Shown: one piece after another, positions 1 to 64,000 of the stretch
How positions within the stretch are numbered: position 1 is the stretch's first letter
How the letters are laid out: the number at the start of each line of letters is the position of its first letter
Assembly: GCF_019222765.1 (NCBI RefSeq)
Contig: NZ_CP078145.1
Location: forward strand, 5,394,001 to 5,458,000
Source: Nocardia iowensis
GTDB lineage: Bacteria > Actinomycetota > Actinomycetes > Mycobacteriales > Mycobacteriaceae
Direction: 5' to 3'
Length of the DNA stretch: 64,000 nt
Notes under the pieces: model-generated
Told to the model about the DNA's origin: nothing
What the model saw: the letters and a program-made list of their open reading frames with translations, nothing else
Database searches by the model: none
Program-made: the position numbers and the translations under genes

Positions 1-411
1 CGCACGGTCTACGCCTGCCGGTATCTGACCGACCCGGACTATCGGCGCAAGATCCCCCCGCCAACTCAACAAGGGCGAGTCCATCCACGCGCTCAAACGT
101 GGTCTCATCTACGCCCACGAAGGAGCCTTCCAGGCGCGGCATCTGGAAGCGCAGACCGAACAGGCGTGGTGCTTGACCCCTGGCCACGAACGCGGTGTTC
201 GCGTGGTCGAGTGGGTATTACGGGCTGGCGGTCGATCAGATGCGCCGTCAAGGTCGCCCCATCGACGACGAGGTGCTGGCGCACATCTCCCCGGGCACAC
301 AGCGAGAACATCAACTTCTTCGGCTCGATCGAGGTCGACATCGATGCCGAGTTGGCTCAGCTCGGCCCGACCGGCTACCGGCCGCTACGGGGCCGCGACA
401 CATTGTTCTGA
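1..411 (+). pseudogene. Tn3-family transposase, 3' remnant with frameshifts
   Basis: The C-terminal part of a Tn3-type transposase is readable only by switching frame about three times (near 60, 175 and 295). Visible blocks are RTVYACRYLTDPDYRRK, then QLNKGESIHALKRGL, then YYGLAVDQMRRQGRPIDDE, then HSENINFFGSIEVDIDAEL, ending GYRPLRGRD before a stop at 411. These are typical of the last part of Tn3 transposases, including the conserved HSENINFFG block. The gene is cut by the left edge and is not functional as read. It shows that transposition has acted here; no terminal inverted repeat could be recognised. Confidence 0.85.
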
Positions 412-483
412 TCCAGCCAACGCCCGCCTGTCGAGGCCCGTCGAACATCGCGATGGCCGGGTACGGTCGGCTATGTTGCGACG

Positions 484-2214
484 GTGAAGAAGGTCGACTC
501 GGACAGGCTGCGGGCCCTGCTTGCTGAACACTCGGTGACGCAGGAGTGGTGGAGGTTTCGCGGCGCAGCAGGCGAGGAGTTGCTGGACGACGTACGGATG
601 CGGGCCACCGATGCCGATCCGAGGATCCGGCGACAGACGTGGGATGCGTTGGATCTGCTTGTCGATGACAGCAATCGAGACCCTTTTTATGGACTGCTGA
701 TAGACGGCCTCACTTCAGAACAATTCCGGACGCTGCTGACCGACACCGATCCGGCGGTTCGCACGCGGGTGTGCTGGGTGGACACTCGCAATGCCCTTTA
801 TAGGGTGCCGCGCGTCACGATGGCCCTGGAACTGCTGGCTGACGGGCGTTTCGATTATGCCTGGCCGGAATGCATCGAGGTGCTGCGCAGACCGATAGAA
901 TTCAAACTTCTGGTCGGCGCGCTGGTGGATGCGCCGAGCGAAGGGTTGGGCGAGCGGCTGCTGGTCACGCTCGGACTGCCTGCCGCCACTCGTATGCCTG
1001 AGTTCTCGCCCCAACAGTCCTCTGCACCGATCGGCTGCACATTCTGGAAGTGGTGTGGCGAAGTCGTTGCCGCACACCGATGCAAACACCTCCCCGTTCT
1101 CCTCGCCCTACTGGGCAGTTCGTTCGAAATGGTCCGGTACCAGGCGATGCGGGAGCTGGAGGAATTCGGGACGGGCATCATCGACTCACTGCGGTTGGTA
1201 CGCCGGGACTCGGCTGCGCGGCGAGTAGCGCTGGTGATGCTTGCCGAATTCGGGTGGAATCACATTCCGGCGGAAGATCTGGTGATGCTTCGTCGGTTGA
1301 TCCGGATGAAGCAGCGAGGCGAGGCACCTGAATCGTTGTCCATGGGCATACTCGGCGGCGCGTGGTTTGCGCTGCCGACCACCGATCAGGCCGCGGTCCT
1401 GGACGCGCTCGATCTCACTGATCCGGTTCCCGCGACGATGCGTATGGGATTCGCGCTGTGGCAGGGGATAAAACCGGAGCGTATGCCCACCGACATGTGG
1501 ACGAGCCGGAAAGGCGATTTCTGGACCGAGAATTCACAGCTGTACGGGCACAGCCTCTGCCCTGAGGTATTCGTCACTCCCGTGCTGGACGGGTGGACCC
1601 TGGTCTTCTGCCGCAACGAGGCACTCGGCGGAATCACACCAGGCTCGACTTCGGCACAGAGCCGGTACGAGCTGTATCAGCGGATGGAGCAATTGAGCCA
1701 GCGGTTCGGGACCGCGCACTGGTACGAACAGTTCACCATCGACGACTATGCCGACACTACGTGGAGCCAATGGTGCATCGCCCAAGACGGCGAAATCCGC
1801 ATGCACTGTGTGTCTTCCGACGACGTCTATGTCTATCGGTGCGAGGAACACGATTCCATGGATTCACTCCCCGAGTTGAATGCTTGGATGGAGGCCAACG
1901 ACCGCGAACGTGAGCCGCGCCCGGCGCACGAGGACCACGATCGAGCAGCAGCGTATGCGGCCATGCTGCATCAGCGTAATGGGGACGATCGCTTGCCTCC
2001 GGAAAACCAGGAGCCGGATCCAGCGGAACTCGACGGTCACTTCCCGGCGGCAGACTCCGCGCAGGACCTGGTATTCGGTGCATATGCAGCGGCACAGCGA
2101 ATGTCGATAAACCTGGAGAGCCTCGGCCCGCACACCACGGTCGAAGGCGCGGGAGTGCTGGCCATACCGCACTCACTACGACACCTCCTACGCCGCGGCG
2201 CTCTACCGATCTGA
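484..2214 (+). CDS. hypothetical protein with HEAT-like helical repeats
   Basis: This is a 576-aa cytoplasmic protein read from a GTG at 484. The first half is rich in short paired helices such as DADPRIRRQTWDALDLL, TDPAVRTRV and EMVRYQAMRELEEFG, which suggests HEAT/ARM-like repeats. The second half has many aromatic residues and looks globular. There is no signal peptide or membrane segment. I do not recognise the family and assign no reaction; a protein-binding scaffold is an inference from the repeats. It stands alone between the transposase remnant and a decayed secreted-protein gene. Confidence 0.7.
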   Translation: MKKVDSDRLRALLAEHSVTQEWWRFRGAAGEELLDDVRMRATDADPRIRRQTWDALDLLVDDSNRDPFYGLLIDGLTSEQFRTLLTDTDPAVRTRVCWVDTRNALYRVPRVTMALELLADGRFDYAWPECIEVLRRPIEFKLLVGALVDAPSEGLGERLLVTLGLPAATRMPEFSPQQSSAPIGCTFWKWCGEVVAAHRCKHLPVLLALLGSSFEMVRYQAMRELEEFGTGIIDSLRLVRRDSAARRVALVMLAEFGWNHIPAEDLVMLRRLIRMKQRGEAPESLSMGILGGAWFALPTTDQAAVLDALDLTDPVPATMRMGFALWQGIKPERMPTDMWTSRKGDFWTENSQLYGHSLCPEVFVTPVLDGWTLVFCRNEALGGITPGSTSAQSRYELYQRMEQLSQRFGTAHWYEQFTIDDYADTTWSQWCIAQDGEIRMHCVSSDDVYVYRCEEHDSMDSLPELNAWMEANDREREPRPAHEDHDRAAAYAAMLHQRNGDDRLPPENQEPDPAELDGHFPAADSAQDLVFGAYAAAQRMSINLESLGPHTTVEGAGVLAIPHSLRHLLRRGALPI

Positions 2215-2617
2215 CCCACAACGCAACAGTTCCGGCACAACTGGATCCGACGCGTTCGTGTTGACGAGGCGACTGGCTGTGCGTCGGTCTGTCGTCCCGT
2301 CTTGACGTCCTGCGTACATCCACAGGCTTATTCAGGGACGCACCGTCCAATGATTCGGACTGAGCACGCTTCCGGATGGGTGCAGGTGCTTGACGTTTTC
2401 CGCCAGCCCAGGGCCGCCGAACCGCTGGTGTAAATGTCCTCTCATGCCGCCTATCGCACGGTTCAAGGGGCACGGCACCTTGAGAGCGCCCGACCTGAAC
2501 GCCCGTTGAGCGTGTCGACACACCCGCCGTAGTACGAGATATTGCTCGGTAGTACCCATCCGGCCGGTCCGTCGCCCCGAATACCAACCGACCACATGCG
2601 AGTGTGTCTTCAGAGGA
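2215..2617. other. intergenic, no gene seen
   Basis: The stretch has no frame with convincing codon use. The only useful signal is AGAGGAG at 2612-2618, six bases before a GTG at 2625, which bears on the next entry. Confidence 0.5.
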
Positions 2618-3020
2618 GTGCACAGTGACAGCCTTAAAAAAGTATCGAGTACCGTCGCAATTTCCGCCTTCGCGTTGATAATTTCGCCGCCTACGGAGGC
2701 ATGGGCTGTGGATGGACCCCGTCTATGGTTGCGAGTTGATCAGCGCGCAGTGGGCCTCGGAGACGACTTCCTACCACCCGACATACGGGACCACAATAGA
2801 AGCTAGTTACGACGTGATCGGGACGGGCTGTAAACTTCTTCGAATAGAATCTGATGAACGCTCAGAGTGGGGAGGATTCATCTCCGCAACAAAAGGTGGC
2901 CAGGCCACCCTGAAAGATGGATCAGTGAAGAAGCTCAAGCATTATGCAGGGAGATGCCGCACAGTGGACGCCGGAGACAATAAAGGGATCGTGACCGGTA
3001 GCGGCTGTGGTGGAATCTAG
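2618..3020 (+). pseudogene. small secreted protein split over two frames
   Basis: One frame (from GTG 2618) gives a good signal peptide: LKK, then a hydrophobic stretch ending PPTEAWA. The mature part, which contains YGCELISAQWASET, KLLRIESDERSEWGGF and CRTVDAGDNKG and four cysteines, continues in a different frame from about 2712 to a stop at 3020. The best ribosome site (AGAGGAG 2612-2618) serves a GTG at 2625 that lies in the mature frame, not the signal-peptide frame. Two shifts are therefore needed to make one product. A pseudogene or assembly errors are most likely. The run TTAAAAAAG just after the start is a classical slippery sequence. Confidence 0.5.
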
Positions 3021-3239
3021 GGTTTGTCTCCTAGCGACTCGAGCCGTGGAGTGCCCTCTCGCCTCGAATATCGCGCGTTCTCCGGCGATCAGACCCACGA
3101 GGCTGCGTACCTACAAGATCCGTCTGGAGGGGAGAGCCGGTAACCCCCCATACGACAATCCGGGCTTATACAGCCGTCCCGAACATCCGAAAATCAACGT
3201 AAGATTTTCTGCATCGCCCCATCCGTCCGGCCCCATCCC

Positions 3240-3399
3240 GCACACAGTGCTATCCGCCGGCCACTTCGTCGAACCCATCCTGGTCGCCGAAATCCACTAC
3301 CGCGAAATCAGCCACGACGCGATCCTGCGGCACCCAAGCTTTCGAGGCATCAGAGCAGACATACCTCCCACAGCAGTACACCTTCCCGACAATTCCTGA
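3240..3399 (+). pseudogene. ATP-dependent DNA ligase, C-terminal fragment
   Basis: About 50 codons encode AGHFVEPILVAEIHYREI and LRHPSFRGIRAD, the end of the OB-fold domain of actinobacterial ATP-dependent (LigC/LigD-type) DNA ligases. Adenylation domain and catalytic lysine are absent. It ends 20 bases before a TGCCG repeat. A second, different copy of the same segment lies near 8700, so at least two ligase genes contributed fragments to this window. Confidence 0.7.
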
Positions 3400-3420
3400 C
3401 CCACGAGCATCGCCACCCGG

Positions 3421-3450
3421 ACGGCGCGGTAATGCCGAATTGAGGATGTT
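3421..3450. repeat. TGCCG repeat, copy A (single, without hairpin)
   Basis: The sequence GCGGTAATGCCGAATTGAGG joins the left flank seen in other copies (GCGGTAATGCCG at 19.05 and 22.35 kb) to the right flank seen at 5.4 kb (TGCCGATTTGAGGATG). The inner hairpin is missing. It looks like an unoccupied or resolved form of the repeat. Confidence 0.55.
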
Positions 3451-3486
3451 TGCTCGATGGTTGGCGGCCGTCTCAGATCGCTGTTC

Positions 3487-3855
3487 TCAGTCAAGGGTCA
3501 GGCAGAACGGATGCCCGGCGGGGTCCATGAGGACGCGTGCCCGGTCGCCCGCCGGCTGGTGCTCCGGCTTGGTCGCGCCCAACTCCAATAGCAGCGCCTC
3601 CGCCCGGTCGAGATCGTCAACTTTGAAGTCGAGGTGGATCTGCTGTGGAACGATTTGAGCGGGCCACTGCGGCGCCCGATAGTCGTCTACTCGCTGGAAA
3701 CCGAGAAACAGCCCGTCCGGACGATTCAGACCAGCGAAGTTGCTGCCAGACTTGGGATGCAACTCGAAACCGGTGGCCTGATGATAAAACTCGGCCATCT
3801 CCTCCGGATCGGCACAGTCCAGCGTAATCGCCACCAGGTCCAACCGTACGGGCAT
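3487..3855 (-). CDS. VOC (glyoxalase-like) family protein
   Basis: This 122-aa protein has the beta-alpha-beta-beta-beta pattern of a single vicinal-oxygen-chelate unit pair. It opens RLDLVAITLDCADPEEMAEFY, carries IHLDFKVDDLDRA in the middle and ends DPAGHPFCLTLD, the usual end of the Glo_EDI_BRP/'CppA' type. His and Glu ligand positions are only partly evident, so the metal and substrate are unknown. These proteins often act in small-molecule detoxification or resistance. The start MPVRLDL is chosen for family length. It is a single gene between repeat copies A and B, together with the DUF2332 gene. Confidence 0.8.
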   Translation of the reverse strand: MPVRLDLVAITLDCADPEEMAEFYHQATGFELHPKSGSNFAGLNRPDGLFLGFQRVDDYRAPQWPAQIVPQQIHLDFKVDDLDRAEALLLELGATKPEHQPAGDRARVLMDPAGHPFCLTLD

Positions 3856-4210
3856 GGCAACTCCTCAACTGCGGTCGCTGTGGCAAACTCCGGCATCCCA
3901 CCATAGTGGTGAGACTTCCTCTCCGCGGGCCGATTCTGAACCGATTGCGGAGTCGGATGACTCGGAGTTACACGGATTCCGACCATCGCCTTCCTGGCGC
4001 ACCCTCGTACCCCTTCCGGCCTTTCATGGATGCGGGCTGACCCATCCGTAGGGCGGTCGGCGCTCAATTGTGTCGTGGTCCGGCGGTGACGCCCGATCAC
4101 GGTGTGCACACCAATGACGCAGGTGGGCAGCCGATTAGGGAGCTTCTCACCGGGCATCCGGACGTGATCCTGGCCGGGATCGGGTCCTGACACCAGTCCT
4201 ATGTAGCCGA
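3856..4210. other. intergenic, no gene seen
   Basis: The stretch lies between two minus-strand genes. No frame looks coding, and I saw neither a terminator hairpin with a T run nor a TGCCG repeat. Confidence 0.45.
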
Positions 4211-5191
4211 TTATCGCGCCGTCTCGATGTCGGCGATCCAGTCCAGCGATTGGCCGTGCGGTCCGGTGTATGCCATCGGTTCCCCATTAAGACTGAGAAC
4301 GAACTTGTCTCGAGTTGTGTGGGGCGGCTTGGGCAGTTGGGCGGTGAGCGACTCGATGACGCCGGTGCCCTCGTTGGCGATCCACTTGCATCGAAGGTCG
4401 CGCACCATCGTTTCGAAGGCGCGCCGCGATGGTGGGTCCAAATAGGTGAGTACGGCGCTGCCGAAGACCACGACCGTAGTATCCGGGTTTGCTGCGTCCA
4501 CCACATCTGCGATGGTGTCGAGCAGGTTTCCAGCAACCAAGGCTGGCGGGTCCGCTCGTGCGATGTCGGCCGCCGCGCGCAGCCGCTGCAGCCGATGCTG
4601 CTGTTCAGGCCAAACCAGCGCCTCTAGCCATGCCATGTCCCCCGCGTCGTTGACGTCGAGCGGATTCAGGTCGATCCCCATGCGCGATACGACCTCAGGG
4701 ACTTCTGAGGGCAGTGGCGGGTCCCCAGCGGTCGTGCAGCGCAGCACAACCGGCGATACCCCGTCGGCTGGATCGACGCTCAGACGCTCGTCGTAGCGGT
4801 AGCTGTATCGGTCGGGGTATAGACAGAGTCCGGCCGAGGCGCCCACCTCGATCAGCGTCAACGGCCCCGGAAACTGAGCCAACAGGGGCAGCAGGCTAGC
4901 TGTTCTCCCCGGCTCGTTCGTTTGTGTTAACCGAGCCAGCGCCACCTCGGCGACTCGGTCCCAGTGCTCGATCATCCAGGCTTTGAAACTCGGGTAGCCA
5001 GACGGCTCGGCACCGAGGAAGCGGGCCGCAGCCAACACAAGATTGGGCCTGCGTTTGTCTGCTGGGAGTTGGTTGATCAAGCCGAGTAGTTCAGGGTCAC
5101 AGGCGATTCCGCGGGACCACTCCTCGGAGGAAGGCGAGTATCCGCAGACTTCGTGGTCGGCGAATCGCTCATAACGCTCGGCGGTATCCAT
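4211..5191 (-). CDS. DUF2332 family protein
   Basis: This 326-aa protein matches the actinobacterial DUF2332 family in layout. It starts with AERYERFADHEV and contains RPNLVLAAARFLG, then LLPLLAQFPGPLTLIEVGASAGL, the hallmark IEVGASAGLxL, and VSRMGIDLNPLDV. The GASAGL and GIDLNPLDV blocks resemble the SAM-binding part of a methyltransferase fold, but no activity is established. It is cytoplasmic. Start ATG 5191 follows from family length. It lies in the A-B interval with the VOC gene, same strand, about 355 bases apart. Confidence 0.85.
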   Translation of the reverse strand: MDTAERYERFADHEVCGYSPSSEEWSRGIACDPELLGLINQLPADKRRPNLVLAAARFLGAEPSGYPSFKAWMIEHWDRVAEVALARLTQTNEPGRTASLLPLLAQFPGPLTLIEVGASAGLCLYPDRYSYRYDERLSVDPADGVSPVVLRCTTAGDPPLPSEVPEVVSRMGIDLNPLDVNDAGDMAWLEALVWPEQQHRLQRLRAAADIARADPPALVAGNLLDTIADVVDAANPDTTVVVFGSAVLTYLDPPSRRAFETMVRDLRCKWIANEGTGVIESLTAQLPKPPHTTRDKFVLSLNGEPMAYTGPHGQSLDWIADIETAR

Positions 5192-5297
5192 CCATCCCCC
5201 TTATGCTGCCCGCAGGCAAGCCATCGTTGCCGAAGCTATCAGATGACCAGCTATCCGGTCTGCTGTCGCAGCTATGGACGCCCGGCCAACTGCTTGC

Positions 5298-5414
5298 GAA
5301 CGCACCCTCATGCCGCTGGGCGCGATGCCGCTGGGCGCGCGGTGGTCAGCCGTCCAGAATGGTTGGCTCACAGAGTCTTCCAACCCGCGCACATGCCGAT
5401 TTGAGGATGGGTGG
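5298..5414. repeat. TGCCG repeat, copy B (with duplicated left end)
   Basis: The left end GAACGCACCCTCATGCCGCTGG is followed directly by a second TGCCGCTGGGCGCGCG, so the left half is partly duplicated. The right end is CCGCGCACATGCCGATTTGAG. The left GCGCGCGGTGG and right CCAACCCGCGC arms are imperfect inverted complements. Confidence 0.65.
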
Positions 5415-5532
5415 AGCTGTCCCTGGCGCTTCTACTGTGTGCGGTTGGGCTGTGGCACGGGCGCGGAACGCGGCCACCCACTTCCGCCCTGGGGACGGGA
5501 TAGCGGGCGCGGATTCCCGGGCGCCGAACGCG

Positions 5533-6636
5533 TCAGGCGGGCCGGTCCTGCCCGGCCTCCTCGGGTGCCTCGGGGCTCTCGAGCGACCACGTGATCGCCG
5601 CTCCGGGGGCTGCACTGCCCTTGTGGCCGTTGGCTATAGCCCAGGCTCTGATCACGCTGCTCGCTGCGCGTTCTTCCCAGCTCACGCTCCGCGTCCAGCG
5701 GCCATCCCGCACGCTTTCAGCGCTCATCCTGTGTGCGGTGAGAAGCCGCGAGAGCTGTTCGAACTCGGTCGGTGTCACGAAGGCCAGGTAGTAGTCTTCC
5801 CCCGATTCCAGCGACGCCAGGACAGTACCGAGGGCGAAGGCGTGCTCACCGATCTGTTCGAGGAACGCTTCGATGTAACCGACGCGATCGTCGGCTGGCA
5901 CGACGAAGGTGGCGGTCCAATCCCAGGGCAGCGCTGTGGGATAGGAGCTCAGCGATGTCAACTGCTCGCGGACAGACTGGAGATCGGCCTCGCGGGAGAT
6001 GACGGCCATATCCGCTATTCCGTGTGGAGATTCGGCGTCGCAAAACGATTCGGTGCCCTCAGGAGTGAGGTATGCCCGTCGTTGGGCCATGATGGCCCGC
6101 ACGCGGAACCCGTCATCGGGTAGCTGGCGGGCATAGTCGTGGGCGCGGGCCGCCCTCTGTGAGGTCTGGCGCACTATGCGGTCCGGTTCGGGCGGGGCGG
6201 GCCAGAGCTGTAGGAGGTAACGGTCCAGTACTGGCTCATCATCGAGCCTGACGTCCTTCTCCCGTGCCTGGTCCATGCCCTGAGCGCAGTACCGCACCCG
6301 GTAGTCGAGCCCTTCTTTCAAGTCCAGTTCCCAGGAATCCTCACCAGCCCACTGCACCAGGAAGCTCTGCTCCGAGAGCGGGTAGAAGGAGACCTCCACG
6401 ACGTCTTCCCATGCCGGATCCAGCGAGGGAGCCTGGCCGCGCACTTCGACGGTGAAACCGACGTTGCCGGTGTGCAAACCGGTCCTCAGGAAAAGTTCGC
6501 CGGGTACCGCGGCGCCGCACAGTCCTGAGTTCTGCCCGACGAACGCCTCGTCCATGCGCGCGCCGGATCCCCCGGGGGCACTCTCAACATAGATCTGGCC
6601 GTAGGAGACGTGCACCTCGCCATCGAGTCTGAACAC
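5533..6636 (-). CDS. conserved hypothetical protein, Nocardia-type
   Basis: This is a 367-aa acidic cytoplasmic protein from GTG 6636. It begins FRLDGEVHVSYGQIYVES, followed by GLCGAAVPGELFLRTGLHTG and a TVEVRG/SFYPLSE segment rich in beta strands. The second half, with WTATFVVPADDR and EHAFALGTVLASLESGEDY, may be a second domain. I recognise the N-terminal pattern from unnamed actinobacterial proteins but know no function. The same frame is open for another 143 codons upstream of an in-frame TGA at 6640; the family-like start at 6636 makes that extension unlikely to be real. Confidence 0.7.
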   Translation of the reverse strand: MFRLDGEVHVSYGQIYVESAPGGSGARMDEAFVGQNSGLCGAAVPGELFLRTGLHTGNVGFTVEVRGQAPSLDPAWEDVVEVSFYPLSEQSFLVQWAGEDSWELDLKEGLDYRVRYCAQGMDQAREKDVRLDDEPVLDRYLLQLWPAPPEPDRIVRQTSQRAARAHDYARQLPDDGFRVRAIMAQRRAYLTPEGTESFCDAESPHGIADMAVISREADLQSVREQLTSLSSYPTALPWDWTATFVVPADDRVGYIEAFLEQIGEHAFALGTVLASLESGEDYYLAFVTPTEFEQLSRLLTAHRMSAESVRDGRWTRSVSWEERAASSVIRAWAIANGHKGSAAPGAAITWSLESPEAPEEAGQDRPA

Positions 6637-7160
6637 TTCTCACACCATCCCCACCGGCGAGAGCCCACCATCGCCCGGCAGCGAGGCCCCAGAGGACGAG
6701 GGCGCGTTCATCTCGCCAGGATCGAAGCCGACAAGCTCGAAGGCGAAGAGGGCAATAGGAGTGTGGTGCGGTCTGATTCGGGAAAGGGTCATGGGCGGCA
6801 GCGTAGAGAAGCCCACTGACACGGAGCTCCCGAACTTCGGCGCATGAACACGCTGAAGCGGTTCACAGAATGCGACATTTGCTCGGCGCGCATCGTCGAC
6901 CGCCGCTACCGAACGAGAACTGCGCTGATGCGCTGCGCAAGCACTCTGAGCCTCGGCTTCGAACGCACTGTATTGCCGCTTACGGGTTTGCTTCGGACCG
7001 GGCTGAGCACGCCCCTCATGCGCGTAGCGCAATTCGTACCGGCCAGGCTCCAAGAACTCGCGATGCATCCAAAGCCAACAAAGTTGCGGCTAGGCCGGTA
7101 GCCGCCGCCGGGATCGGCGTTGACAGTTGCATTCAGGCTGGTCGAGGGGCGCGGTCGGTA
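6637..7160. other. intergenic, no convincing gene
   Basis: Several open frames overlap here on both strands, the longest on the minus strand (6640-7068). None shows a family motif or a ribosome site. It is probably degraded DNA between two divergent genes. Confidence 0.4.
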
Positions 7161-8162
7161 GTGGATCGCCGCGCACTCAACTGGTGGTGTTCACATGTTC
7201 CAACGTTGCGCCATTCGTTGCGTGAGAGAGTGCATACCGTGCTGTTGGACGACTTGCCGGACTGGATAGCCGCCTGGTGTATCGACCAGTTGGCGGATGA
7301 GCCAGTCTGCGTGCTGTTCGAGTGGCGGTCGATTTCAGAGGTGTTCGGGCTGAGGTTGGCTGGCGGGCAGGACGTCGTGGTGAAGGTGCGAGAAGACGAC
7401 GGCCGCGTGGCATCGTGTGTTGCCGCGCAGGCCGCGTTGGCAACTCAGGGGTTTCCGTGCGCCCGACCGCTCACTCCCGTAGTGAAGGTCGGTGCCTTGG
7501 CGGTGCATGCGGAGCAGTACCGCCCCGAGGGGGAAATCTTGGGTGGCGACTCCCCTGATGTCGCGATGCAATACGCGGCAGTCTTCGCCCGGCTTATGAC
7601 CGAATTGGTTGGCGTGGCCGTCTCGCCTCCGTTGCCGAATCCTCGCTGGGTGCGGTGGGATCACGCGGATTCCGGCTTGTGGCCGGCCATCGAGTTCCTT
7701 GATGAGCGCGACCAGAGCGGTGTGCCTGAGTACGTCATCGACGCAGCCGAACGGTCCCGCGAGCGGTTGTCGGCCGCCGACTTGGCGTGTGTGCTGGGTC
7801 ATGCCGACTTCGAAGCTCAGAACCTCCGTTGGCGCGACGGTCAGGTGTGGACCGTTCACGACTGGGACAGCTTGGCCTGGCAGCCGGAGGCGGCGTTGAC
7901 GGGTGCGGCTTCTGGCGCGTTCACCCGCGCGGTCGGGCCGCCGATCCTTGCACCGATTGAAAGCTCTGCCGCGTTTCTGACGGCTTATCAGGATGTGCGG
8001 GGCCGCCGGTTCAGCCTGGAGGAGCGGGAGGTCGCGTGGGCGGCCAGCGTATGGGCGGCATCGCACAACGCTCGATGGGAGGCTCTGCATGGCGCCCCGC
8101 GGATGTGCTGCGAGGCTGTTCGCGTGCAGGCGCCCGAGCGCCTACGTCGAGCTCGTGCCTAA
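7161..8162 (+). CDS. aminoglycoside phosphotransferase-like kinase (APH fold)
   Basis: The protein is about 333 aa from GTG 7161; GTG 7230 is an alternative start that fits the alignment as well. It shows the APH/choline-kinase fold: nucleotide lobe QDVVVKVREDDGR, catalytic loop LGHADFEAQNLRW (HxDxxxxN form) and metal-binding VHDWDSLAW. The C-terminal AASHNARWEALHG is typical of actinobacterial phosphotransferases near natural-product genes. The acceptor is not predictable. It would act in the cytosol. Three APH-type genes occur in this window, here and near 31.6 and 42.4 kb. Confidence 0.8.
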   Translation: MDRRALNWWCSHVPTLRHSLRERVHTVLLDDLPDWIAAWCIDQLADEPVCVLFEWRSISEVFGLRLAGGQDVVVKVREDDGRVASCVAAQAALATQGFPCARPLTPVVKVGALAVHAEQYRPEGEILGGDSPDVAMQYAAVFARLMTELVGVAVSPPLPNPRWVRWDHADSGLWPAIEFLDERDQSGVPEYVIDAAERSRERLSAADLACVLGHADFEAQNLRWRDGQVWTVHDWDSLAWQPEAALTGAASGAFTRAVGPPILAPIESSAAFLTAYQDVRGRRFSLEEREVAWAASVWAASHNARWEALHGAPRMCCEAVRVQAPERLRRARA

Positions 8163-8360
8163 CCCGCGATCATCGACTCGAAAACCGCCGACTCCGGATT
8201 CAAATGGACCGCGCTGGGAGCCAGCCACATCGGCGTCGAACCGATCTCGGGACCAGTCACCGACCGGTTGTATCGGATGCAACATCGTTGCATCTGGTGA
8301 TGACCAGAACTGACCAGCTGTTCGCCGCCATGGTCGGTGTGCTCACGACGCTAAGGGGTA

Positions 8361-8879
8361 ATGAGCTCGGCGCTCGACGGAAGCTGGGATGGCAGGGCTT
8401 TCGCAGCGGCGGGCCGCCGCCTCCACCGCCACGCCCGGAACCGCAGCTGGGTAAAGACCGCGATTCGCCGCTTCGCCGACGCGTTGATCATAGGCTGGCT
8501 CCCGGGCACTGGCGCACACGCCGACAGCTTCGGCGCACTCATCCTGGCCGGTCATGACGCGCAGGGCTATCTGAACTATATCGGATGCATAGGAACCGGT
8601 TGCACCATGAAAACCCGCCAAATCCTAGGCGCCACACTCGATCAGATCGCCCTGACCCACCCAGCGATCGCCGGACCCATATCCCGCGAGATCCTGCGGG
8701 CCGGACACTTCGTCGAGCCAATCCTCGTCGCCGACATCGCCTACCGAAACTCAGCAGACGGCTCGCTACGCCACCCCAGCTTCCGTGGAATCAAACCCGA
8801 TGTACGCCTCAAACCGTCAAATTGCCCGCTCCAGACAGCCGACCAGCTCGCGCTCGCAACGCACCATATTGCCGATTAG
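8361..8879 (+). pseudogene. ATP-dependent DNA ligase, C-terminal half
   Basis: The readable ligase part starts near RSWVKTAIRRFADALIIGWLPG (about 8440), the motif V/VI region where catalytic domain meets OB fold. It continues through GHDAQGYLNYIG and GTGCTM to AGHFVEPILVADIAYRN and LRHPSFRGIKPD. The adenylation domain with the KxDG lysine is missing. A matching N-terminal fragment, ending just before this block, lies at 35628-36149. The frame runs into repeat C, where its TAG stop lies. Confidence 0.75.
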
Positions 8880-8890
8880 GCGATGTGGTC
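8811..8890. repeat. TGCCG repeat, copy C
   Basis: The right end CAACGCACCATATTGCCGATT (minus its last base) at 8858-8877 is nearly identical to that of copy D. The left end (AACCGTCAAATTGCCCGCT) is degenerate. The TAA stop of the minus-strand gene 8876-9670 and the TAG of the ligase fragment both fall inside the right end. Confidence 0.55.
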
Positions 8891-9670
8891 GTGCTCGTGG
8901 CCGGACATCACGAGGAGACCGTGGATACCCGCGACGACCTCGAGCAGGTGGGGGTCGTCGTAACGATCGAAGGCTGCGGTGACCGCGCACAGCGCCGGTC
9001 CTTCGTTGAGCCAGACGACCAGTTCGCGGTAGGTCGGTAACGCCCGGTTCCAGAAAGTGTTGCACGGAAGGAGAAGTCCGTCTTTCTGTCGGCAGCCCCA
9101 CGTGACGAACTCGTAAAGTCGGCGGACTGCGATATCGCAGTCGAGGTCGGCCCAACGCGACAGCCGAGGTGCAATCGTGTCCTCAGCCAAACCCAATGCG
9201 CACAACAGAGTCTCGACGGACTCGTGTGAGGAGTCGCGGGTCAGCAGATCGTGCCAGAGGGCATCGAAGACAGCGCCGATGGCCTCGGCCTGCGGCCAGG
9301 AGGTCCAACCCGCCCTGTGAAGTTTGTCGTAGAACACTTCGATGTCGGGCATTCGACTGTCATCGCTGTGCAGTAGTTGCAGAATCCGTCCGGTCAAGTA
9401 GTGCAGATCAGCGGCGGACCCAACGGTGTTCAACACGCTGAAGGCATAGGCACCCAGTTCGGTTCCGGTCAGCTGCTGACGCGGGCGTGTGAGGAGGGGA
9501 GCGTAGTCGTGCGCCTTCTCGCAATGCGGGCAGCAGTCGATTGCCGCGGGTGGCCGGATCGAGCCGAAGGCTCCGTCGAGCGCCTCCAGCGCCAGCACGA
9601 GCCCACGATCCGATTCGATCTCGAACGGCTCACCGCGCGATCTGCACGACAGCCGCCTCTCCACCTCCAT
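8876..9670 (-). CDS. conserved hypothetical protein
   Basis: This 264-aa cytoplasmic protein is read from ATG 9670 (MEVERRLSC); the frame stays open further upstream but into the repeat. It contains CCPHCEKAHDY, a possible metal-binding CxxC-H patch, then helical stretches ELGAYAFSVLNTVGSAADL and EAIGAVFDALWHDLL, and ends HLLEVVAGIHGLLV. I recall similar unnamed actinobacterial proteins but no function. It fills the interval between repeats C and D exactly: the stop codon is in C and the start lies about 70 bases before D. Confidence 0.65.
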   Translation of the reverse strand: MEVERRLSCRSRGEPFEIESDRGLVLALEALDGAFGSIRPPAAIDCCPHCEKAHDYAPLLTRPRQQLTGTELGAYAFSVLNTVGSAADLHYLTGRILQLLHSDDSRMPDIEVFYDKLHRAGWTSWPQAEAIGAVFDALWHDLLTRDSSHESVETLLCALGLAEDTIAPRLSRWADLDCDIAVRRLYEFVTWGCRQKDGLLLPCNTFWNRALPTYRELVVWLNEGPALCAVTAAFDRYDDPHLLEVVAGIHGLLVMSGHEHDHIA

Positions 9671-9739
9671 GCCGCACAGTATGCCCAGGTCGCCCACAGC
9701 AAGACCATTCAATTGTTCAGCGCTTCGAGAACTTCTCGC

Positions 9740-9856
9740 AAATGCACTCTCTTGCCGCTGGGCGTGCGGTTCGAAGCGGCCATGCGGCACGTTCGAAAGA
9801 TCAACGTGCCGAGATCATCTCGACGGCCTCAACGCACCATATTGCCGATGCGTGGT
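9740..9856. repeat. TGCCG repeat, copy D
   Basis: The left end is AAATGCACTCTCTTGCCGCT with partner GGGCGTGCGGTT. The right end is CAACGCACCATATTGCCGATG (minus its final base) with partner TGCGT. The GTG start of the next gene (9852) is in the last bases of the repeat. Confidence 0.7.
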
Positions 9857-10364
9857 CGTTCGACCATGCGCTGGTGACGACGCGGAAGTGTTGGTCCAAC
9901 GTATTGTTCGAGCTGTGTTCGACGTTTCCGACGGGCTGGCCGTCACCTATCAACCCGAGGAGATCATCGGCGTGGGTGAGCTACATGTCTCGGCATGCGT
10001 ACCACCTTTCGCGGGCGCCGCTGTCGGCTACTTCAACGACTCGGACCTACAGGAGTGGGTCAGCGCGCTACAAATCTATCCATGGAAGCGGGACGCTCGA
10101 ATTCGCGTTTCCGCTGATCTGGGCGACCACGAGACTGTTGACCTGGCCGCCTTCGTTCTGACGGGCCGTGGTCAACTTGCGGTCGCGGTTCATCTCGCGA
10201 TGATCGATATCGATGCTCATTCTCCGACCGCCGCTACCGTGACAGAAACTCGTCTCCTGGTCCCGACGAGCTACCAAGCCATCAGCACCTTCGCACACGA
10301 CCTGGCCGCCGCGATCGCTAATGCTGGAGGTACAGCCCATCTGGACATCGACAGGCTTGAATAG
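9852..10364 (+). CDS. hypothetical protein
   Basis: The 170-aa product from GTG 9852 begins VVVRPCAGDDAEVLVQRIV and alternates beta strands (AVTYQPEEIIGVGELHVSAC, IRVSADLGDH) with a C-terminal helix ISTFAHDLAAAIANAGG. No signal peptide is visible and I do not recognise a family. The gene starts within repeat D and its TAG lies four bases before repeat E, so the D-E interval holds exactly this one gene. No ribosome site could be recognised because the start is in the repeat. Confidence 0.6.
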   Translation: MVVRPCAGDDAEVLVQRIVRAVFDVSDGLAVTYQPEEIIGVGELHVSACVPPFAGAAVGYFNDSDLQEWVSALQIYPWKRDARIRVSADLGDHETVDLAAFVLTGRGQLAVAVHLAMIDIDAHSPTAATVTETRLLVPTSYQAISTFAHDLAAAIANAGGTAHLDIDRLE

Positions 10365-10368
10365 CGCC

Positions 10369-10455
10369 AACGTCCGCTCCTGCCGCGTGGCGGGCGTTCT
10401 GCGCGGCGAGATCGACTGCCGCGCAGAACATTCGATATTGCCGAATACAGGATGG
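10369..10455. repeat. TGCCG repeat, copy E (complete form)
   Basis: This is one of the clearest copies. AACGTCCGC pairs with GCGGGCGTT around TGCCGC; then an inner hairpin with perfect arms GTTCTGCGCGG and CCGCGCAGAAC; then AACATTCGATATTGCCGAAT. Copies F, H and P share the inner hairpin almost base for base. Confidence 0.8.
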
Positions 10456-10628
10456 CTTTGAACCCCGCCGGTATCGAGATTTGAACGATTTCGCGGCAGC
10501 ACCGGGCAGTGTGCACGTGTCGAGCGGGTGGACGCGAGGGTCAGCGATAGGGGTTCCGGACTGCCGAGAAATCAACGGATAGGGCGTAGTCGTGGGGTTA
10601 CCAGGGCTCGTTCGAGTCTCGGGGAGGG

Positions 10629-11252
10629 TCACTCGTCCCAGTCCCAGTGCAAATAGATCTCCTCGGTGAGGTTCGACTCCCGCACGCCGGGGGTCTGGTC
10701 GTGAAAGGGGGTGCGGGTGTCGAGGGAGTGTGTGAGGGCGTCGAAGAATTCGAGCAGCGTGTTGGCCCACAGGGTGCCTTCGAAAGCGCCCGAGCCGATA
10801 CCCAATTCGATGACGTGACCGTAGGTCGGTCCGGGGCGGTGCTCGACGAACAAGATACCGGCGTCGATGGAGTGAGCGATCGGAACCCATTGGTGGGCAT
10901 GGCCGTAGAGAGTCTCCTCGGGAATGCCTATTGCTCGATTCTCGGCGCTGAAGGTGGTTCGCCATTCGTGACCGGCGAGGATCCGGTCGATCGAGTCGAG
11001 CATGTACCCCATCGGCAGGAAGTCGGTGCCTTCTACGGCATTCCCGTCGACATACACGGTGCCGTTGTGATGTTCGAGCAGCGCCCGGACGTCGGGGTGC
11101 AGCGCGAAACCGTGGACAGTTTCCAGGTGCGCGATCTGTTCGGCGGTGGCGCCGGGTTGCAGGGTCGCGGCGGAGGCGGGCGAGTACATGCCGAGCTGAT
11201 GCAGGAAACGAGTCCAAACCTGGTCGAAGGTACGCGGAGCCGGATGGGTCAT
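10629..11252 (-). CDS. SMI1/KNR4 (SUKH-1) family protein
   Basis: This 207-aa cytoplasmic protein carries LQPGATAEQIAHLETVHGF, then LHPDVRALLEHHNG and, later, EFFDALTHSL: the E...G..LP..R.LLEHNG pattern and the C-terminal helix of SUKH-1 proteins. SUKH proteins commonly act as immunity proteins against nuclease toxins, but many are orphan members. No toxin gene is next to it. It is the only gene between repeats E and F. ATG 11252 is the first start and gives the normal length. Confidence 0.8.
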   Translation of the reverse strand: MTHPAPRTFDQVWTRFLHQLGMYSPASAATLQPGATAEQIAHLETVHGFALHPDVRALLEHHNGTVYVDGNAVEGTDFLPMGYMLDSIDRILAGHEWRTTFSAENRAIGIPEETLYGHAHQWVPIAHSIDAGILFVEHRPGPTYGHVIELGIGSGAFEGTLWANTLLEFFDALTHSLDTRTPFHDQTPGVRESNLTEEIYLHWDWDE

Positions 11253-11350
11253 GCGGTGACCATAGCGACCGGTACTGACACCGCCCTGGTGGGCAATGTT
11301 CGCAAAGCTCCTGCATTCGTGAGGCTGACATCAGTCAGAGCGAGTGAGCG

Positions 11351-11425
11351 ATAATGCCGCTGGGCGCGCGTTCTGCGCGGCGAGATCAACTGCGGCGCAG
11401 AACATTCGATAGTGCCGATGTCAGT
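11351..11425. repeat. TGCCG repeat, copy F
   Basis: It shows AATGCCGCTGGGCGCGCG, then the inner hairpin GTTCTGCGC ... GCGCAGAAC, then ATTCGATAGTGCCGATGTCA. Structure is the same as E and H. Confidence 0.75.
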
Positions 11426-11574
11426 GCGTCAGAAGAGGATCGACTGTGGCGCGTCACATGCTGCGGTGAGAGTTGATGGCTTGGCTGTTGTTCACCCGGT
11501 CTGGGTGAACAACAGCCGATGGTGTCAGGCGCTCGCGAGCTGTATAACGAGCAGCGGGTTCTGCCTCGGGGTGC

Positions 11575-12786
11575 TCAAGGGTTGACCGGTGGCGAGGTGG
11601 GGTCGGCGTCGAAGTCACGGGTCGTCCAGATGGCCAGTGCAGCCAAGATAAGTAGCGCGCCGGCGAATATCAGTACCGCGGGTAGGGCGAGGTGGTCGAC
11701 GACCACGCCACCGAGCAGTGCGCCGAGGCCGATGGCCAGGTTGAATACCGCGACCCAGAGGGCGGAGGCGGCTTCCACCGCGGTGGGTGCCGCCTTGATC
11801 ATCCAGGTCTGCAGGCTGACCGACGCGCCGCCGAAAATCAGTCCCCACCCGAGCACCAGCAGCACCCCACTGGTCGGGCCTTCGCCGAGCAGTGGGTAGA
11901 GCAGCACCAGCCCCGCCAGGCCTGCGGCGATCCCGAGCACGGTCGGTCGCATGGCTCGCCCGATGGCTGCGCCGGCGACAAAATTTCCGACAATGCCCGC
12001 CACGCCGAAGCCCAGCAGCAGCGGACCGACGAACTCGGCGCCGATTCTGGATAGTTGCTGCACGATCGGCCCGATGAAGGTATAGGCCGCGAAGTGTCCG
12101 GTCACGAGGAGGAATGTGGCCAGGATGCCCGCTCGGGCGCCGGGGTTGCGGAACTGTTCGCCGAGCTGGCGAAGGCTGACCGGCTCAGTGGCGACCAGCG
12201 GCGGCAGGACCGCGATCAGGACCACGGAGACCAATAGCGCCAGAACGCTGAGTGCCCCAAATGCCAGACGCCAGCCTGCGAACCCGCCGAGTGCTGTCCC
12301 GAGCGGGACACCGAGGACATTCGCCGCGCCGACCCCTCCGAAGATGACCGCCGTGGCTTTCGGTACCGCCGCCTCGGTCACCAACCGCACCGCCAACCCC
12401 GCGGCCACCGCCCAGAACCCGCCGATCGCGATGCCGACCAGCACTCTGGAAACCAGCATGACCCCGAAGTTCGGCGCCACCGCGGATATCGCATTGGCGG
12501 CGGTCATCAGCCCCATCAGGACGATCAGCAGTACCCGGCGGTCAAGCCGTCCGATCACCAGCGGAACCACCGGTGCCGCCACAGCGGCCACGATGCTGGC
12601 CACGGTCACCATCAGCCCGGCCATACCCGCGGAGACGCGCAGCGCTTCCCCGGTCGGGGACAACAATCCGATCGGCAGTTGCTCGGCCGTCACCAGCAAG
12701 AACGTCCCGATCGCCACCGCTACTACGGCCCACCAGCGATTCGTCTGAAGTGTGACCGGTTCAGCCGCGTGTTGTGTCTCGATCAA
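11575..12786 (-). CDS. MFS drug-efflux-type transporter
   Basis: The protein is 403 aa with about 12 membrane segments. GRLDRRVLLIVLMGLM is the MFS loop 2-3 signature region, and GFWAVAAGLAVRLV and TGHFAAYTFIGPIV resemble the DHA1/NepI (CynX) branch. It should sit in the plasma membrane and export small molecules by proton antiport; the substrate is unknown. The start is a TTG at 12786, chosen because GAGGAG lies six bases upstream; an ORF extending to 12882 would cross the operator. It is divergent from a TetR gene. Confidence 0.85.
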   Translation of the reverse strand: MIETQHAAEPVTLQTNRWWAVVAVAIGTFLLVTAEQLPIGLLSPTGEALRVSAGMAGLMVTVASIVAAVAAPVVPLVIGRLDRRVLLIVLMGLMTAANAISAVAPNFGVMLVSRVLVGIAIGGFWAVAAGLAVRLVTEAAVPKATAVIFGGVGAANVLGVPLGTALGGFAGWRLAFGALSVLALLVSVVLIAVLPPLVATEPVSLRQLGEQFRNPGARAGILATFLLVTGHFAAYTFIGPIVQQLSRIGAEFVGPLLLGFGVAGIVGNFVAGAAIGRAMRPTVLGIAAGLAGLVLLYPLLGEGPTSGVLLVLGWGLIFGGASVSLQTWMIKAAPTAVEAASALWVAVFNLAIGLGALLGGVVVDHLALPAVLIFAGALLILAALAIWTTRDFDADPTSPPVNP

Positions 12787-12808
12787 TGTTGTCTCCTCGA
12801 TTTGGTAG

Positions 12809-12849
12809 CGATCGTTCCCATAAGGCAGACGATAATACGGGAGCGATCG
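12809..12849. promoter_or_regulatory. inverted repeat between MFS and TetR genes, probable operator
   Basis: CGATCGTTCCC (12809-12819) and GGGAGCGATCG (12839-12849) are inverted complements with one mismatch. They lie in the short gap between two divergent genes, with a possible -10 (GATAAT) between them. Binding by the neighbouring TetR is an inference from this layout. Confidence 0.6.
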
Positions 12850-12875
12850 ATCCACAACAGTGGTAGCCTGGCCCT

Positions 12876-13508
12876 GTGCCAAGACCGCGAGAATTCGACG
12901 AGCAAGAGGTGGTCGCCAAGGCTGTCTCCGTGTTCCGGCGTCGCGGCTATCACGCCACCTCGGTCCGTGACCTGGGCGAGGAACTCGGCCTGAAATCCAG
13001 CAGCCTGTATCGGACCTTCACCGACAAGCACACGCTGTTCCTGCGCGCGCTCGACCACTACCGCGCACACGACTCGGCCGCATCCCGCGACCGTCTCGAA
13101 GCTCCGGGTACGTGCCGGGATGTGTTGCGCGACTGGATGATCTGGATGATCAGCGGTGCGGCCGACGCGGATGTCGCCGACGGATGCTTCGTGGTCAACA
13201 CCGCCACCGAGCTCGGTGCCACCGACACCGACGTGCGACAACGGATCGAAGCCGCCTTCGATGCCACCCGTGACACACTCGCCGCGGTCCTGCGCCGCGG
13301 GCGCACGGCGGGCGAGCTGCCAGCCGCCCTCGATATCGACGCCGCGGTCGAATCCCTGTTCACCACCGTCCTGGGGCTACGAGTCAGGGAGCGCGCCGGG
13401 CACGACCAGGCCAGGCTGGTCACCGCAATAGATTTCGCACTCGATGCCCTCCATCTGGCGCCGAACAAAGGTAGCGGCAGTGACCCCCTGTCACCACAGG
13501 TGACATAG
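12876..13508 (+). CDS. TetR/AcrR family repressor
   Basis: This 210-aa regulator starts at GTG 12876. Its N-terminal HTH is typical: FDEQEVVAKAVSVFRRRGYH, then ATSVRDLGEELGLKSSSLY and RTFTDKHTLF, with the conserved Y-x-x-F-x-x-K step. The C-terminal half (ADVADGCFVVNTATELG) is of the TetR_C type seen in QacR/YxaF-like regulators. It faces the MFS gene across a 41-bp inverted repeat and probably represses it and itself until a drug-like ligand binds. Confidence 0.88.
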   Translation: MPRPREFDEQEVVAKAVSVFRRRGYHATSVRDLGEELGLKSSSLYRTFTDKHTLFLRALDHYRAHDSAASRDRLEAPGTCRDVLRDWMIWMISGAADADVADGCFVVNTATELGATDTDVRQRIEAAFDATRDTLAAVLRRGRTAGELPAALDIDAAVESLFTTVLGLRVRERAGHDQARLVTAIDFALDALHLAPNKGSGSDPLSPQVT

Positions 13509-13619
13509 CCGGGGTGCGGGGTCGGGGTGAAGTGCGTGGCGTCCTCGTAGAGGTGGACGCTGACGGCGATATCACCGACCTGTAGGTCTTGAAGGCACGG
13601 CCCTCGAGCGCGGCGCGCG

Positions 13620-13642
13620 GTCGACGGCGGGCCGCCGTCGAC
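13620..13642. repeat. 23-bp palindrome
   Basis: GTCGACGGCGG and CCGCCGTCGAC are perfect 11-bp arms around one central base. There is no T run and no open gene around it. The surrounding 13509-13776 holds no other recognisable feature. Confidence 0.5.
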
Positions 13643-13776
13643 CCCAAGGAGATCCGGTTCCAGCCGGAGTAAGCATCGCCAGGAAGGCAGCGGCTAGGTT
13701 GGGTGATCCAGAACACCTACCGGTGGAGCAAGTCTGGGGTGGCGTTGACCTAAGGGCAGGGGCGCACCCTAGGTGC

Positions 13777-14595
13777 ATGACAAAGATGAACCGTGGGCAC
13801 CAGACTGATTCGTCCTGGACCGGTATGGTGCCGGTCGAGGACACGGCGCTGGCCGTGACCGACACTGGTGATACCGGTACTCCGGTGATCTACCTCAATG
13901 GCTCGTATGCCAATCAGAAGCATTGGCGCCGCGTCATCGCCGACCTGGGTCCGGGCTGGCGGCACATCACCTATGACGAGCGGGCCCGCGGCCGATCGCG
14001 GCGTTCGGCGGATTATTCCTTCGAGGCGTGCGTTCGCGACGTCGGTGTCGTTCTCGCGGCGCGGGGGGTAGACCGGCCAATTCTGGTGGGTTGGTCCTAC
14101 GGCGCGGTGGTGGGGGTGCACTGGGCCAGCCGAAACCCGCACCGTGCCTTGGGTGTGGTCCCGGTCGACGGCGCGTACCCATACGACTTGTTCAGCCGCG
14201 GCAGCATGACCCGCGACGATGTCCGCCGTCTGTTCCGCCGAATGCGCTGGGCGTTTCCGGTGGCCCGCCGGCTGGGCATGGCCGCCCGGATGACCGGCGA
14301 TCAGCACGCCGAAGTCAACATCGAGCTCAACGAGGTCGTCGCCGAGATCGAGCCGGTGCTGGACAATCTCACCGTGCCGGTGCGCTGGGTGGTCGCCTCA
14401 GGCGGCAACCTCGGCGGCGAGGCCGATGAAATGCAGATACAACGGGCCAACCTCGGCCCGGTGCTCGCCCGCAATCCGAACATCGAGGTGAGCGCGACCG
14501 TCGCCAGCAACCACTCCAAGGTGCTGAGCAAGGACTTCCGTGCCATCGCCAACGCCGTGCGCGAAGTCGCCGCCGTCGGCAGCGGGAGCCGTTGA
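13777..14595 (+). CDS. alpha/beta hydrolase
   Basis: The 272-aa protein shows the hydrolase core. GTPVIYLNGSYANQKHW is the oxyanion strand; TYDERARGRS is the DxRGxGxS-like turn; LVGWSYGAVVGVHWA has GWSYG as the nucleophile elbow (GxSxG); the late NHSKVL supplies a plausible catalytic His. The substrate is unknown. There is no signal peptide. ATG 13777 and 13786 are both possible. It ends five bases before the MerR gene on the same strand and the two are probably cotranscribed. Confidence 0.85.
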   Translation: MTKMNRGHQTDSSWTGMVPVEDTALAVTDTGDTGTPVIYLNGSYANQKHWRRVIADLGPGWRHITYDERARGRSRRSADYSFEACVRDVGVVLAARGVDRPILVGWSYGAVVGVHWASRNPHRALGVVPVDGAYPYDLFSRGSMTRDDVRRLFRRMRWAFPVARRLGMAARMTGDQHAEVNIELNEVVAEIEPVLDNLTVPVRWVVASGGNLGGEADEMQIQRANLGPVLARNPNIEVSATVASNHSKVLSKDFRAIANAVREVAAVGSGSR

Positions 14596-14599
14596 GAAC

Positions 14600-15382
14600 A
14601 TGACGAGTGGTCTGACGATCGGCCAAGCGGCGGCCTTCGCGGGTGTCACAGTGAAGACCGTGCGGCATTACCACCGGCTCGGCCTGGTCGAGGAACCCCG
14701 CCGCGACAGCCTCGATCACCGACGCTACGGTTCGTCCGACGTGCTGCGGCTGGTCCAGGTCCGGACCCTGGCCGAAGCCGGCGTGCCGCTGGCCGAGATC
14801 GGCACCATGCTCGGCGCCGATCCGCAGCAGTTCGCCGCCGACCTGGCCCAGGTCAAACAACGGCTGACCGATCGGATCCAGGAGCTGATCGCTCGCCGTG
14901 ACATGGTGGACCGGCTCGCCGCCGGAAACCGGCTCCTGCTGCCCGACCGCGCGTGCGCGCTGTTGGACCGCGCCGCCGACCTCGGCTTCCCCCCGGACTA
15001 CCTTGCACAGTCCCGAGAGAGCCTTGTGCTGGCCAAGGCGTTGGTCCCGTGGGACTTCGACGACTTCCTCACCCAGATCGAGCACTCCCTCGACGACGCC
15101 CAGTACGTGACCCTGCTCAAGCGCAACTGGGAGGCCAGCGGATGGGAACCCGACGATCCGCGGGTCGCCGAACTCGCCACGGCCATCACCACCCACCTTC
15201 TCGCCAACCCCGAGCTGCTGGCGATACCCACCAGCCTCCAAGGCAAGACCGACACGGCGGCCCGGTTTGGACTGATCAACGATTACCAGGCGCAGATCGC
15301 ACCCGCCTGGGGCCGACTGATGGCGCTGGTCGAAGCCGACTTGCGCTCGGCAGGCGTCGATATCAGGGGCACACCACCATGA
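14600..15382 (+). CDS. MerR family transcriptional regulator
   Basis: The 260-aa protein opens with a MerR DNA-binding domain: LTIGQAAAFAGVTVKTVRHYHRLGLV, then RRYGSSDVLRLVQVRTLAEAGVPL. A coiled helix AQVKQRLTDRIQELIARRD follows, then a long C-terminal domain of the type found in TipA-like or multidrug-sensing members. It has no N-terminal cysteine pattern for metals. It follows the alpha/beta hydrolase gene by four bases and is likely its regulator; MerR proteins usually twist an over-long promoter spacer upon ligand binding. Confidence 0.88.
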   Translation: MTSGLTIGQAAAFAGVTVKTVRHYHRLGLVEEPRRDSLDHRRYGSSDVLRLVQVRTLAEAGVPLAEIGTMLGADPQQFAADLAQVKQRLTDRIQELIARRDMVDRLAAGNRLLLPDRACALLDRAADLGFPPDYLAQSRESLVLAKALVPWDFDDFLTQIEHSLDDAQYVTLLKRNWEASGWEPDDPRVAELATAITTHLLANPELLAIPTSLQGKTDTAARFGLINDYQAQIAPAWGRLMALVEADLRSAGVDIRGTPP

Positions 15383-15399
15383 CCGTTCTTACCGAACAA

Positions 15400-15878
15400 T
15401 AGTCGCCACCGAACGCGGCGATGTTGTCCCGGATCCACCGCAACGCCGTCAGCTGGTCGAGCAGACCGAGATTCGCGGGCACCTCGGTCCCGTTGCCGAG
15501 GAAGCCGAACATTCCGAGCCGGAAGGTCACGGTCACGACGACCACGCGTTGTTCGACAACCAGCGCGCATGGATCGTATTGGGCGAGATCGCCGGCACCA
15601 GCGACGTTGCCGCCACCATGGATCCAGACCAGCACCGGCAGCCGTTCGTTGTCGCCGACATCGGCCGGCACTGTGACCGACAAGCGCTGGCAGTGCTCAT
15701 CCGTACGAAGATCGTCGCTGCCGATCAGTTTGTCGAACAATTTCGGTGGCAGTTGCGGCGAGGCCGGGGCCCGTTCGAACGCGTAGACCCGCGCCTCGTA
15801 CCGCACGACCTGAACGGGAGGAGAGAATCGTTCCGCTCGCGCGTATGGAATGCTGAGCGCCCGCACCACATCGCCCAT
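15400..15878 (-). pseudogene. type B carboxylesterase, N-terminal fragment
   Basis: The frame reads FERAPASPQLPPKLFDKL, then CQRLSVTVPADVGDNERLPVLVWIHGGG, then LVVEQRVVVVTVTFRLGMFGFL and NLGLLDQLTALRWIRDNIAAFGGD. These are canonical carboxylesterase motifs including the oxyanion HGGG. It stops at FGGDYC, just before the catalytic GxSAG serine should appear, so the enzyme cannot be active. The upstream start region is also degraded. Confidence 0.75.
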
Positions 15879-15969
15879 CTACGAACTCGAACACGATCTT
15901 CTACTGCGCCGCAAACGAGCCGAAAACGAGGCTGGTACGGCGAAATCGAAGGCATCGAGACCGGTTGTG

Positions 15970-16003
15970 GTGCTGAACATCCGGTATTGCCGAGATGCGT
16001 GTG
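15970..16003. repeat. TGCCG repeat, copy G (right end only)
   Basis: GAACATCCGGTATTGCCGAG matches the right end of copies E and P; GCGTGT nearby is the possible inverted partner. The left half could not be found, perhaps lost with the esterase gene. Confidence 0.45.
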
Positions 16004-16030
16004 TCGGCTGTCCTGCTATCGCGGGTGTCG

Positions 16031-16822
16031 CTACGAGCCCTGGGTCCAAGTGGCCACGAAATATCCCACGCCGCTGGATGCCGGACCTGCCAGCAGTTCT
16101 GCCTGGAATCGCTGTCCGTCAGCCGCCCCGGCAAGGACCTGCCATGCCGCTCGGCCGGTTGCGTTCAGCCGATTGGACAACGCCGGATCGAGCCAACCCA
16201 GCCCCTCGGTGTCGGCCTCGCCGAGCGCAGCTGCCACCTCGGCGTCATAGCGCCCGGACCGCTCATCCGGGTGTGGCCGCACCGTGACACCCCTGACCGC
16301 CGACCCTTCTCCCATCACCAGCATCGCGACCCGCCCGGCGCGCCCGGCCAGCTCCCACCCCAGCCTCGCGCAGTCCTGCGGTGAGGCATCGAACGACACG
16401 GCCTGGTACTCGACCCGTGCCATGAGCACTCCAGGAGGGCGGCCGAAATCGAGAAGCCAGTAGCCGAGGGAAAGAGACAATGGCAACGGCGCCGACTCGT
16501 CGTGATCCTGTCCCCAGCCGCCCCACCAGTCGATGCCGTGCGCCCGCAGGCTCGGATACGCACCGGCGGGGTGGAACGTCCTGGTCGTATCGTCACCACC
16601 CACAATCACCACGAGTTCGGGTGTCGTCTCATCCGCAGGGCGCGCGCCGAACCCCTCGAAGACGGCAGCCCTGCCGTCGATGCCCAACTGAGGAAGATCC
16701 AGCCGGCGAACGGATTCCGCGCAGGCAGCCCGCAATTGGTCCCACTGCGAGGCGGCCTCCCCGGCAACGTCGGGTATCAGTCCCGGCGGATGTGGGCATA
16801 CAGCGGCCGAGATCAATGCCAC
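16031..16822 (-). CDS. class III extradiol dioxygenase-like (LigB superfamily) protein
   Basis: The 263-aa protein starts MALISAAVCPHPPGLIPDV. This is the hallmark N-terminus of the actinobacterial LigB/MEMO-like family, with the CPHPP histidine as a likely metal ligand. Later blocks ELVVIVGGDDTTRTFHPAG and GVTVRPHPDERSGRYDAEV also match. Members are non-haem iron ring-cleavage enzymes or structural relatives without known activity. Cytosolic. It is the only gene between the G and H repeats. ATG 16822 is supported by the family start. Confidence 0.8.
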   Translation of the reverse strand: MALISAAVCPHPPGLIPDVAGEAASQWDQLRAACAESVRRLDLPQLGIDGRAAVFEGFGARPADETTPELVVIVGGDDTTRTFHPAGAYPSLRAHGIDWWGGWGQDHDESAPLPLSLSLGYWLLDFGRPPGVLMARVEYQAVSFDASPQDCARLGWELAGRAGRVAMLVMGEGSAVRGVTVRPHPDERSGRYDAEVAAALGEADTEGLGWLDPALSNRLNATGRAAWQVLAGAADGQRFQAELLAGPASSGVGYFVATWTQGS

Positions 16823-16999
16823 GGATTCTCCTCACGATCATGCTTCACACCACCTTCGCACAACCGCGGGCACCGGCCGAACAGCCACTCTCGCTGAAGC
16901 TATTGCAGGGCACGGTGATCGGCGACGATATGCGACAGAAGACGACCTCGAGACAGCAGCCACGACCGATTCCGAAAGTCATCGAACCTCTCGATATCC

Positions 17000-17082
17000 T
17001 GTAATGCCGCGTGGCGGGCGTTCTGTGCGGCGAGATCAATTGCGGCGCAGAACATCCGCTCTTGACGATGAGCGGATACAGG
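17000..17082. repeat. TGCCG repeat, copy H
   Basis: TAATGCCGCGTGGCGGGCG, then an inner hairpin GTTCTG(T)GC ... GCGCAGAAC, then ATCCGCTCTTGACGATGAGC. The right TGCCG has mutated to TGACG. Otherwise it matches copy E closely. Confidence 0.75.
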
Positions 17083-17132
17083 CTGAATTGACGTCTGGAG
17101 CACAGGCTGGGCACTCGCCCTGGTCAGGAGGT

Positions 17133-17561
17133 TCAGTAGGTCGGCCAGTTACCCGGTGTCATGAGTTCGAGGAGATGCTCGTCGGGATCCCGGAAATAGA
17201 TGCTGCGTCCGCCAAGTGCCCAATTGGTCCGGCCTTCGATCGGGATGCCGTGCGCGTTCAGGTGAGTTTCCCACTCGGTCAGTTGGTCCTCGGAGACCGC
17301 GAAGCACACATGGAGCCGGCCACTGCCGTCGTGGGGTGGGATCTCGCCGTTCGGCAGACCCGGTTCGGGCAGCACTTTCGGTTCGAGCGATCCGCCGCGG
17401 CGGAACAGCAGCAGCACATTGTCGCCTCCGATGTCGAACGCGCACAACGGATCCGCTTCGAGAATCGGTTTCAGTTGCAGCACATCGGTATAGAACTTTC
17501 TGGCACGACCGAGGTCGTCGACATACAACGCGGACTCGATGATCCGGTCAAGTTTCGGCAC
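17133..17561 (-). CDS. VOC family protein (glyoxalase/fosfomycin-resistance type)
   Basis: This 142-aa protein has LDRIIESALYVDDLGRARKF at the start, LHVCFAVSEDQLTEWETHL in the middle and GRSIYFRDPDEHLLELMTPG at the end. The late IYFRDPDxHLLEL block with its Glu is the classic metal-ligand strand of FosA/glyoxalase-like VOC enzymes. Substrate is unknown. The start is GTG 17561. It is the first gene after repeat H and has no partner gene. Confidence 0.85.
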   Translation of the reverse strand: MPKLDRIIESALYVDDLGRARKFYTDVLQLKPILEADPLCAFDIGGDNVLLLFRRGGSLEPKVLPEPGLPNGEIPPHDGSGRLHVCFAVSEDQLTEWETHLNAHGIPIEGRTNWALGGRSIYFRDPDEHLLELMTPGNWPTY

Positions 17562-17779
17562 AGTTCGCTTCCCTCCTCGATTACGGTCTCGGAACCATCG
17601 TGCAACCTCGAGCCCACTCGAGGTCCAGCGTTGCGTGGATCACAGACACACGGAGCATGAGCATGGGTCCGCGTGGGCGGGGTTCAACTCGCCTGGCCCA
17701 AGCCTGAACCCGATTCACACGAGCGGGCGGACCTCCTCGGCCCCGAACGTCCTCGTCGGCGTTTGTCGTGTGTTCGGCT

Positions 17780-17953
17780 GGTGTGGTCGCCTCGGCCGCC
17801 GCAGAACACGCTCTCACGCAGGGTTTGGTGCCACAGTGGCGTGCCCGCACGGCGGAATCCCAGTGGATCGCCGCCGCGCTCGGCTTCCGCGAACTCGGTG
17901 CGCAGCTGAGCTTTCGGCTGGATCCCCTACCCGGACAAGGTTGGGGCAGGTGA
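17780..17953 (+). pseudogene. GNAT acetyltransferase, C-terminal fragment
   Basis: The frame reads AAEHALTQGLVPQWRARTAE, then SQWIAAALGFRELGAQLSFRLD and a stop. The ALGFRELGxQxSFRL ending is typical of the last strands of actinobacterial GNAT proteins. The acetyl-CoA loop is absent, so this is a remnant. The rest of 17562-18406 has no readable gene apart from repeat I. Confidence 0.6.
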
Positions 17954-18060
17954 ATCCCGGGCCGACGGCCGGAACCATCCTTGCCTCCTGCGAGCGACCG
18001 CAGTATCTGCTGTCGCCGCGGCCCGCTCGGTTCAGGCTCGCCGAGCCGAGGATGGCACGA

Positions 18061-18160
18061 ACGCACTGACAGGCCGAATTGAGTGCCTCCGGCTGGTTCG
18101 TCGCCAGGGACGAGTCAACCGAGTATGGACCTCGGGATCTGCCGAATTCAGGTGCTTACA
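18061..18160. repeat. possible degenerate TGCCG repeat, copy I
   Basis: ACGCACTGACAGGCCGAATTGAG at the left (18061) and GATCTGCCGAATTCAGG at the right resemble the ends of copies A, B and E. No clear inner hairpin is present. Confidence 0.3.
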
Positions 18161-18406
18161 GTTCGGCGCGCCAGCCTGTTGATCGGCTAGTCATTGCGAC
18201 ACTTTCACCTTGCTGGATAGCGTCCGGGTGGGGTCGACTGACGCTTTGCGCTGGCAATCCGGCCCGTCAGGGTGAATAGAGGTTCGACTACGGGACAGCG
18301 GTAGACAGCGACGCTACCGCCGCTGCGGCAGGAGAAGGCCGACCCGCCGTTCGCGACGCGGCGCGTCTCACCAGGGCCTCGTGAATTCCATCGCTAACAT
18401 CGCGCT

Positions 18407-18841
18407 ATGACCTTGCCCGTGAGCAGCGACATCAGCGCCGAGGTGCAGGCGTTTTTCGATCGCTACGTCGCCGCGTGGCACGACCACACCTCCCCCGCGC
18501 AACAGCGCGAGGACACGGCGTGGGTGCTGGAGTTCTATGGGGTTCCGATTTCCCTGATGACTCCTGCGGGCTACATCGCGTTCACCGACCAGCGTTCCCT
18601 GCTCGAGGCATACGGTCAGGAACTTCAGCGCCTGAGCGACGACGACTATGCCGACAGCATTGAATCCGGACGCAGCGTGCGTGTCCTCAACGACCTGGCA
18701 GCAGTCATCGAAACGACCTTCACCAGAAACGACCGCCAGGGCCAAGTGATCGAAAGTTACCAAGCCACGTTCCTCGCCGCACGTACCGACCTCGGATGGC
18801 GATTTGTATCCATCGTCAACACCCCCACCGAGGCGGGCTAG
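18407..18841 (+). CDS. NTF2-like (SnoaL-type) hypothetical protein
   Basis: The 144-aa protein begins SSDISAEVQAFFDRYVAAWH and ends FLAARTDLGWRFVSIVNTPTE. The first helix followed by a curved sheet (SLMTPAGYIAFTDQ, VIETTFTRND) fits the NTF2/SnoaL fold. Such folds serve as small enzymes or binding domains; no catalytic residues can be named here. It is cytoplasmic and is the single gene between repeats I and J. Confidence 0.65.
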   Translation: MTLPVSSDISAEVQAFFDRYVAAWHDHTSPAQQREDTAWVLEFYGVPISLMTPAGYIAFTDQRSLLEAYGQELQRLSDDDYADSIESGRSVRVLNDLAAVIETTFTRNDRQGQVIESYQATFLAARTDLGWRFVSIVNTPTEAG

Positions 18842-19040
18842 CTCTTCACCACTGATAGCCATCGGGATTCAACACCGGCATACAGAAGGCCGGGGCCATG
18901 CAATCCCTAGTTATCGGCAGCTGCAATCCAATCTACGTTCACTCAACACCCGATTGTGGACCTGGGATGCACCCGACGCGCTATCCGTAGCCGCAACCGG
19001 TCACGCTCAACGATCAACCCGCTAGAACATCTCGGTACCC

Positions 19041-19140
19041 GCAATGCGCGGTAATGCCGCATGGCGCGTGTTTGGGCGGTCATCCAGAAGGTCGACTGGC
19101 ACGCCTTCTCAACGCGCAAATGCCTGCGGGCTCAGGATGT
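19041..19140. repeat. TGCCG repeat, copy J
   Basis: The left end is GCAATGCGCGGTAATGCCGC with partner GGCGCGTGTT; the right end CTCAACGCGCAAATGCC is degenerate after the TGCC. The left GGCGCGTGTTT and right AACGCGC are inverted partners. The interval 18842-19374 holds no other feature. Confidence 0.6.
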
Positions 19141-19374
19141 CTCTGTCCGTCGCTTTCCTGCGTCTGCACCTGCTCGAGCGGATCTTGCGGGCGATACGAG
19201 CGCCACATATGGTGAGGCCATGATCTTTTCCTGTGGAAAGGGCGTCCTGCGCCCCTGCCGGTGACCCCCGGCAAGTGGCTGGATCCCGGCGACGCCGATG
19301 ACCAGGCCACTGTTCGTGCCGACGCGTTGGGTCCGCAGCCGCAAACCGAGGCGCTGTCTGAACCGGATTTCGGC

Positions 19375-19863
19375 ATGGCCATCAACAAGATTCAGTTCGA
19401 CATACAAGTCGAATTCCGCCGCCCACGCCGCTGGCTGCTCGCCGACATGCTTCCGATCGTGCGATGCGACCGGATCATGCCCTGTATCGACAGTGTGCCA
19501 CTCACCGACCTGATCGACAGATTCGAGCTAGAGGCAGGTATGCGGCCGGCAGGTGGGGCATACGGGGGTCTCATCCCGGCGTACTCTCGGTGCCTCCGGT
19601 TGGATGACCACTTCCATGGAAGGTCCACCATGGCAACGGGATCCAAGACGCCCGTGCTCGTGTGTGAATGCGGTGAGTGGGGCTGCTGGCCGCTGCTGGC
19701 CGAGATAACCGTCACTGACGACCTTGTGCTCTGGGATTGCGCCGAACAACCCGATCGCCGGGCACGCGACTATGGCACGTTCGGTCCATTCCGATTCGAC
19801 CGCAAGCAATACGACCACGCTCTCCGGAACCTGATCAAGCCGATCAGATCAGACATCGCGTGA
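19375..19863 (+). CDS. conserved hypothetical protein
   Basis: From ATG 19375 the 162-aa product reads MAINKIQFDIQVEFRRPRRW, then CIDSVPLTDLIDRFELEAG, then VLVCECGEWGCWPLLAEITV, then GPFRFDRKQYDHALRNLI. The CxCGEWGCWPL block is a strong signature of a widespread actinobacterial family of unknown function; the cysteines could bind a metal. The frame extends upstream to 19261, but the family start supports 19375. Single gene between repeats J and K. Confidence 0.7.
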   Translation: MAINKIQFDIQVEFRRPRRWLLADMLPIVRCDRIMPCIDSVPLTDLIDRFELEAGMRPAGGAYGGLIPAYSRCLRLDDHFHGRSTMATGSKTPVLVCECGEWGCWPLLAEITVTDDLVLWDCAEQPDRRARDYGTFGPFRFDRKQYDHALRNLIKPIRSDIA

Positions 19864-19912
19864 ACCACGGTTCGCCGCAAGCCTGATCAACGGAACTCGC
19901 TGCTCGCATCCC

Positions 19913-19950
19913 GCGATGCACGCTCATGCCGCATGGCGCGCCGACCGGAC
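19913..19950. repeat. TGCCG repeat, copy K (left end)
   Basis: GATGCACGCTCATGCCGCATGGCGCGCCGACC matches the left half of J and O (shown here as AATGCACG-type arm, TGCCGCATGG loop, CGCGC partner). No right half could be placed with certainty. Confidence 0.5.
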
Positions 19951-20082
19951 CGGCCGACTCGGGATTGTTCGACGGTCGACTCCGAGCTGACCGGATCGAC
20001 GATGAAGCTCGCTACGCAGCGTGCACTCACGAGACCGGCGGCGACGGCGGGCCGGTCGCGCCGCCGAGCGCGCCGGGCGAGA

Positions 20083-20469
20083 TCAGAGACCGCAGGGCGT
20101 GCCGGCGGCGTCCAAGGCAGCGGTGAGAGCGGGATCCCCCATCACCCTGTCGAAGTCGTCGAGGTTCGTCGCGGTCTCGAGCCGACTCAGCTGTGCCGCA
20201 GCAGTATTGAGCGCGTCTTTCAACGCGCCCGGGTCTGCGGCGTCCGCCACGACGCGGAGGTCCCCGGCGGTGTCGAGGTAGATCTGCCGCAGTTCGGAGA
20301 ACGAGCCCGCGCCGCCGAGTGCTCCGAGCCGGTTATTCAAATCGGTCCAGGCCTCATTGAGGGCGGCGCATGTCGCCTTGTCGTCGACCGCTCCCGCAGT
20401 ACCGGCAACCGCGGTGAGTCCGCAAGTGACGACCATCAGCGCCGACACGACAAAAGCTGTTCGTCGCAT
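20083..20469 (-). CDS. small secreted hypothetical protein
   Basis: The 128-aa product has a signal peptide (RRTAFVVSALMVVTCGLTAV to about AGTAGA) and a helical mature part with two cysteines (KATCAALNEAW near its start and TPCGL at its end), probably forming a disulfide outside the cell. The start ATG 20469 has AAGGG eight bases upstream; an ATG six bases earlier is too close to it. I do not recognise the family. Single gene in the K-L interval. Confidence 0.65.
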   Translation of the reverse strand: MRRTAFVVSALMVVTCGLTAVAGTAGAVDDKATCAALNEAWTDLNNRLGALGGAGSFSELRQIYLDTAGDLRVVADAADPGALKDALNTAAAQLSRLETATNLDDFDRVMGDPALTAALDAAGTPCGL

Positions 20470-20725
20470 GGGCATGTCCCTTCTCCCGAGGCGATCCCCG
20501 GCACCGGACATCTTCTCAGCACAGCGAAGTGGTGCGCGACGCGGGGGGAAGAGTCCGGCCCGGACTGTGCAGGCATCGGCGGAAGGCCGTTTCGAGGTTG
20601 AGCCTTACCGACGCTGTTGTGCCACCAGATCAAAGTCCGATGCGACGAACGTCCTGATCCGAAGACACAGTCGACCCGTCCCGCTGCTCGCCGCGGCTCG
20701 AAATCGGACGCGGATGTCCGTCGGC

Positions 20726-20788
20726 AAACGTGCTGTAATGCCGCGACCCGCGCGTTCGCGAACGTCTGCGTCTGCCGATGTCAGGGCG
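20726..20788. repeat. TGCCG repeat, copy L (short form)
   Basis: AAACGTGCTGTAATGCCGC, then CGCGCGTTCGCGAACG, a short palindrome instead of the long inner hairpin, then TCTGCGTCTGCCGATGTCAG. The stop codon of the following minus-strand gene is inside the right end. Confidence 0.65.
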
Positions 20789-21110
20789 ATGGCTTGGCGT
20801 CGATCTCAACCCCTTCGAGCGCTGCCAGCACCACGGCTATGTCGCGCACTCGCTCGAAATACTCCGCTTCGTACTCATCTTCGAGGTGCGGCAAGATCCT
20901 GCCCAGCGACTCAATGCATTTGACCAGAGCGCGGCGACGGCGATCATCCAGTGCGTGAGACAGGGCAGTATGGACGCAACCCGCCGTGGCCCCATCCAGC
21001 ATCACCAGGTCCACGCCCGCGATGTCGACGCCACGTGCACGTGGCGGAAATGGGGCTTGTCGATGCTCGCCCCATAGCCGCTCGAGCGATTGGCGACTCG
21101 GCTTGTCCAT
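20781..21110 (-). CDS. hypothetical protein
   Basis: The 109-aa cytoplasmic protein is mainly helical: HTALSHALDDRRRRALVKC and YEAEYFERVRDIAVVLAALE. No family recognised. Its TGA (20781-20783) is inside repeat L, and its start lies about 70 bases from repeat M, so it fills the L-M interval. Confidence 0.55.
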   Translation of the reverse strand: MDKPSRQSLERLWGEHRQAPFPPRARGVDIAGVDLVMLDGATAGCVHTALSHALDDRRRRALVKCIESLGRILPHLEDEYEAEYFERVRDIAVVLAALEGVEIDAKPSP

Positions 21111-21182
21111 ACTCGAAATCTTTGTCCCCCAAGCTTATAACCGCGATACCCGAGTTCCGGCGGGATGTCGAGCCTGGATGCC

Positions 21183-21290
21183 GAACGCACGCTCATGCCG
21201 CGACTCGCGCGTTCCGAGCGGATGGTGGCCAGCCGCGTATCGGTTGGCCACCAACACCTCTGAAACGTCCACTATTGCCGAATAGGCGCA
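21183..21290. repeat. TGCCG repeat, copy M
   Basis: The left half is GAACGCACGCTCATGCCGC with partner CGCGCGTTC. The inner hairpin here is different in sequence: GGTGGCCA ... TGGCCACC. The right half is AAACGTCCACTATTGCCGAAT. Structure is conserved although the inner arms are not. Confidence 0.65.
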
Positions 21291-21350
21291 GCACAGCGAG
21301 GCTCCTCGCGTCGTAAGCCCCCGCGTGCCGGACCAACTCGACAGACGAAC

Positions 21351-21722
21351 TCAGTCGCCGACTTCAGAGCCGCGTGGCAGCTCACTACCGGGGGCGCACC
21401 ACCCGGTAAGACGATCCATCAGATCAAGCACATGTTCTTCGGCAGGATCCTCGTAGTTCCGCAAAACCCCTGCCCGCGTTCTGATTTGCAGACGTGCGGC
21501 AGTACAGGCGCGGATAACGTCTGCGAGAGCGATTCCCGACGATAGTGCGGCCTCGGCAACTACAGCCAGTGCAGCACTGGGCTGTTCGCCACTGGCTGCC
21601 GTCACGAGATCGCCGGACAATCGCGGATCCGCGCCGCGGCCAGCGCTACGGAGGGGTCCGGCCAACGCGTCAGCCGGTTCGGAGCTGCTCACACTGCCAG
21701 TATGAGGGCGTCCACTCAGCAC
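21351..21722 (-). CDS. hypothetical protein
   Basis: The 123-aa product is mainly alpha-helical (ALAVVAEAALSSGIALADVI, EEHVLDLMDRLTGW). No motif is recognised, and the first 30 residues have low complexity, so an internal start is possible. It is the only open frame of note between repeats M and N. Confidence 0.45.
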   Translation of the reverse strand: MLSGRPHTGSVSSSEPADALAGPLRSAGRGADPRLSGDLVTAASGEQPSAALAVVAEAALSSGIALADVIRACTAARLQIRTRAGVLRNYEDPAEEHVLDLMDRLTGWCAPGSELPRGSEVGD

Positions 21723-21879
21723 TTTCTCTGACAGGGCAAACCGGCCTTCGACCCAACACCCAATCGGTGTGATTGCGACTCAGTGCCAGATCCTGACCAC
21801 CAACTCACCGCGTGGATTCGACCCAATCCTGCCTCCATAGACCGGGACCACGCCAGTCATACTGCCCGTTGCTGTAACG

Positions 21880-21940
21880 CAACGTCCGCACATGCCGCGA
21901 CCCGCGCGTTCGCGAACGTTCGCCTCTGCCGAATGTCGTG
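21880..21940. repeat. TGCCG repeat, copy N (short form)
   Basis: AACGTCCGCACATGCCGC, partner CGCGCGTTC, then GCGAACGTTCGCCTCTGCCGAAT. It is nearly identical to copy L over 40 bases. Confidence 0.65.
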
Positions 21941-22041
21941 TACTCCTCTGGGAGTCCGCCTCCGCCGGGCGCTCGATGATCGAACACCCGGCACGGTCTC
22001 CATCGCCCTGGGCCAGGTCAACCCGGTCCCCTCACAAAGAT

Positions 22042-22096
22042 GGCTCCGGTCAACCGAGATGCCGACGTAAGCGGCATCTCGGTGAGTGCCGGAGCC
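22042..22096. repeat. long imperfect hairpin
   Basis: GGCTCCGG then CCGAGATGCCG on the left are mirrored by CGGCATCTCGG then CCGGAGCC on the right. This gives 8 bp plus 11 bp of perfect stem, separated by a small internal loop, with a seven-base terminal loop. No T run follows. It lies in the only N-O interval without a clear gene (21941-22342). Confidence 0.6.
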
Positions 22097-22342
22097 ACCT
22101 TCAACATCGTGATCCGATGGAGGATGGGGACCAGGTGATCGTCCGGAGAGCGCGTCGCCGTCAATGACGCACTGCGCCGGTACCACTCAGGTCAGGTCGC
22201 AGGTCCAAGCGTACTATTTGCGATCCGCTCGAGCGCGCTCCGAACTGTAGGTGTGCGACTCGGCAGTGCACCTTTCACATCGGCAGCGGATCGGCCGCCA
22301 GGCACCTCCAGGCCGGAGCCGCACTGACGATTCGATCTCATG

Positions 22343-22374
22343 GAACGCGCGGTAATGCCGCATGGAGCGCGTTC
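22343..22374. repeat. TGCCG repeat, copy O (single palindromic half)
   Basis: GAACGCGC and GCGCGTTC are perfect 8-bp arms around a 16-base loop containing TAATGCCGCATGG. This is the clearest example of the basic half-repeat. The stop codon of the next gene overlaps the right arm. Confidence 0.7.
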
Positions 22375-22885
22375 AGCCGACCCATCCACGGGGCGCGCGG
22401 CGACGAACCTTGTTGTGGCACGCGGTGATCGCACATTCCATAAGAGAGACGAGCACAGCAGATATGAGGGACACAGCTTCCTTGTCGGTTATCTCTTCTT
22501 TGGAAGCAGCCTTCTTGGCCAGAGTATCCATCGATTCTTGGATGCTTGGGGAGAAGGCGTCCTTGCTGGCGTACAGGTTGAAGCCGATCACCGTCTCGGC
22601 GCCCTCTTCCAAGTTCCCGACGCCGGTGAGTAGTTTGTCCATCCCACGCGCGACTGCCTTGCCGTCCTTCGCGTTTTCGATCTCGTCAACCGCGCTTTGC
22701 AGGTCTTCCGGCAGCGCTTCCTTGATCGCCTTGCCCTGATCTTTGCACGACTGCGATGTCGATTGCGCCTGCGCGGGTACGTGTCCGCTCTCGATCGCGA
22801 GAATCAAACCGCAGGCCGTCGCACACACGCCTATCACCAAACCGACTCGCACCCATGATCGCGAATTCCCCACCATAGACCTCAC
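22373..22885 (-). CDS. small secreted or membrane-anchored hypothetical protein
   Basis: The 170-aa product from GTG 22885 (AAGGAAGGAA five bases upstream) has an N-terminal hydrophobic segment (VRVGLVIGVCATACGLILAI), then a helical, charged mature part (SCKDQGKAIKEALPEDLQ). Late sequence SAVLVSLMECAITACH is again hydrophobic. No family recognised. The TGA overlaps repeat O and the last residues (RRRAPRG) are encoded by DNA next to the repeat. Confidence 0.6.
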   Translation of the reverse strand: MRSMVGNSRSWVRVGLVIGVCATACGLILAIESGHVPAQAQSTSQSCKDQGKAIKEALPEDLQSAVDEIENAKDGKAVARGMDKLLTGVGNLEEGAETVIGFNLYASKDAFSPSIQESMDTLAKKAASKEEITDKEAVSLISAVLVSLMECAITACHNKVRRRAPRGWVG

Positions 22886-23531
22886 AGAGGTTCCTTCCTT
22901 GCTGTCGCGCTGAGCTTGTCGCGGTGTATTCGGCGCGGTCGGCCCTTCAAATGGGGATTGCAGGTCGATCCGTCGGCCCCAACCGGCCGCCGGATGCAAG
23001 GCAACTGGAACCACGACAAAGCCCACCACCGCTGCCGCTTCCCGGCCGAATACGCCATCGCCAACAACATCGACCATCCAGCAGTGGTTTACCTGCGAGG
23101 AGACCAAATCATCGGCCCCGTCGACTCCTGGCTCGCCCAAGTCTTTCGCCGCGATCAGATCGAGCAATCCCTCGCCATGCTCGAACAAGCCCAACCAGAC
23201 AGCAGCGCGACAGTAACCTCGATGCGCGCTATCCAGCAGTCACTGAACGAATACGACCGCAAGCTCAACAGCTACCGCGCGGCGCTCGAGGCAGGCACCG
23301 ACCCCCCTGATCGCGACCTGGACACGACAGGCCCGAGCCGAATGAGAAGTCGCCGGCCAGCTGACCGCCATGGAGGCCACAACCGAAGCCCGGCCCACAC
23401 TGAGCCGCAATGAGATTCGCCGACTCGTGAAGTCTTTCGGCGGACTGATGAAGATCCTGCGAGCCGCCGATCCCACCGACAAACTCGAGGTCTACCGACA
23501 ACTCGGCCTCAAAATGACCTACAACCACGAA

Positions 23532-23574
23532 ACACGGGTGGTGGTGGCTGAAGTTCAGCCACCACCACCCGTGT
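23532..23574. repeat. 43-bp perfect palindrome in the recombinase 3' end
   Basis: The arms, ACACGGGTGGTGGTGGCTGA plus one A and its complement, are 21 bp each around a single G. It lies ten bases before the putative att core. No T run follows. Confidence 0.7.
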
Positions 23575-23584
23575 GCGTAATGGT

Positions 23585-23601
23585 TGTGTCCGGAGGGGGA
23601 C
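23585..23601 (+). other. putative attachment core (distal copy)
   Basis: TGTGTCCGGAGGGGGAC is identical to 61447-61463, which covers the 3' end of tRNA-Leu. Both lie at the 3' end of a serine recombinase frame and in the same orientation, as expected for att direct repeats around an integrated element. Confidence 0.6.
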
Positions 23602-23816
23602 CGTTTGTCCCGATCGAGCGCGCGGGTCGCGGCAGTAAGGGTCACCGCACGTAGCGGGCCTCCTGTGCGGTAAACCTGCGGCTACCTAATCTCAATCACT
23701 GGCGGGGGTGATGGGTTGAAGGCGCGGGAGGACGATCCAGGCGATGGATCGAAATCCTGCCTGAACCGTCCAAGTGACGTCCATGACTTCGCGCTGGTGG
23801 CGGCCCAGCTCATCCC

Positions 23817-26132
23817 CTAACTGGGCTTGGCAGACCAGCGTGCTGTGCTCTCCGGGACTGCCATATCGACGCTGTCGCCCGACCATATCCCTTGGTCATC
23901 GAGGTGGCCGGTCAATCGGCCTTTGCGGCCGTCGATCCAATGGATCTCGAACACCACGTCGCGGGCACCCAGTTGGCCTGCTCGGATCGCTCCCGTGCTT
24001 CCGTCGTAGGCCGCGCTGCCGTCGAAGTTACCTGCACCATCGGCAGGGTTCACGTCCAGCTGAATGAGAAAGCCGTTGGTCTGCCACATTGTCCACCGGC
24101 CGATGAACACCCCCAGCCCGGCGAGCCGCTGCTTCGCAGTGTCGAGCTTCGCCGCGTCGCCGAGCCGGGTGAACACGTCCACCGCCTCGCGCAGCGCGGT
24201 GATCGCCTCGTCGCGCCTGCCCGCCTCGGCCAGGTAGGTGGCCAACGGGTCCACCAGGATCTCGCCGAGACCCGGGTACGCCGGGTCGTACTCGGCGATG
24301 TCGCGGGCCAGCGACTCGCCCTCCCGCGCCCGCGTGATCGCACCGTCCCGGTCGCCGGCCGACCAGAGTGCTCTTGCCTCGTCGGTGAGCGCCCGCACCC
24401 TGGCCTGCGCGTGAGCCAACGCCCCCTGTCGCGCCGGAGCGATCACCTCCGGAACGTGCCAGCCGCCAGTGCCCTCCACCCACATGACCTTGATCGAACC
24501 GTCCGGCGCGACGAATATCGCATCCAACTGATCCCGAAACCCTTGCCGAACCAATGTGATCGGCGTGTTCGGGCGGATTGTTCCGGCCGGGGCGATGGTT
24601 TCGGGGGCGTGCCAGCCGCCGGTCCCTTCTACCCACATGAGCTTGACCTCGCCGTTGGGTCCGGCGAATACCGCATCCAGCTGGTCATGATCGCCCTGTA
24701 CCGCCAACGCGATCGGCGTGTTCGAGCCTATTGTTCCGGCCGGGGCGATGGTTTCGGGGGCGTGCCAGCCGCCGGTCCCTTCTACCCACATGAGCTTGAC
24801 CTCGCCGTTGGGTCCGGCGAATACCGCATCCAGCTGGTCATGATCGCCCTGTACCGCCAACGCGATCGGCGTGTTCGAGCCTATTGTTCCGGCCGGTGCG
24901 ATGGTTTCGGGGCCGTGCCAGCCGCCGGTCCCTTCTACCCACATGAGCTTGACCTCGCCGTTGGGTCCGGCGAATACCGCATCCAGCTGGTCATGATCGC
25001 CCTGTACCGCCAACGCGATCGGCGTGTTCGAGCCTATTGTTCCGGCCGGTGCGATGGTTTCGGGGCCGTGCCAGCCGCCGGTCCCTTCTACCCACATGAG
25101 CTTGACCTCGCCGTTGGGTCCGGCGAATACCGCATCCAGCTGGTCATGATCGCCCTGTACCGCCAACGCGATCGGCGTGTTCGAGCCTATCGTTCCGGCC
25201 GGGGCGATGGTTTCGGGGCCGGTCCAACCCTGCTGCCTCTCCCTCCCGTAGACGATCTTTACTTCACCATTTGGTCCAGCGAACAACGCGTCGAACTGCT
25301 TCAGCGACCCATGCCTTTCCAATGCAATGGGAGTGCGGGGGCGCGCGGTGCCCGACGGGGCGATCGTGCTGATGGGCGTCCAGCCCCCGCCGGAGCCGGA
25401 GACCGACGTTACTTCGAGTGATCCGTCGAGCCCGACTACGACCGCGTTCACATCGTCGTCAACACGCGCGGCAGTGATCGGCGCACCGGCGGGCAGGCCC
25501 GCGGTGGACGGTCCTACCCGATAAGAGATCCAATAGTGCGAATTGTCACCACAGCCCGGCGGGCTATTGGTGCCAGGATTGTCCTCGCTGAAGATATTGA
25601 CCTTGCCCCCGGCGGTCATGACGGCCAATTCGGCAGCGGTCCACATGAATGCGCCGCCAGCCACCTGCCCGTCACAGTCGGCCGTGAGCATGTTCAGCAC
25701 CTGCTGAGCGGCCAAGATTCCGCCGAAACCGGCAAGATAGGCAAGACTTGCCGCACCCGCACTGGCTCCAGGCTCGACCACCTTGCCTGCCAACGCACCC
25801 GCGAACGAATCGGCCGCCTTATTGAGCACGTCTACGAAGCCGCTTTCCTTGTGTCCGCCGTTGACGAGCAGGAACGACCAGGCGACCCATCCGCCATCTG
25901 GATTGTCCGGGGTGGGGCCCGGTACCGAAACCTCGTCCCAGGGCAGGAAGAGCCGCCCCTCGTCGCCCGTCCCCCAGTCACCGAGCGCGCCTCCGTGTGA
26001 GCCCCAATGCTTGTGCAGACCACCCGCAGCGTTGTACACCGTCAGACCTGTGGACGCGTACAGCGTGTCCTTCTGCGCCGATCGGAGCGATGCGATGTGA
26101 AAACTATCGATGCCGAATCTGTAAGTCCCCAT
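23817..26132 (-). CDS. beta-propeller-like repeat protein with TPR-like C-terminal part
   Basis: The 771-aa protein starts MGTYRFGIDSFHIASLRSAQ. Residues 1-210 form an N-terminal domain with an Ala/Gly-rich helical stretch (SAGAASLAYLAGFGG). About residues 225-560 are repeats of roughly 51 aa with the core DQLDAVFAGPNGEVKLMWVE, which resembles sialidase- or tachylectin-like propeller blades. Then an ALAHAQARVRALTDEARALW helical (TPR-like) section and a final beta-rich domain (WIDGRKGRLTGHLDDQGIWS). No standard signal peptide is visible. It diverges from the STAND-WD40 gene, and a fragment of a related gene lies between them. Confidence 0.75.
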   Translation of the reverse strand: MGTYRFGIDSFHIASLRSAQKDTLYASTGLTVYNAAGGLHKHWGSHGGALGDWGTGDEGRLFLPWDEVSVPGPTPDNPDGGWVAWSFLLVNGGHKESGFVDVLNKAADSFAGALAGKVVEPGASAGAASLAYLAGFGGILAAQQVLNMLTADCDGQVAGGAFMWTAAELAVMTAGGKVNIFSEDNPGTNSPPGCGDNSHYWISYRVGPSTAGLPAGAPITAARVDDDVNAVVVGLDGSLEVTSVSGSGGGWTPISTIAPSGTARPRTPIALERHGSLKQFDALFAGPNGEVKIVYGRERQQGWTGPETIAPAGTIGSNTPIALAVQGDHDQLDAVFAGPNGEVKLMWVEGTGGWHGPETIAPAGTIGSNTPIALAVQGDHDQLDAVFAGPNGEVKLMWVEGTGGWHGPETIAPAGTIGSNTPIALAVQGDHDQLDAVFAGPNGEVKLMWVEGTGGWHAPETIAPAGTIGSNTPIALAVQGDHDQLDAVFAGPNGEVKLMWVEGTGGWHAPETIAPAGTIRPNTPITLVRQGFRDQLDAIFVAPDGSIKVMWVEGTGGWHVPEVIAPARQGALAHAQARVRALTDEARALWSAGDRDGAITRAREGESLARDIAEYDPAYPGLGEILVDPLATYLAEAGRRDEAITALREAVDVFTRLGDAAKLDTAKQRLAGLGVFIGRWTMWQTNGFLIQLDVNPADGAGNFDGSAAYDGSTGAIRAGQLGARDVVFEIHWIDGRKGRLTGHLDDQGIWSGDSVDMAVPESTARWSAKPS
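24580..25220. repeat. tandem 153-bp coding repeats
   Basis: The word GTTCCGGCCGG recurs at 24580, 24733, 24886, 25039 and 25192, exactly 153 bp apart. The units (51 codons) are almost identical at the DNA level; a few third and first positions differ (GGGGCGATGG versus GGTGCGATGG, GGGGCG versus GGGCCG). Flanking units outside are diverged. Confidence 0.9.
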
Positions 26133-26239
26133 ATGTACTACTCCTCCACTTACAACAGGAACGCGGTCGAAGCCCGCCCCCTGTATGTTTTCGATGCCCG
26201 TGCTCGAAGCCGGGTCTGATCTGGCCTAACCGGACCACC

Positions 26240-26491
26240 GCTGAGCGGCTCGACCTCCTCTGCCTGGCCACCGCTTCGGAGCCGTCCACGCTCCCGTCCC
26301 GTTCACCGACGCCACGTTCAGCGTGCCGGAGTTGTCGACGAACGCTGCGGTGAGCGAGTTGTCGTTCGCCTGGCCAAGCGCTTGTAGGCCCCGGTGATGA
26401 TCTGGGTGTCCTGTTTGACCAGGGCGACGACGCTGCCGGGCACCCCGTTGCCGATCAGGTCGCCGGTGTCCGACGTGTTGGGTGATCTCAT
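26240..26491 (-). pseudogene. propeller-type repeat protein, frameshifted 5' fragment
   Basis: From ATG 26491 the frame reads NGVPGSVVALVKQDTQIITG and then needs a shift to continue ALGQANDNSLTAAFVDNSG and TLNVASVNGTGAWTAP. That pattern resembles blades of the adjacent 771-aa protein (LDGSLEVTSVSGSGGGWTP). It breaks down after about 85 codons. It is probably a decayed paralogue. Confidence 0.55.
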
Positions 26492-26586
26492 GGTTTCCCC
26501 TCGGATGAAAACGGATGACAATAGCGGTCTATCCCGGTCCCGTTGTTTCCCGCCGGGGAAAGGTTGAGGAAACAAAGGAGCTTGAG

Positions 26587-29500
26587 GTGCCACGAGCGGA
26601 GCGGCCACTGGACACGGTCGACACGACGCTCGGCCGGTTCGCTGATGGCCTGCGGAAACTGCGTGAGAAGGCGGGCAGCCCGACCTACCGCGAACTCGCG
26701 TCGCGAGTGGATTACTCGGTGGCTGCGCTGTCCAAGGCAGCCGCTGGGCGGACTCTGCCGAGCCTCGCCGTCACCGTCGCCTACGTCCGGGCGTGCGATG
26801 GCGACGTCGACTTGTGGCGCGAGCGGTGGCGCGAGGTTGCCGCCGAGCTGGCACTTGAATCCGAATCCGAATCCGAACCTGATACCGGTCCCGCGCCGTA
26901 CGCCGGGCTGGCCGCGTTCCAAGCGGCCGACGCGGACCGGTTCTTCGGCCGGGACGCGGTGGTCGGCGAACTGGTCGGGCTGGTGCGGGAGCGACGGTTC
27001 ACCGGCGTGTTCGGCGCGTCCGGGGCGGGCAAGTCATCGGTGCTGCGCGCGGGACTGCTGGCGCGGACCCCCGGCGTGGTGATCACCCCCGGCCCGGAGC
27101 CGATGGTTGAGCTCACCCGGGCCGCAGGGGCCGACCTGCTGGTCGTCGACCAGTTCGAGGAGGTGTTCACCCTCTGCGGCGATGACGAGCGGCGGCGGTT
27201 CATCGACGCGCTCGTTGAGCTTCCCCGGGTGGTCATCGGCGTCCGTGCCGACTTCTACGGCCGGTGCGGGGACCACCCCCGATTGATCGACGCACTGCGC
27301 GGCGGCCAGCTCCTCATCGGTCCGATGAGCGCCGAGGACCTGCGGCAGGCGATCACCCGCCCGGCGGCCGGTTCCGGCTGCATGGTCGAGGCTGCATTGG
27401 TATCACGGCTGATCGCCGACGCCACTGGTCAGCCGATGGCCCTGCCGCTGGTGTCGCACGCGCTGCTGGAGACATGGCGCAGGCGCAGCGGCGCCACGCT
27501 GACCGTTGCCGGGTACGAGGCCGTCGGCGGCATCGAGCACGCGATCGCCCGGACCGCCGAACGGGTCCACGCCGCGCTCTCCCCGCCGGAGCAGGACATC
27601 GCCCGCCACCTGTTCCTGCGCATGACCGCCGTCGGCGAGACCGCCGATCACCTCAAGCGTCGCGTCCGCCGCCAGGAGCTCGACACCGATGACGGAACGC
27701 TCGCCATTCTGGAACGGCTCACCAGGGCTCGGCTGCTGACCGTCGACGAGGACACTGTCGACATCACCCATGAGGCGCTGATCCGGTGCTGGCCACGCCT
27801 GCGCGAATGGGTCGCTGAAGACCGCGACGGCCTGCGGATCCACCGCCTGCTCACCGACGCCACCGACGCCTGGGAGGCGCACGACCGCGATCCGGGCACG
27901 CTCTACCGAGGAGTCCGCCTCGCTGTCAGCCGCGACTGGGCGGCCGACAACGACGCCGCGCTCACCACCCGCGAACGCGGGTTCCTCACTACGAGCCTGG
28001 ACGCGGAGACGACCGAGCGCGCCACCGCCGTCCGGCAGGCGCGCCGGTTGCGCAGGCTGGTCGCGCTGCTCGCCGTACTACTGGTGCTGGCGACGGCAGC
28101 CACCGTGTTCGCGGTGCGCTCGGAACGCGCCGCCGAGCGGGAGCGGACCGTCGCGATCGCCCGCCGGGTGCTGACCGACGCGACCGCGCTCCGGTCGGCG
28201 AACCCGGGGCTCGCCGCGCAGCTCGCCCTCGCCGCGCACCGGATGGCGCCGCTCGCGGAGACCCGCGACGCCCTGCTCAGCGCATACGGAACGGCGCACT
28301 CGACCCGGCTCACCGGCCACGCGAGCAACGAGATCTTCCTCGCGTACGCCCCGGATGGCCGGGTGGTGGCGACCGTCGGCGAGGACCAGACACTGCGTTT
28401 GTGGGCCACATCCGACCCCGCCGGCCCGAGGGAGATCATGGCGCTTCAGCTCGGGGAGCGGTTGATGGCGGTGGGTTTCGCGCCGGGCGGAGCCACGATG
28501 GTGACGATCGGGGAGCGCGGCACCCGGATATGGGATGTGACCGATCCGCGTTCCCCGGCCGAACTCGCGAGGATGGGCGCCCCAGCGAGCACGATCGCCT
28601 CGGTGGCGTTCCACGGCAACGTCATGGCGACCGCGACGAACGATAAGTCCGTCCAGCTCTGGGACATCCGCGACCCCCGGCGGCCCCAGGAATTGGGCGC
28701 GTTCTCCGGTGACGCGGATCGATTGCACCAGTTGGCGTTCAGCCCGGACGGCCGGACGATGGCCGCCGCAGGCGGCGACACCGTCGGGCTGTGGGACGTC
28801 ACCGACCCGCGCACGCCCCGTCCGATCCGCGTTCTGACCGGGCACGCGGCGCTCGTCTCCGGCGTGACGTTCAGTCCGGACGGCCGGTTCATCGCGACAG
28901 CGAGCTGGGACCACGACGTGCGGCTCTGGCCGGTCCCAGATGGTGCGCCCGCCGTCCTCTCCGGGCACGCGGCCGCCGTCACCTCGGTCGCGTTCAGCCC
29001 GGACGGTCGCTGGCTGGCCTCCACCGGCGGCGGCACGATCCTGTGGGACGTGACCGATCCGGCGCGCCCCGGCAATGTCACCACGATCCCCGGCGGCCGG
29101 TCGGCGGTGGCGTTCAGCCCGGACAGCGCGACGGTCGCCGCCGTCGACGACGACAAAGCTGTTCGGCTGCAAGACCTTCGGGCGCTCCCACTGGTCGGCC
29201 ACCGCGACATCGTCGCGGACGCCGCGTTCGCCCCGGACGGCCGAGTCCTGGCCACTGCCAGCTGGGACGGGACCGCACGCCTGTGGGACGTCAGCGATCC
29301 CCGCGTCCGGCGCCCGCTGGCCACGCTCACCGTCGGCGCCCGCCCGAGCCGGTCGGTGGCGTTCTCCCCCGACGGCCGCACGCTGGCGACCGCGTCCGAG
29401 GACGGTATCGCCGTGCTGTGGAAAGTCGATGATCCCCGACGGCCGCACCGGCTGTCCGAGATCGCCCCGGGGCCGGGCGAGGTCGTCGCGGTCGCGTTCA

Positions 29501-30207
29501 GCCCGGACGGCCGCGTGCTGGCGGTCGGCGGGCACCAGGGCGTGAGCCTGTGGGACGCGACCGGTCCGCGACTGGTCGCCCGGCTCGGTGACCGCCCCGA
29601 ACTGGTGTGGTCGCTGGTGTTCAGCCCAGACGGCCGGACAATCGTCGCCAGCGGCGCCGGCCAGCGCAAGACCCAGATGTGGGACGTCGGCGATCCGCGA
29701 TCCCCGCGAGAGCTGGAGCTCCCACCGGGCGACTACGTGGTCACCGCCCGATCGTTCAGCCCGTACGGACGGATCCTGGCCACCCTGAACGCCCCCGACA
29801 AGTCGGTGCGGCTATTCGACGTGACCGACATAAGCCGCCCGCGGCCCGTGACCACGCTTCCCGGCCACCCCGGCATGGTGTGGATGTCAGCGTTCAGCCC
29901 GGACGGGCGCCTGCTGGCCACCGCCGACACCGACGGGGCGATCCGGCTGTGGGACGTGACGCGACCGGACCGCCCGGTGCACGCCGGCACCATAACCGGC
30001 CATAGCGACGACGTTGGCGCGGTGGTGTTCAGCCCAGACGGCCACCTCCTGGCCAGCACATCCGCAGACCGCTCAGCCCGCGTCTGGGAGACCGACACCG
30101 CCCGCATCGAGGCAAGCATCTGCGCCACGGTGCGCCCGCGGATCAGCCGCGAGGAGTGGAAGCGCTACCTCCCGGAGATGGACTACGAACCGCCGTGCGG
30201 GCCATGA
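26587..30207 (+). CDS. HTH-nSTAND1-WD40 signalling protein
   Basis: The 1206-aa product starts at GTG 26587 (AAAGGAG six bases upstream; an ATG at 26515 lacks a site). Order: HTH of XRE type (about 10-75, TYRELASRVDYSVAALSKAA); nSTAND1 NTPase (about 105-480) with Walker A GASGAGKSS near 143 and Walker B DLLVVDQFEE near 183; a membrane segment near 488-508 (LVALLAVLLVLATAATVF); then 14 WD40-like units with the core FSPDGR, enough for two seven-bladed propellers. STAND proteins act as signal-triggered switches that oligomerise; in bacteria some serve in defence or conflict systems. The ligand is unknown. Confidence 0.9.
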   Translation: MPRAERPLDTVDTTLGRFADGLRKLREKAGSPTYRELASRVDYSVAALSKAAAGRTLPSLAVTVAYVRACDGDVDLWRERWREVAAELALESESESEPDTGPAPYAGLAAFQAADADRFFGRDAVVGELVGLVRERRFTGVFGASGAGKSSVLRAGLLARTPGVVITPGPEPMVELTRAAGADLLVVDQFEEVFTLCGDDERRRFIDALVELPRVVIGVRADFYGRCGDHPRLIDALRGGQLLIGPMSAEDLRQAITRPAAGSGCMVEAALVSRLIADATGQPMALPLVSHALLETWRRRSGATLTVAGYEAVGGIEHAIARTAERVHAALSPPEQDIARHLFLRMTAVGETADHLKRRVRRQELDTDDGTLAILERLTRARLLTVDEDTVDITHEALIRCWPRLREWVAEDRDGLRIHRLLTDATDAWEAHDRDPGTLYRGVRLAVSRDWAADNDAALTTRERGFLTTSLDAETTERATAVRQARRLRRLVALLAVLLVLATAATVFAVRSERAAERERTVAIARRVLTDATALRSANPGLAAQLALAAHRMAPLAETRDALLSAYGTAHSTRLTGHASNEIFLAYAPDGRVVATVGEDQTLRLWATSDPAGPREIMALQLGERLMAVGFAPGGATMVTIGERGTRIWDVTDPRSPAELARMGAPASTIASVAFHGNVMATATNDKSVQLWDIRDPRRPQELGAFSGDADRLHQLAFSPDGRTMAAAGGDTVGLWDVTDPRTPRPIRVLTGHAALVSGVTFSPDGRFIATASWDHDVRLWPVPDGAPAVLSGHAAAVTSVAFSPDGRWLASTGGGTILWDVTDPARPGNVTTIPGGRSAVAFSPDSATVAAVDDDKAVRLQDLRALPLVGHRDIVADAAFAPDGRVLATASWDGTARLWDVSDPRVRRPLATLTVGARPSRSVAFSPDGRTLATASEDGIAVLWKVDDPRRPHRLSEIAPGPGEVVAVAFSPDGRVLAVGGHQGVSLWDATGPRLVARLGDRPELVWSLVFSPDGRTIVASGAGQRKTQMWDVGDPRSPRELELPPGDYVVTARSFSPYGRILATLNAPDKSVRLFDVTDISRPRPVTTLPGHPGMVWMSAFSPDGRLLATADTDGAIRLWDVTRPDRPVHAGTITGHSDDVGAVVFSPDGHLLASTSADRSARVWETDTARIEASICATVRPRISREEWKRYLPEMDYEPPCGP

Positions 30208-30232
30208 GCTACCGCCGTGCGGGCCATGAGCT
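30189..30232. repeat. 22-bp tandem duplication over a stop codon
   Basis: The sequence ACCGCCGTGCGGGCCATGAG plus CT occurs twice in a row. The first copy contains the TGA of the WD40 gene. The rest of 30233-30390 has no feature I recognise. Confidence 0.8.
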
Positions 30233-30390
30233 TCGGCCTCCGCGAGGAGTGATCCCACCTGCCCGGTGTGGCGGCCAGCGGCGACCACAGCGTCGGGTTC
30301 GGTGTCAGCGGCAAACACCGGATCGAGAGCCCGGTCTCGCCGTGACATGGCATGAACCCGAGGTGCAGCCATCCTGGTAGGGGCTGACCA

Positions 30391-30715
30391 TGAGCTATAG
30401 CGCCGAATTCTTCGACGATATCCCGGTCGAACGCTTTCACGCCGCTCTTCAAGCCGAAGGCTGCGATGAAATGGACCGCCCTGGCTCCACCTGCCCGCTT
30501 AACCTGCTGCCACTCTTTCAGGACCCTGGCCCTTTGTTTCCGGCGTTCACCGGCAACTGGCCTACGCTCCTGGCGACTATCCGCGGGCAGAAGGGATCCA
30601 CCACGCGACCCTCAAGCTGCCGGTCTGGCACCGAAACGAGGACCTACCGCTGGTCGACCGCTACATCGAAGCCATCTACAAAGTCATCGCACACCACGCC
30701 GACCTGAAAGGATAG
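30391..30715 (+). pseudogene. DegT/DnrJ/EryC1/StrS aminotransferase, C-terminal fragment
   Basis: The first frame gives YSAEFFDDIPVERFHAALQA, GSTCPLNLLPLFQDPGPLFP and FTGNW. The reading then shifts near 30560 to YAPGDYPRAEGIHHATLKLP, VWHRNEDLPLVDRYIEAIYK and a stop at 30715. This is the C-terminal domain of a PLP-dependent sugar aminotransferase of the DegT family. The PLP lysine domain is absent. It sits directly before a NUDIX gene, an arrangement I recall from actinobacterial small-molecule loci. Confidence 0.65.
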
Positions 30716-30721
30716 GAACTG

Positions 30722-31177
30722 ATGATCGACACCATGCTGCTGGAGAACCTCGTTCAGGACGCCGAACGAGACGGGGTGCAACAACTCGTCGTCGGCGCGG
30801 TCGTCCAGTACCACGGCAAAGTGCTTCTGCTGCAACGACCCGTCGACGACTTCATGGGAGGCATCTGGGAATTGCCCAGCGGGAAGGTCGAGCCGGGTGA
30901 GACGCTCGGCACTGCGCTGATCCGCGAAGTCAAGGAAGAGACCGGCCTCGACGTCGCCGACATCCAGGAGTACCTCGGTGACTTCGACTATCAATCTGGC
31001 AGCGGCAAGAAGAGCCGCCAATTCAACTTCACCATCGACGTCACCGCCCCCGACCCGGTCGAGCTGACCGAGCACGACGCCTACACCTGGACCAGCCTCA
31101 CCGAGGACCCGCCGGTTACAGACGCCGTGAAGCAGGTCCTCGCCCACCATGCAAAAGTAAGGACTGACCTGCCGTAA
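30722..31177 (+). CDS. NUDIX hydrolase
   Basis: The 151-aa enzyme has a complete NUDIX box: GKVEPGETLGTALIREVKEETGLDV read in two parts (GxxxxxEx7 at GKVEPGETLGTALIREV, then REVKEETGL). Before it come LVVGAVVQYHGKVLLLQRP and IWELPSG. It should hydrolyse a nucleoside diphosphate linked to X with Mg2+ held by the REVxEExG glutamates. Substrate unknown. ATG 30722 follows GGAAC and is seven bases after the stop of the aminotransferase remnant. Confidence 0.88.
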   Translation: MIDTMLLENLVQDAERDGVQQLVVGAVVQYHGKVLLLQRPVDDFMGGIWELPSGKVEPGETLGTALIREVKEETGLDVADIQEYLGDFDYQSGSGKKSRQFNFTIDVTAPDPVELTEHDAYTWTSLTEDPPVTDAVKQVLAHHAKVRTDLP

Positions 31178-31211
31178 GGACAGTCACCACCGACTCGGAA
31201 AGAGCGCGTGC

Positions 31212-31300
31212 GTGAGTACTGCCGCACCCAAAGCCATTGCGGAGGGAAAGCCTCAGCGGCACACAGTGATCGGGGATGTCCATCTGACGCACGCGAGGCT
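31212..31300 (+). pseudogene. possible NUDIX N-terminal remnant
   Basis: A short stretch, GKPQRHTVIGDVHL, resembles the first strand of another NUDIX protein (xHxVIGDVHLIL). The frame then loses similarity. Too short to be sure. Confidence 0.3.
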
Positions 31301-31349
31301 CCGCCGGTTCCGCCAGCACACCTCGGGACTGGTGACTACGCGCGGGGAC

Positions 31350-31934
31350 CTAGGTTCCGGCGGTTCGACACTCCGGCTGATCGTGGCGGGTGCGAAGTGC
31401 AGCATCTACCTGTGCCGCATCAACACTGGTCTTCTGGCCCCAGAGTGGTGCGGCTGCTGCGAGTTTATCGGTCAGGCTGTGTACCAGGCGTTGTTCGTGG
31501 TCGGCGGTGCGAGTGCCTTCGGCGATGACCTTGGCGTAGCGGACCGTGTCGAGGACGGCGGACTTGATCTTTTCGTGGACGAGGTACACCTCGAGATCGT
31601 GTTCCCAGTTGCCGCAGAGGGCCTCGGGTTCGGCTGCCGCCCACGCGGTGAGGAACTGCCGATGTTCCTCGGGCCAGTAGCCCATTTTGTGGAGGTGGAT
31701 GGCGCCGTCGCATACCGGGTCCCCGTACAGGGCAAGTTCCCAATCCAAGAACACTGTCCGGCCGTTGCGGATAATCATGCTCTTGCGATGTAGGTCGGTG
31801 TGGATCATTCGAAATGGCTTGGGCTGTAGGGCTTTCCATGTCCCGTGCAGCGGTTCGAACGGGTCGGCGGGTACTCCGAGCTTGTGATACAGCGCGCCGG
31901 CAGGCCACGCATGCCAGCGAAACAGCACCCACAC
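31350..31934 (-). pseudogene. aminoglycoside phosphotransferase-like protein, 5'-truncated
   Basis: The 194 residues are the C-terminal lobe of an APH-fold kinase: FRMIHTDLHRKSMIIRNGR is the catalytic loop (HTDLH; the usual Asn is replaced by Ser) and VFLDWELALYGDPVCDGAIH carries the DxE metal site. The nucleotide lobe with the ATP-binding lysine is missing. The gene breaks off about 10 bases before repeat P, which suggests that arrival or recombination of the repeat removed the 5' half. Confidence 0.75.
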
Positions 31935-31944
31935 GAAACCACGA

Positions 31945-32035
31945 GCAATGCACGATAATGCCGCAGTGCGGGCGTTCTGCCTCGGCGAGAACGACTGCGG
32001 CGCAGAACATCCGGATTTGCCGATTACACGATGTG
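31945..32035. repeat. TGCCG repeat, copy P (complete form, outside the main array)
   Basis: GCAATGCACGATAATGCCGC with partner CGGGCGTT, inner hairpin CTGC ... GCAG extended by GCGGCGCAGAAC, right end AACATCCGGATTTGCCGATT with partner GATGT. It matches copies E, F and H in layout. Confidence 0.75.
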
Positions 32036-32184
32036 GTACAGCGGCGTGGTCTTACCTGGGTCATCAGAGGATGCCGACTCGGCGGCAGCGCGGGCGCGGT
32101 TGTCCTACAGGGTGTGTCGGCTGACCGGTAGTCAGCAAAATTCTGGGCGTCGTCTATCGCCATGCCGGGCGGTATCGTTCGGCC

Positions 32185-33192
32185 ATGTCAGATGTGAGGC
32201 CGCGCTTCGCTCGGCGCGGCGGCGACCAGCTGACCACAGCCGTCGCAGGGTGGGAGCCGATGCGAATCGCGCGCACCGCTGAATGGGTAGGGTACGCGTT
32301 TCTGGTCGCGGGGTGGGTCGCGGTGACCCTCGGACTGTGGTCGACGCCGTCGCCGGATCCGGCGTTCGATCTGGATACGAACGGACTGTTTGCCGCGGTG
32401 TTCTATGTGTACGGACCCTTGTTCGCCGTATTCACACCGGGCCTGCTCGTCGTCGGCGTCCGGGTGGTGCGGAGCCGGGTCGAATCCTGGACGCTCGTCG
32501 TTGCCGGGCTGACGATGGGTCTATACACCCAATTCGTCGCGACATTGACCTTCCTCACCGACCATCGGCCGCACCTGCCCGGGTACGTCGACGTGAGTCT
32601 GGCCTGCACTGCTGGCGCGTGCGTTGCCGCACTTGTGGCGGTTTTCGTGCGCCGGTGGCCCAGCCGCAGTTACCCCCGCTGGATTGCTGTTGTCGCGTTG
32701 TTCGTGGCGGTGTCCGCGGTCGGGCCGCTGATCACCTCGCACGGCGAGCGGTTGGGGCCGGTCGGGTTGCTGTCCGCACATCCGGAGTGCGGGCTCACGA
32801 TGTCGGACTGGGTCGACGCCGACGGCACGGCGGTCTACACAGGAAACATCGATGCCAGGTACCGCCCGGATACGGAGGTAAAACCCGCGCCGATCGGCCC
32901 CGTCGAGGTGACCGTGACACTCACCGACGGAAAGATGACGACGGCGATATCGCCGGACAATCCTGCGGCGATGGCCAACACGTCGGAGCTGCGACGTAAG
33001 TCTCGCTCGCTCGTCGCCTCGGCGCAGCACGCCGAAGTCAGGGTGATCAGCAGGATGGAGTCGCCGGAATGCGACCGCGGAACCCGCGTTATCGCCGTGA
33101 CGTTCAGCGGGACCGCGGCGAAAAACGATACTAAAGGAAGACCCGTCGAGCTGCATCACATCGACGGACAGTTGACTCGAGTGGTCGAATGA
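32185..33192 (+). CDS. multi-pass membrane protein of unknown function
   Basis: The 335-aa product has five or six membrane segments in its first 190 residues (WVGYAFLVAGWVAVTLGLW, LFAAVFYVYGPLFAVFTPGL, SLACTAGACVAALVAVFV, WIAVVALFVAVSAVGPLI). A soluble tail follows (HPECGLTMSDWVDADGTAVY onward), probably outside the cell, with two cysteines. ATG 32260 is an alternative start that removes a poorly conserved leader. No family recognised. It lies between repeats P and Q as a single gene. Confidence 0.65.
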   Translation: MSDVRPRFARRGGDQLTTAVAGWEPMRIARTAEWVGYAFLVAGWVAVTLGLWSTPSPDPAFDLDTNGLFAAVFYVYGPLFAVFTPGLLVVGVRVVRSRVESWTLVVAGLTMGLYTQFVATLTFLTDHRPHLPGYVDVSLACTAGACVAALVAVFVRRWPSRSYPRWIAVVALFVAVSAVGPLITSHGERLGPVGLLSAHPECGLTMSDWVDADGTAVYTGNIDARYRPDTEVKPAPIGPVEVTVTLTDGKMTTAISPDNPAAMANTSELRRKSRSLVASAQHAEVRVISRMESPECDRGTRVIAVTFSGTAAKNDTKGRPVELHHIDGQLTRVVE

Positions 33193-33296
33193 AAACAACA
33201 GCACGCAGGTAGGTCGGACGTCGTCGATCGCGTCGCCGGACGATCGCGATGCGAGACAGTTACATCTCACCTTGGTGGCCCGTCCAGGTCCAGCGG

Positions 33297-33352
33297 CGAT
33301 GTCCGCTCATGCCGCATGCCGCGCGTTCTCGACGTGTCGATGTCAGCGGACT
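33297..33352. repeat. TGCCG repeat, copy Q (short form)
   Basis: GATGTCCGCTCATGCCGCAT, partner CGCGCGTTC, then GACGTGTCGATGTCAGCGG where the right TGCCG has become TGTCAG. Confidence 0.55.
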
Positions 33353-33375
33353 TGATCCAGGAGACGCGGTATAGT

Positions 33376-33391
33376 TCGAACCTATGTTCGA
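33376..33391. promoter_or_regulatory. LexA (SOS) box
   Basis: TCGAACCTATGTTCGA is a perfect match to the actinobacterial/mycobacterial SOS box TCGAAC-N4-GTTCGA. GGAGGAG follows at about 33400. In this lineage such boxes precede DNA-damage genes and 13E12-type HNH genes. The gene it once served may have been lost; the next readable frame is the small protein below. Confidence 0.75.
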
Positions 33392-33499
33392 TGATGGCCG
33401 GAGGAGTTCAGCCCGTCACTACGTCGGGTCGTCGAACCTCCGACGCCTGTCATCGTTGACCTCGGCCAAGCGATCTCAACTCAACGCTCAACCTTCGGC

Positions 33500-33748
33500 C
33501 CGAAGAAGTCGGTACCGCTGCGGGTCAGATCCGGCGGCTTGCGCCTGACCGGAACCGTGCCAGGACTGCTGCACGGCTGGGCCCGGGCCTGGAACGGGGC
33601 ATGGCTGGGACTCGTCGAGTTCACCGCCCCTACCGGTAACGGCCACGGCCAGCTCGTCTTGCGCCAGTGGTGTCCCGAGCACTCCCTAGCACCGCCGCCC
33701 AACTCCGCCGGCCAAGACGATCGTCTCCATGGTCGACACGGGCGGTAG
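33500..33748 (+). CDS. small hypothetical protein, start not resolved
   Basis: The frame reads KKSVPLRVRSGGLRLTGTVP, then GLLHGWARAWNGAWLGLVEF and GQLVLRQWCPEHSL. This strand-rich pattern is one I recall from small unnamed Nocardia proteins. No ATG/GTG lies in this frame upstream, only a TTG at 33539, so the 5' end may be truncated or frameshifted relative to the SOS-box promoter. Confidence 0.5.
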   Translation, partial: PKKSVPLRVRSGGLRLTGTVPGLLHGWARAWNGAWLGLVEFTAPTGNGHGQLVLRQWCPEHSLAPPPNSAGQDDRLHGRHGR

Positions 33749-33780
33749 CCAGAGTCCCACTCGCTGGAGACGGAGGAATT

Positions 33781-33882
33781 GTGCAACAGACGAATACATG
33801 CGCTCCACCGGTTGCCAATCAGCAGGGCCATGTCCTCGCGTATCAGTGGTGCCCGCAGCGAGCATTGTCCGAACCGAAGTGA
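33781..33882 (+). CDS. 33-aa small ORF with strong ribosome site
   Basis: GTG 33781 follows GGAGGAATT directly. The peptide contains QQGHVLAYQWCPQRALSEPK, which echoes the end of the preceding protein (VLRQWCPEHSL). It ends 16 bases before the next start, so the two are probably cotranscribed. Function unknown. Confidence 0.5.
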   Translation: MQQTNTCAPPVANQQGHVLAYQWCPQRALSEPK

Positions 33883-33898
33883 ACCGCAGGAGTGCCCC

Positions 33899-34231
33899 AT
33901 GACCGCACGAGAGGAACGACCCGGTGACGTGCTCTCGGTGGTGATGGCCGCCATCGATGACGAGGGCGACTGCGGCAGCTTCGCGACCGCCGAGATACAT
34001 CGGGTGGTGCGCCGTGACCTCGACCCAGCACCGACACTCGACGAAGTCGCCGCGGCGTTGAACCTGCTCGCGCTGCCCAACATCAACGGACTCCGTGCAG
34101 ACGGTGGTGGGTGGCAGATGGCCGACCCACCGGATGTGGTCGCGCGCCGACTGCATTACCTAGCCGATGCCGTCGCCGACTACCGGCACGGGTACCGCGA
34201 CACCCTCCACCTGGACAACGACATCTACTGA
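33899..34231 (+). CDS. hypothetical protein, possible winged-helix type
   Basis: The 110-aa product from ATG 33899 (AGGAG six bases upstream) begins ERPGDVLSVVMAAIDDEGDC and continues SFATAEIHRVVRRDL, TLDEVAAALNLLALPNING and a C-terminal helix RRLHYLADAVADYRH. The helix order and short beta hairpin (LRADGGGWQM) would fit a winged helix, but this is an inference. The next 200 bases hold no gene I can support. Confidence 0.6.
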   Translation: MTAREERPGDVLSVVMAAIDDEGDCGSFATAEIHRVVRRDLDPAPTLDEVAAALNLLALPNINGLRADGGGWQMADPPDVVARRLHYLADAVADYRHGYRDTLHLDNDIY

Positions 34232-34438
34232 AACCTCGGACCCAGTTCTCATCAGGACATCTGCAGACGCGGGTACCGCCGGTCACCGGCGGCCCGCGGG
34301 TGGCTGCGTCCATGGATACGGACGGTGCTTATCCATTGATTTCGACGGCAGCGGGGGCTGGTTTCAAGATCGAGTATCCGTGAACTCCGACGGCACCTTG
34401 TGTGGCGGGCTGGGGACCGGCGGAGCGTAGACGCGCCG

Positions 34439-34479
34439 TAGGCTACGGCCTCACTGTCAGATGGTGAGGCCGTAGCCTA
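34439..34479. terminator. strong bidirectional hairpin at the end of the SUKH-4 gene
   Basis: TAGGCTACGGCCTCAC and its perfect 16-base complement enclose a nine-base loop. The stop codon of the minus-strand gene lies in the loop. There is no long T run, as is common in actinobacteria. Confidence 0.7.
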
Positions 34480-34897
34480 GTTCCTCCGCGGCGACGGACC
34501 AGAACTGGTTCTCGCCGGCGACGGCAGCAGGGTCGATGCCGCGGAAGGTGGCGAGGGTCTGTTCTCCGTGCGCTTCCAAGGTCTCCTCGTCGTCCTCGTC
34601 GATGTGGCGGGCTTGCGTGCGGGCCTCGGTGTAGGCGCAGGCGCACGCGGCGAAGCGCTCGACGGTGGTGTTGACCAGCTCTGTGCCGTCGTCGGTCACG
34701 ATCAGGACTTCGCCGTCGTCGGCGACGACCAGGGTCTGTAGCCCGTCGTCGTCAGCGAGGACTGTGCAGGCGTGGCCATCGGCCAATTGGGTGTGGGGAT
34801 ACGGTGCGCGCCACCAGGTGCCGGCGAACGGAACCATGCTGCCGCGCCTGCCGTCGAGGCTAGCCAGTGCCGCGTCGATGTCGGAGTCGTGTGTCAT
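34457..34897 (-). CDS. SUKH-4 family protein
   Basis: The 146-aa acidic protein has TLVVADDGEVLIVTDDGTEL, then VNTTVERFAACACAYTEART, then LATFRGIDPAAV and FWSVAAEELGYGL. The hydrophobic strand with 'NTS/TVERF' followed by a helix and the DP ... W...EE end are the SUKH-4 pattern. SUKH-4 proteins are usually immunity proteins; no toxin gene is next to it, so this may be an orphan. Cytoplasmic. Confidence 0.75.
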   Translation of the reverse strand: MTHDSDIDAALASLDGRRGSMVPFAGTWWRAPYPHTQLADGHACTVLADDDGLQTLVVADDGEVLIVTDDGTELVNTTVERFAACACAYTEARTQARHIDEDDEETLEAHGEQTLATFRGIDPAAVAGENQFWSVAAEELGYGLTI

Positions 34898-35154
34898 GTC
34901 GGGTCGTCCAGAAGGGGTGTCGTGGCGTCAATCCGCGCGGGGCGCACCGCAGGGACGCTACCGGAATTCAGAGACAGCCGATCTTGTATCTCTCCGCCCC
35001 GGCGCTGCCACCGGCAGAGCCACGGGAACGAGCAAGGTTCACTGACTCCAGCAGCTCCACCAACCCCAAAACGTTAGCGGCGTCGATACATATCTCGTTG
35101 TCGGCCACGGCCTCCCACTATGCCTCAACACCCCACCGCTGAGCCCACCACAGA

Positions 35155-35242
35155 TGCCGTCCAAATTCGTGGACACTACCCCTGTCCGATTTCAGGGTGC
35201 CGTCGAAATCCGTGGACAGACGCCGTCCAGATCGATGGACGT
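35155..35242. repeat. three short direct repeats, possible IS end
   Basis: TGCCGTCCAAATTCGTGGAC (35155), TGCCGTCGAAATCCGTGGAC (35198) and CGCCGTCCAGATCGATGGAC (35221) are related 20-mers. Multiple related repeats at an end occur in IS21-type elements; no transposase is present, so this is tentative. Confidence 0.5.
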
Positions 35243-35391
35243 AGCCACTGCGGGCGTCATTCCCTGGGGTTCTGGACCTATAGCGAGCTGTTGCACCTGC
35301 TGATCTGTGGACTGGTAGACCAACGGTTCTTCGGGGGTGTTAGCTCTGCGGCTCATTGTTGGTCAACCAAGCGATGCGGTGATCATGGTCG

Positions 35392-35431
35392 GCCGAACGC
35401 TCGGCATGCGGCAGAAGCGGATATTCGCCTA
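35392..35431 (-). repeat. TGCCG repeat, copy S (minus strand)
   Basis: Read on the minus strand: AATATCCGCTTCTGCCGCAT followed by GCCGAGCGTTCGG. It matches copy Q over most of its length and is the only clear copy in the reverse orientation. Confidence 0.55.
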
Positions 35432-35627
35432 GTGCCTGTCGATCGCACAGCGGCTAGAACGCAACCGATGAGTAGGCAGTCGCGCCCGACACCCCACACA
35501 GCCTGGTTTGCTCAATGTTGTCTATCTAGGAAGTATTCCGCTCGCTTACGGTGACGCAATCGCATTATTGCAGGCAGTGGGTGTATTCCTTGCCAAGGTG
35601 CGGCGAAACTAGCGATACGCTGCATGA

Positions 35628-36149
35628 GTGCCGGTGCCGACTCCGATGTTGGCCGTCTCGGGTCCGCCCCCGAGCGATGACACCTGGGCGACAGAACTGA
35701 AATTCGACGGCATGAGGGGCATCGCCATCTCGCGCGGTGGGCGATGGCGGATCTATAGCCGAGCCCAGCGCAAGGTAACCCCATCTTTCCCCGATGTCGC
35801 CGAACGCCTGGCTGCGGCAATACCCGACCGAGACTGGATCCTCGACGGTGAGATCGTCTCCCTGGCCGCCGATGGGCGACCGTCGTTCCGGCAGTTGCAG
35901 CGACGCATCCACCTCAACCGCCCGACCACCGCGGCGATTCAGGCCACACAGGTCGAGTATGTAATTTTCGATCTTCTGGCCCTCGATGGTGAGCCCACCA
36001 CCGAGCTGCCCTACTTCGCGCGCCGTCAACTGCTGGAAGCACTCGACTTCACGGGAGCCGGATTGCGGATCGCCCCCAGCTGGCCGGGAAGCGACGCGGA
36101 ACGGGTCCTCGCCGAGGTTGCCGCCTTCGGCTTGGAAGGCATTTTGTAG
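35628..36149 (+). pseudogene. ATP-dependent DNA ligase, N-terminal half
   Basis: The 173 residues carry the adenylation domain start: ELKFDGMRGIA (the KxDG motif with catalytic lysine), then WILDGEIVSL and VEYVIFDLLALDG and RRQLLEALDF. This is the LigC/LigD-type ligase domain up to FGLEGIL, where motif IV (GLEGVVxK) is interrupted by a stop. Motifs V and VI and the OB domain are missing here; a fragment starting with them lies at 8361-8879. As read it could at most self-adenylate. Confidence 0.8.
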
Positions 36150-36310
36150 CCAGGGTTTGAAGATTGACCGATTGACCGTGGTTGCGGATCGTAGCGGCAT
36201 CGTATCGACTCGACGACAAGGGCATCGCGCTCTTGGAAGCTGTGATCGGGCCGGCGGCGAGTCGGTGATCTGGGCCGAGCCAGGTGGAAGGCGTGATCGA
36301 CCCCGCGCGG

Positions 36311-37828
36311 TCAGAGCGCGCATTTGGCTTCTGCGGGAGGCAGTTTCAGGTCGATCAAGTAGTTGGCCACGACGCCGTGGACACAGGGGTTGGGGGACAG
36401 GGCGGCGGTGTGTTGTTCACCCTCGACCGTGAGCATGGCTCCGCTGAGTGCTCGGGCGAGGCTGACGCCGCCCGCATAGGGGGTGGCGGGGTCACCGGTG
36501 GTCGAGATCGTCAGGGTTTTCGGCAAGTTCTCGATACCGGTAGCGTAGGGATAGCCCAAAGTTGGTTCTGCGGGCCAGAATTCGCATCCGTCGCGGGCGC
36601 CGTCGGCTCCGGTGCCAGGGTCGGTGAACGGCGCGGCCGCGTAGATTCTTCGGCGCAGATCCGTTTCTTCCGCAGGGCTGCGGCGCTGCTCGTCCAGGCA
36701 ATTGATGGCGTAGTTGGCCTCACCGAAGTTGGACCAGCGCCCGTTCGCGTCGCGCCCACGCAGCACGTCGTTCAGGGCGAGCAGGATATCGCCGCGGCCG
36801 GTGCCGATCTCGGCGATGCCCCGCAGGATCGTCGGCCAGGCCGAAGCGACGTACAGGCCCGCGCCCACCCCGCTGAACGCACCGGAGAAATCCAGTTTCC
36901 GGCCGTCGCCGGCGGGCACCGGGTGGTCGTTCAAGGGGCGGGCGATGCTCTGGAAGACCTCGGTGGCTTTGGTCGGATCGGTGCCCAACGGGCAGTCGGG
37001 GCGGGTGGCGCAGTCGGCGGCCATCTTGTCGAACGATCGCTGGAAGGCGGCGAATTGTGACAGGTGGCGCTCGACCGTGCCGCTGGCCGGGTCGATGGCG
37101 CCGTCGAGGACCAGCGCGCGGACATTGCGCGGGAACATCTCCGCATACACCGCGCCGAGGCGGGTGCCGTAACTCAGCCCGGCGAAGGTGAGTTTGTCGT
37201 CGCCGAGGGCGGCGCGCAGCACGTCCATGTCGCGGACGGCGTCGCGGGTGCCGAGGTGCGTAAGCACATCCAGCCCACCGGAACGCTCGGCGCACCGATT
37301 CATCAGGGCATGAGTGTCGGTCGCGGTCCAGCGGCCCACCGCGGCGGCGGTCGGGAAAACGGCCTGGCCGGTATCGACCTCCGCGTCGGTGAAGCAGTCG
37401 ACCGCGGGAGTCGAGGCGCCCACACCGCGCGGGTCGAAGCCGATCAGGTCGAATCGCTCGGTGATCGGATTGTTCGCCCAGATTTTCGCGGCGGCGGCGG
37501 CCAGGCTCATCCCGGCGCCGCCGGGGCCACCGGGATTGAGCACGAGTGATCCGAGCTTTTCCCCGCGGGCAGGCACTTTGAGCAACGCGATCCGCGCGGT
37601 ACGGCCGTCCGGATTCTGGTAGTCCAGTGGCACTTCCATGCGCGCGCAACGGAGATCGGGGCTGCTGGCGAAGGCTTCTTCGTCGCCCGAGGTCGTGGCA
37701 TACCCGTCGCAGGTTCCGAAGGATAGGTGCTGGTGGTAATAGCGCTGCAACGGTTCCGGTTGCTGCGCGCAGCCGGCCAGGGCCAGCACTGACAGGGCCA
37801 CCGTTACGGCGGCCGTAGCGGACTTCAT
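36311..37828 (-). CDS. lipoprotein alpha/beta hydrolase, TAP/SlpD-type peptidase
   Basis: The 505-aa product has a lipoprotein signal with lipobox ALAGC near residue 18. Core: LGSLVLNPGGPGGAGM is the oxyanion region, RFDLIGFDPRGVGAST follows, then LTFAGLSYGTRLGAVYA with nucleophile Ser in GLSYG, and the TAP-like C-terminal domain with TGDPATPYAGGVSLARAL and EQHTAAL holding Asp and His. It should be a membrane-anchored extracytoplasmic peptidase or esterase, related to tripeptidyl aminopeptidases. ATG 37828 has GGAG six bases upstream. It follows the response regulator on the same strand and is probably last in that operon. Confidence 0.88.
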   Translation of the reverse strand: MKSATAAVTVALSVLALAGCAQQPEPLQRYYHQHLSFGTCDGYATTSGDEEAFASSPDLRCARMEVPLDYQNPDGRTARIALLKVPARGEKLGSLVLNPGGPGGAGMSLAAAAAKIWANNPITERFDLIGFDPRGVGASTPAVDCFTDAEVDTGQAVFPTAAAVGRWTATDTHALMNRCAERSGGLDVLTHLGTRDAVRDMDVLRAALGDDKLTFAGLSYGTRLGAVYAEMFPRNVRALVLDGAIDPASGTVERHLSQFAAFQRSFDKMAADCATRPDCPLGTDPTKATEVFQSIARPLNDHPVPAGDGRKLDFSGAFSGVGAGLYVASAWPTILRGIAEIGTGRGDILLALNDVLRGRDANGRWSNFGEANYAINCLDEQRRSPAEETDLRRRIYAAAPFTDPGTGADGARDGCEFWPAEPTLGYPYATGIENLPKTLTISTTGDPATPYAGGVSLARALSGAMLTVEGEQHTAALSPNPCVHGVVANYLIDLKLPPAEAKCAL

Positions 37829-37874
37829 GTCGAACTCCATCGTTGTATGTATTGCGAAAGGGGTTCGGGCGGAA

Positions 37875-38495
37875 CTAGATCCAGCCCTTTTCCCGAGCTT
37901 TGAGCGCGGCCTCGTATCGGTTCGCGACACCGAGTTTGGCCATCGCGGAGGACAGATAGTTGCGGGTGGTGCCGGGCGACAGGTGGGCGCGGCGGGCGAT
38001 ATCGTCGACCGACGCGCCGTCGAGGGCGTACTCGAGCACGTCCGCCTCGCGTCCGGTCAGGACGGTGTCGCCGGCGCTGATCGCCTCGGCCGCCAATTCG
38101 GGGTCGACGTAGCGGCCGCCGGCATGGACGGTCCGGATCACTTCGGCCAGTGTGGCCGCCGAGGTGGTCTTCGGCAGGAAGCCGCGCACGCCCGCGGCGA
38201 GTGCTCGTTTCAGATAGCCGGGGCGCCCGTGGCTGGTGACGATCAGGGTGCCCGCGCCGGGGGTGAGACGCTGCAGTTCCACGGCGGTTTCGATGCCATC
38301 CATGCCGGGCATCTGCAGATCGATCACGGCTACCGCGACCGGTGTGCCCGCGGCGGTCCGGCGCCGCCACTCGGCGAGGAGCTCCTCGCCAGAACCGACA
38401 TGGCCGACCACCTCGAGATCGGTCTCGATATCGAGCAGGGTCGCCAACGCGGCGCGGATGAGTGTTTCGTCGTCGGCCAGCAGGACCGGAATCAT
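37875..38495 (-). CDS. NarL/LuxR-family response regulator
   Basis: The 206-aa product has a receiver domain (IPVLLADDETLIRAALATLL; phospho-acceptor Asp in VAVIDLQMPGMDG; conserved Lys in GFLPKTTSA). A LuxR HTH follows (LTGREADVLEYALDGASVDD, then AHLSPGTTRNYLSSAMAKLG). It pairs with the histidine kinase, whose stop codon overlaps its start. It likely controls the adjacent ABC transporter, as is usual for this gene order. Confidence 0.92.
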   Translation of the reverse strand: MIPVLLADDETLIRAALATLLDIETDLEVVGHVGSGEELLAEWRRRTAAGTPVAVAVIDLQMPGMDGIETAVELQRLTPGAGTLIVTSHGRPGYLKRALAAGVRGFLPKTTSAATLAEVIRTVHAGGRYVDPELAAEAISAGDTVLTGREADVLEYALDGASVDDIARRAHLSPGTTRNYLSSAMAKLGVANRYEAALKAREKGWI

Positions 38496-39637
38496 TTTTT
38501 CTCCCAGTGGATTTCGAGCTCGAAGGCATCGCTCGACGCGTTCACCTCGAGGGTCGCCCCGGTGGCCGCGAGCCGTTCAGCGAGGCCGCGGAGCCCAGAG
38601 CGCTCCCCACTCGTGCCGCGCGGACAGTTGTTGCGCAGCGACATCCCGGCATCCCCGAGGCTCAGCACCGCCGAGGTCGCCGCGGAGTGCTCGACGATGT
38701 TGGTCGTACCCTCACGCACCACCCAGGCCGAGACCTCGTGGTAGCGCGCCGGAACCCTGGCCGCGTCGCCTTCGACCACCAGCCGGCATCCGACCGCGGC
38801 GAGCAGCGAGCGGGCCCCGGCCACCTCGGCCCGCAGATCGATGCCACGGTAACCGCGCACCAGCTGACGCATCTGGCCCATCGATTCGACGGCGAGGGTC
38901 TTGACCTCGTCCATCTCGGCGGCCGCGCGCTCGGCGTCGCCCGCTCGCGAGAGCACCGCCGCGAGTTCGCTTTTCACCGCGATCGCGGAAAAGCCGCGGC
39001 CGACGACATCGTGCAGGTCCCGCGCGAAGCGCAACCGTTCCTCGGCCACCTGTAGCTCCGTCTCGACCACCCGCGCCCGCTCCAACTCCTCCACCACCCG
39101 CAATCCCCACACCGTGAGCAAAGTCGTCCCGACGGCGAAAGCACCGGCCAGCGAACCCACCAGCGCCGCGATCAGGCCCTTGCTCAGAGACGAGGCGAAG
39201 ACCAGACCGGTGGCGAGGCCGATACCAGCGACCACCCACCACTTGTGCCGCGGCAGAAACGAGACGACCGAGAAGACGGCGACTATCGCCGTATAGCTGC
39301 CGGCCATTCGCGCTTGTTCCGCGACGGACTCACTCACCGCGAGCCGGGTGATTACCGCATAGGCGACCCACACCCCGCCCAGTAAGGCGATGGCGGTGGG
39401 CAAAGCCCAGCGGTGCGATACCGCATCGGTCGCGAACTCGGGTTGGGCGTGCAGCGCGAGGATGGCCGCGATTCCGGCGATCACGATCCCCAGGGCGGAC
39501 CACAGCGCATCCATGCCGTTGGTCACCACCACGACGAGCACCAGCAAGGCGATCGCGAACTGCAGGGTGACCCGGGTGTAGAGCCGGAACTTGGCGGCTC
39601 CCGGCAACTCGTGCCACCACCCGGTCAACCGGTTCAT
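38492..39637 (-). CDS. sensor histidine kinase (HisKA_3 type)
   Basis: The 381-aa kinase has six hydrophobic segments in its N-terminal half (FAIALLVLVVVVTNGM, GIVIAGIAAILALHAQ and others). The dimerisation helix is RFARDLHDVVGRGFSAIAVK with His in DLHDVVG. A truncated HATPase domain follows (VVREGTTNIVEHSAATSAVL for the N box, GERSGLRGLAERLAATGATL for the G box). ATG 39637 overlaps the stop of the permease gene (ATGA). It probably responds to membrane stress or to a compound exported by the transporter. Confidence 0.9.
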   Translation of the reverse strand: MNRLTGWWHELPGAAKFRLYTRVTLQFAIALLVLVVVVTNGMDALWSALGIVIAGIAAILALHAQPEFATDAVSHRWALPTAIALLGGVWVAYAVITRLAVSESVAEQARMAGSYTAIVAVFSVVSFLPRHKWWVVAGIGLATGLVFASSLSKGLIAALVGSLAGAFAVGTTLLTVWGLRVVEELERARVVETELQVAEERLRFARDLHDVVGRGFSAIAVKSELAAVLSRAGDAERAAAEMDEVKTLAVESMGQMRQLVRGYRGIDLRAEVAGARSLLAAVGCRLVVEGDAARVPARYHEVSAWVVREGTTNIVEHSAATSAVLSLGDAGMSLRNNCPRGTSGERSGLRGLAERLAATGATLEVNASSDAFELEIHWEKK

Positions 39638-40449
39638 CCCCGATCGTCCCAGCGGAAGCTCCTGCGGGTCAGCACGACTGCCAGGACGGTCCACAGCGCC
39701 AGTGTGGCAAACGGACGGCCGAGATCGGCGAAAGTACCTGTGAAGCCGGCGGCCACGTCGGCGTCGGCGGCCGTGGCCGGCTTACCGGCCGCGCCGAGGG
39801 AGACCAGGTCGGACACCGCGGCGAACGGGGTCCAGTCGGCCACCGCGGCCAGCCGATCCGGCAGGACACCGCGGATGGACCCGAGACCCAGCATCGCCAC
39901 GATCATCACCGGCAGCGAGGTGATCTGCGCGGCCTCCGCGTTCTTCGTCACCGCGCTGGTCGCGAGCGCCAGCAGCGCGAACAGGGCGACGCCGCCGATC
40001 AGTCCCAGCGCGATCGCCACGGGGTTCACCGGCGCCGGCGCGCCCGTGCCGTAGACCACGGCGGCGACCACGACAGTGCAGGCGAGCGTCACCAGCACGC
40101 CCGGCACCGCCGGGGCGGTCTGGATCTGCCAGTCGGCGGCTTCACCGGTACGCAGCCGCTTCAGCACGCCCTCGCCCCGTCGCGTCGTCACCATCGACAG
40201 CACCGAGTAGTACTGCACGAACAGCAAAGTCAGCAACGCCAGCATCTCGAAGGTCGTCGCCGCCATCGCGGCCGTCGCCGGCTCGTCCTTGCGAGCGATC
40301 AAATACTGAGCCAGCGGTGTTCCGATCGGGAAGACCGTCGCCATATAGACCAGCGTCTTGTTCCGCCGGAACTGCAGGAACTCCGCCCTCGCCAGCGCGG
40401 CCAACGGGCGGCGGCGAAAGTTCGTGGCGGGCATGGTGGTGTCGATCAT
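39634..40449 (-). CDS. ABC-2 type permease
   Basis: The 271-aa protein has six membrane segments (TFEMLALLTLLFVQYYSVLS, PGVLVTLACTVVVAAVVYGT, LGLIGGVALFALLALATSAV and others) after a short cytosolic N-terminus (ALARAEFLQFRRNKTLVYMA). This is the DrrB-like ABC-2 layout. Together with the ATPase it should export a hydrophobic or peptide-like compound. Start and stop overlap the genes on both sides. Confidence 0.88.
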   Translation of the reverse strand: MIDTTMPATNFRRRPLAALARAEFLQFRRNKTLVYMATVFPIGTPLAQYLIARKDEPATAAMAATTFEMLALLTLLFVQYYSVLSMVTTRRGEGVLKRLRTGEAADWQIQTAPAVPGVLVTLACTVVVAAVVYGTGAPAPVNPVAIALGLIGGVALFALLALATSAVTKNAEAAQITSLPVMIVAMLGLGSIRGVLPDRLAAVADWTPFAAVSDLVSLGAAGKPATAADADVAAGFTGTFADLGRPFATLALWTVLAVVLTRRSFRWDDRG

Positions 40450-41441
40450 CGGGCTGCTCCGATCAGGTCGGGGGTGGTGGTCCTCGCGTCCGCCGGATCG
40501 CCCGCGATATCGAGGAAAACCGACTCGAGGGACGCGGCGCGGGCTTCGAGACCGCCCAGTCGCAGGCCGTGCTCGCGGGCCCAGGCGAGTAGCTCGAACA
40601 GATGACTCTGCAGGTCATTCGTCGTGACGGTGACGCGAGCTCGGGCGTCGATCCGCGCGGTGGGCAACGGCGGCAACGACAGTCCCGGATGATCGAAGGC
40701 GATCCGGGCCGGGTGCCCGTCGACGATCTCGCGCAGTGTGCCCGTGCGGACGACCGCACCCTTGTGCATGATCGCGATCCGGTCGGCGAGGGCCTCGGCT
40801 TCGTCCAGATAGTGCGTGGTGAGCACCATCGTCACCCCGGCCGCCTTGAGCTCGGCGAGCAGTCGCCAGGTCGCCCGGCGGCTTTCCGGATCGAGCCCGG
40901 TGGTCGGTTCGTCGAGAAACAGCAACCGCGGCCGACCCAGCAGGGCACACGCCATATCGACGCGGCGTTGCTCACCGCCGGACAGCGAACCGACCCGGAC
41001 GTCGGCCCGGTCGAGCAGGTCGACCTGGGTGAGGACCGCCTCGGCGGTGGTGGGGTCGGTGCACGTCCCGCGCCACATCTCGAGCGTTTCGCGGACGGTC
41101 AGCTCGGCGGGCAGCCCACCGGACTGCAACATGATTCCGACCTGCGCGCGTACCTGCGCACGATCCCGGAGCGGATCGAGACCGAAGACCCGCACCACGC
41201 CGTCCGTCGGCGCGGCCAGCCCCTCCAGCAGGTCGAGGGTCGAGGTCTTGCCCGCTCCGTTGGTTCCGAGCAAGGCGAAGACCTCCCCGGCCACGATCTC
41301 CAGGTCCACCCCTTTGACCGCTTCGAAGGCGTCCTTGCCCTGACCATAGGTCCGGCGCAGGCCACGCGCGGTGATGACATCGTCGATCGGTTTCGTCCCC
41401 CCGCCAACCTGATTCGGGGCTTTGCGAAGTGCGCTGTTCAT
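40446..41441 (-). CDS. ABC transporter ATP-binding protein (DrrA-like)
   Basis: The 331-aa ATPase has Walker A GTNGAGKT, a Q-loop near IMLQSGGLPAELTV, signature LSGGEQRR, Walker B LLFLDEPTTGLDP and H-loop TTHYLDEAEAL. A C-terminal extension (SHLFELLAWAREHGLRLGGL) is typical of DrrA-like multidrug ATPases. The start is ATG 41441; a GTG 15 bases upstream is possible. It heads a five-gene minus-strand operon: ATPase, permease, kinase, regulator, lipoprotein hydrolase. Confidence 0.92.
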   Translation of the reverse strand: MNSALRKAPNQVGGGTKPIDDVITARGLRRTYGQGKDAFEAVKGVDLEIVAGEVFALLGTNGAGKTSTLDLLEGLAAPTDGVVRVFGLDPLRDRAQVRAQVGIMLQSGGLPAELTVRETLEMWRGTCTDPTTAEAVLTQVDLLDRADVRVGSLSGGEQRRVDMACALLGRPRLLFLDEPTTGLDPESRRATWRLLAELKAAGVTMVLTTHYLDEAEALADRIAIMHKGAVVRTGTLREIVDGHPARIAFDHPGLSLPPLPTARIDARARVTVTTNDLQSHLFELLAWAREHGLRLGGLEARAASLESVFLDIAGDPADARTTTPDLIGAAR

Positions 41442-41544
41442 GGCTTCAACGATCACGGAGACCGCTGGAAGACAGTAGTAAGCGCAGTCACCGAATCCCT
41501 ATGACTTGCTCATGGATCGGCCATGACAAATGTCAGTGCCCGCC

Positions 41545-41880
41545 CGGCGACTACAGAAGTTGCCCTGAGTTCGTTCGGGCACCACTCCTAGCGAATAACC
41601 CGCCGAGACCGGGCCGATCCCATACAACCGCAGCAGCGCCTTGCGCGCCTGGGCGCGGTCCATGGCGCGGATTGCCTCCTCGTCGTAGCCGCCGGGGATC
41701 GTCGCGAGTTCCCTTGTCTTCCAGTCGGATTCCCAGGGCGCGGCCGCCCCAACGCAGCGACTGCCAGTGCACGCCGGGCTCGTGGTGGTGGGTGGGGTCG
41801 GGCAGAGCGGTCGGTTTCGCCGTGGTCGGGTCGAAAGCGAACGGCGCGGGCGGTCTCAGTGTGCGTTCGGCACACGGGAT
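41545..41880 (-). pseudogene. possible DNA-glycosylase-like remnant
   Basis: Over shifting frames one reads HHHEPGVHWQSLRWGGRALG, then LATIPGGYDEEAIRAMDRAQ and ARKALLRLYGIGPVSA. The IPGGYDEEAIRAM ... LYGIGPxSA part resembles the helix-hairpin-helix region of AlkA-type glycosylases. At least one frameshift is needed and both ends are missing. The remaining bases of 41457-41970 hold nothing I recognise. Confidence 0.4.
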
Positions 41881-41970
41881 GAGTTCGCTCCCATTCTTAG
41901 ACCGAGCCGCCGACGCTGTTTGGGGGACTTTTCAGGCGGCGGGAGATTGCCCGTGTGCAACGCCGGGTTC

Positions 41971-42897
41971 TTAGAGGATGTTCCAACCGATCGGGGCATT
42001 CGCCTTTAGCGCTTCGATGCGGCGTAAGACCTCGGCCGCGGTGGAGGAACCCCTTGCTGATTTTCGTGCGTTCGTGGTGATCATGCGTAGTTCTCGCAAG
42101 TCACGCAACCATCGATAGCCAGACCAATCGCGGATGTCGAATCCGTATGACGTGGCGAACCGGTCGTATTCATCGGCAGGGTGGCCGAAACGGCGGCAAT
42201 GGACCTCGAGCGTGGCCAGGTCCCATTCGGGTGGCCCGATTGCTGCGTTCTCCCAGTCGGCGAGCACGGCGCATTCATTTGGCTTGTCCCACAAGGCATT
42301 TAGGTGGTGCGCATCGCCATGAATCGGTCCCCGCGGTAGGACCCATCGGATGTTGTCGGCATGCTCTGCCAGTTGTTCTCGTCGTTCATGGAGCATCGCG
42401 CGGTCCTGGGCGGACAGGATTGTGTTGTTATCGATCGCCGTTGAGATCGCTTCGAATGTGTAGGTGATCTGTTGGTCAGGCAGTGCCACCGGTACGGGTG
42501 CCCGGCAGGCGTGCAGTTTGGCGAAGGGCTCGGCGAGATCGGCCGCGCTGACGATCCTGTTTTGTTGATCCAGGTATCGCCAGAAGGTGACCGGACAACC
42601 TGAGATGTGGAGCGGTTGCTCGGTGTCGATCAGCGACACAGTCGGTACCGCCTGTTGCTGGAGCCAGCGTACGAGGCCGACGACGTCGATGTGGCCGTGG
42701 TGATCGGGTCTGCCGATCTTCACCACGATCGGTTGCGCGGCGAGCAGATACACAGCGTTGGTGTGATGACGCATCACCACCGCAGACGCCGCGTCGAAAC
42801 CCGCAATGCCGCAAGCCGTCTCAAGGATGTTGCGGGTGTTTTCCGGAGTGAATGTTGATTCGGTCAGGTGCATCGGTTCGGCGTCTTGGCGTGTCAT
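41971..42897 (-). CDS. aminoglycoside phosphotransferase family kinase
   Basis: The 308-aa protein has the nucleotide lobe (TNAVYLLAAQPIVVKIGRPD, with a likely ATP-binding Lys), the catalytic loop PRGPIHGDAHHLNALWDKP (HGDxHxxN) and the metal-binding VLADWENAAIGPPEWDLA (DWE). It is complete, unlike the copy at 31.6 kb. The acceptor is unknown; homologues are often found with HTH-TPR regulators and nucleoside hydrolases, as here. Its ATG overlaps the stop of the regulator gene (ATGA), so the two are translationally coupled. Confidence 0.88.
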   Translation of the reverse strand: MTRQDAEPMHLTESTFTPENTRNILETACGIAGFDAASAVVMRHHTNAVYLLAAQPIVVKIGRPDHHGHIDVVGLVRWLQQQAVPTVSLIDTEQPLHISGCPVTFWRYLDQQNRIVSAADLAEPFAKLHACRAPVPVALPDQQITYTFEAISTAIDNNTILSAQDRAMLHERREQLAEHADNIRWVLPRGPIHGDAHHLNALWDKPNECAVLADWENAAIGPPEWDLATLEVHCRRFGHPADEYDRFATSYGFDIRDWSGYRWLRDLRELRMITTNARKSARGSSTAAEVLRRIEALKANAPIGWNIL

Positions 42898-44165
42898 TGC
42901 GCTTCCGACTGGGCAGTGACCAGCTCTCGAAGGGCACCTGCTGCGGGTAGTTCCGCCCTCCGGGCCGGCAGTGCTTCGAGCACGTCAGTCGCACGGGCAA
43001 TCACGAGTCGAGTTCGGTGCCCTGGAGGCAGCGAGTCCAAGACTGTCACCGCCAGCTGGCAGCCCTCTTCAGCTGATCTGTCCATCGCGTAGCCCACTGC
43101 AGCATCCAGTTGGATCAGCGCCGGGTCGATGATAACTGCCGGCGTTGACTTGTAGAGCCGTAGCGCCTCGTCCTGGACGCGGCGGGCTCGAGCGAGGCGC
43201 CCCATGTAGGTCAGTGTTCCAGACAAATACAGCAGCAGACGTTTAGAGCTGAAACGAAAGGCTTCGTCACTGGGGGCGCTATCAAGCCCGTCAGTCAGCG
43301 TCTGCGCTTTCGCCATCGCCTTTTCGGCTCCGTGATCGTCACCCAGCCTTGCGAGGGCTCGAGCCTCGGCGGCCGCAGCCAGTGCAGTCGCGTCACAGGC
43401 GATATCAGGCAACAATTCCTGCGCGGACCGGGCCAACGTCACAGTGTCCGCGAGATCGCCGTAGTAGTAGGGCAGCATCGCGTGCTGGGCCCGGACCCCG
43501 GCCCGCAGTTCGAAGTTCGGACTGTCGTCTGCGGCAAGCCGAGCGGTGCCGTACCAGTAGTTCGCACGCTGAATCTGGCCCAGCTTCATCAGTGCATCGG
43601 CGGTCAACAGACTCAGCACCGCGGACGCCTCCGAAAGGCGTGCCTGGATCGCGGCCGGTTGACGCTCCGCCGCGATCGCCTGGACTTCGAGCAGATCCGG
43701 CGCGATCGCAGCCAAGGCTGTGCTCGGCGGGATGGTCGTGTAGGTGCGTACCCGTTCTGCTACACGTTCTCCGATCAACTCGACGCGGGCGGGGGTAACG
43801 CTACATCTGGTCAGTGTCTGGTCGACCGCCATCCGCAGGCTGTCGAGTTCCGACAGCAGACCTTCACTGCGCTGTCGGGCGGGCAGGACTTGCGCGACAC
43901 CGGAGTCGAGCAGTGCGTTGTTGTCCCGCGTTTGCTGATAGAGGGCTTTCTCGAATCGCTGCTTCCCGGCATCGTCCAGCTTGGTGTACGCCTCTTCGAG
44001 AAGGCGTTTGCTGCTCGGGCTGATCCGCGCGTGAGGCCCCTGCGAGAGCCAGAGCCGTACTGATCGCGGAGAACACCCGATCCGATGGCCGAACTCGTCG
44101 GTGCCTAGCAGCATCGCATCTTGCAGGCACGCGACCTCAAAACCGGTCCAGGTGACACCGATCAT
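42894..44165 (-). CDS. HTH/TPR transcriptional regulator
   Basis: The 423-aa protein starts with a helix-turn-helix like region (LGTDEFGHRIGCSPRSVRLW). A long helical TPR-type array follows (LLTADALMKLGQIQRANYWY, ALAAAAEARALARLGDDHGA, RLLLYLSGTLTYMGRLARAR). This layout is common for actinobacterial XRE-type regulators of secondary or specialised loci. It is divergent from the long plus-strand operon beginning at 44415 and probably controls it and the coupled kinase. Confidence 0.8.
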   Translation of the reverse strand: MIGVTWTGFEVACLQDAMLLGTDEFGHRIGCSPRSVRLWLSQGPHARISPSSKRLLEEAYTKLDDAGKQRFEKALYQQTRDNNALLDSGVAQVLPARQRSEGLLSELDSLRMAVDQTLTRCSVTPARVELIGERVAERVRTYTTIPPSTALAAIAPDLLEVQAIAAERQPAAIQARLSEASAVLSLLTADALMKLGQIQRANYWYGTARLAADDSPNFELRAGVRAQHAMLPYYYGDLADTVTLARSAQELLPDIACDATALAAAAEARALARLGDDHGAEKAMAKAQTLTDGLDSAPSDEAFRFSSKRLLLYLSGTLTYMGRLARARRVQDEALRLYKSTPAVIIDPALIQLDAAVGYAMDRSAEEGCQLAVTVLDSLPPGHRTRLVIARATDVLEALPARRAELPAAGALRELVTAQSEAQ

Positions 44166-44414
44166 CGGCGGCTCCGCTGAGTGTGGTGGTTGATAGTGGT
44201 GTCAGGCTACGCCCGGCGCATAGGCCGGTGATCAAACAATTCCGGAAAAATGCCGGTTCGTTGCCTTTCCGCTTCCGACCTTTGGGCGAAGTCTGAAGGA
44301 GCACCCGGCATTCCGCGTTGGACCCCTCACCCCGGATATGGACATCCCTCCTCTCCGCACTGGGGCCGTCGTAGCCGTAGCCGAGTGCTCCAATCGTCCC
44401 AGGGAGCGCACACC

Positions 44415-44504
44415 ATGCAGACCTCGCTGACCGACCGATATCCGCAGGCAATTGCGTACGTTGCCTACCACGCTGAACCCAGCGTCGCACCCGAAAGGGC
44501 GTGA
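44415..44504 (+). CDS. 29-aa small ORF at the head of the operon
   Basis: ATG 44415 has AGGGAG eight bases upstream. The peptide contains YPQAIAYVAYHAEPSV and ends in RA. Its TGA overlaps the GTG of the next gene (GTGA), the typical sign of translational coupling. Whether it is a leader peptide or a functional product is unknown. Confidence 0.55.
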   Translation: MQTSLTDRYPQAIAYVAYHAEPSVAPERA

Positions 44505-45394
44505 AAAAAATGTGGTTCGGATACTTCAGAATGGATCTAATCGGGCAGCAGTCCATGGATGCCGTCACCTCTGCTATACGCGAGTTCGCGATGCAGTCCG
44601 ACTTCGGACCGGGTGGAGTCTTCATCGAGCCCAGAGCTCCCGAGTGTGTGCTGAATTCGCTGATTGAAGAGGCCGATCGCCGAGTCCCCAGTCTCAACAT
44701 CAGGGGACGTCTCGAGCAGGTAGCACGGTCACGGAATCTGGAGCTCGCACGGGTCCTCGACCCGCAGCTACCGAGCTCTCACCGGCTGTGGGAGTTGATG
44801 GCGCAGCTAGAAGGCGAGGGCGGTGGTCACGTGGTGGTGCCGTCACGGGCACATCTGACCAGCGTTGGCCCCTCAGGGCTCGCCGTGCTCCATCGCATCA
44901 CCACGATGAGAACTGCCCATATCTATTACCTCACCTCCGGCCGTCAAATCCCGCCCCGGCAGCCGATCCCTGCACGCTTGCCCGCCACCGACGAAGTGGT
45001 GCTGGTGCAGTCGCGGCTCGACGGGGAAACGCTGCCCAAACGGCTCGATGCGATCAAGGTTTTGACCGATCGGATGTGGATCGATCAGATGGTGCCCGTT
45101 GAACAGCTCTACAAGGAGCTGGTCGACGATGCCAATCGTGCCGCCCGCGCTGCGCGGGAACGAGGCTTCGGCCCCGACGGCAACGACGGATACATCCGGC
45201 TGCTGCACCGATCCGACGACCTGCTCGTGGTGGAACTCGAGGAAACCCGCTCGCGCCCCGATCCACCCAGCGGCACACTGAAAGCGTTGTGCGCGAACGC
45301 TATTCGGTACACCGAGCGCGGGCGAACGATCACCCGATGCACGCTCGGCCGCGAGTACGCGGTGCCATTCGAACATGCCGGAGCGAGGCAGTGA
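44501..45394 (+). CDS. resolvase-like protein lacking the catalytic serine (tentative)
   Basis: The 297-aa protein has an N-terminal MWFGYFRMDLIGQQSMDAVT, then FGPGGVFIEPRAP, then LMAQLEGEGGGHVVVPSRAH. This order of strands and helices resembles the catalytic domain of serine recombinases (GYxRVSxxEQ ... VVVxxxxRL), but the serine position reads R-M-D. A pseudo-recombinase or a nucleotide-binding relative is therefore possible. The C-terminal half is helical and ends TERGRTITRCTLGREYAVPF. It is coupled to the genes on both sides. Confidence 0.5.
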   Translation: MKKMWFGYFRMDLIGQQSMDAVTSAIREFAMQSDFGPGGVFIEPRAPECVLNSLIEEADRRVPSLNIRGRLEQVARSRNLELARVLDPQLPSSHRLWELMAQLEGEGGGHVVVPSRAHLTSVGPSGLAVLHRITTMRTAHIYYLTSGRQIPPRQPIPARLPATDEVVLVQSRLDGETLPKRLDAIKVLTDRMWIDQMVPVEQLYKELVDDANRAARAARERGFGPDGNDGYIRLLHRSDDLLVVELEETRSRPDPPSGTLKALCANAIRYTERGRTITRCTLGREYAVPFEHAGARQ

Positions 45395-45972
45395 TGGATA
45401 CATACACCACCATCCAGTCGCTGCTCGAGGGGACACTATCCCCCGAGTTCGGCTACCCGGTCCTTCCCGCTGAGTCGTTACCGTCGAGGGATCGGGTGCT
45501 GACCGCGCTCGCCGGTCAGCTCAGCGAGGCACCGGAGCTGCTCGGGTGGGCCCGGGAATTGGGAGATCTGCACGCCTCGCTGATCCCGGGCACCGTGGAT
45601 CCGGACCGCCGACAGCGGGTGGACGTGTTTGCGGTGCACGCCCAGATCGCCGATCTCGAGGCCGAGATCAACTCATGGGCCGTGTTCAATGTGCCGCGCC
45701 CTTCTGGTGCGCGACGGCACACCCATTCTTTTGGTGAGGTGATCAGCCATGCCGCCCGGACATATGCCCACGTCGGGTGGACGATTCGCCACGCCGGCGA
45801 CCAGCAGGAAACGCCGTCCGGCACGGAGCAGAAGAAACACGACGCGTGGTTCCACCTCGCTGAGGTCGTCGAAGGATACGTCGATCTCGTCAATGACGTC
45901 GCTGCGGGCCTTGTCCAGCTGCCGCTTGGATGGCGCGGTGCGCGCCCCCTCGACGTGGGGCCGTCGAAATGA
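45394..45972 (+). CDS. DUF4254-like hypothetical protein
   Basis: The 192-aa protein is helical: LLGWARELGDLHASLIPGTV, then DRRQRVDVFAVHAQIADLEA and EINSWAVFNVPRP. A middle HTHSFGEVISHAARTYAHVG suggests a second helical bundle. It resembles the DUF4254 group loosely. ATG 45394 overlaps the preceding TGA (TGATG), and its own stop overlaps the next start (ATGA). Confidence 0.55.
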   Translation: MDTYTTIQSLLEGTLSPEFGYPVLPAESLPSRDRVLTALAGQLSEAPELLGWARELGDLHASLIPGTVDPDRRQRVDVFAVHAQIADLEAEINSWAVFNVPRPSGARRHTHSFGEVISHAARTYAHVGWTIRHAGDQQETPSGTEQKKHDAWFHLAEVVEGYVDLVNDVAAGLVQLPLGWRGARPLDVGPSK

Positions 45973-46496
45973 CCAAGGACTCGATACCACTGCACACCCA
46001 TCACACCTCCACGGCCGGACTGCCACTGGCCGCGGACTGGGTCCGCCATTTCGCCGTGGTCTGCCCGCCGATCTCTCCCTCGGCAGGCATTGGTGAACGC
46101 CTCCTCACAGCGTGCCGCCGCCGGGTCCTGTGGCTGCCGCGCCAGAACCCGCAGAACGCGGCCGATCTGGTTCGCCATAGCCCGGTTTGGTCCGACTATG
46201 CGGTGAAATTCCTTTTCGCGCACCAACACTGCACGCTGTCACACGGCACTACACCTCGCGGCGTCGACACCGAGGTCCACCGTCTGGTCCACGCCGTCGA
46301 CAACGCGGTCGCCGATCTGGTCGACATACCGATCGACGACGTCGAGATCGGTGCACTGCTGTCTCGGATGGCGCAGCGGTGGCTGCTCTATCGGGCCTTT
46401 GCTAGCGACCTCAATATCGCGGGATTGCTGAAAGCCCAACGTGATTACAACACCGCAGTAGAGCAGCTGCCAATGCTGCGCACCCGCAGGCGATGA
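45969..46496 (+). CDS. hypothetical protein, helical
   Basis: The 175-aa product carries VWSDYAVKFLFAHQHCTLSH, then EVHRLVHAVDNAVADLVDIP and SRMAQRWLLYRAFASDLNIA. His and Cys in AHQHCTLSH could bind a metal, but this is speculative. It looks like a partner of the preceding protein of similar size and style. Starts within an ATGA overlap. About 117 bases separate it from the nucleoside hydrolase gene. Confidence 0.6.
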   Translation: MTKDSIPLHTHHTSTAGLPLAADWVRHFAVVCPPISPSAGIGERLLTACRRRVLWLPRQNPQNAADLVRHSPVWSDYAVKFLFAHQHCTLSHGTTPRGVDTEVHRLVHAVDNAVADLVDIPIDDVEIGALLSRMAQRWLLYRAFASDLNIAGLLKAQRDYNTAVEQLPMLRTRRR

Positions 46497-46613
46497 CCCA
46501 CTCGACCGATTGGCCGCTGACCTCCCCCTTTCACCGTTACACCAGTCGCGCAGATCCGTTGCCAATCAACATCTTTCAATCACCTCGACGAGCTCACCAG
46601 AAGGGATGGGTCT

Positions 46614-47597
46614 GTGAACGCTGCCCCCTACCTCGCTCCGGATTCACCAACGGTCGTACTGGACACCGACCTCGGTCACGACCTCGACGACATGCTCACG
46701 CTGTGGGCCGGTACACGTCTGGTCCGCCACCTCGGTGTGATCACGACCGACGAGACCGAGGACTATCAACGGGCACATCTGGCACGCAAGGTCCTCAACA
46801 GCCACGGCCGCCCCGACGTGCCCGTCATCGCCGGGCGCCGACTCCCCGGCGCCGATCAGCGCTTCGTCATGGGCGGACTAGTACAGCCGACCTGGCCCGC
46901 GTGCACCGACGTCCTCGGCTACGTCAGTGCGATCTGTGAGAAGTCGACTCATCCGGTGATCTGGGTGGGGATGGGTCCAGCCTCCAATCTCGCCGATGTT
47001 CTCACCGCCCGGCCTGATCTTTGTCCGCAGATACGACTGACGATGATGGGTGGCTGGCTCGACCGCTACAGAAATCCCGACCGAGCCTCACACAACCCCC
47101 GCATGGACCCGGCGGCGTTCGATCTCGTTATGAGGACGGCCCACAAGCCTCGGCTGGTGATGAGCAGCCACACCAACGTCGATGAGCTGGCCGTCACGCC
47201 CACCTCTGACCTGTACGCATGTGTGACGAGGCCGAACGCACCTGCCGAGCTCGACCTGATCGCCCAGAACGCATCGCGCTGGTTCGCCTACCGGGCACGC
47301 CGCGCGCCCCAGGCCGTGCCGAGTAGCTGGATGAACGATCCGCTCACCCTGGCCGCCGCCCTCGATGTCCCGGTCGTGGAGTTCGTGCCCGAAACCGTGC
47401 GCATCGAAGCCGACGCGCGCATGAATCGCGACCCCGGCGGCTACCCGATTCAGGTCTCTGCCGAGGTGGACTACAGCGGCTTCCTGTCCTGGCTTACCGC
47501 CGCGTTGCCCCTGACCGCGAAGCACACCTGTCCGCATTCGAAACCTCGATCCACCCACACCATCGACACCACCGGGAAAGGGATGCCGTTCGTATGA
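46614..47597 (+). CDS. inosine/uridine-preferring nucleoside hydrolase family protein
   Basis: The 327-aa enzyme opens with VVLDTDLGHDLDDMLTLWAG, the DxDxxxDD calcium site of the IunH family. Further blocks are HPVIWVGMGPASNLADVL and LTMMGGWLDRYRNPDRASHN (the N containing ribose contact), and FDLVMRTAHKPRL. It should split the N-glycosidic bond of a nucleoside or modified nucleoside. The start is GTG 46614. Cytoplasmic. It is followed by a small ORF and whiB with start/stop overlaps. Confidence 0.85.
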   Translation: MNAAPYLAPDSPTVVLDTDLGHDLDDMLTLWAGTRLVRHLGVITTDETEDYQRAHLARKVLNSHGRPDVPVIAGRRLPGADQRFVMGGLVQPTWPACTDVLGYVSAICEKSTHPVIWVGMGPASNLADVLTARPDLCPQIRLTMMGGWLDRYRNPDRASHNPRMDPAAFDLVMRTAHKPRLVMSSHTNVDELAVTPTSDLYACVTRPNAPAELDLIAQNASRWFAYRARRAPQAVPSSWMNDPLTLAAALDVPVVEFVPETVRIEADARMNRDPGGYPIQVSAEVDYSGFLSWLTAALPLTAKHTCPHSKPRSTHTIDTTGKGMPFV

Positions 47598-47692
47598 AGG
47601 CAATTGGTTGTACCGCAGCGTTTCTCGACGCCCGTTGGGATCCTTCGTGTTACGACGCCGCTCGTCGCCATGTGGGCCAGCGGCTCTCATGA
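47594..47692 (+). CDS. 32-aa small ORF between nucleoside hydrolase and WhiB genes
   Basis: ATG 47594 overlaps the preceding stop (ATGA), and its TGA overlaps the ATG of whiB. The peptide reads in part IGCTAAFLDARWDPSCYDAA and has two cysteines. Coupled placement on both sides argues that it is translated. Function unknown. Confidence 0.55.
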   Translation: MKAIGCTAAFLDARWDPSCYDAARRHVGQRLS

Positions 47693-47976
47693 CCGGGTTC
47701 TCCGTCAGGTCGACGTCCACCGACGCCTGGGACTGGCAGATGCGCGGGAGCTGCCGCACAGAAGATCCAGCAGTCTTCTACCACCCCGACGGCGAACGAG
47801 GCAAAGCACGCCTTGCACGAGCGAAACGAGCCAAGGAAATCTGCCGCACCTGCCCGGTGCTGGCTCAGTGCCGAGGTTACGCCCTCAAAACACGCGAGCC
47901 ACACGGGATCTGGGGCGGCCTGTCCGAGGAGGAACGCCACCGGATCGCCGCCCGCACGAAGCGACGGCCACGATAA
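47689..47976 (+). CDS. WhiB-family iron-sulfur regulator
   Basis: The 95-aa protein has the four cysteines of the family: one in RGSCRTEDPAVFYHPDGERG, two in EICRTCPVLAQCRGYA (CxxC with the fourth Cys following), then the beta-turn GIWGGLSEEER and a basic tail RTKRRPR. It should bind a 4Fe-4S cluster and act with sigma factor on promoters. ATG 47689 overlaps the small ORF. It probably regulates this operon or a developmental or redox response. Confidence 0.92.
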   Translation: MTGFSVRSTSTDAWDWQMRGSCRTEDPAVFYHPDGERGKARLARAKRAKEICRTCPVLAQCRGYALKTREPHGIWGGLSEEERHRIAARTKRRPR

Positions 47977-48291
47977 CACCGCACCCGAATCCGCCTCCAG
48001 CGTGGGCCATTGCCTGCACGGGCCGAAAACTACCGCGCGCCAACGGCTTTCTACACATCAACGCGTTGAACGTTTCCTTAGCGGTGTCGATAAATCGTTT
48101 CGCTGCAACAACTTGATCTACATACCGGTGAACGCCCTGTGCTGTGCACCGTTCGCACCCGCTCCCCTCCGCAGCGCTCCGGACGCTGTACAGGGGGCGC
48201 TCGTCACCTATGGCGACGACCGGGATCTGGTCGCCGCGTCCACCCGCATCTAGTACTGACCCGCAGCCGTGATCGAGGAGCCCACCGTCCA

Positions 48292-48903
48292 GTGACCACA
48301 TCCCCACTCGCAGTTGACGATAATCCTGCAAGCGAGCAGCCGGATCCAACCGAGATCCGCCAACAGCTGCTGCGAGCCGCAACCGAACCGTTCCTCACCC
48401 GCGGGTTCTCGGCGACCTCGATCAGGCAGATCATCGAACGTGCAGGTGTCCGGCGGCCGTCCGGCATCAGCAAAATCATGATCGGCCACGACGTCGCCGA
48501 CGCGGTGTGCAATCAGGCCACTGCGCGAATCCACCGCTTCCGCCCCCGCGATGTCGACGACCTCATCGCCATGCTGGTCACGTGGACCGAGGTCGCCATG
48601 GCGCGACCGGGCTGGGTTCGCCTCGAACTCGAACTCGCCGCACACGGCAACGACGGTGACCATCGAGCCGCTCAACGTTCAAGCCAACTCCGCGCCGCCG
48701 TCGTCGCACTTCTGGCCACCGTCCGCAGCGGCACGCCAGCCGGCACCAACGCCGAGGAGGGCCGAGCGATGGACGAGATCCGCGCGATGTTGGTGTGGTC
48801 GACCCTCATCGGCTTCGTCTGCCGCAACGCCCACAACCTCGATGTCTCACGCGCCGCGATAGCAGAGCACATCGGCTATGTCGTGCGGTTCGCGGTCTCC
48901 TGA
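48292..48903 (+). CDS. TetR-family regulator
   Basis: The 203-aa protein has an N-terminal HTH (EIRQQLLRAATEPFLTRGFS, ATSIRQIIERAGVRR, SGISKIMIGHDVADAV). The recognition helix part is altered at the usual YxxFxxK. The C-terminal helical domain is diverged. The start GTG 48292 has GAGGAG ten bases upstream. It lies 315 bases after whiB; the gap holds no gene. Its stop overlaps the next start (TGATG). Confidence 0.8.
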   Translation: MTTSPLAVDDNPASEQPDPTEIRQQLLRAATEPFLTRGFSATSIRQIIERAGVRRPSGISKIMIGHDVADAVCNQATARIHRFRPRDVDDLIAMLVTWTEVAMARPGWVRLELELAAHGNDGDHRAAQRSSQLRAAVVALLATVRSGTPAGTNAEEGRAMDEIRAMLVWSTLIGFVCRNAHNLDVSRAAIAEHIGYVVRFAVS

Positions 48904-49112
48904 TGGCGCCCACTCAACACCGCGCCGAGGACAACAGCAGCCGCGCCACCGACAGCGAACCCGCACCCGCTCCGTCACTCGCCCAGGTGCACAACGCCTT
49001 TGACATACCTACCACTCCGGATCACACCCTGCTGCCCGCGGTACTCGCCGGACTGCGGGCCCTCAGCCGATCCGGAACCGATCTCGAGGGAGTAGACGCG
49101 AATGTCGAATGA
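48903..49112 (+). CDS. small hypothetical protein
   Basis: This 69-aa protein starts with a polar, disordered stretch (QHRAEDNSSRATDSEPAPAP) and ends in a helix (LLPAVLAGLRALSRSGTDLE). ATG 48903 overlaps the TetR stop, and the end overlaps the next gene by 11 bases. No family recognised. Confidence 0.5.
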   Translation: MAPTQHRAEDNSSRATDSEPAPAPSLAQVHNAFDIPTTPDHTLLPAVLAGLRALSRSGTDLEGVDANVE

Positions 49113-50124
49113 TATGCGAATACCTGTTGCGCACACTCTGATTCAAGCTTTCACTGTCCTGGTTGCCGTAGTGACGTTCAGCGTCCCGGCCGTTGCTCAC
49201 GGTGATGGGATTGTCCTGCAACCCAGATGCGAGGACTTGATGATGCCGACCGCGGTCGGTCAGATCGGTGCGACATTGTGTCGACCAGCGAAGCCGACAA
49301 CCACGGTCATGGTGTTGATACCAGGCGCCAGCATTGACCGCTCCTACTGGGACCCCGCTGGGGATCACGCCGGTGGAGACAGCTTCCGCACCGCCATGAA
49401 TGCCGCGGGAGCCACGACCCTGGCCATCGATCGCCTCGGCAGCGGGCGCAGCAGCAAGCCGCCTGGCGCGACACTCACTTCCCAGGTCCAAGCCACCGCA
49501 GTCGGCGAGTTGGTATCCCAACTACGGCACCAACACGGATTCGCCCGAGTCGTCCTCGCCGGGGCTTCCCTCGGCTCAGCAATCGCGACCATCGCCGCAA
49601 TCAACGGCGCCGAACTCGACGCCCTTCTCCTCACGGGCTACTCCCACAGCGTGGACGCGGCTGGTACAGCACGGATTGCGACGACATTCGTGCGCGCTGA
49701 CACCGACCCGCGTTTCACGGGTCAAGGCTATGACGCAGGCTATCTGACCACCGCCCCGGGAACCCGCGCCTCGAGTTTCCTCGGACCCGGTGCCGACCCT
49801 GCGTTGATCCCGATCGCGGACGACACTGTCAGTACGTTCACCGCAGCCGAGATGACGACGGGTCTGCCGACCACCGTCGGCCCCATGACGCTCGACATCC
49901 AGGTACCGGTTTTGATTGCCAATGGTGAGCTCGATCCGCTCTGTACCCGCCAAGCCTGCGTCGACTCCGCCGCTCTCGCTGCCGCCGAAGCACCATACTT
50001 CCACCAGAACGCCAGGCTGCAAGCCTATGTGCTTCCTCGTGCCGGACATGCCATGAACTTCGCCGAGAACCGTAGCGACTATCACGAGGCCATCGTCGGC
50101 TGGATGGCGACGATCGCAGACTAA
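49102..50124 (+). CDS. secreted alpha/beta hydrolase
   Basis: The 340-aa product has a signal peptide (IQAFTVLVAVVTFSVPAVAH), then TTVMVLIPGASIDRSYWDPA, the conserved TLAIDRLGSGRSSKP turn, and FARVVLAGASLGSAIATIAA with Ser in GASLG. The late VPVLIANGELDPLCTRQAC has the acid, and PRAGHAMNF the His. It is an exported esterase- or lipase-like enzyme. An alternative ATG at 49114 gives a tidier signal peptide. It is last in the coupled plus-strand run that begins at 44415. Confidence 0.82.
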   Translation: MSNDMRIPVAHTLIQAFTVLVAVVTFSVPAVAHGDGIVLQPRCEDLMMPTAVGQIGATLCRPAKPTTTVMVLIPGASIDRSYWDPAGDHAGGDSFRTAMNAAGATTLAIDRLGSGRSSKPPGATLTSQVQATAVGELVSQLRHQHGFARVVLAGASLGSAIATIAAINGAELDALLLTGYSHSVDAAGTARIATTFVRADTDPRFTGQGYDAGYLTTAPGTRASSFLGPGADPALIPIADDTVSTFTAAEMTTGLPTTVGPMTLDIQVPVLIANGELDPLCTRQACVDSAALAAAEAPYFHQNARLQAYVLPRAGHAMNFAENRSDYHEAIVGWMATIAD

Positions 50125-50477
50125 CCACGAAGGCACCGGCGAGCGCCCCAGCTCCGACCGCAGCCCTCCGCGTCCGGCGAAACCCGTGCCCAATCTGGAA
50201 TCGCTCCGGCATGAATCGGCGCTCCGCGCGAACTCCGGATCTCGATGCCTCTGCTGGAGAGGAGACGTAACGATTCGAACGCTACGGCTGATCCACAAGA
50301 CCTGTTGCCGGTCCGCGGCCGCGTCTGCCCACCACCGCCTGCGCTTACCAACGAACCAGCCGAACCTCCCGCCCCACTGCGTAGCGAACGCCCGTCGCCC
50401 AAACACCAGTGCACTCCCCGCAAGCACCAACCGCTGCGGGCACGCCGAACAGCCGAGCCGGTGACTGCGAGCACCTG
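50125..50477. other. intergenic, no gene seen
   Basis: Overlapping open frames on both strands lack motifs and ribosome sites. Nothing recognisable. Confidence 0.45.
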
Positions 50478-50864
50478 ATGAGCCCCGTATTCGACATTGC
50501 AATTATTGCGCTGGCGATCGGCGGCCTCATCGGACTGGCACGGGTGCTGCTGGGGATCCCCAGCGCCGCGGCTGCGCGTCGTGAACGGCGCTCGGCAATC
50601 AAACATGTTCGACAGCACGGCAGTTGGCCCTGCGGACACACTCACAGCCCACCCACACAACCGTTCACCATCGCGCAGGCGCACCGGGAGATGCAGCGCC
50701 ACCTCCGATGCAGCCTTGAAAATTGCGGACGCAAACGCGCCGCATACAAGCGCCTGATCAGAGGCGGTCACGCCGTCCCTGATTCGACCAACCTCGACCG
50801 GAGGCTACGTTTGTGGATCTGGACGCGATCCCTGCTGGCAGTTGTTCGCGAACCGCGACCATAG
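50478..50864 (+). CDS. small membrane-anchored hypothetical protein
   Basis: The 128-aa product has an N-terminal membrane helix (FDIAIIALAIGGLIGLARVL) followed by a basic cytosolic part with SWPCGHTHSPP and RCSLENCGRKRAAYKRLIRG. The two Cys/His groups could form a small zinc site. This style is common in phage- or ICE-type accessory genes. No family recognised. Confidence 0.5.
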   Translation: MSPVFDIAIIALAIGGLIGLARVLLGIPSAAAARRERRSAIKHVRQHGSWPCGHTHSPPTQPFTIAQAHREMQRHLRCSLENCGRKRAAYKRLIRGGHAVPDSTNLDRRLRLWIWTRSLLAVVREPRP

Positions 50865-51886
50865 TTCAGCAGGCATGCTCCGCCGGGCACACCCGCCGAC
50901 CATCGTCACCGAGGAAACCACCACTGCGGACGGGCCGTGACTATCCGCGACTGGTCGCCGAACTCGGTCTCGACGACACCGTACTCGCGGAGCTGGTCGG
51001 CGGAGAGCGGGATGTGTTCACCGCAGCCAGCGGCGATCAACTGTCCGGGCTGCATGGACCCAAGGCAAACCCTGCCCCGCGCGGCCGTGGGTCTGCCTGC
51101 TCTGCCCGCTGGCGGTCTTCGCGCCCCATCATGCGGGGAATCTGTTGCGGCTCAGGGCGTCTTTCGGACGCCAGTGGCGGCAAATGCCCTCTGCTCCGTC
51201 TCTGGCTGTCTTCGGCCCCTTACGTCCTATCTGACCCTGGCCGACGCCGACGCCCCCGGTCTGGTCGAAGGTCTCTACCTGGAAGTGTCGGTGCCTCTGG
51301 AAGATTCCGCCCCGGAGCCAGCGCCGCGCGCCGAGTGTGAGCGGCCGGTCGCCGACGGGCTGTCGCTGTGCCAGACGTGCACCGACGGCGTCGTGACCGA
51401 CCTTCGCGAGGTGCCGAGCCTGCTCGCCGAGCTGGCGATCACGCGAGCCGCGACGTGTAGGCTCGCCGCGCGTACGTTCGGCCGAGACGCCCCTGCCCGT
51501 GCGGGCCACGAGTTACCGCGCCACCATGCAGGGTGACCGTGCGCTGTCCCAGCTCGAAACCACGGTAATCGGCTGGACCGGGTCCTCGCCGAAACCCTGG
51601 GCGTGACACCGGATATCGGAAGCCCGTGCTTGCTCGACCTCGCTCGGCAGCATGCGGCGGTGACGGGCGAGACCCTGCGGCGCTGTCGTTGATCGCGCCG
51701 ACCCAGCTTGAGCAGGCCGCAATGTGGCTGGCACGGCACCCCCACCAGCTCCGCGAGCATGAGGCCGCGCACGAGTTGCTCGTCGACGTGTCGCGCGCAC
51801 TGGCCGAGATTCGGCGAATCGTTGACCGGCCGATCGAACTGCGGTGCCTCGGCCCCTGCCCGGCCGTCCTCGACGACGGGAGCGAA

Positions 51887-51900
51887 TGCCGGTGGGAGCT
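51887..51900 (+). repeat. 14-bp direct repeat, left copy
   Basis: TGCCGGTGGGAGCT is repeated exactly at 59225-59238. Removing everything between them restores one continuous open frame of the phage-type gene (…CRWEL then RAQLGASWVRCGRCRT). Confidence 0.75.
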
Positions 51901-51902
51901 CG

Positions 51903-51948
51903 CAAACTGTGACCATGCATACCCGTCGGTATGCATGGTCACAGTTTG
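51903..51948. repeat. perfect 21-bp inverted repeat with 4-base loop
   Basis: The arms are CAAACTGTGACCATGCATAC plus C and their complement, around CGTC. The structure begins two bases after the 14-bp repeat, at the left border of the inserted block. It is AT-richer than its surroundings and has no T run. Confidence 0.85.
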
Positions 51949-52051
51949 ACCACGAATCCTGCGATTTCCGGTTCCGGATGGAAAACCATGGCACTGGAGG
52001 GGGCCGGGTGGAACCCTCCCTCCAGGGGGTCGGGCGTGTACAGAGGATTTG

Positions 52052-52615
52052 TTATTTCACGGGCTTGACCACCCAGGTCCCGCGGGGTCCCTGGCAGTTA
52101 TTATCCGGATTGCCTGCGAGCGCGCCCGTCTTGTTGGTTTGCCAGCACAGTGTCTGGCCTTTCTTGCCACGGGGGATTGGTCCGGTGATCTTCTTGGTAG
52201 CCGGATCATATGTCCAGCGTTGCGCATCCTTGCTGTTGCAATCGTACAACTCCGCGCTGACTACCACACCCAGACATTTATTGATCTCTCCATTTTTGAG
52301 GCGAGTTGGCCCGGTGCCGTCGATGGCGATCCATTTATCTAGATCCGGCAAAGGATCGTCTTCAGGATCTTCTTCGGGTGCGGGGCAATCTATAACCCCT
52401 ATGGGAGATTTAGCGTCATATGTTCCGACGCATGCTTCGTATCCCATGGAATTGTTTGTGATCTTCACGGTCTCGGCTGGCCAGTCAGCGAGGGCGGGTT
52501 GCGTGATGAATATGGGGATCGCCGTGGTGGCAGCTACGAGCAGCGGCAGCACGATCGCGCGGCCTGTAGGCGTTTTCTCGCGGAGTGATGTTGCAGGCTG
52601 AACCAGTAAATGCAC
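52052..52615 (-). CDS. secreted protein with ricin-like (beta-trefoil) part
   Basis: The 187-aa product from GTG 52615 (GAGAGGAG seven bases upstream) has a signal peptide ending near FITQPALA. The mature part contains NKCLGVVVSAELYDCNSKDA followed by QRWTYDPATKKI and TLCWQTN: the CLGV ... C ... QRW pattern of ricin B lectin repeats. It is probably exported and binds a sugar. An open frame to 52693 lies upstream but lacks a site. The gene is the first in the 7.3-kb block. Confidence 0.7.
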   Translation of the reverse strand: MHLLVQPATSLREKTPTGRAIVLPLLVAATTAIPIFITQPALADWPAETVKITNNSMGYEACVGTYDAKSPIGVIDCPAPEEDPEDDPLPDLDKWIAIDGTGPTRLKNGEINKCLGVVVSAELYDCNSKDAQRWTYDPATKKITGPIPRGKKGQTLCWQTNKTGALAGNPDNNCQGPRGTWVVKPVK

Positions 52616-52689
52616 TAAGGTGCTCCTCTCCCAATGGATATCGACCAGCGCACTGCGAGTAGCGTCTCTCCAGACGACCAGGACCATCG

Positions 52690-53280
52690 TCAACCCACAG
52701 CCACATGAGGGTGTCTGGGTATCGAATATCGGTCTGAGGTCTCATCCGGAACGCCACCGGTTGATTCGTTGCGTATCCCGCCGTGGATGGGTCGCACCCC
52801 ACCGATCGCGCATTCCTGGTCGGGCCTTACGGTATCGGCGAACGCCTTGCGGCGCGGTCTTTGCGTCCGATGTGAAATCATCTGAGGAAGGACGCCGACG
52901 AGGCAGGTGTAGGCCGGGAGGGCAGCCTTGGCGGCATCTGCAGCGGCGCGGGATGCCGATGACGCGTCCTTAGCCGAATCAGCCGCCTCGACCGCGGTTT
53001 TGACAGCTTTTTTGGTCTCGCGCGTGGGATCCTCACATTCCTTGGGCGTGAGAAAGGAGGCTACTACTCTGGTGCGACCCTCGACGTAGCGAGCACGGGT
53101 GCGAGCCTGGTCGATCAAAGCATCGCCGGAATCGGCAGCAGTATGGATACCGACACCTGTGCTCGGCAGCGCCCGAGCGGGACCCGCCACCGGGCCGACG
53201 AAAGAGAGCACTGCTGCTACGGCAACAGCTGCGAGCGGCGCATACAGAACGCGTATACGACCTCCACCACCGACACCCAC
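52690..53280 (-). CDS. secreted hypothetical protein
   Basis: The 196-aa product from GTG 53280 (GGGGGAG upstream) has a signal peptide (LYAPLAAVAVAAVLSFVGPV). A helical, Ala/Lys-rich middle follows (KKAVKTAVEAADSAKDASSA) with CEDP and YTCLVG cysteines. The last 60 residues are low complexity and may be out of frame with the original gene. Function unknown. It lies 74 bases upstream of the lectin-like gene on the same strand. Confidence 0.55.
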   Translation of the reverse strand: MGVGGGGRIRVLYAPLAAVAVAAVLSFVGPVAGPARALPSTGVGIHTAADSGDALIDQARTRARYVEGRTRVVASFLTPKECEDPTRETKKAVKTAVEAADSAKDASSASRAAADAAKAALPAYTCLVGVLPQMISHRTQRPRRKAFADTVRPDQECAIGGVRPIHGGIRNESTGGVPDETSDRYSIPRHPHVAVG

Positions 53281-53654
53281 GAACTCTCCCCCAGACGACG
53301 AAAAGACATCGGTCCCCAGGTATTCGATCCAGAGCTGGCCCGAGATTGGTCACCTACCGAAATCGCGCGATACCGACAGCTCGCACATCGGCAATACCGA
53401 CGGAGGGCGGAGGCAGGGTGCGTGCGTTTCGGGTCCGGATGCCATCGGCAGATCGGTATTGGACAGTGGTGGATGACCATCCTCGATGGCGTCGCGGTCG
53501 CCGACGATTACTTGCGGGAGCTGAGGTTCGGGCGGGACGGGCGGAGTCGACCGAAAACGTCGCCCCAACATAGGCAACCCGCACCCATCGCCACCCAAAA
53601 GCGCCACACGGCGACCCGGGCCGAGCACCGAGTTGGCATGGTGGATCGGCTCTA
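53281..53654. other. intergenic, no convincing gene
   Basis: A plus-strand frame is open across this region but has no start signal or motif. Confidence 0.4.
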
Positions 53655-54287
53655 TCAGTCCCCGGTCTTCGTGTGTGCTTCGAGGTAGCGGGTCAGAGCG
53701 AGGGTTCCTTCTGCGAGGACGACGGGGTCACCGCCCGGGGTGCGGCGGTAGGCGAGCTCGACCACGCGGTCGCCGAGTTCGACAGCGAGTTCGGTGATCA
53801 GCGGGTCGGTGGTGGCGGGGAGCATGCCTCTCGTGATGAAGGCTTGGTGGATCATGTGGGCCATACGGTGCCGGTGGGGGCGGGCGTCGGCGATGTCGCC
53901 GGTGTAGTGGCCTTCGTAGTACATCGTCACCAGGGCGGGGTAATCGCCGCGGTAGAGCTGGCGATGCAACTCCAGCAGCTGCTCCACCATCTCCGGCAGG
54001 GTGGTCGCTGGCAACGCCGCCAAGCGCTGGGGGAACTCTTCGTCGAGGCGATCGATGATGCGCAGCGCCAATTCACCCAGCACCGCTTCACGATTGGCGA
54101 AGTACTGATACAGCGTGGCGACGGGCAGTTGGGCGCGTTCGGCGATCGCGCGCGTGGTGACCGCTTCCGGCCCTTGCTCGTCCACTAGTTCTTGGGCCGC
54201 GCTCAGCAGTCGCTCGACCCGTTCGCGGCTGCGTTCCTGAACTGGCTCTCGTCGGCGGTGTTGACGTTCTGTGGCCACGCAGGTCAT
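53655..54287 (-). CDS. TetR-family regulator next to the porin gene
   Basis: The 210-aa protein has a clean TetR HTH: RVERLLSAAQELVDEQGPEA, TTRAIAERAQLPVATLYQYF and ANREAVLGELA. The C-terminal domain (LLELHRQLYRGDYPALVTMY) is of a common actinobacterial type. It is divergent from the MspA-type porin gene, with an inverted repeat in the 150-base gap. It likely represses itself and may affect the porin. Confidence 0.88.
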   Translation of the reverse strand: MTCVATERQHRRREPVQERSRERVERLLSAAQELVDEQGPEAVTTRAIAERAQLPVATLYQYFANREAVLGELALRIIDRLDEEFPQRLAALPATTLPEMVEQLLELHRQLYRGDYPALVTMYYEGHYTGDIADARPHRHRMAHMIHQAFITRGMLPATTDPLITELAVELGDRVVELAYRRTPGGDPVVLAEGTLALTRYLEAHTKTGD

Positions 54288-54304
54288 CTTGACACGACAA
54301 GAAT

Positions 54305-54319
54305 ATGAACCTGATTCAT
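54305..54319. promoter_or_regulatory. ATGAA-N5-TTCAT inverted repeat, possible TetR operator
   Basis: ATGAACCTGATTCAT lies in the gap between the divergent TetR and porin genes, next to a TTGACA at 54291-54296. A second partial repeat (GTTCATGTTATGGTTC) follows. Operator function is inferred from position. Confidence 0.5.
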
Positions 54320-54437
54320 GTTCATGTTATGGTTCTGGCGTTGGGCCGAAGGGGGGTTCAACTGGACGAATTCGCCTGTGGTACAGGCTAATTCGTCATC
54401 ATCCGATTGCTCGATGTTGTCTCCATGCGGGGTATTC

Positions 54438-55061
54438 ATGCGTATTCGTGGCACGAAGGCAGGACTTTTCGGATTGCTGACCTGCGTAATGGTCAGCGCG
54501 ATGGGCAGCGGCACCGCCGCTGCCGAACCGCTAGCGGATAAGTCGCGGGAGGTCACCACCGACGACGGCTGGCAGATGCGGATCACCAAGACCGACGAAA
54601 ACCTCGACAGGTACCCCAATCTCGCCGCCACCCCGTTCACCCGTGAAGGGTTCGTCAGCCTCAAGGCGGTCACCGACATCGACGGCATGGGCACCGCACC
54701 GGTGAACGCCGGAACCATCTCACTCGGCTATCAGATCGGCTGCCAGGTCGACGTAACCAACGGCATCACAATCGGTTTGGCTATCGGCCCGAGCATCAGC
54801 ATCGGCCTCACCAACTTCGGTGTCGGTGGTAGCGCGAGCATCTCGCCGTCGGTGACCCTCAAACCCGGCACGATCACCACCATTCCGTTTGCCACCAAAC
54901 CCTTGACCGGACGCCACGGCTCGATCACCTCCGACCAGGTCCACATCAAAATCGACGGCTGCATGGGACCGGTGAGCCTGCGCTCCTACGCCCAGGTCAA
55001 CATCACCACCCCCACCGCAGACAACTCACTAGCCGTCTACGGCGACCCGATCTACCTGTGA
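54438..55061 (+). CDS. MspA-family porin
   Basis: The 207-aa product has a signal peptide (GLFGLLTCVMVSAMGSGTAA AEP across the cleavage site). The mature part matches MspA porins: DGWQMRITKTDENLDRYPNL, then EGFVSLKAVTDI, then GTISLGYQIGCQVDVTNG, ISIGLTNFGVGGSASISPSV and a C-terminal DGCMGPVSLRSYAQVNI. It should assemble in the mycolic-acid outer membrane as an octameric water-filled pore for hydrophilic solutes. ATG 54438 is chosen over upstream starts because it gives the normal signal peptide. Confidence 0.9.
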   Translation: MRIRGTKAGLFGLLTCVMVSAMGSGTAAAEPLADKSREVTTDDGWQMRITKTDENLDRYPNLAATPFTREGFVSLKAVTDIDGMGTAPVNAGTISLGYQIGCQVDVTNGITIGLAIGPSISIGLTNFGVGGSASISPSVTLKPGTITTIPFATKPLTGRHGSITSDQVHIKIDGCMGPVSLRSYAQVNITTPTADNSLAVYGDPIYL

Positions 55062-56386
55062 GACAACCCATGTCACCAAACAGGACAGCTACGGGGTGCG
55101 CGTCGGTCCGGCGTGGCTTCGGCATCGTCGTCATGGTCGCGGCGCTGGCCGCCGGTATCGGCCTGATAGTCGCCGCTAACGGAACGCCGGATGCGGGCGC
55201 GAAACCGATCAATCCGTATGTGCCGTGCCCGCAATGGCAGGAAATGCATCCCGGCTGGCCATGCTGGGGCAACTTCCCCGAGATCGAAGAACCAACCGCC
55301 CCCACGCTGCTACCCACTCCACTCCAACCATCGATACCCACCGGCCCTCCGTCCGCACCTCAGGCTCCACCGCCCGCTGCGGCACTGACCCCGCCACCAC
55401 CGAGCCCAGCACCGAATCCGTGCAAGGCCATCATCCCCATCCCCGGATACCTGCCACCCGCTCTCCCCGGCCATCCTGACAATCCGTCCTGTTCGTTGGA
55501 TCAGAAGGCGCCAAAACAACCGCCGAAACAACCGACGAAACCGCCACCGACGCCGCGGGATCCGCGCGAGCCGGCCCGCCCGGAGTCGTGCCCGGTGAGT
55601 CCTCTGAGCAGCGAAGAAGTGCACTGGGTCGTCAGGAACATCACCGGCCCGCTGGAAGCTGAAGACGGATCCGACGATCCCCTCGTGGCCAGGGTCATCC
55701 AACGCGTCAACCAACTCAACTCGGAGTGCCACGGCACGAAGGAAGAGATCATGGAGACGGCCTGGGAAGAGGTACGGGACGACTGGTACGGCAGGTATCG
55801 CTGGCGCCACATCAACCGCGACCGTAAGAGGACGTGCTATCCCGCCGACGTCGACAAGGACTGCGAAGGATTGGTCGCGGTCTGCCTGCCCAGCAAGAAC
55901 AGCAAGCGTCTCCCCGCCAATATGACCCCCGCCCAAGTAGGGGCTCTGGAATATCAGCTCCTCCAGTACATCAAGGCCGGGAACGAGCTCACCAACAAAA
56001 ACCGCGGACTTCCGTTGGACAGGAACAAGCTCACGGGTGCGGAGGAGGACCTTGCCGAGGATGCGAGAGATGATCAGCACAGCAGGTTCCGGTCCATCTA
56101 CCACCCTCCGACGGTTAACACCGTTTGGTACCCCTCGGGAAAGATCGTCGCGGGTCATCTCCCCGATACCGTATGGTCAGGAAACCCGAACCCGGCCCAG
56201 GAGTACTGGATGCCGATGGACTTGAGCTTGAACGGATCCATCGGTGGACAGTCGAGGGCGTACCCGGAGTACTACAAAGTGCGTGCGTTCGTTCCGGGTG
56301 AATGGATGGATGGCGTGGGGTGCGTGCCGCGTGCCGATCCGCCGGCAGGTCTTTTAGACGCGGTGCCGAACACGCAGGCGCCCTAG
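55058..56386 (+). CDS. exported proline-rich protein with putative C-terminal toxin domain
   Basis: The 442-aa product (GTG 55058 overlapping the porin stop; ATG 55070 is an alternative) has an N-terminal membrane or signal helix (GIVVMVAALAAGIGLIVAA). A Pro-rich linker (about 75-170) follows, then a helical part (HWVVRNITGPLEAEDG) and a C-terminal domain with VWYPSGKIVAGHLPDTVWSG and SLNGSIGGQSRAYPEYYKVR. The GHxPDTxWxGxPxP ... GGQSRxYP pattern reminds me of C-terminal domains of polymorphic toxins. The SUKH lipoprotein gene directly downstream supports that reading, but it is an inference. Confidence 0.65.
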   Translation: MRQPMSPNRTATGCASVRRGFGIVVMVAALAAGIGLIVAANGTPDAGAKPINPYVPCPQWQEMHPGWPCWGNFPEIEEPTAPTLLPTPLQPSIPTGPPSAPQAPPPAAALTPPPPSPAPNPCKAIIPIPGYLPPALPGHPDNPSCSLDQKAPKQPPKQPTKPPPTPRDPREPARPESCPVSPLSSEEVHWVVRNITGPLEAEDGSDDPLVARVIQRVNQLNSECHGTKEEIMETAWEEVRDDWYGRYRWRHINRDRKRTCYPADVDKDCEGLVAVCLPSKNSKRLPANMTPAQVGALEYQLLQYIKAGNELTNKNRGLPLDRNKLTGAEEDLAEDARDDQHSRFRSIYHPPTVNTVWYPSGKIVAGHLPDTVWSGNPNPAQEYWMPMDLSLNGSIGGQSRAYPEYYKVRAFVPGEWMDGVGCVPRADPPAGLLDAVPNTQAP

Positions 56387-56414
56387 AGAACCTGAATGCG
56401 AGAGGGAGCCGAAC

Positions 56415-57041
56415 ATGAGGTTATTTCGAACCACGACGATACTGATGGTGGCGCTAGCCGCGGCCGCAGCCTGCTCGGCGCCAGCAGGAGACCACCCCGG
56501 CGACTGGTGCACCGACGTGATCGCGGCCCTGACCAGTGAGCGGCAACGCTGGTACGACTACGACAAAACTCACGGCGGTGAGAACGACGATCTGACATGG
56601 AGGCTCACCCGACCCGACCCGCCCGCCACCGCGGAGCAGATCGGTGCCGCCGAGCGACGCCTCGAGAAGCGGTTCGATCGCCAGTTACGGCAGTGGCTCG
56701 AACACGCGAACGGCTGGCCTGTCGTTTTCGGCACCATCAGCCTGTTCTCGACAGAGCAGCTGGCCAAGGACTCGCCAGAGCGCGAAATCTTCGTGGAGAT
56801 GCTCGAGGAAACCGGCACGACCACAGACGATTTCGGGGTGCGCTCGTTCGACGACCTCATCCTGATCGGCACCAACAACATCCAAACCCGCTTCGTGCTT
56901 ACCGTCGGCTGCGAAGACAACGGTGACTGTGACAGCGCGCCAGTATGGGAATTCAACGGCGAAACTACGAAGTTTCTCAGCCTCCGCGACTACCTCACCA
57001 CAAGGGTTGAGCAGATGAAGAAGCTGAAGCGGTCGCCGTAA
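56415..57041 (+). CDS. SUKH-1 (SMI1/KNR4) lipoprotein, probable immunity protein
   Basis: The 208-aa product starts at ATG 56415 (GAGGGAG upstream). Its signal has a lipobox-like LAAAAACSA. After it the SUKH-1 fold is evident: TAEQIGAAERRLEKRFDRQL, then RQWLEHANGWPVVFGTISLF, then DDLILIGTNNIQTRFVLTVG and FLSLRDYLTTRVEQ. Most SUKH immunity proteins are cytosolic; a lipoprotein version would act outside the membrane, where an exported toxin could attack. It is 28 bases downstream of the putative toxin gene. Confidence 0.78.
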   Translation: MRLFRTTTILMVALAAAAACSAPAGDHPGDWCTDVIAALTSERQRWYDYDKTHGGENDDLTWRLTRPDPPATAEQIGAAERRLEKRFDRQLRQWLEHANGWPVVFGTISLFSTEQLAKDSPEREIFVEMLEETGTTTDDFGVRSFDDLILIGTNNIQTRFVLTVGCEDNGDCDSAPVWEFNGETTKFLSLRDYLTTRVEQMKKLKRSP

Positions 57042-57618
57042 CTGAAAGCCCTGGCTAGCGCCTCGGTCGCCGACCAATACGAACCCGAATAGTGCTTCTG
57101 GCCGTGATACCAGCGGAACCTCCGCCACGGAGCCGCCCCGCTCAGCATCTCAGCCCTTACCCCCCAGCGACTGGACCTGCCCAGATCCACCAGCACGCCG
57201 AAAAGCGACCTCGATAGTATCGACGCCAACCAACCGCCGAGACCTCCGCGCACTTGCGCTCGCCAACTCGAAACCTCCCGCCACGGAAGCTAACTGGCGA
57301 AGATCATCCACCCATCAGCCCGCAGCGGGAGCAGAATCTCAAACTACGACAGATCCGCTACGACACTGTCAATCATTCTGAGTTCCGACATGAGTTTTGA
57401 GACCCTACACGGGCATGCAATGTCCTCTAAGCGGCGGACACGTCCGGACAACCAGCTGTCCGCTGGAACCGCGCTCGCCGTAGTGGCGTTCTCAGGGGGT
57501 TTCAAATCCGTGGCCTGACATGGTACCGAAGACACCCCCCGTAGAGTTGTACGACGGTTCTCTGGGGTGTGCAGCTCTGTGGCTCCACATTGTAACAGCG
57601 GAGAACGGGGAGTGAAGA
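57042..57618. other. intergenic, no gene seen
   Basis: No frame on either strand shows coding character, and there is no repeat of the TGCCG type. It is the gap between convergently oriented genes. Confidence 0.5.
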
Positions 57619-58152
57619 TCAACAAACGAGGGCATGCTCGGCCGCGGAATTCGCTCGCGCCCCCGCGAGGACCCGGGCGCGGTAGATCGAGAACACCGCG
57701 GCTATCGCCAATACCGCCGCCGCGAGCGATGCGGCGATCCGGAATCCGTGTCCGACAAGGAATTCCGTCACCGCGCGCTCGAGCTCCTCCACGGTGTGCT
57801 GGTCTCGTTCGCCAAAGATGCTCGCCCGCGGCCACTGGTAGAGAACCGACAGGAACTGACCACCGATCAGGAAAATCAGCGATGCGGCGATCCAACCCCG
57901 CGCCTGCCGTGCCCACAGCGCGACCACGATCGCGATCACCGCGCACAGTGTCATCACCATGCCCATCGGGCGCATCACGGCACCGATATCCACCACGGTC
58001 ATGAACTCGTCGGACAACGCCAGCGACTCCGGCACGCCTCGAAACATGTTGGGATACAAGAAGATCGTCTCGGCGACAGTGATCGCGAAAACGAGACTTG
58101 CGACCGTCGCGTACGCGCCGACGGTCGCAAGTTGAATAGTAGTTGACCTCAT
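57619..58152 (-). CDS. small integral membrane protein
   Basis: The 177-aa product from ATG 58152 has four membrane helices (VGAYATVASLVFAITVAETI, GMVMTLCAVIAIVVALWA, GWIAASLIFLIGGQFLSVLY, IAASLAAAVLAIAAVFSI). The loop FGERDQHTVEELERAV is acidic. The layout resembles DUF1772/DUF998-like proteins, but I cannot assign one. It is divergent from hadA. Confidence 0.65.
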   Translation of the reverse strand: MRSTTIQLATVGAYATVASLVFAITVAETIFLYPNMFRGVPESLALSDEFMTVVDIGAVMRPMGMVMTLCAVIAIVVALWARQARGWIAASLIFLIGGQFLSVLYQWPRASIFGERDQHTVEELERAVTEFLVGHGFRIAASLAAAVLAIAAVFSIYRARVLAGARANSAAEHALVC

Positions 58153-58262
58153 AAGGCCGACGCTATAACCGCGAGTTCGTCCAACACATCCGGCGCCGTC
58201 CCCCAAGCCGTGTCAGGGTGGCCCCTGGATGACGTGACTTGTGCGATCGTCGGCACTTCGAT

Positions 58263-58766
58263 GTGGCTGGGCTGGTGGGGCATCGCTACCGGACAGACGA
58301 CTACTACGAGGTGGGGCGTGAGAAGATCCGCGAGTACGCGCGAGCTGTGCAGGACTTCCACCCGGCGCACTGGAGCGAAGCCGCCGCTGGTGAGCTCGGA
58401 TACGCCGGTCTGCTCGCGCCCACCACGTTCATCTCCACCGTCGCGATGCTGGCCAACCGCAGGCTGCTCGAGACTGTCATGACCGGCTACGACGTGGTCG
58501 TGCAGACCGATCAGGTTTTCGAAATGTACAAGCCAGTGCTCACCGGCGACCGGTTGGTCAGCGATGTCGAACTGTCCTCGGTGCGTCGGATCGCGGGCAA
58601 GGACCTGCTCACCATCACCAACACCTTCGGCGACCAGACCGGTGAGGTCGTGCAGATCATGCACACGACCGTCGTCGGCCTCACCGGCGAGGATGTCAAC
58701 GCCGAGATCAGCGACACGATCGAGCGCGTCATCATGAGCGGGCTCGACACAGCCTCTCGAACCTAG
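58263..58766 (+). CDS. (3R)-hydroxyacyl-ACP dehydratase subunit HadA-type
   Basis: The 167-aa protein reads GLVGHRYRTDDYYEVGREKI, then REYARAVQDFHPAHWSEAAA, then GYAGLLAPTTFISTVAMLAN and VVVQTDQVFEMYKPVLTGDR. This is the FAS1-like/MaoC-type structural subunit of the FAS-II dehydratase used in mycolic-acid elongation. Actual start is uncertain (GTG 58263 or TTG 58239). It is followed by a HadB-like gene, as in the mycobacterial locus, but in a mobile context, so it is probably a paralogue. Confidence 0.8.
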   Translation: MAGLVGHRYRTDDYYEVGREKIREYARAVQDFHPAHWSEAAAGELGYAGLLAPTTFISTVAMLANRRLLETVMTGYDVVVQTDQVFEMYKPVLTGDRLVSDVELSSVRRIAGKDLLTITNTFGDQTGEVVQIMHTTVVGLTGEDVNAEISDTIERVIMSGLDTASRT

Positions 58767-58862
58767 GTCGGAACTGATGTGGGCGGCCCGCTGGTGACAG
58801 ATCCGGATTACGGGACCGCTGTATGTCTTTCGGCGATCTCACGAACGCGTGTCCCGCGCACC

Positions 58863-59240
58863 ATGTTCCGATTCGAGGACATAGCCGTCGGTGACGAACT
58901 TCCCTCTCGGTCTGTGCGCCTGACACGCGGCGATCTGGTGAACTACGCCGGGGTCTCCGGGGACCCGAATCCCATCCATTGGCATGACGAGGTCGCTGCG
59001 CTCGCGGGTCTTCCGGATGCGATCGCCCACGGCATGCTCACCATGGGTTTGGGGGCGGGATTCGTCACCGGATGGCTCGGCGACCCGGGCGCGATGATCA
59101 GATACGGCGTTCGGCTGTCGAATTACACGGTCGTCGAGGCTGCCTCCGCTGGAACGGTGCAGTTAACCGGACGCATCAAGTCAGTCGATCCCGCGACCGG
59201 GACCGCGGTCGCCATCCTGGTCGCTGCCGGTGGGAGCTAC
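58863..59240 (+). pseudogene. HadB-type (MaoC) dehydratase, 3'-truncated
   Basis: From ATG 58863 the protein reads FRFEDIAVGDELPSRSVRLT, then RGDLVNYAGVSGDPNPIHWH with the catalytic D-x-N-P-I-H hotdog motif, then GLPDAIAHGMLTMGLGAGFV. It follows the HadB pattern to TGRIKSVDPATGTAVAILVA and then runs into the 14-bp repeat and the phage-type gene. About 10 to 15 C-terminal residues of the usual 142 are replaced. The catalytic residues are intact, so weak function is possible, but the fold's last strand is lost. Confidence 0.7.
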
Positions 59241-59544
59241 GCGCCCAACTCGGCGCAAGCTGGGTCCGGTGCGGCCGGTGCCGCACACAGCACGAAGTCG
59301 CCGAGATCCTCGACACTGTGCGCGCAGCGGCCGAGGAGATGCTCTACAGCCTCAGCGACCTTATTCGAGTGACCGAGAGCATCGGTGCTGCGGTGCCGAA
59401 ATCGACGCTGTACCGCGGTGGGCTCGCGAACGCCGGATCGGGCCTCGCGCATGGCAGCACGGCGACCGGATCACCGATCACCCGATCGACGCCACCTCTG
59501 TGCACGTCTACAGACTCGGCGACGCGCTCACGCTGGTGCGGTGA
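59225..59544 (+). pseudogene. phage-type gene, 3' part
   Basis: It continues the gene interrupted at 51900: CRWELRAQLGASWVRCGRCR, TQHEVAEILDTVRAAAEEML, YSLSDLIRVTESIGAAVPKS and, after a frameshift near 59410, RRIGPRAWQHGDRITDHPID to VYRLGDALTLVR. The CGRC pair suggests a zinc site; the VPKSTLY part looks like a helix-turn-helix. The 14-bp direct repeat is at its start. Confidence 0.7.
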
Positions 59545-59606
59545 GAGGCACAACAGCGGCCAGCGTGATGCTCGACGGTTGCGGTCCGTCTGTGTCAGTT
59601 CAGATT

Positions 59607-59864
59607 TCAGTCTTTGATCTTGTCGATCAGTTTCTGAAGGCGGTCAATCTCCGCACACGCCTCCTCGTCTCCGCCCTTATCACAGTCCATCTCGTGGTCC
59701 TGTTGTTGCTTCTTCAATTCACACTTCCTGTACGCCCCGTACGACTCGCCCGTTTCGGCACATGTGGGGTCGGCGGCGGTTGCTGGGCCTGCGTAAACGG
59801 CGGCGGCGGACATCGCTGCTACGAAGGTGACCAGTGTTGTGCTGATCCAGCGTCGGATCGACAT
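59607..59864 (-). CDS. small secreted Cys-rich protein
   Basis: The 85-aa product from ATG 59864 (AAAGGAGG just upstream) has a signal peptide (ISTTLVTFVAAMSAAAVYAG to about PATA). A short mature part with four cysteines follows (CAETGESYGAYRKCELKKQQ, CDKGGDEEACAEID) and a charged helix. No family recognised. Codon use is balanced and the ribosome site strong, so it is probably expressed. Confidence 0.65.
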   Translation of the reverse strand: MSIRRWISTTLVTFVAAMSAAAVYAGPATAADPTCAETGESYGAYRKCELKKQQQDHEMDCDKGGDEEACAEIDRLQKLIDKIKD

Positions 59865-60090
59865 GTGCCTCCTTTGTCCTTAGAGATCGGGAAGGTCCCG
59901 CACCGCGAGTGGTCCGGGCCTGTAGTCAGTCGGTATTCGTTTCTACCGAGCAGAAGGATGGGTACCGCGCTTGTTGGGTTGTGCCACGCCCAAAGAACAC
60001 GTGCGACTCAGTCTGACCGGATCTACTTGTATCGAAGACGTGCTGGCACTGACTGGCGCGGCGAGACGCGTAGGCGGGAGGATCGGCCGC

Positions 60091-60330
60091 ATGAGCGAAG
60101 AGGGCGCAACGATCGACGCGTTCATACGCGCACGCCTTGCCGAGGACGAGGCGAATGCCCACGAAGAACGCCAGTTGTGGCAAGTCGAGGCGACGCGAGA
60201 GGCGTTCGTCGGCATCCTCGAATACACCGGAATGTGGGAACTCTTGGTTGGTTCCCGGCCCTCATCGGCAGAGCAGGCGTCGACGGCTATCGCCGAAATC
60301 CGCGCGATTCGCGCGATGGCGGCCCGGCAC
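60091..60330 (+). pseudogene. DUF6221-like protein, truncated
   Basis: From the ATG at 60091 it reads MSEEGATIDAFIRARLAEDE, then ANAHEERQLWQVEATREAFV and STAIAEIRAIRAMAARH. This is the start of the actinobacterial DUF6221 family (FLRARLDEDE ... RILARH). The similarity stops at HTADH, where the frame enters a fragment of another gene. Confidence 0.6.
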
Positions 60331-60344
60331 ACTGCCGATCACCG

Positions 60345-60536
60345 CGCCGGGCCAGCTCGAACAGGCCCCCTTGTGGCTTGCCCAGCATCGCCGCGAGGTG
60401 CGCGCGCACGAAGCCGCGCACGACTTGCTCGTCGAGGTGTCCGGCGCGCTCGCGCAGATTCGGTACGTCGTCGATCGGCCGGTCGAGCGCCGGTATCTCG
60501 GGCCGTGCCCAACCCTGCTCGACGACGGGAGCGAAG
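60345..60536 (+). pseudogene. middle fragment of a second phage-type gene
   Basis: In one frame it reads PGQLEQAPLWLAQHRREVRA, HEAAHDLLVEVSGALAQIRY and VVDRPVERRYLGPCPTLLDD. This is homologous to 51700-51886. It stops at DDGSE, one residue before the CRWEL break point of the other copy, and continues directly as serine recombinase. Confidence 0.7.
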
Positions 60537-61467
60537 GGCATCCGGCACCGCGAAGGTGGCCCGTGGTCGGGGCTGGCACTGGCCGGATTGATCGGGGACC
60601 AAACACGAAGAACTACTCGACCGCGACGACGTCGCAGCGGGCAAAGTCGTCCGGTTTCGCAGGTCGAGCAACGACCGCGTGATCCGCTCGCGCAAACCCG
60701 CACATCCCGCAATCATCAGCGTCGAGACCTACACCCAGGTACAACTCGCGCGCCGAGCACGAGGAGGCGGTGGTCTGCAGCGACGCGCCAAACTCGAACG
60801 CACTAGGGTTACCGGCCGCCAGCAGTATCGGTTTCGCAGCCGAATCCGCTGCGACGACTGCGATCGGAAGATGGAAGGCGGAATCAAAGACAACTCCGTC
60901 TGGTACCGATGCAGGGCGAGCACTCTCGCGCCCAGCAGCCCCGCACTCGAAAGTCACCCGAAGACGGTGAACCTGGCGGAGTCGCGACTCATCGTGCCGG
61001 TCAATAACTGGATCGCGACTGTCTTCGATCGACGCCATCGCGCCGAGACGATCGCGACGCTCATCGCCGCCCAGGCCGACAGCGACGGCGATCTCCAACG
61101 CCAACTCGTCCGTCAAAGACTTTCCGCCGCGGAGACGAAGCTGCGGCGGTATCAGGCTGCGATCGAAGCCGGGGTCGATGTACAAGCACTGATCAATCCG
61201 ATGAACCAAGCGCAGGCTGAAAGAGCAATAGCCCGAGCGGAATTGGATGCGATCCCAACGATCCGGCGGATGACCGCAGGCGAACTGGAGAAGCTCATCG
61301 ATTCTCTCGGCGACATCAGAGCGGTACTGACAGCTGGCGCAACCGAAGACCAAGCAGCCCTCTACGAAGCCCTGCACCTGGAAATAAAATACCGACACCG
61401 CCAACAGCTTGCTGTGGTCAGTGCCGGCATCCCGGTGGTTAACACGTGTGTCCGGAGGGGGACTTGA
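60537..61467 (+). pseudogene. large serine recombinase, C-terminal part, ending in the tRNA-Leu gene
   Basis: It reads GIRHREGGPWSGLALAGLI and, after a frameshift near 60598, KHEELLDRDDVAAGKVVRFR. Then follow ISVETYTQVQLARRARG, the zinc ribbon FRSRIRCDDCDRKMEGGIKD, and coiled coil RQRLSAAETKLRRYQAAIEA. It ends VNTCVRRGT with a TGA at 61467, inside the 3' end of tRNA-Leu. The catalytic domain is absent. The position at the tRNA end shows which attachment site this recombinase family used. Confidence 0.8.
61447..61463 (+). other. putative attachment core at tRNA-Leu
   Basis: TGTGTCCGGAGGGGGAC includes the last 15 bases of the tRNA-Leu gene and is identical to 23585-23601. Confidence 0.6.
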
Positions 61468-61533
61468 ACCCCCACGCCCGTTAAAGGGCACTAGCACCTC
61501 AAGCTAGCGCGTCTGCCATTCCGCCACCCGGAC
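61449..61533 (-). tRNA. tRNA-Leu (anticodon GAG)
   Basis: The minus strand shows a full class II tRNA: acceptor GTCCGGG pairing with TCCGGAC, then anticodon stem CTAGC/GCTAG around TTGAGGT (anticodon GAG), a variable arm (GTGCCCTTTAACGGGCG), the T loop GGTTCAAGT and discriminator A. CCA is not encoded. Its 3' end is shared with the recombinase frame and matches the 23.59-kb sequence, so it is the probable integration target. Confidence 0.95.
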
Positions 61534-61625
61534 CGGTGGTGCTCAGCAAGGTTATCGGATGTCGCCGCGTGGACCAAATCGCGGGTTGACCGCGTGTTTT
61601 GCCGGGGGGTGTGGGGTGGGTGGGA

Positions 61626-61660
61626 GGGCTTCCGGCGGGGTGGGTCGGAAGCCCTTTCCT
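61626..61660 (+). terminator. hairpin with T-rich tail
   Basis: GGGCTTCCG and CGGAAGCCC enclose an 11-base loop, followed by TTTCCTT. The tail suits plus-strand transcripts, but the hairpin may also end the minus-strand oxidoreductase transcript. Confidence 0.5.
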
Positions 61661-61664
61661 TGGG

Positions 61665-62534
61665 TCAGATCAGTTCTTCGATGGTTCGGGCGAACTCGAG
61701 GGCACCGTTGCCGTCGGCGATCTGGCGGTCGATGAGGTTTTTGATGGGGGCGACGAAGTCCGTGGCGACGCCGGCGTCGCGGCTGGCCCGGTTGATGGCG
61801 TCGAGGGCGGCCTTGTGGAAGGCGAGGCTTTGGATGGGCTGGGTGTAGTCGCCGCTGTCGATGAGCTCGCCGTAGGCGGGAAACATCTGGGCCATGGCGG
61901 TGACCCATGCCGCGGCTCGCTCGGCGAACGCGCTCGCCGAGACGCCGACCGAGCGCATCATGGCCGCGCCGTGCATGAAGCCGCCGAACATGGCGTACAT
62001 GTTGGCGAGCAAGGCGAAGTCATAGGTGGAAGCCCGTCCGGCATCGTCGCCGAAATATTCTGCGGCGGCGAGCAATTCGAGGGCTGTGCGGTGCTCGTTG
62101 AAGATCGCCTCGGAGCCGCTGTACAGGATGGACGCGCCCGGCTGACCGATCATGGGCGGGATGGCCATGATGCCACCGTCGAGGTAGTCGATGCCGTGCT
62201 CGGCCGCCCAGGTGGCCAGCTCGCGGGCCTCGTTGGGGGCGGTGCTGGTCAGATTGATCACCTGCCTGCCGGACAGTTCGTCGACCACGGGGTCGAGAGT
62301 GGTGTGCACGGAGGCGTGGTCGAACAGGACGACGATGATCGGCCCGCCCGCCTGCACCGCCTCGGCAACCGACGGGGTGCTGACCGCCCCGGCCGCGCCG
62401 AGGTCGGTGTCCTTGCCGGGGGTGCGGTTCCACACCGTCGTCGGATGGCCGCCCTTCAGCAGCGTGGCGGCCAGCGCCTGGCCCATCGCGCCTAGTCCGA
62501 GGACCGTCACCGGGGTGTTCGTGGTTTCCGCCAT
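61665..62534 (-). CDS. imine reductase / NAD(P)-dependent 6PGDH-like oxidoreductase
   Basis: The 289-aa enzyme starts at ATG 62534. Its Rossmann part is TPVTVLGLGAMGQALAATLL, then GGHPTTVWNRTPGKDTDLG, with GLGAMG and WNRTxxK as in the beta-hydroxyacid dehydrogenase/imine reductase family. NLTSTAPNEARELATWAAEH and GGIMAIPPMIGQPGASILYS are imine-reductase-type motifs. The C-terminal helical domain (SLAFHKAALDAINRASRDAG) mediates dimerisation. It likely reduces cyclic imines with NADPH. It is divergent from an HxlR regulator. Confidence 0.88.
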   Translation of the reverse strand: MAETTNTPVTVLGLGAMGQALAATLLKGGHPTTVWNRTPGKDTDLGAAGAVSTPSVAEAVQAGGPIIVVLFDHASVHTTLDPVVDELSGRQVINLTSTAPNEARELATWAAEHGIDYLDGGIMAIPPMIGQPGASILYSGSEAIFNEHRTALELLAAAEYFGDDAGRASTYDFALLANMYAMFGGFMHGAAMMRSVGVSASAFAERAAAWVTAMAQMFPAYGELIDSGDYTQPIQSLAFHKAALDAINRASRDAGVATDFVAPIKNLIDRQIADGNGALEFARTIEELI

Positions 62535-62679
62535 TGCGGGGTCAACTCCTTGGAAGTTCGTGAACAGGATGGTCAGCGCGCTGAAACCAACCCTGCTCGT
62601 TGCCCGCGATGGCGACAAGTACCTACTATTTGGTCCGGTACTTACCAATGGGTGTGTGAACAGGTAGCGAGGTCGGGCG

Positions 62680-63039
62680 TTGGGCGAAAAGAGATCTGGA
62701 CCATACTTCTGCGGCATCGACGCCGCGATGGACGTGATCGGCGGCAAATGGAAAGCACTGATCCTGTGGGAGCTGGAGAACTACGGAGTCCGCCGCTTCG
62801 GCGAACTCCGCCGCGGCCTGCCCGGCGTCTCGGAGAAGATGCTGATCCAGCAGCTGCGCGAGTTGGAGGAGGACGGCATCGTCACACGCGAGGTCTATCG
62901 CGAGGTGCCGCCGCGGGTCGAATACCAACTCACCGAGCTGGGCACTGCCCTCAACCGCGCCCTCGAACCCCTCGGCGACTGGGGTCGTGACCGCATCGAG
63001 CGCATCGGCGCCAACCGCGTGCATCCGGTGACCACCTGA
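62680..63039 (+). CDS. HxlR-family regulator
   Basis: The 119-aa winged-helix protein has CGIDAAMDVIGGKWKALILW, then RFGELRRGLPGVSEKMLIQQ and LRELEEDGIVTREVYREVPP, with the conserved N-terminal Cys that can act as redox sensor. It starts at TTG 62680. It faces the imine-reductase gene across 145 bases, where TACTATTTGGTCCGGTACTT may be its operator (near 62622-62642). It probably represses that gene. Confidence 0.88.
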   Translation: MGEKRSGPYFCGIDAAMDVIGGKWKALILWELENYGVRRFGELRRGLPGVSEKMLIQQLRELEEDGIVTREVYREVPPRVEYQLTELGTALNRALEPLGDWGRDRIERIGANRVHPVTT

Positions 63040-63303
63040 CCCTGCCAGCGGTCAGTGCCCGGTGGAACGGTTGTGGCGGAAGGTATTTACACCGCCGGGT
63101 GCCGCCGTCAGTGGAGTCGAGCTGAGCGGCAACAGCCACACCTGCTGAGCGGGAAAGTCGCCAACCAGCCGAGTACGGGCCGGATATACACGCGCACGGT
63201 GGCCCCAACGTTTCGAGCCGCTACCCCCCGGGGTTCGATCAGTCGCAGCCAAGCAAAGTACCCGGCGCACTGACGGACCAGCCGACGAGTAGTGATGGGG
63301 TGA

Positions 63304-63684
63304 CTATTCGTCCCTCCGCGAGTGCGTCCGCATTGTGTATCCAACACACGCCACGAGGCTGTCTTCGCCGTCCGATTTGAGCGCCAGGCATTTCACCCGA
63401 TTCCAATCCGATTCCGGCAGGTCAGCAAAGCGTAAAATATCTTCGGCCTGCGATTCATCGGCTATGGCGAGTGTGAGTGGGTCGTAGTGTGTTTTGAGTT
63501 TCATCGCGATCACGTTGTGGAACTTCAGAACTATGAAATCGCTATCCGAATTCCTGCCAACGCTTCGTATTTCGAGTTCAGAATGACTGACCGAGTAGCG
63601 CCACGGCTTGAACTTTCTGTCGAAAAAAACTGGCAGGGATTCATTCAACCGTTCACCTTCATTCTGAGGTGAATGGATTGTCAT
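63304..63684 (-). CDS. hypothetical protein, candidate immunity protein
   Basis: The 126-aa acidic cytoplasmic protein has alternating strands (WRYSVSHSELEIRSVGRN, DFIVLKFHNVIAMKLKTHYD) and ends CLALKSDGEDSLVACVGYTM. I do not recognise the family. Its start overlaps the end of the upstream putative toxin gene by 26 bases, the classic position of an immunity gene. The 63040-63303 gap downstream holds nothing I recognise. Confidence 0.5.
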   Translation of the reverse strand: MTIHSPQNEGERLNESLPVFFDRKFKPWRYSVSHSELEIRSVGRNSDSDFIVLKFHNVIAMKLKTHYDPLTLAIADESQAEDILRFADLPESDWNRVKCLALKSDGEDSLVACVGYTMRTHSRRDE

Positions 63685-64000
63685 AACGACTTCCGTTTCT
63701 GTAGAAGAACACCTTGGACCACGAGCTCCGATTATCTTGGATAAAGCTTAGTTCCCACGGCGTTGCGTGTCCATCGAAGATAGGATCGAGCCCCCGAGCT
63801 GCCTGGGAGGACGCGATCCATTGGGCATCGTCCATGCCGTCCAAATTGAAGTGAATTGGCGTCTGACCATCGCGAACGTAGGCTTTGAACTCGTTGACCC
63901 AGTCTTCACCGCCAGACGGCCAATCATGGTAGGACTTGGCTCCGACAGCCTCAGCGAAGTTTTGCAGTGTGAGTGGATCCCCGTCCAATTCGCTGAAGCC
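63659..64000 (-). CDS. C-terminal part of a possible polymorphic toxin (cut by window edge)
   Basis: The frame is open to the right edge. The last 110 residues read DPLTLQNFAEAVGAKSYHDW, then PSGGEDWVNEFKAYVRDGQT, IHFNLDGMDDAQWIASSQAA and GHATPWELSFIQDNRSSWSK. The composition and lone-domain look, followed by an overlapping small acidic gene, fit the C-terminal domain of a secreted toxin. The N-terminal part must be seen to confirm this. Confidence 0.45.
   Translation of the reverse strand, partial: GFSELDGDPLTLQNFAEAVGAKSYHDWPSGGEDWVNEFKAYVRDGQTPIHFNLDGMDDAQWIASSQAARGLDPIFDGHATPWELSFIQDNRSSWSKVFFYRNGSRYDNPFTSE

Follow-up and report, generated by a model that had tools for sequence, protein, structure and literature searches.

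In integrons, the attC sites carry RYYYAAC and GTTRRRY boxes, the cassette genes lie mostly in one orientation, and the integrase, encoded outside the cassette array beside attI, belongs to the IntI subfamily, which is marked by an extra helix. Actinobacteria are one of the groups that nearly lack integrons, complete ones having hardly been found there; a passage of the IntegronFinder 2.0 paper calls gaps of this kind intriguing. Acinetobacter plasmids carry dif (pdif) modules, described in PMC6449649 as separate units of genes between Xer-type sites, and a passage of PMC8138268 names a group of simple tyrosine recombinases of actinophages. The window analysed here, a 64-kb stretch of Nocardia iowensis DNA taken at its whole length, carries genes set between copies of a directional site with a TGCCG core; the likely recombinase, a Xer-like tyrosine recombinase of about 304 residues, was found outside the window. 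On the reading that appears best, these sequences belong to a cassette system like that of integrons but with a recombinase clade and sites of its own, and a search of the open-access literature found no description of such a system.

We observed direct arrays of mostly single-gene cassettes with exact borders which, together with palindromic sites and a tyrosine recombinase (recognized here from its sequence), resemble integrons, while arrays without a recombinase resemble CALIN. By a strict definition, however, the system is no integron: it has neither IntI nor attC boxes, and its recombinase lies within the array. By profile score the recombinase is not IntI (TIGR02249 of NCBIfam, 46.4 bits versus a cut-off of 265, matching only C-terminal residues 220-283); its gene is inside the array with sites equal on both sides (225/226, 78 named loci), and no attI-like platform was seen here. 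Cassette gene orientation is random in Nocardia (119 same, 121 opposite; 157 and 124 in 79 loci). RYYYAAC and GTTRRRY boxes occur together at 0 of 470 Nocardia sites, in line with the mismatch that the original prediction had noted; taken one by one, the left box lies near 11 and the right box near 20 of the 470, the counts at random places being 53 and 57 of 6720. As with pdif modules, discrete gene modules lie between Xer-type recombination sites, but those depend on host dif/Xer, whereas a dedicated recombinase goes with the arrays here, and the site is not dif-like by score (the genome's own dif reaches -4.2 bits on the site matrix). The enzyme is a short recombinase of the Xer kind, as are the Brujita-type integrases (Brujita integrase 5vfz, 4.2e-9); it differs from them in that the array recombinases form their own group in the tree (support 99/97, 68 rows) and in that a 3.9-kb stretch of phage Hestia holds no site above 9 bits. 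It also falls below both equivalog cut-offs for XerD (120 versus 329.6 bits) and XerC (118.9 versus 335.15).

Between 3.4 and 22.4 kb of the window, the directional site AACGYNCG-NNNN-TGCCG-[A/C] occurs in 24 copies on one strand. All 10 matches of the strict pattern AACRNNCRNNNNTGCCG in the window are on the + strand, and a site matrix trained on array loci, the window included, gives 33 sites above 9 bits in the 64 kb (29 +, 4 -), against 4.6 and a maximum of 11 in 50 mononucleotide shuffles. Within 3421-22376 the only - match at this threshold is a weak one at 9781, overlapping element E, and the 24 + sites group into 16 elements (Table 1), which bears out the at least 14 related repeats first proposed for this interval; the accompanying statement that orientation is mixed holds for the genes, which face both directions, but not for the sites, which are one-way. 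The repeat unit is the core site, single or paired, with pairs mostly 34-90 bp apart, which corrects the earlier description of two units around a strong hairpin, and strong folding was seen in only four of eight elements. A genome-wide search with the right-end pattern gave 35 matches, compared with 5 for the reversed control, and the covariance-model search that had been suggested gave 50 at E<=0.1 in the whole genome; loose-pattern counts in five other genomes were near control and uninformative. Sites lie at gene borders rather than at random, as predicted: only 20 of 470 sites of Nocardia arrays are inside predicted genes, though genes cover 57% of bases. At 8870 the stops of two converging ORFs, 8361-8879 (+) and 8876-9790 (-), both fall within the repeat. 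Rfam at gathering scores matched only a tRNA, and PADLOC gave no match for ten window proteins.

Table 1. Sites and putative cassettes of the window, in window coordinates.
Feature	Position	Strand	Support or content
Site, TGCCG core	2445..2449	+	left of the 3421-22376 interval; 22.7 bits
Element A, single site, core 3433	3419..3452	+	13.1 bits
Cassette	3433..5311		glyoxalase-like gene 3487-3855 (-), DUF2332 gene 4211-5191 (-); Pfam and sites
Element B, double site, cores 5311 and 5394	5297..5410	+	site matrix
Cassette	5394..6974		DUF6630 gene 5533-6636 (-); Pfam
Element C, single site, core 6974	6960..6992	+	27.3 bits
Interval	6974..8870		ORFs 7239-8162 (+, Pfam none), 8361-8879 (+)
Element D, single site, core 8870	8856..8888	+	holds two ORF stops
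Cassette	8870..9753		ORF 8876-9670 (-), Pfam none
Element E, double site, cores 9753 and 9843	9739..9860	+	site matrix
Cassette	9843..10381		ORF 9915-10364 (+), Pfam none
Element F, double site, cores 10381 and 10439	10367..10457	+	58-bp hairpin module
Cassette	10439..11355		SMI1/KNR4 (SUKH) gene 10629-11252 (-); Pfam
Element H, double site, cores 11355 and 11413	11341..11431	+	58-bp module
Longest site-to-site interval	11413..15988		MFS transporter (-), TetR (+), alpha/beta hydrolase (+), MerR (+), carboxylesterase-family ORF (-)
Single site, core 15988	15974..16006	+	25.0 bits
Cassette	15988..17005		ORF 16031-16822 (-), Pfam none
Double site, cores 17005 and 17063 (TGACG variant)	16991..17081	+	58-bp module
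Cassette	17063..18072		glyoxalase-family gene 17133-17561 (-)
Single site, core 18072 (GGCCG variant)	18058..18090	+	19.4 bits
Cassette	18072..19055		DUF6841 (NTF2-like) gene 18407-18841 (+)
Single site, core 19055	19041..19073	+	site matrix
Cassette	19055..19927		right part 19362-19943 matches L087
Single site, core 19927	19913..19945	+	site matrix
Cassette	19927..20739		ORF 20083-20469 (-), Pfam none
Double site, cores 20739 and 20773	20725..20790	+	34-bp module
Cassette	20773..21196		ORF 20781-21110 (-), Pfam none
Double site, cores 21196 and 21276	21182..21294	+	inner hairpin of another kind
Cassette	21276..21893		ORF 21351-21722 (-), Pfam none
Double site, cores 21893 and 21927	21879..21945	+	34-bp module
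Single site, core 22356	22342..22374	+	last within the interval; 24.0 bits
Further double site, cores 31959 and 32018	31945..32036	+	module family of F and H
Further single site, core 33310	33296..33328	+
Isolated site, core 35413	35395..35427	-

Comparison with other array loci reveals base-level junctions at TGCCG in homologous DNA, at single sites too. With HSPs overlapping the recombinase taken out, and an end being counted if each of the two sequences had a core no more than 30 bp away, 19 of 182 HSP ends in the Nocardia set were at cores, where 0.15 would be expected (300 rotations gave at most 2), with the strand consistent at 18 of the 19 junctions (the pair L031/L032 being the wrong-orientation exception); in the named loci the figure was 12 of 126, against 0.09 expected (maximum 1), all 12 being strand consistent. 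The majority of HSP ends lie away from cores. In the window, 5501-6639, in the DUF6630 cassette, is 79% identical to an array locus in another genome of the genus (L079), and an HSP of 75.8% identity with the same locus (9753-10365 versus 14897-15508) starts at core 9753 and ends 16 bp short of core 10381. Further along, 19362-19943 matches L087 (6028-6595) at 85% identity, and in both sequences the alignment stops 16 bp beyond the core; a copy of the cassette 19927..20739 occurs in Nocardia acidivorans (L172, 6552-7378) at 84% identity, with TGCCG no more than 9 bp from either end; and rightward from the core of the double site at 21879..21945 there is 95% identity to an own-genome copy (L042, 14324-14815). 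A 79% match to another own-genome locus, L043, begins within 6 bp of the - site core 35413, and both ends of a 2.1-kb stretch, common to L043 and an Actinoallomurus MAG (L234) at 84%, are at cores. The gain and loss looked for between related genomes is seen at one clean empty site: a 660-bp cassette present in Nocardioides glacieisoli (L193) is absent from N. lacusdianchii (L191), where the gene plus one site is missing between the same two neighbours. Genes bordered at TGCCG in related genomes thus support, at the level of sequence, the earlier gene-cassette interpretation.

The conserved recombinase sought in repeat-bearing genomes has a counterpart in the Xer-like enzyme, which accompanies one-way arrays in many actinobacterial families, often flanked by TGCCG sites, i.e. 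cassette-borne. Same-strand sites adjoin both ends of its gene, and in 72 non-Nocardia loci 336 sites are on the strand of the recombinase gene and 40 on the opposite one (shuffles, 15/13). Of the 78 named loci, 39 have a site above 9 bits in the 200 nt upstream of the gene and 32 have one no more than 120 nt from its stop, so the bracket is not universal. The enzyme is sparse, being present in 4 of 396 genomes of a phylum-wide sample at E<=1e-70; within the genus 33 of 150 genomes have it, and element matches occur in 28 of these 33, compared with 59 of the 117 without it (Fisher p=3e-4), N. iowensis being among the 59. Fragments, and copies interrupted by stops, are numerous in the genus. 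In the genome of the window no copy was found at E<=1e-20, and one broken remnant was detected in the 16 stretches searched; because that genome shows no intact recombinase, the window array may be inactive, being either immobile now or served in trans. Residues R156, K182, H246, H272 and Y281 are invariant, and R249 nearly so, in 32 aligned rows; we take these six to be the catalytic residues. In a PDB profile search XerD was the best match and the match to IntI4 was confined to residues 220-284; since the tree is without IntI, profile scores are the basis for judging how the enzyme relates to it. Of two AlphaFold models, the first was poor (pLDDT 49.9) and the second (69.8) serves only as support for a predicted Xer/Cre-type fold, with TM-scores of about 0.3-0.4. 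Ten L042 proteins around a strand switch at 5.361-5.366 Mb include no recombinase. A 423-residue tyrosine recombinase (L122), which 147 of the 150 genus genomes encode, was rejected as the dedicated enzyme because it is absent from G092 and G131, despite 14 element matches in the former and 17 in the latter.

With good confidence, we interpret these sequences as a chain of mobile gene cassettes moved at TGCCG by a dedicated, cassette-borne Xer-like recombinase. A cassette would be the DNA spanning one TGCCG core to the next. The recombinase would bind the inverted arms AACGYNCG ... CGNRCGTT flanking the asymmetric core TGCCG[A/C], within which strand exchange would take place; recombination of two direct sites would excise a circle with one site, and the circle would re-enter at any other site of the same orientation, so that arrays would grow with sites on one strand and genes in any direction. 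The recombinase gene would itself be a cassette, and gene-less modules of 20-90 bp would move at the same cores. Binding, catalysis, circular intermediates and a double-strand mechanism are what we infer here, and an unlikely variant keeps the same cassettes and recombinase but has one strand of the double sites fold to an attC-like hairpin that is then cut. It would account for the preferred double-site spacings (34, 57-59, 67-69 and 89-91 bp), for the order of cores in Nocardia double sites (the first mostly TGCCGC, the second TGCCGA, as in the short modules, some of which have strong hairpins) and for arms that co-vary across short modules above permuted values (z 3.2 and 2.6; inside single sites or across gene-sized cassettes co-variation was not significant, z -0.06 to 1.68). 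The inner stem is strong in the 58-bp class, and the inner hairpin GTTCTGCGC...GCGCAGAAC noted at the outset does recur, at 10381, 11355, 17005 and 31959. Single-strand folding of eight window elements gave z below -2 for four (-3.96, -3.37, -2.59, -2.42; the others, -0.77, -0.56, 0.29, 1.01). Yet exchange is also seen at single sites, of which there are many, just 20 bp separate the members of some Pimelobacter double sites, inner folding is modest (mean z -1.59 for 35 pairs of this genome, -0.55 for 96 of other Nocardia, -1.01 for 45 of named loci), inner stems of distinct modules barely exceed chance (3.04 versus 2.64, null maximum 3.01) and the strand preferred in folding is inconsistent (105 top, 67 bottom of 176). 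Folding and arm co-variation favour reaction of a folded strand for short modules of certain classes only.

Movement by host XerC/XerD, as for Acinetobacter dif modules, with the cassette-borne recombinase as a passenger, seems to us highly improbable. Arrays do occur in genomes without the dedicated recombinase, and by eye CGATAATGC is found in the left half of the genome's dif and in some left arms, e.g. at 11355; against this, the right arms look unrelated, own dif scores poorly on the site matrix, dif modules have, according to PMC6449649, 28-bp sites in which a 6-bp centre separates two Xer arms of 11 bp each, and recombinase and arrays are found together in many families. A relic, in which once-mobile cassettes now differ through homologous recombination and decay, would be consistent with the broken recombinases and the lack of an intact copy in the window's genome; it is improbable given copies that reach 99.7% identity while lying in separate contexts within a single genome (L086/L087), or 97% identity across species (L076/L077), at whose junctions the shared sequence barely exceeds the site motif. 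The main alternative of the original prediction, MITE- or REP-like elements inserting beside genes, in both orientations and with no neighbouring gene carried along, would explain multi-copy palindromes at gene ends, including one module class with 13 aligned copies, but we give it almost no credence. It is contradicted by the strand of the sites, which is the same throughout many long arrays, by homologous genes that, beyond the repeats, start or stop at the core with orientation kept, and by the empty site. Our main reading, for its part, has exceptions to the one-way rule set against it: sites are on mixed strands in L032, L039, L089, L092 and others, and Nocardia loci hold 38 adjacent site pairs of opposite strand.

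Beyond the individual arrays, we lean towards a cassette system that is independent of integrons and dif modules and old in Actinomycetota, with a Xer-derived clade, its own core site and a recombinase travelling as a cassette, and that fills the integron niche. If so, a separate system in Actinobacteria would offer an answer for phyla nearly lacking integrons, and may open up a further supply of accessory genes for mining, as well as a tool composed of a short directional site and a small recombinase; a cassette-borne recombinase would be a simple route for arrays to start at new places. Relatives of the enzyme also occur among plasmid and phage records. One of 890 plasmid records has 60-80% identity at its best place, though it is not among the matches listed, where the best-ranked plasmid match has 40.9%; likewise, one of 160 phage records reaches 60-80% at its best place without being among the matches listed. 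A viral collection contains one relative (41%), and the best-ranked among the phage matches listed is the integrase of Arthrobacter phage Hestia, with 46.9% identity.

Comparison of related arrays indicates, at the sequence level, that the cassettes, i.e. the DNA running from one core to the next, move between loci. All-against-all BLASTN of 56 Nocardia sequences was filtered for HSPs no shorter than 150 bp and no less than 75% identical; a first count that included within-locus matches gave 114 HSPs, and 22 of their 228 ends coincided with a core on both sides of the alignment. With within-locus pairs and 8 recombinase-overlapping HSPs left out, 91 HSPs were retained, 19 of whose 182 ends lay at a core in both, versus 0.15 expected (maximum 2 in 300 rotations), and the strands agreed at 18 of these 19 borders. 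By eye, at least 10 of 27 junctions change from identity to unrelated sequence at the core, the clean ones including L076/L077, L086/L087, L042/window, L040/L092, L033/L038 and L041/L077; other junctions show no sharp switch, and the orientation is wrong at L031/L032. For 79 loci from named genomes, matched among themselves and against the Nocardia set, 1739 HSPs were obtained, of which 1676 touched a recombinase and were removed; for the 63 left, 12 of 126 ends fell at cores versus 0.09 expected (maximum 1), with strand agreement in 12 of 12 (20 of 334 ends under a weaker recombinase filter). Beyond the segments tabulated, 2.1 kb common to the N. iowensis genome (L043) and an Actinoallomurus MAG (L234) is 84% identical with cores at both ends, and in Nocardioides a 660-bp cassette lies between two cores in one locus (L193), where another (L191) has one core between the same neighbours.

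Locations of individual features in the window, the N. iowensis genome and other loci
Feature	Location	Observation
Fragment	window 1-414	~81% identical to Rhodococcus plasmid DNA; annotated as Tn3-family transposase in other hits
Segment shared with N. acidivorans (L172)	window 19918-20744	83.9% identity; both borders at core
Perfect 21-bp inverted repeat	window 23532-23574	arms 1 nt apart
Segment matching L039 (own genome)	window 52877-53399; L039 10328-10851, near 5.0263 Mb	95.6% identical; L039 end 6 bp from core, window end at TGCCG without good left arm
tRNA-Leu gene (gag)	window 61448-61533	
Recombinase remnant	genome, near 3.477 Mb	beside a site
Tyrosine recombinase L122	genome 4,523,688-4,524,956	423 aa; in 147/150 genus genomes
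dif	genome 4,636,151	
Two diverging arrays (L040-L043)	genome 5,322-5,394 kb	sites >11 bits: 19 - and 1 + to ~5,360.5 kb; beyond, 14 + and 0 -
Segment shared with another genome of the genus (L084)	L172 8903-9785	93.8% identity; core at both borders
Insertion near recombinase start, Micromonospora rosaria	L228 ~6,512-7,984	~1.48 kb, relative to L209, L220 and L223

PF00589 gave nine matches in the N. iowensis genome, none of them within the window; a short Xer-like recombinase turned up on scanning array loci of other genomes. The conserved recombinase that the original prediction proposed seeking in repeat-bearing genomes was found, with same-strand sites beside its gene. In 14 of 30 loci a same-strand site (>8 bits) lies 20-80 nt ahead of the estimated first Met, and in 17 of 30 such a same-strand site lies 40-100 nt beyond codon 309, many of the others being fragments without that end; an inverted site is upstream in 2 of the 30. 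The recombinase gene is thus itself usually a cassette. Around the gene in 78 loci, 225 sites are upstream and 226 downstream. The linkage is independent of Nocardia, since in 72 non-Nocardia loci the Nocardia-trained matrix found 336 sites that share the strand of the gene and 40 that do not (shuffles, 15 and 13). The recombinase is present in 33 of 150 genus genomes (E<=1e-20), many copies being fragmentary. The N. iowensis genome has none at this threshold; a more sensitive search, confined to 16 stretches of it, found the remnant (42.6% identity, E 4e-15). Where an array lacks the recombinase, it may be a relic, or an enzyme encoded elsewhere may act on it in trans.

The recombinase is widespread but patchy, being found in 4 of 396 genomes drawn evenly across the phylum (E<=1e-70). 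Of 251 stretches matched in a scan of named genomes, 176 were relatives; hosts among the best 80 matches, which supplied the 79 loci, include Nocardia, Lentzea, Amycolatopsis, Kribbella, Nocardioides, Micromonospora, Actinoplanes, Terrabacter, Kineococcus, Cellulomonas, Tessaracoccus and others. In a tree, one branch (support 99/97) splits 68 array recombinases, which cluster largely by host family, from six further sequences (XerC, XerD, L122, Hestia phage, a Pseudonocardia plasmid and a viral contig), and the outside branches are long. Two recombinases from genomes of the genus are identical to copies in named Nocardia records (L142 and N. terrae L168; L141 and N. inohanensis L170), which points to Nocardia as the genus concerned. 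Among solved structures, XerD comes nearest in sequence. Assignment as XerC, XerD or integron integrase was rejected, with NCBIfam scores far under the cut-offs. Searches of open-access papers turned up no title or abstract describing such a system; an earlier description may exist elsewhere, as in preprints or subscription papers.

In the site consensus, AACGYNCG is followed by four loose bases, of which the last three are often TAA, and then by TGCCG and either A or C; sites outside Nocardia have a clear matching right arm, GCGNGCG. With a matrix trained on array loci, the window among them, 33 window sites exceed 9 bits, where 50 shuffles average 4.6, and window 3421-22376 holds 24 + strand sites and a single - strand site; the 56 Nocardia sequences (1.13 Mb) hold 465 sites >11 bits versus 24 in shuffles. 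Sites are single or paired. Spacings of 131 Nocardia pairs (28-130 bp apart) peak at 34, 57-59, 67-69 and 89-91 bp, the base after the core being C for the first core in 121 and A for the second in 118; several Pimelobacter double sites (L235) are merely 20 bp apart. Across the single 8.95-Mb contig of the genome, of which the window is positions 5,394,001-5,458,000, the right-end pattern matched 35 times versus 5 for a reversed control, and R1, a covariance model of the repeat built from 13 copies, gave 50 largely clustered hits (E<=0.1). At least one R1 hit occurs in 87 of 150 genus genomes (E<=0.01), a scan in which weak matches were lost through training on the commonest N. iowensis class and stricter filters.

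In Nocardia arrays only 20 of 470 sites lie inside predicted genes, which cover 57% of bases, and the 216 intervals of 200-4000 bp between sites (median 1078 bp) hold one predicted gene in 111 cases, none in 51 and two or more in 54, genes being called by a simple hexamer script. The mixed orientation originally described holds for genes, 119 of which run with the site and 121 against it, but not for sites, since many arrays are one-way (L093, 18 sites all -; L086, 14 all +; L095, 17 all -; Pimelobacter L235, 33 + and 0 - above 9 bits in 16.8 kb). Mixed-strand arrays also occur (L032, 5/5; L039, 3/7; L089, 8/5; L092, 8/7). In L097 the sites diverge on either side of the recombinase.

The core is directional, the arms are inverted, arrays run one way and exchange keeps orientation, a pattern to be expected if a tyrosine recombinase acts on direct sites in double-stranded DNA. 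For double sites, an attC-like route, as in integrons, is a less likely alternative: arms facing each other across short modules co-vary, and hairpins, strong in the 58-bp class, are weak in the others. The two attC boxes occur together at 0 of 470 sites, in agreement with the mismatch noted originally and in contrast to integrons. The N. iowensis dif scores -4.2 on the site matrix, although its left half holds CGATAATGC, as do some left arms of sites.
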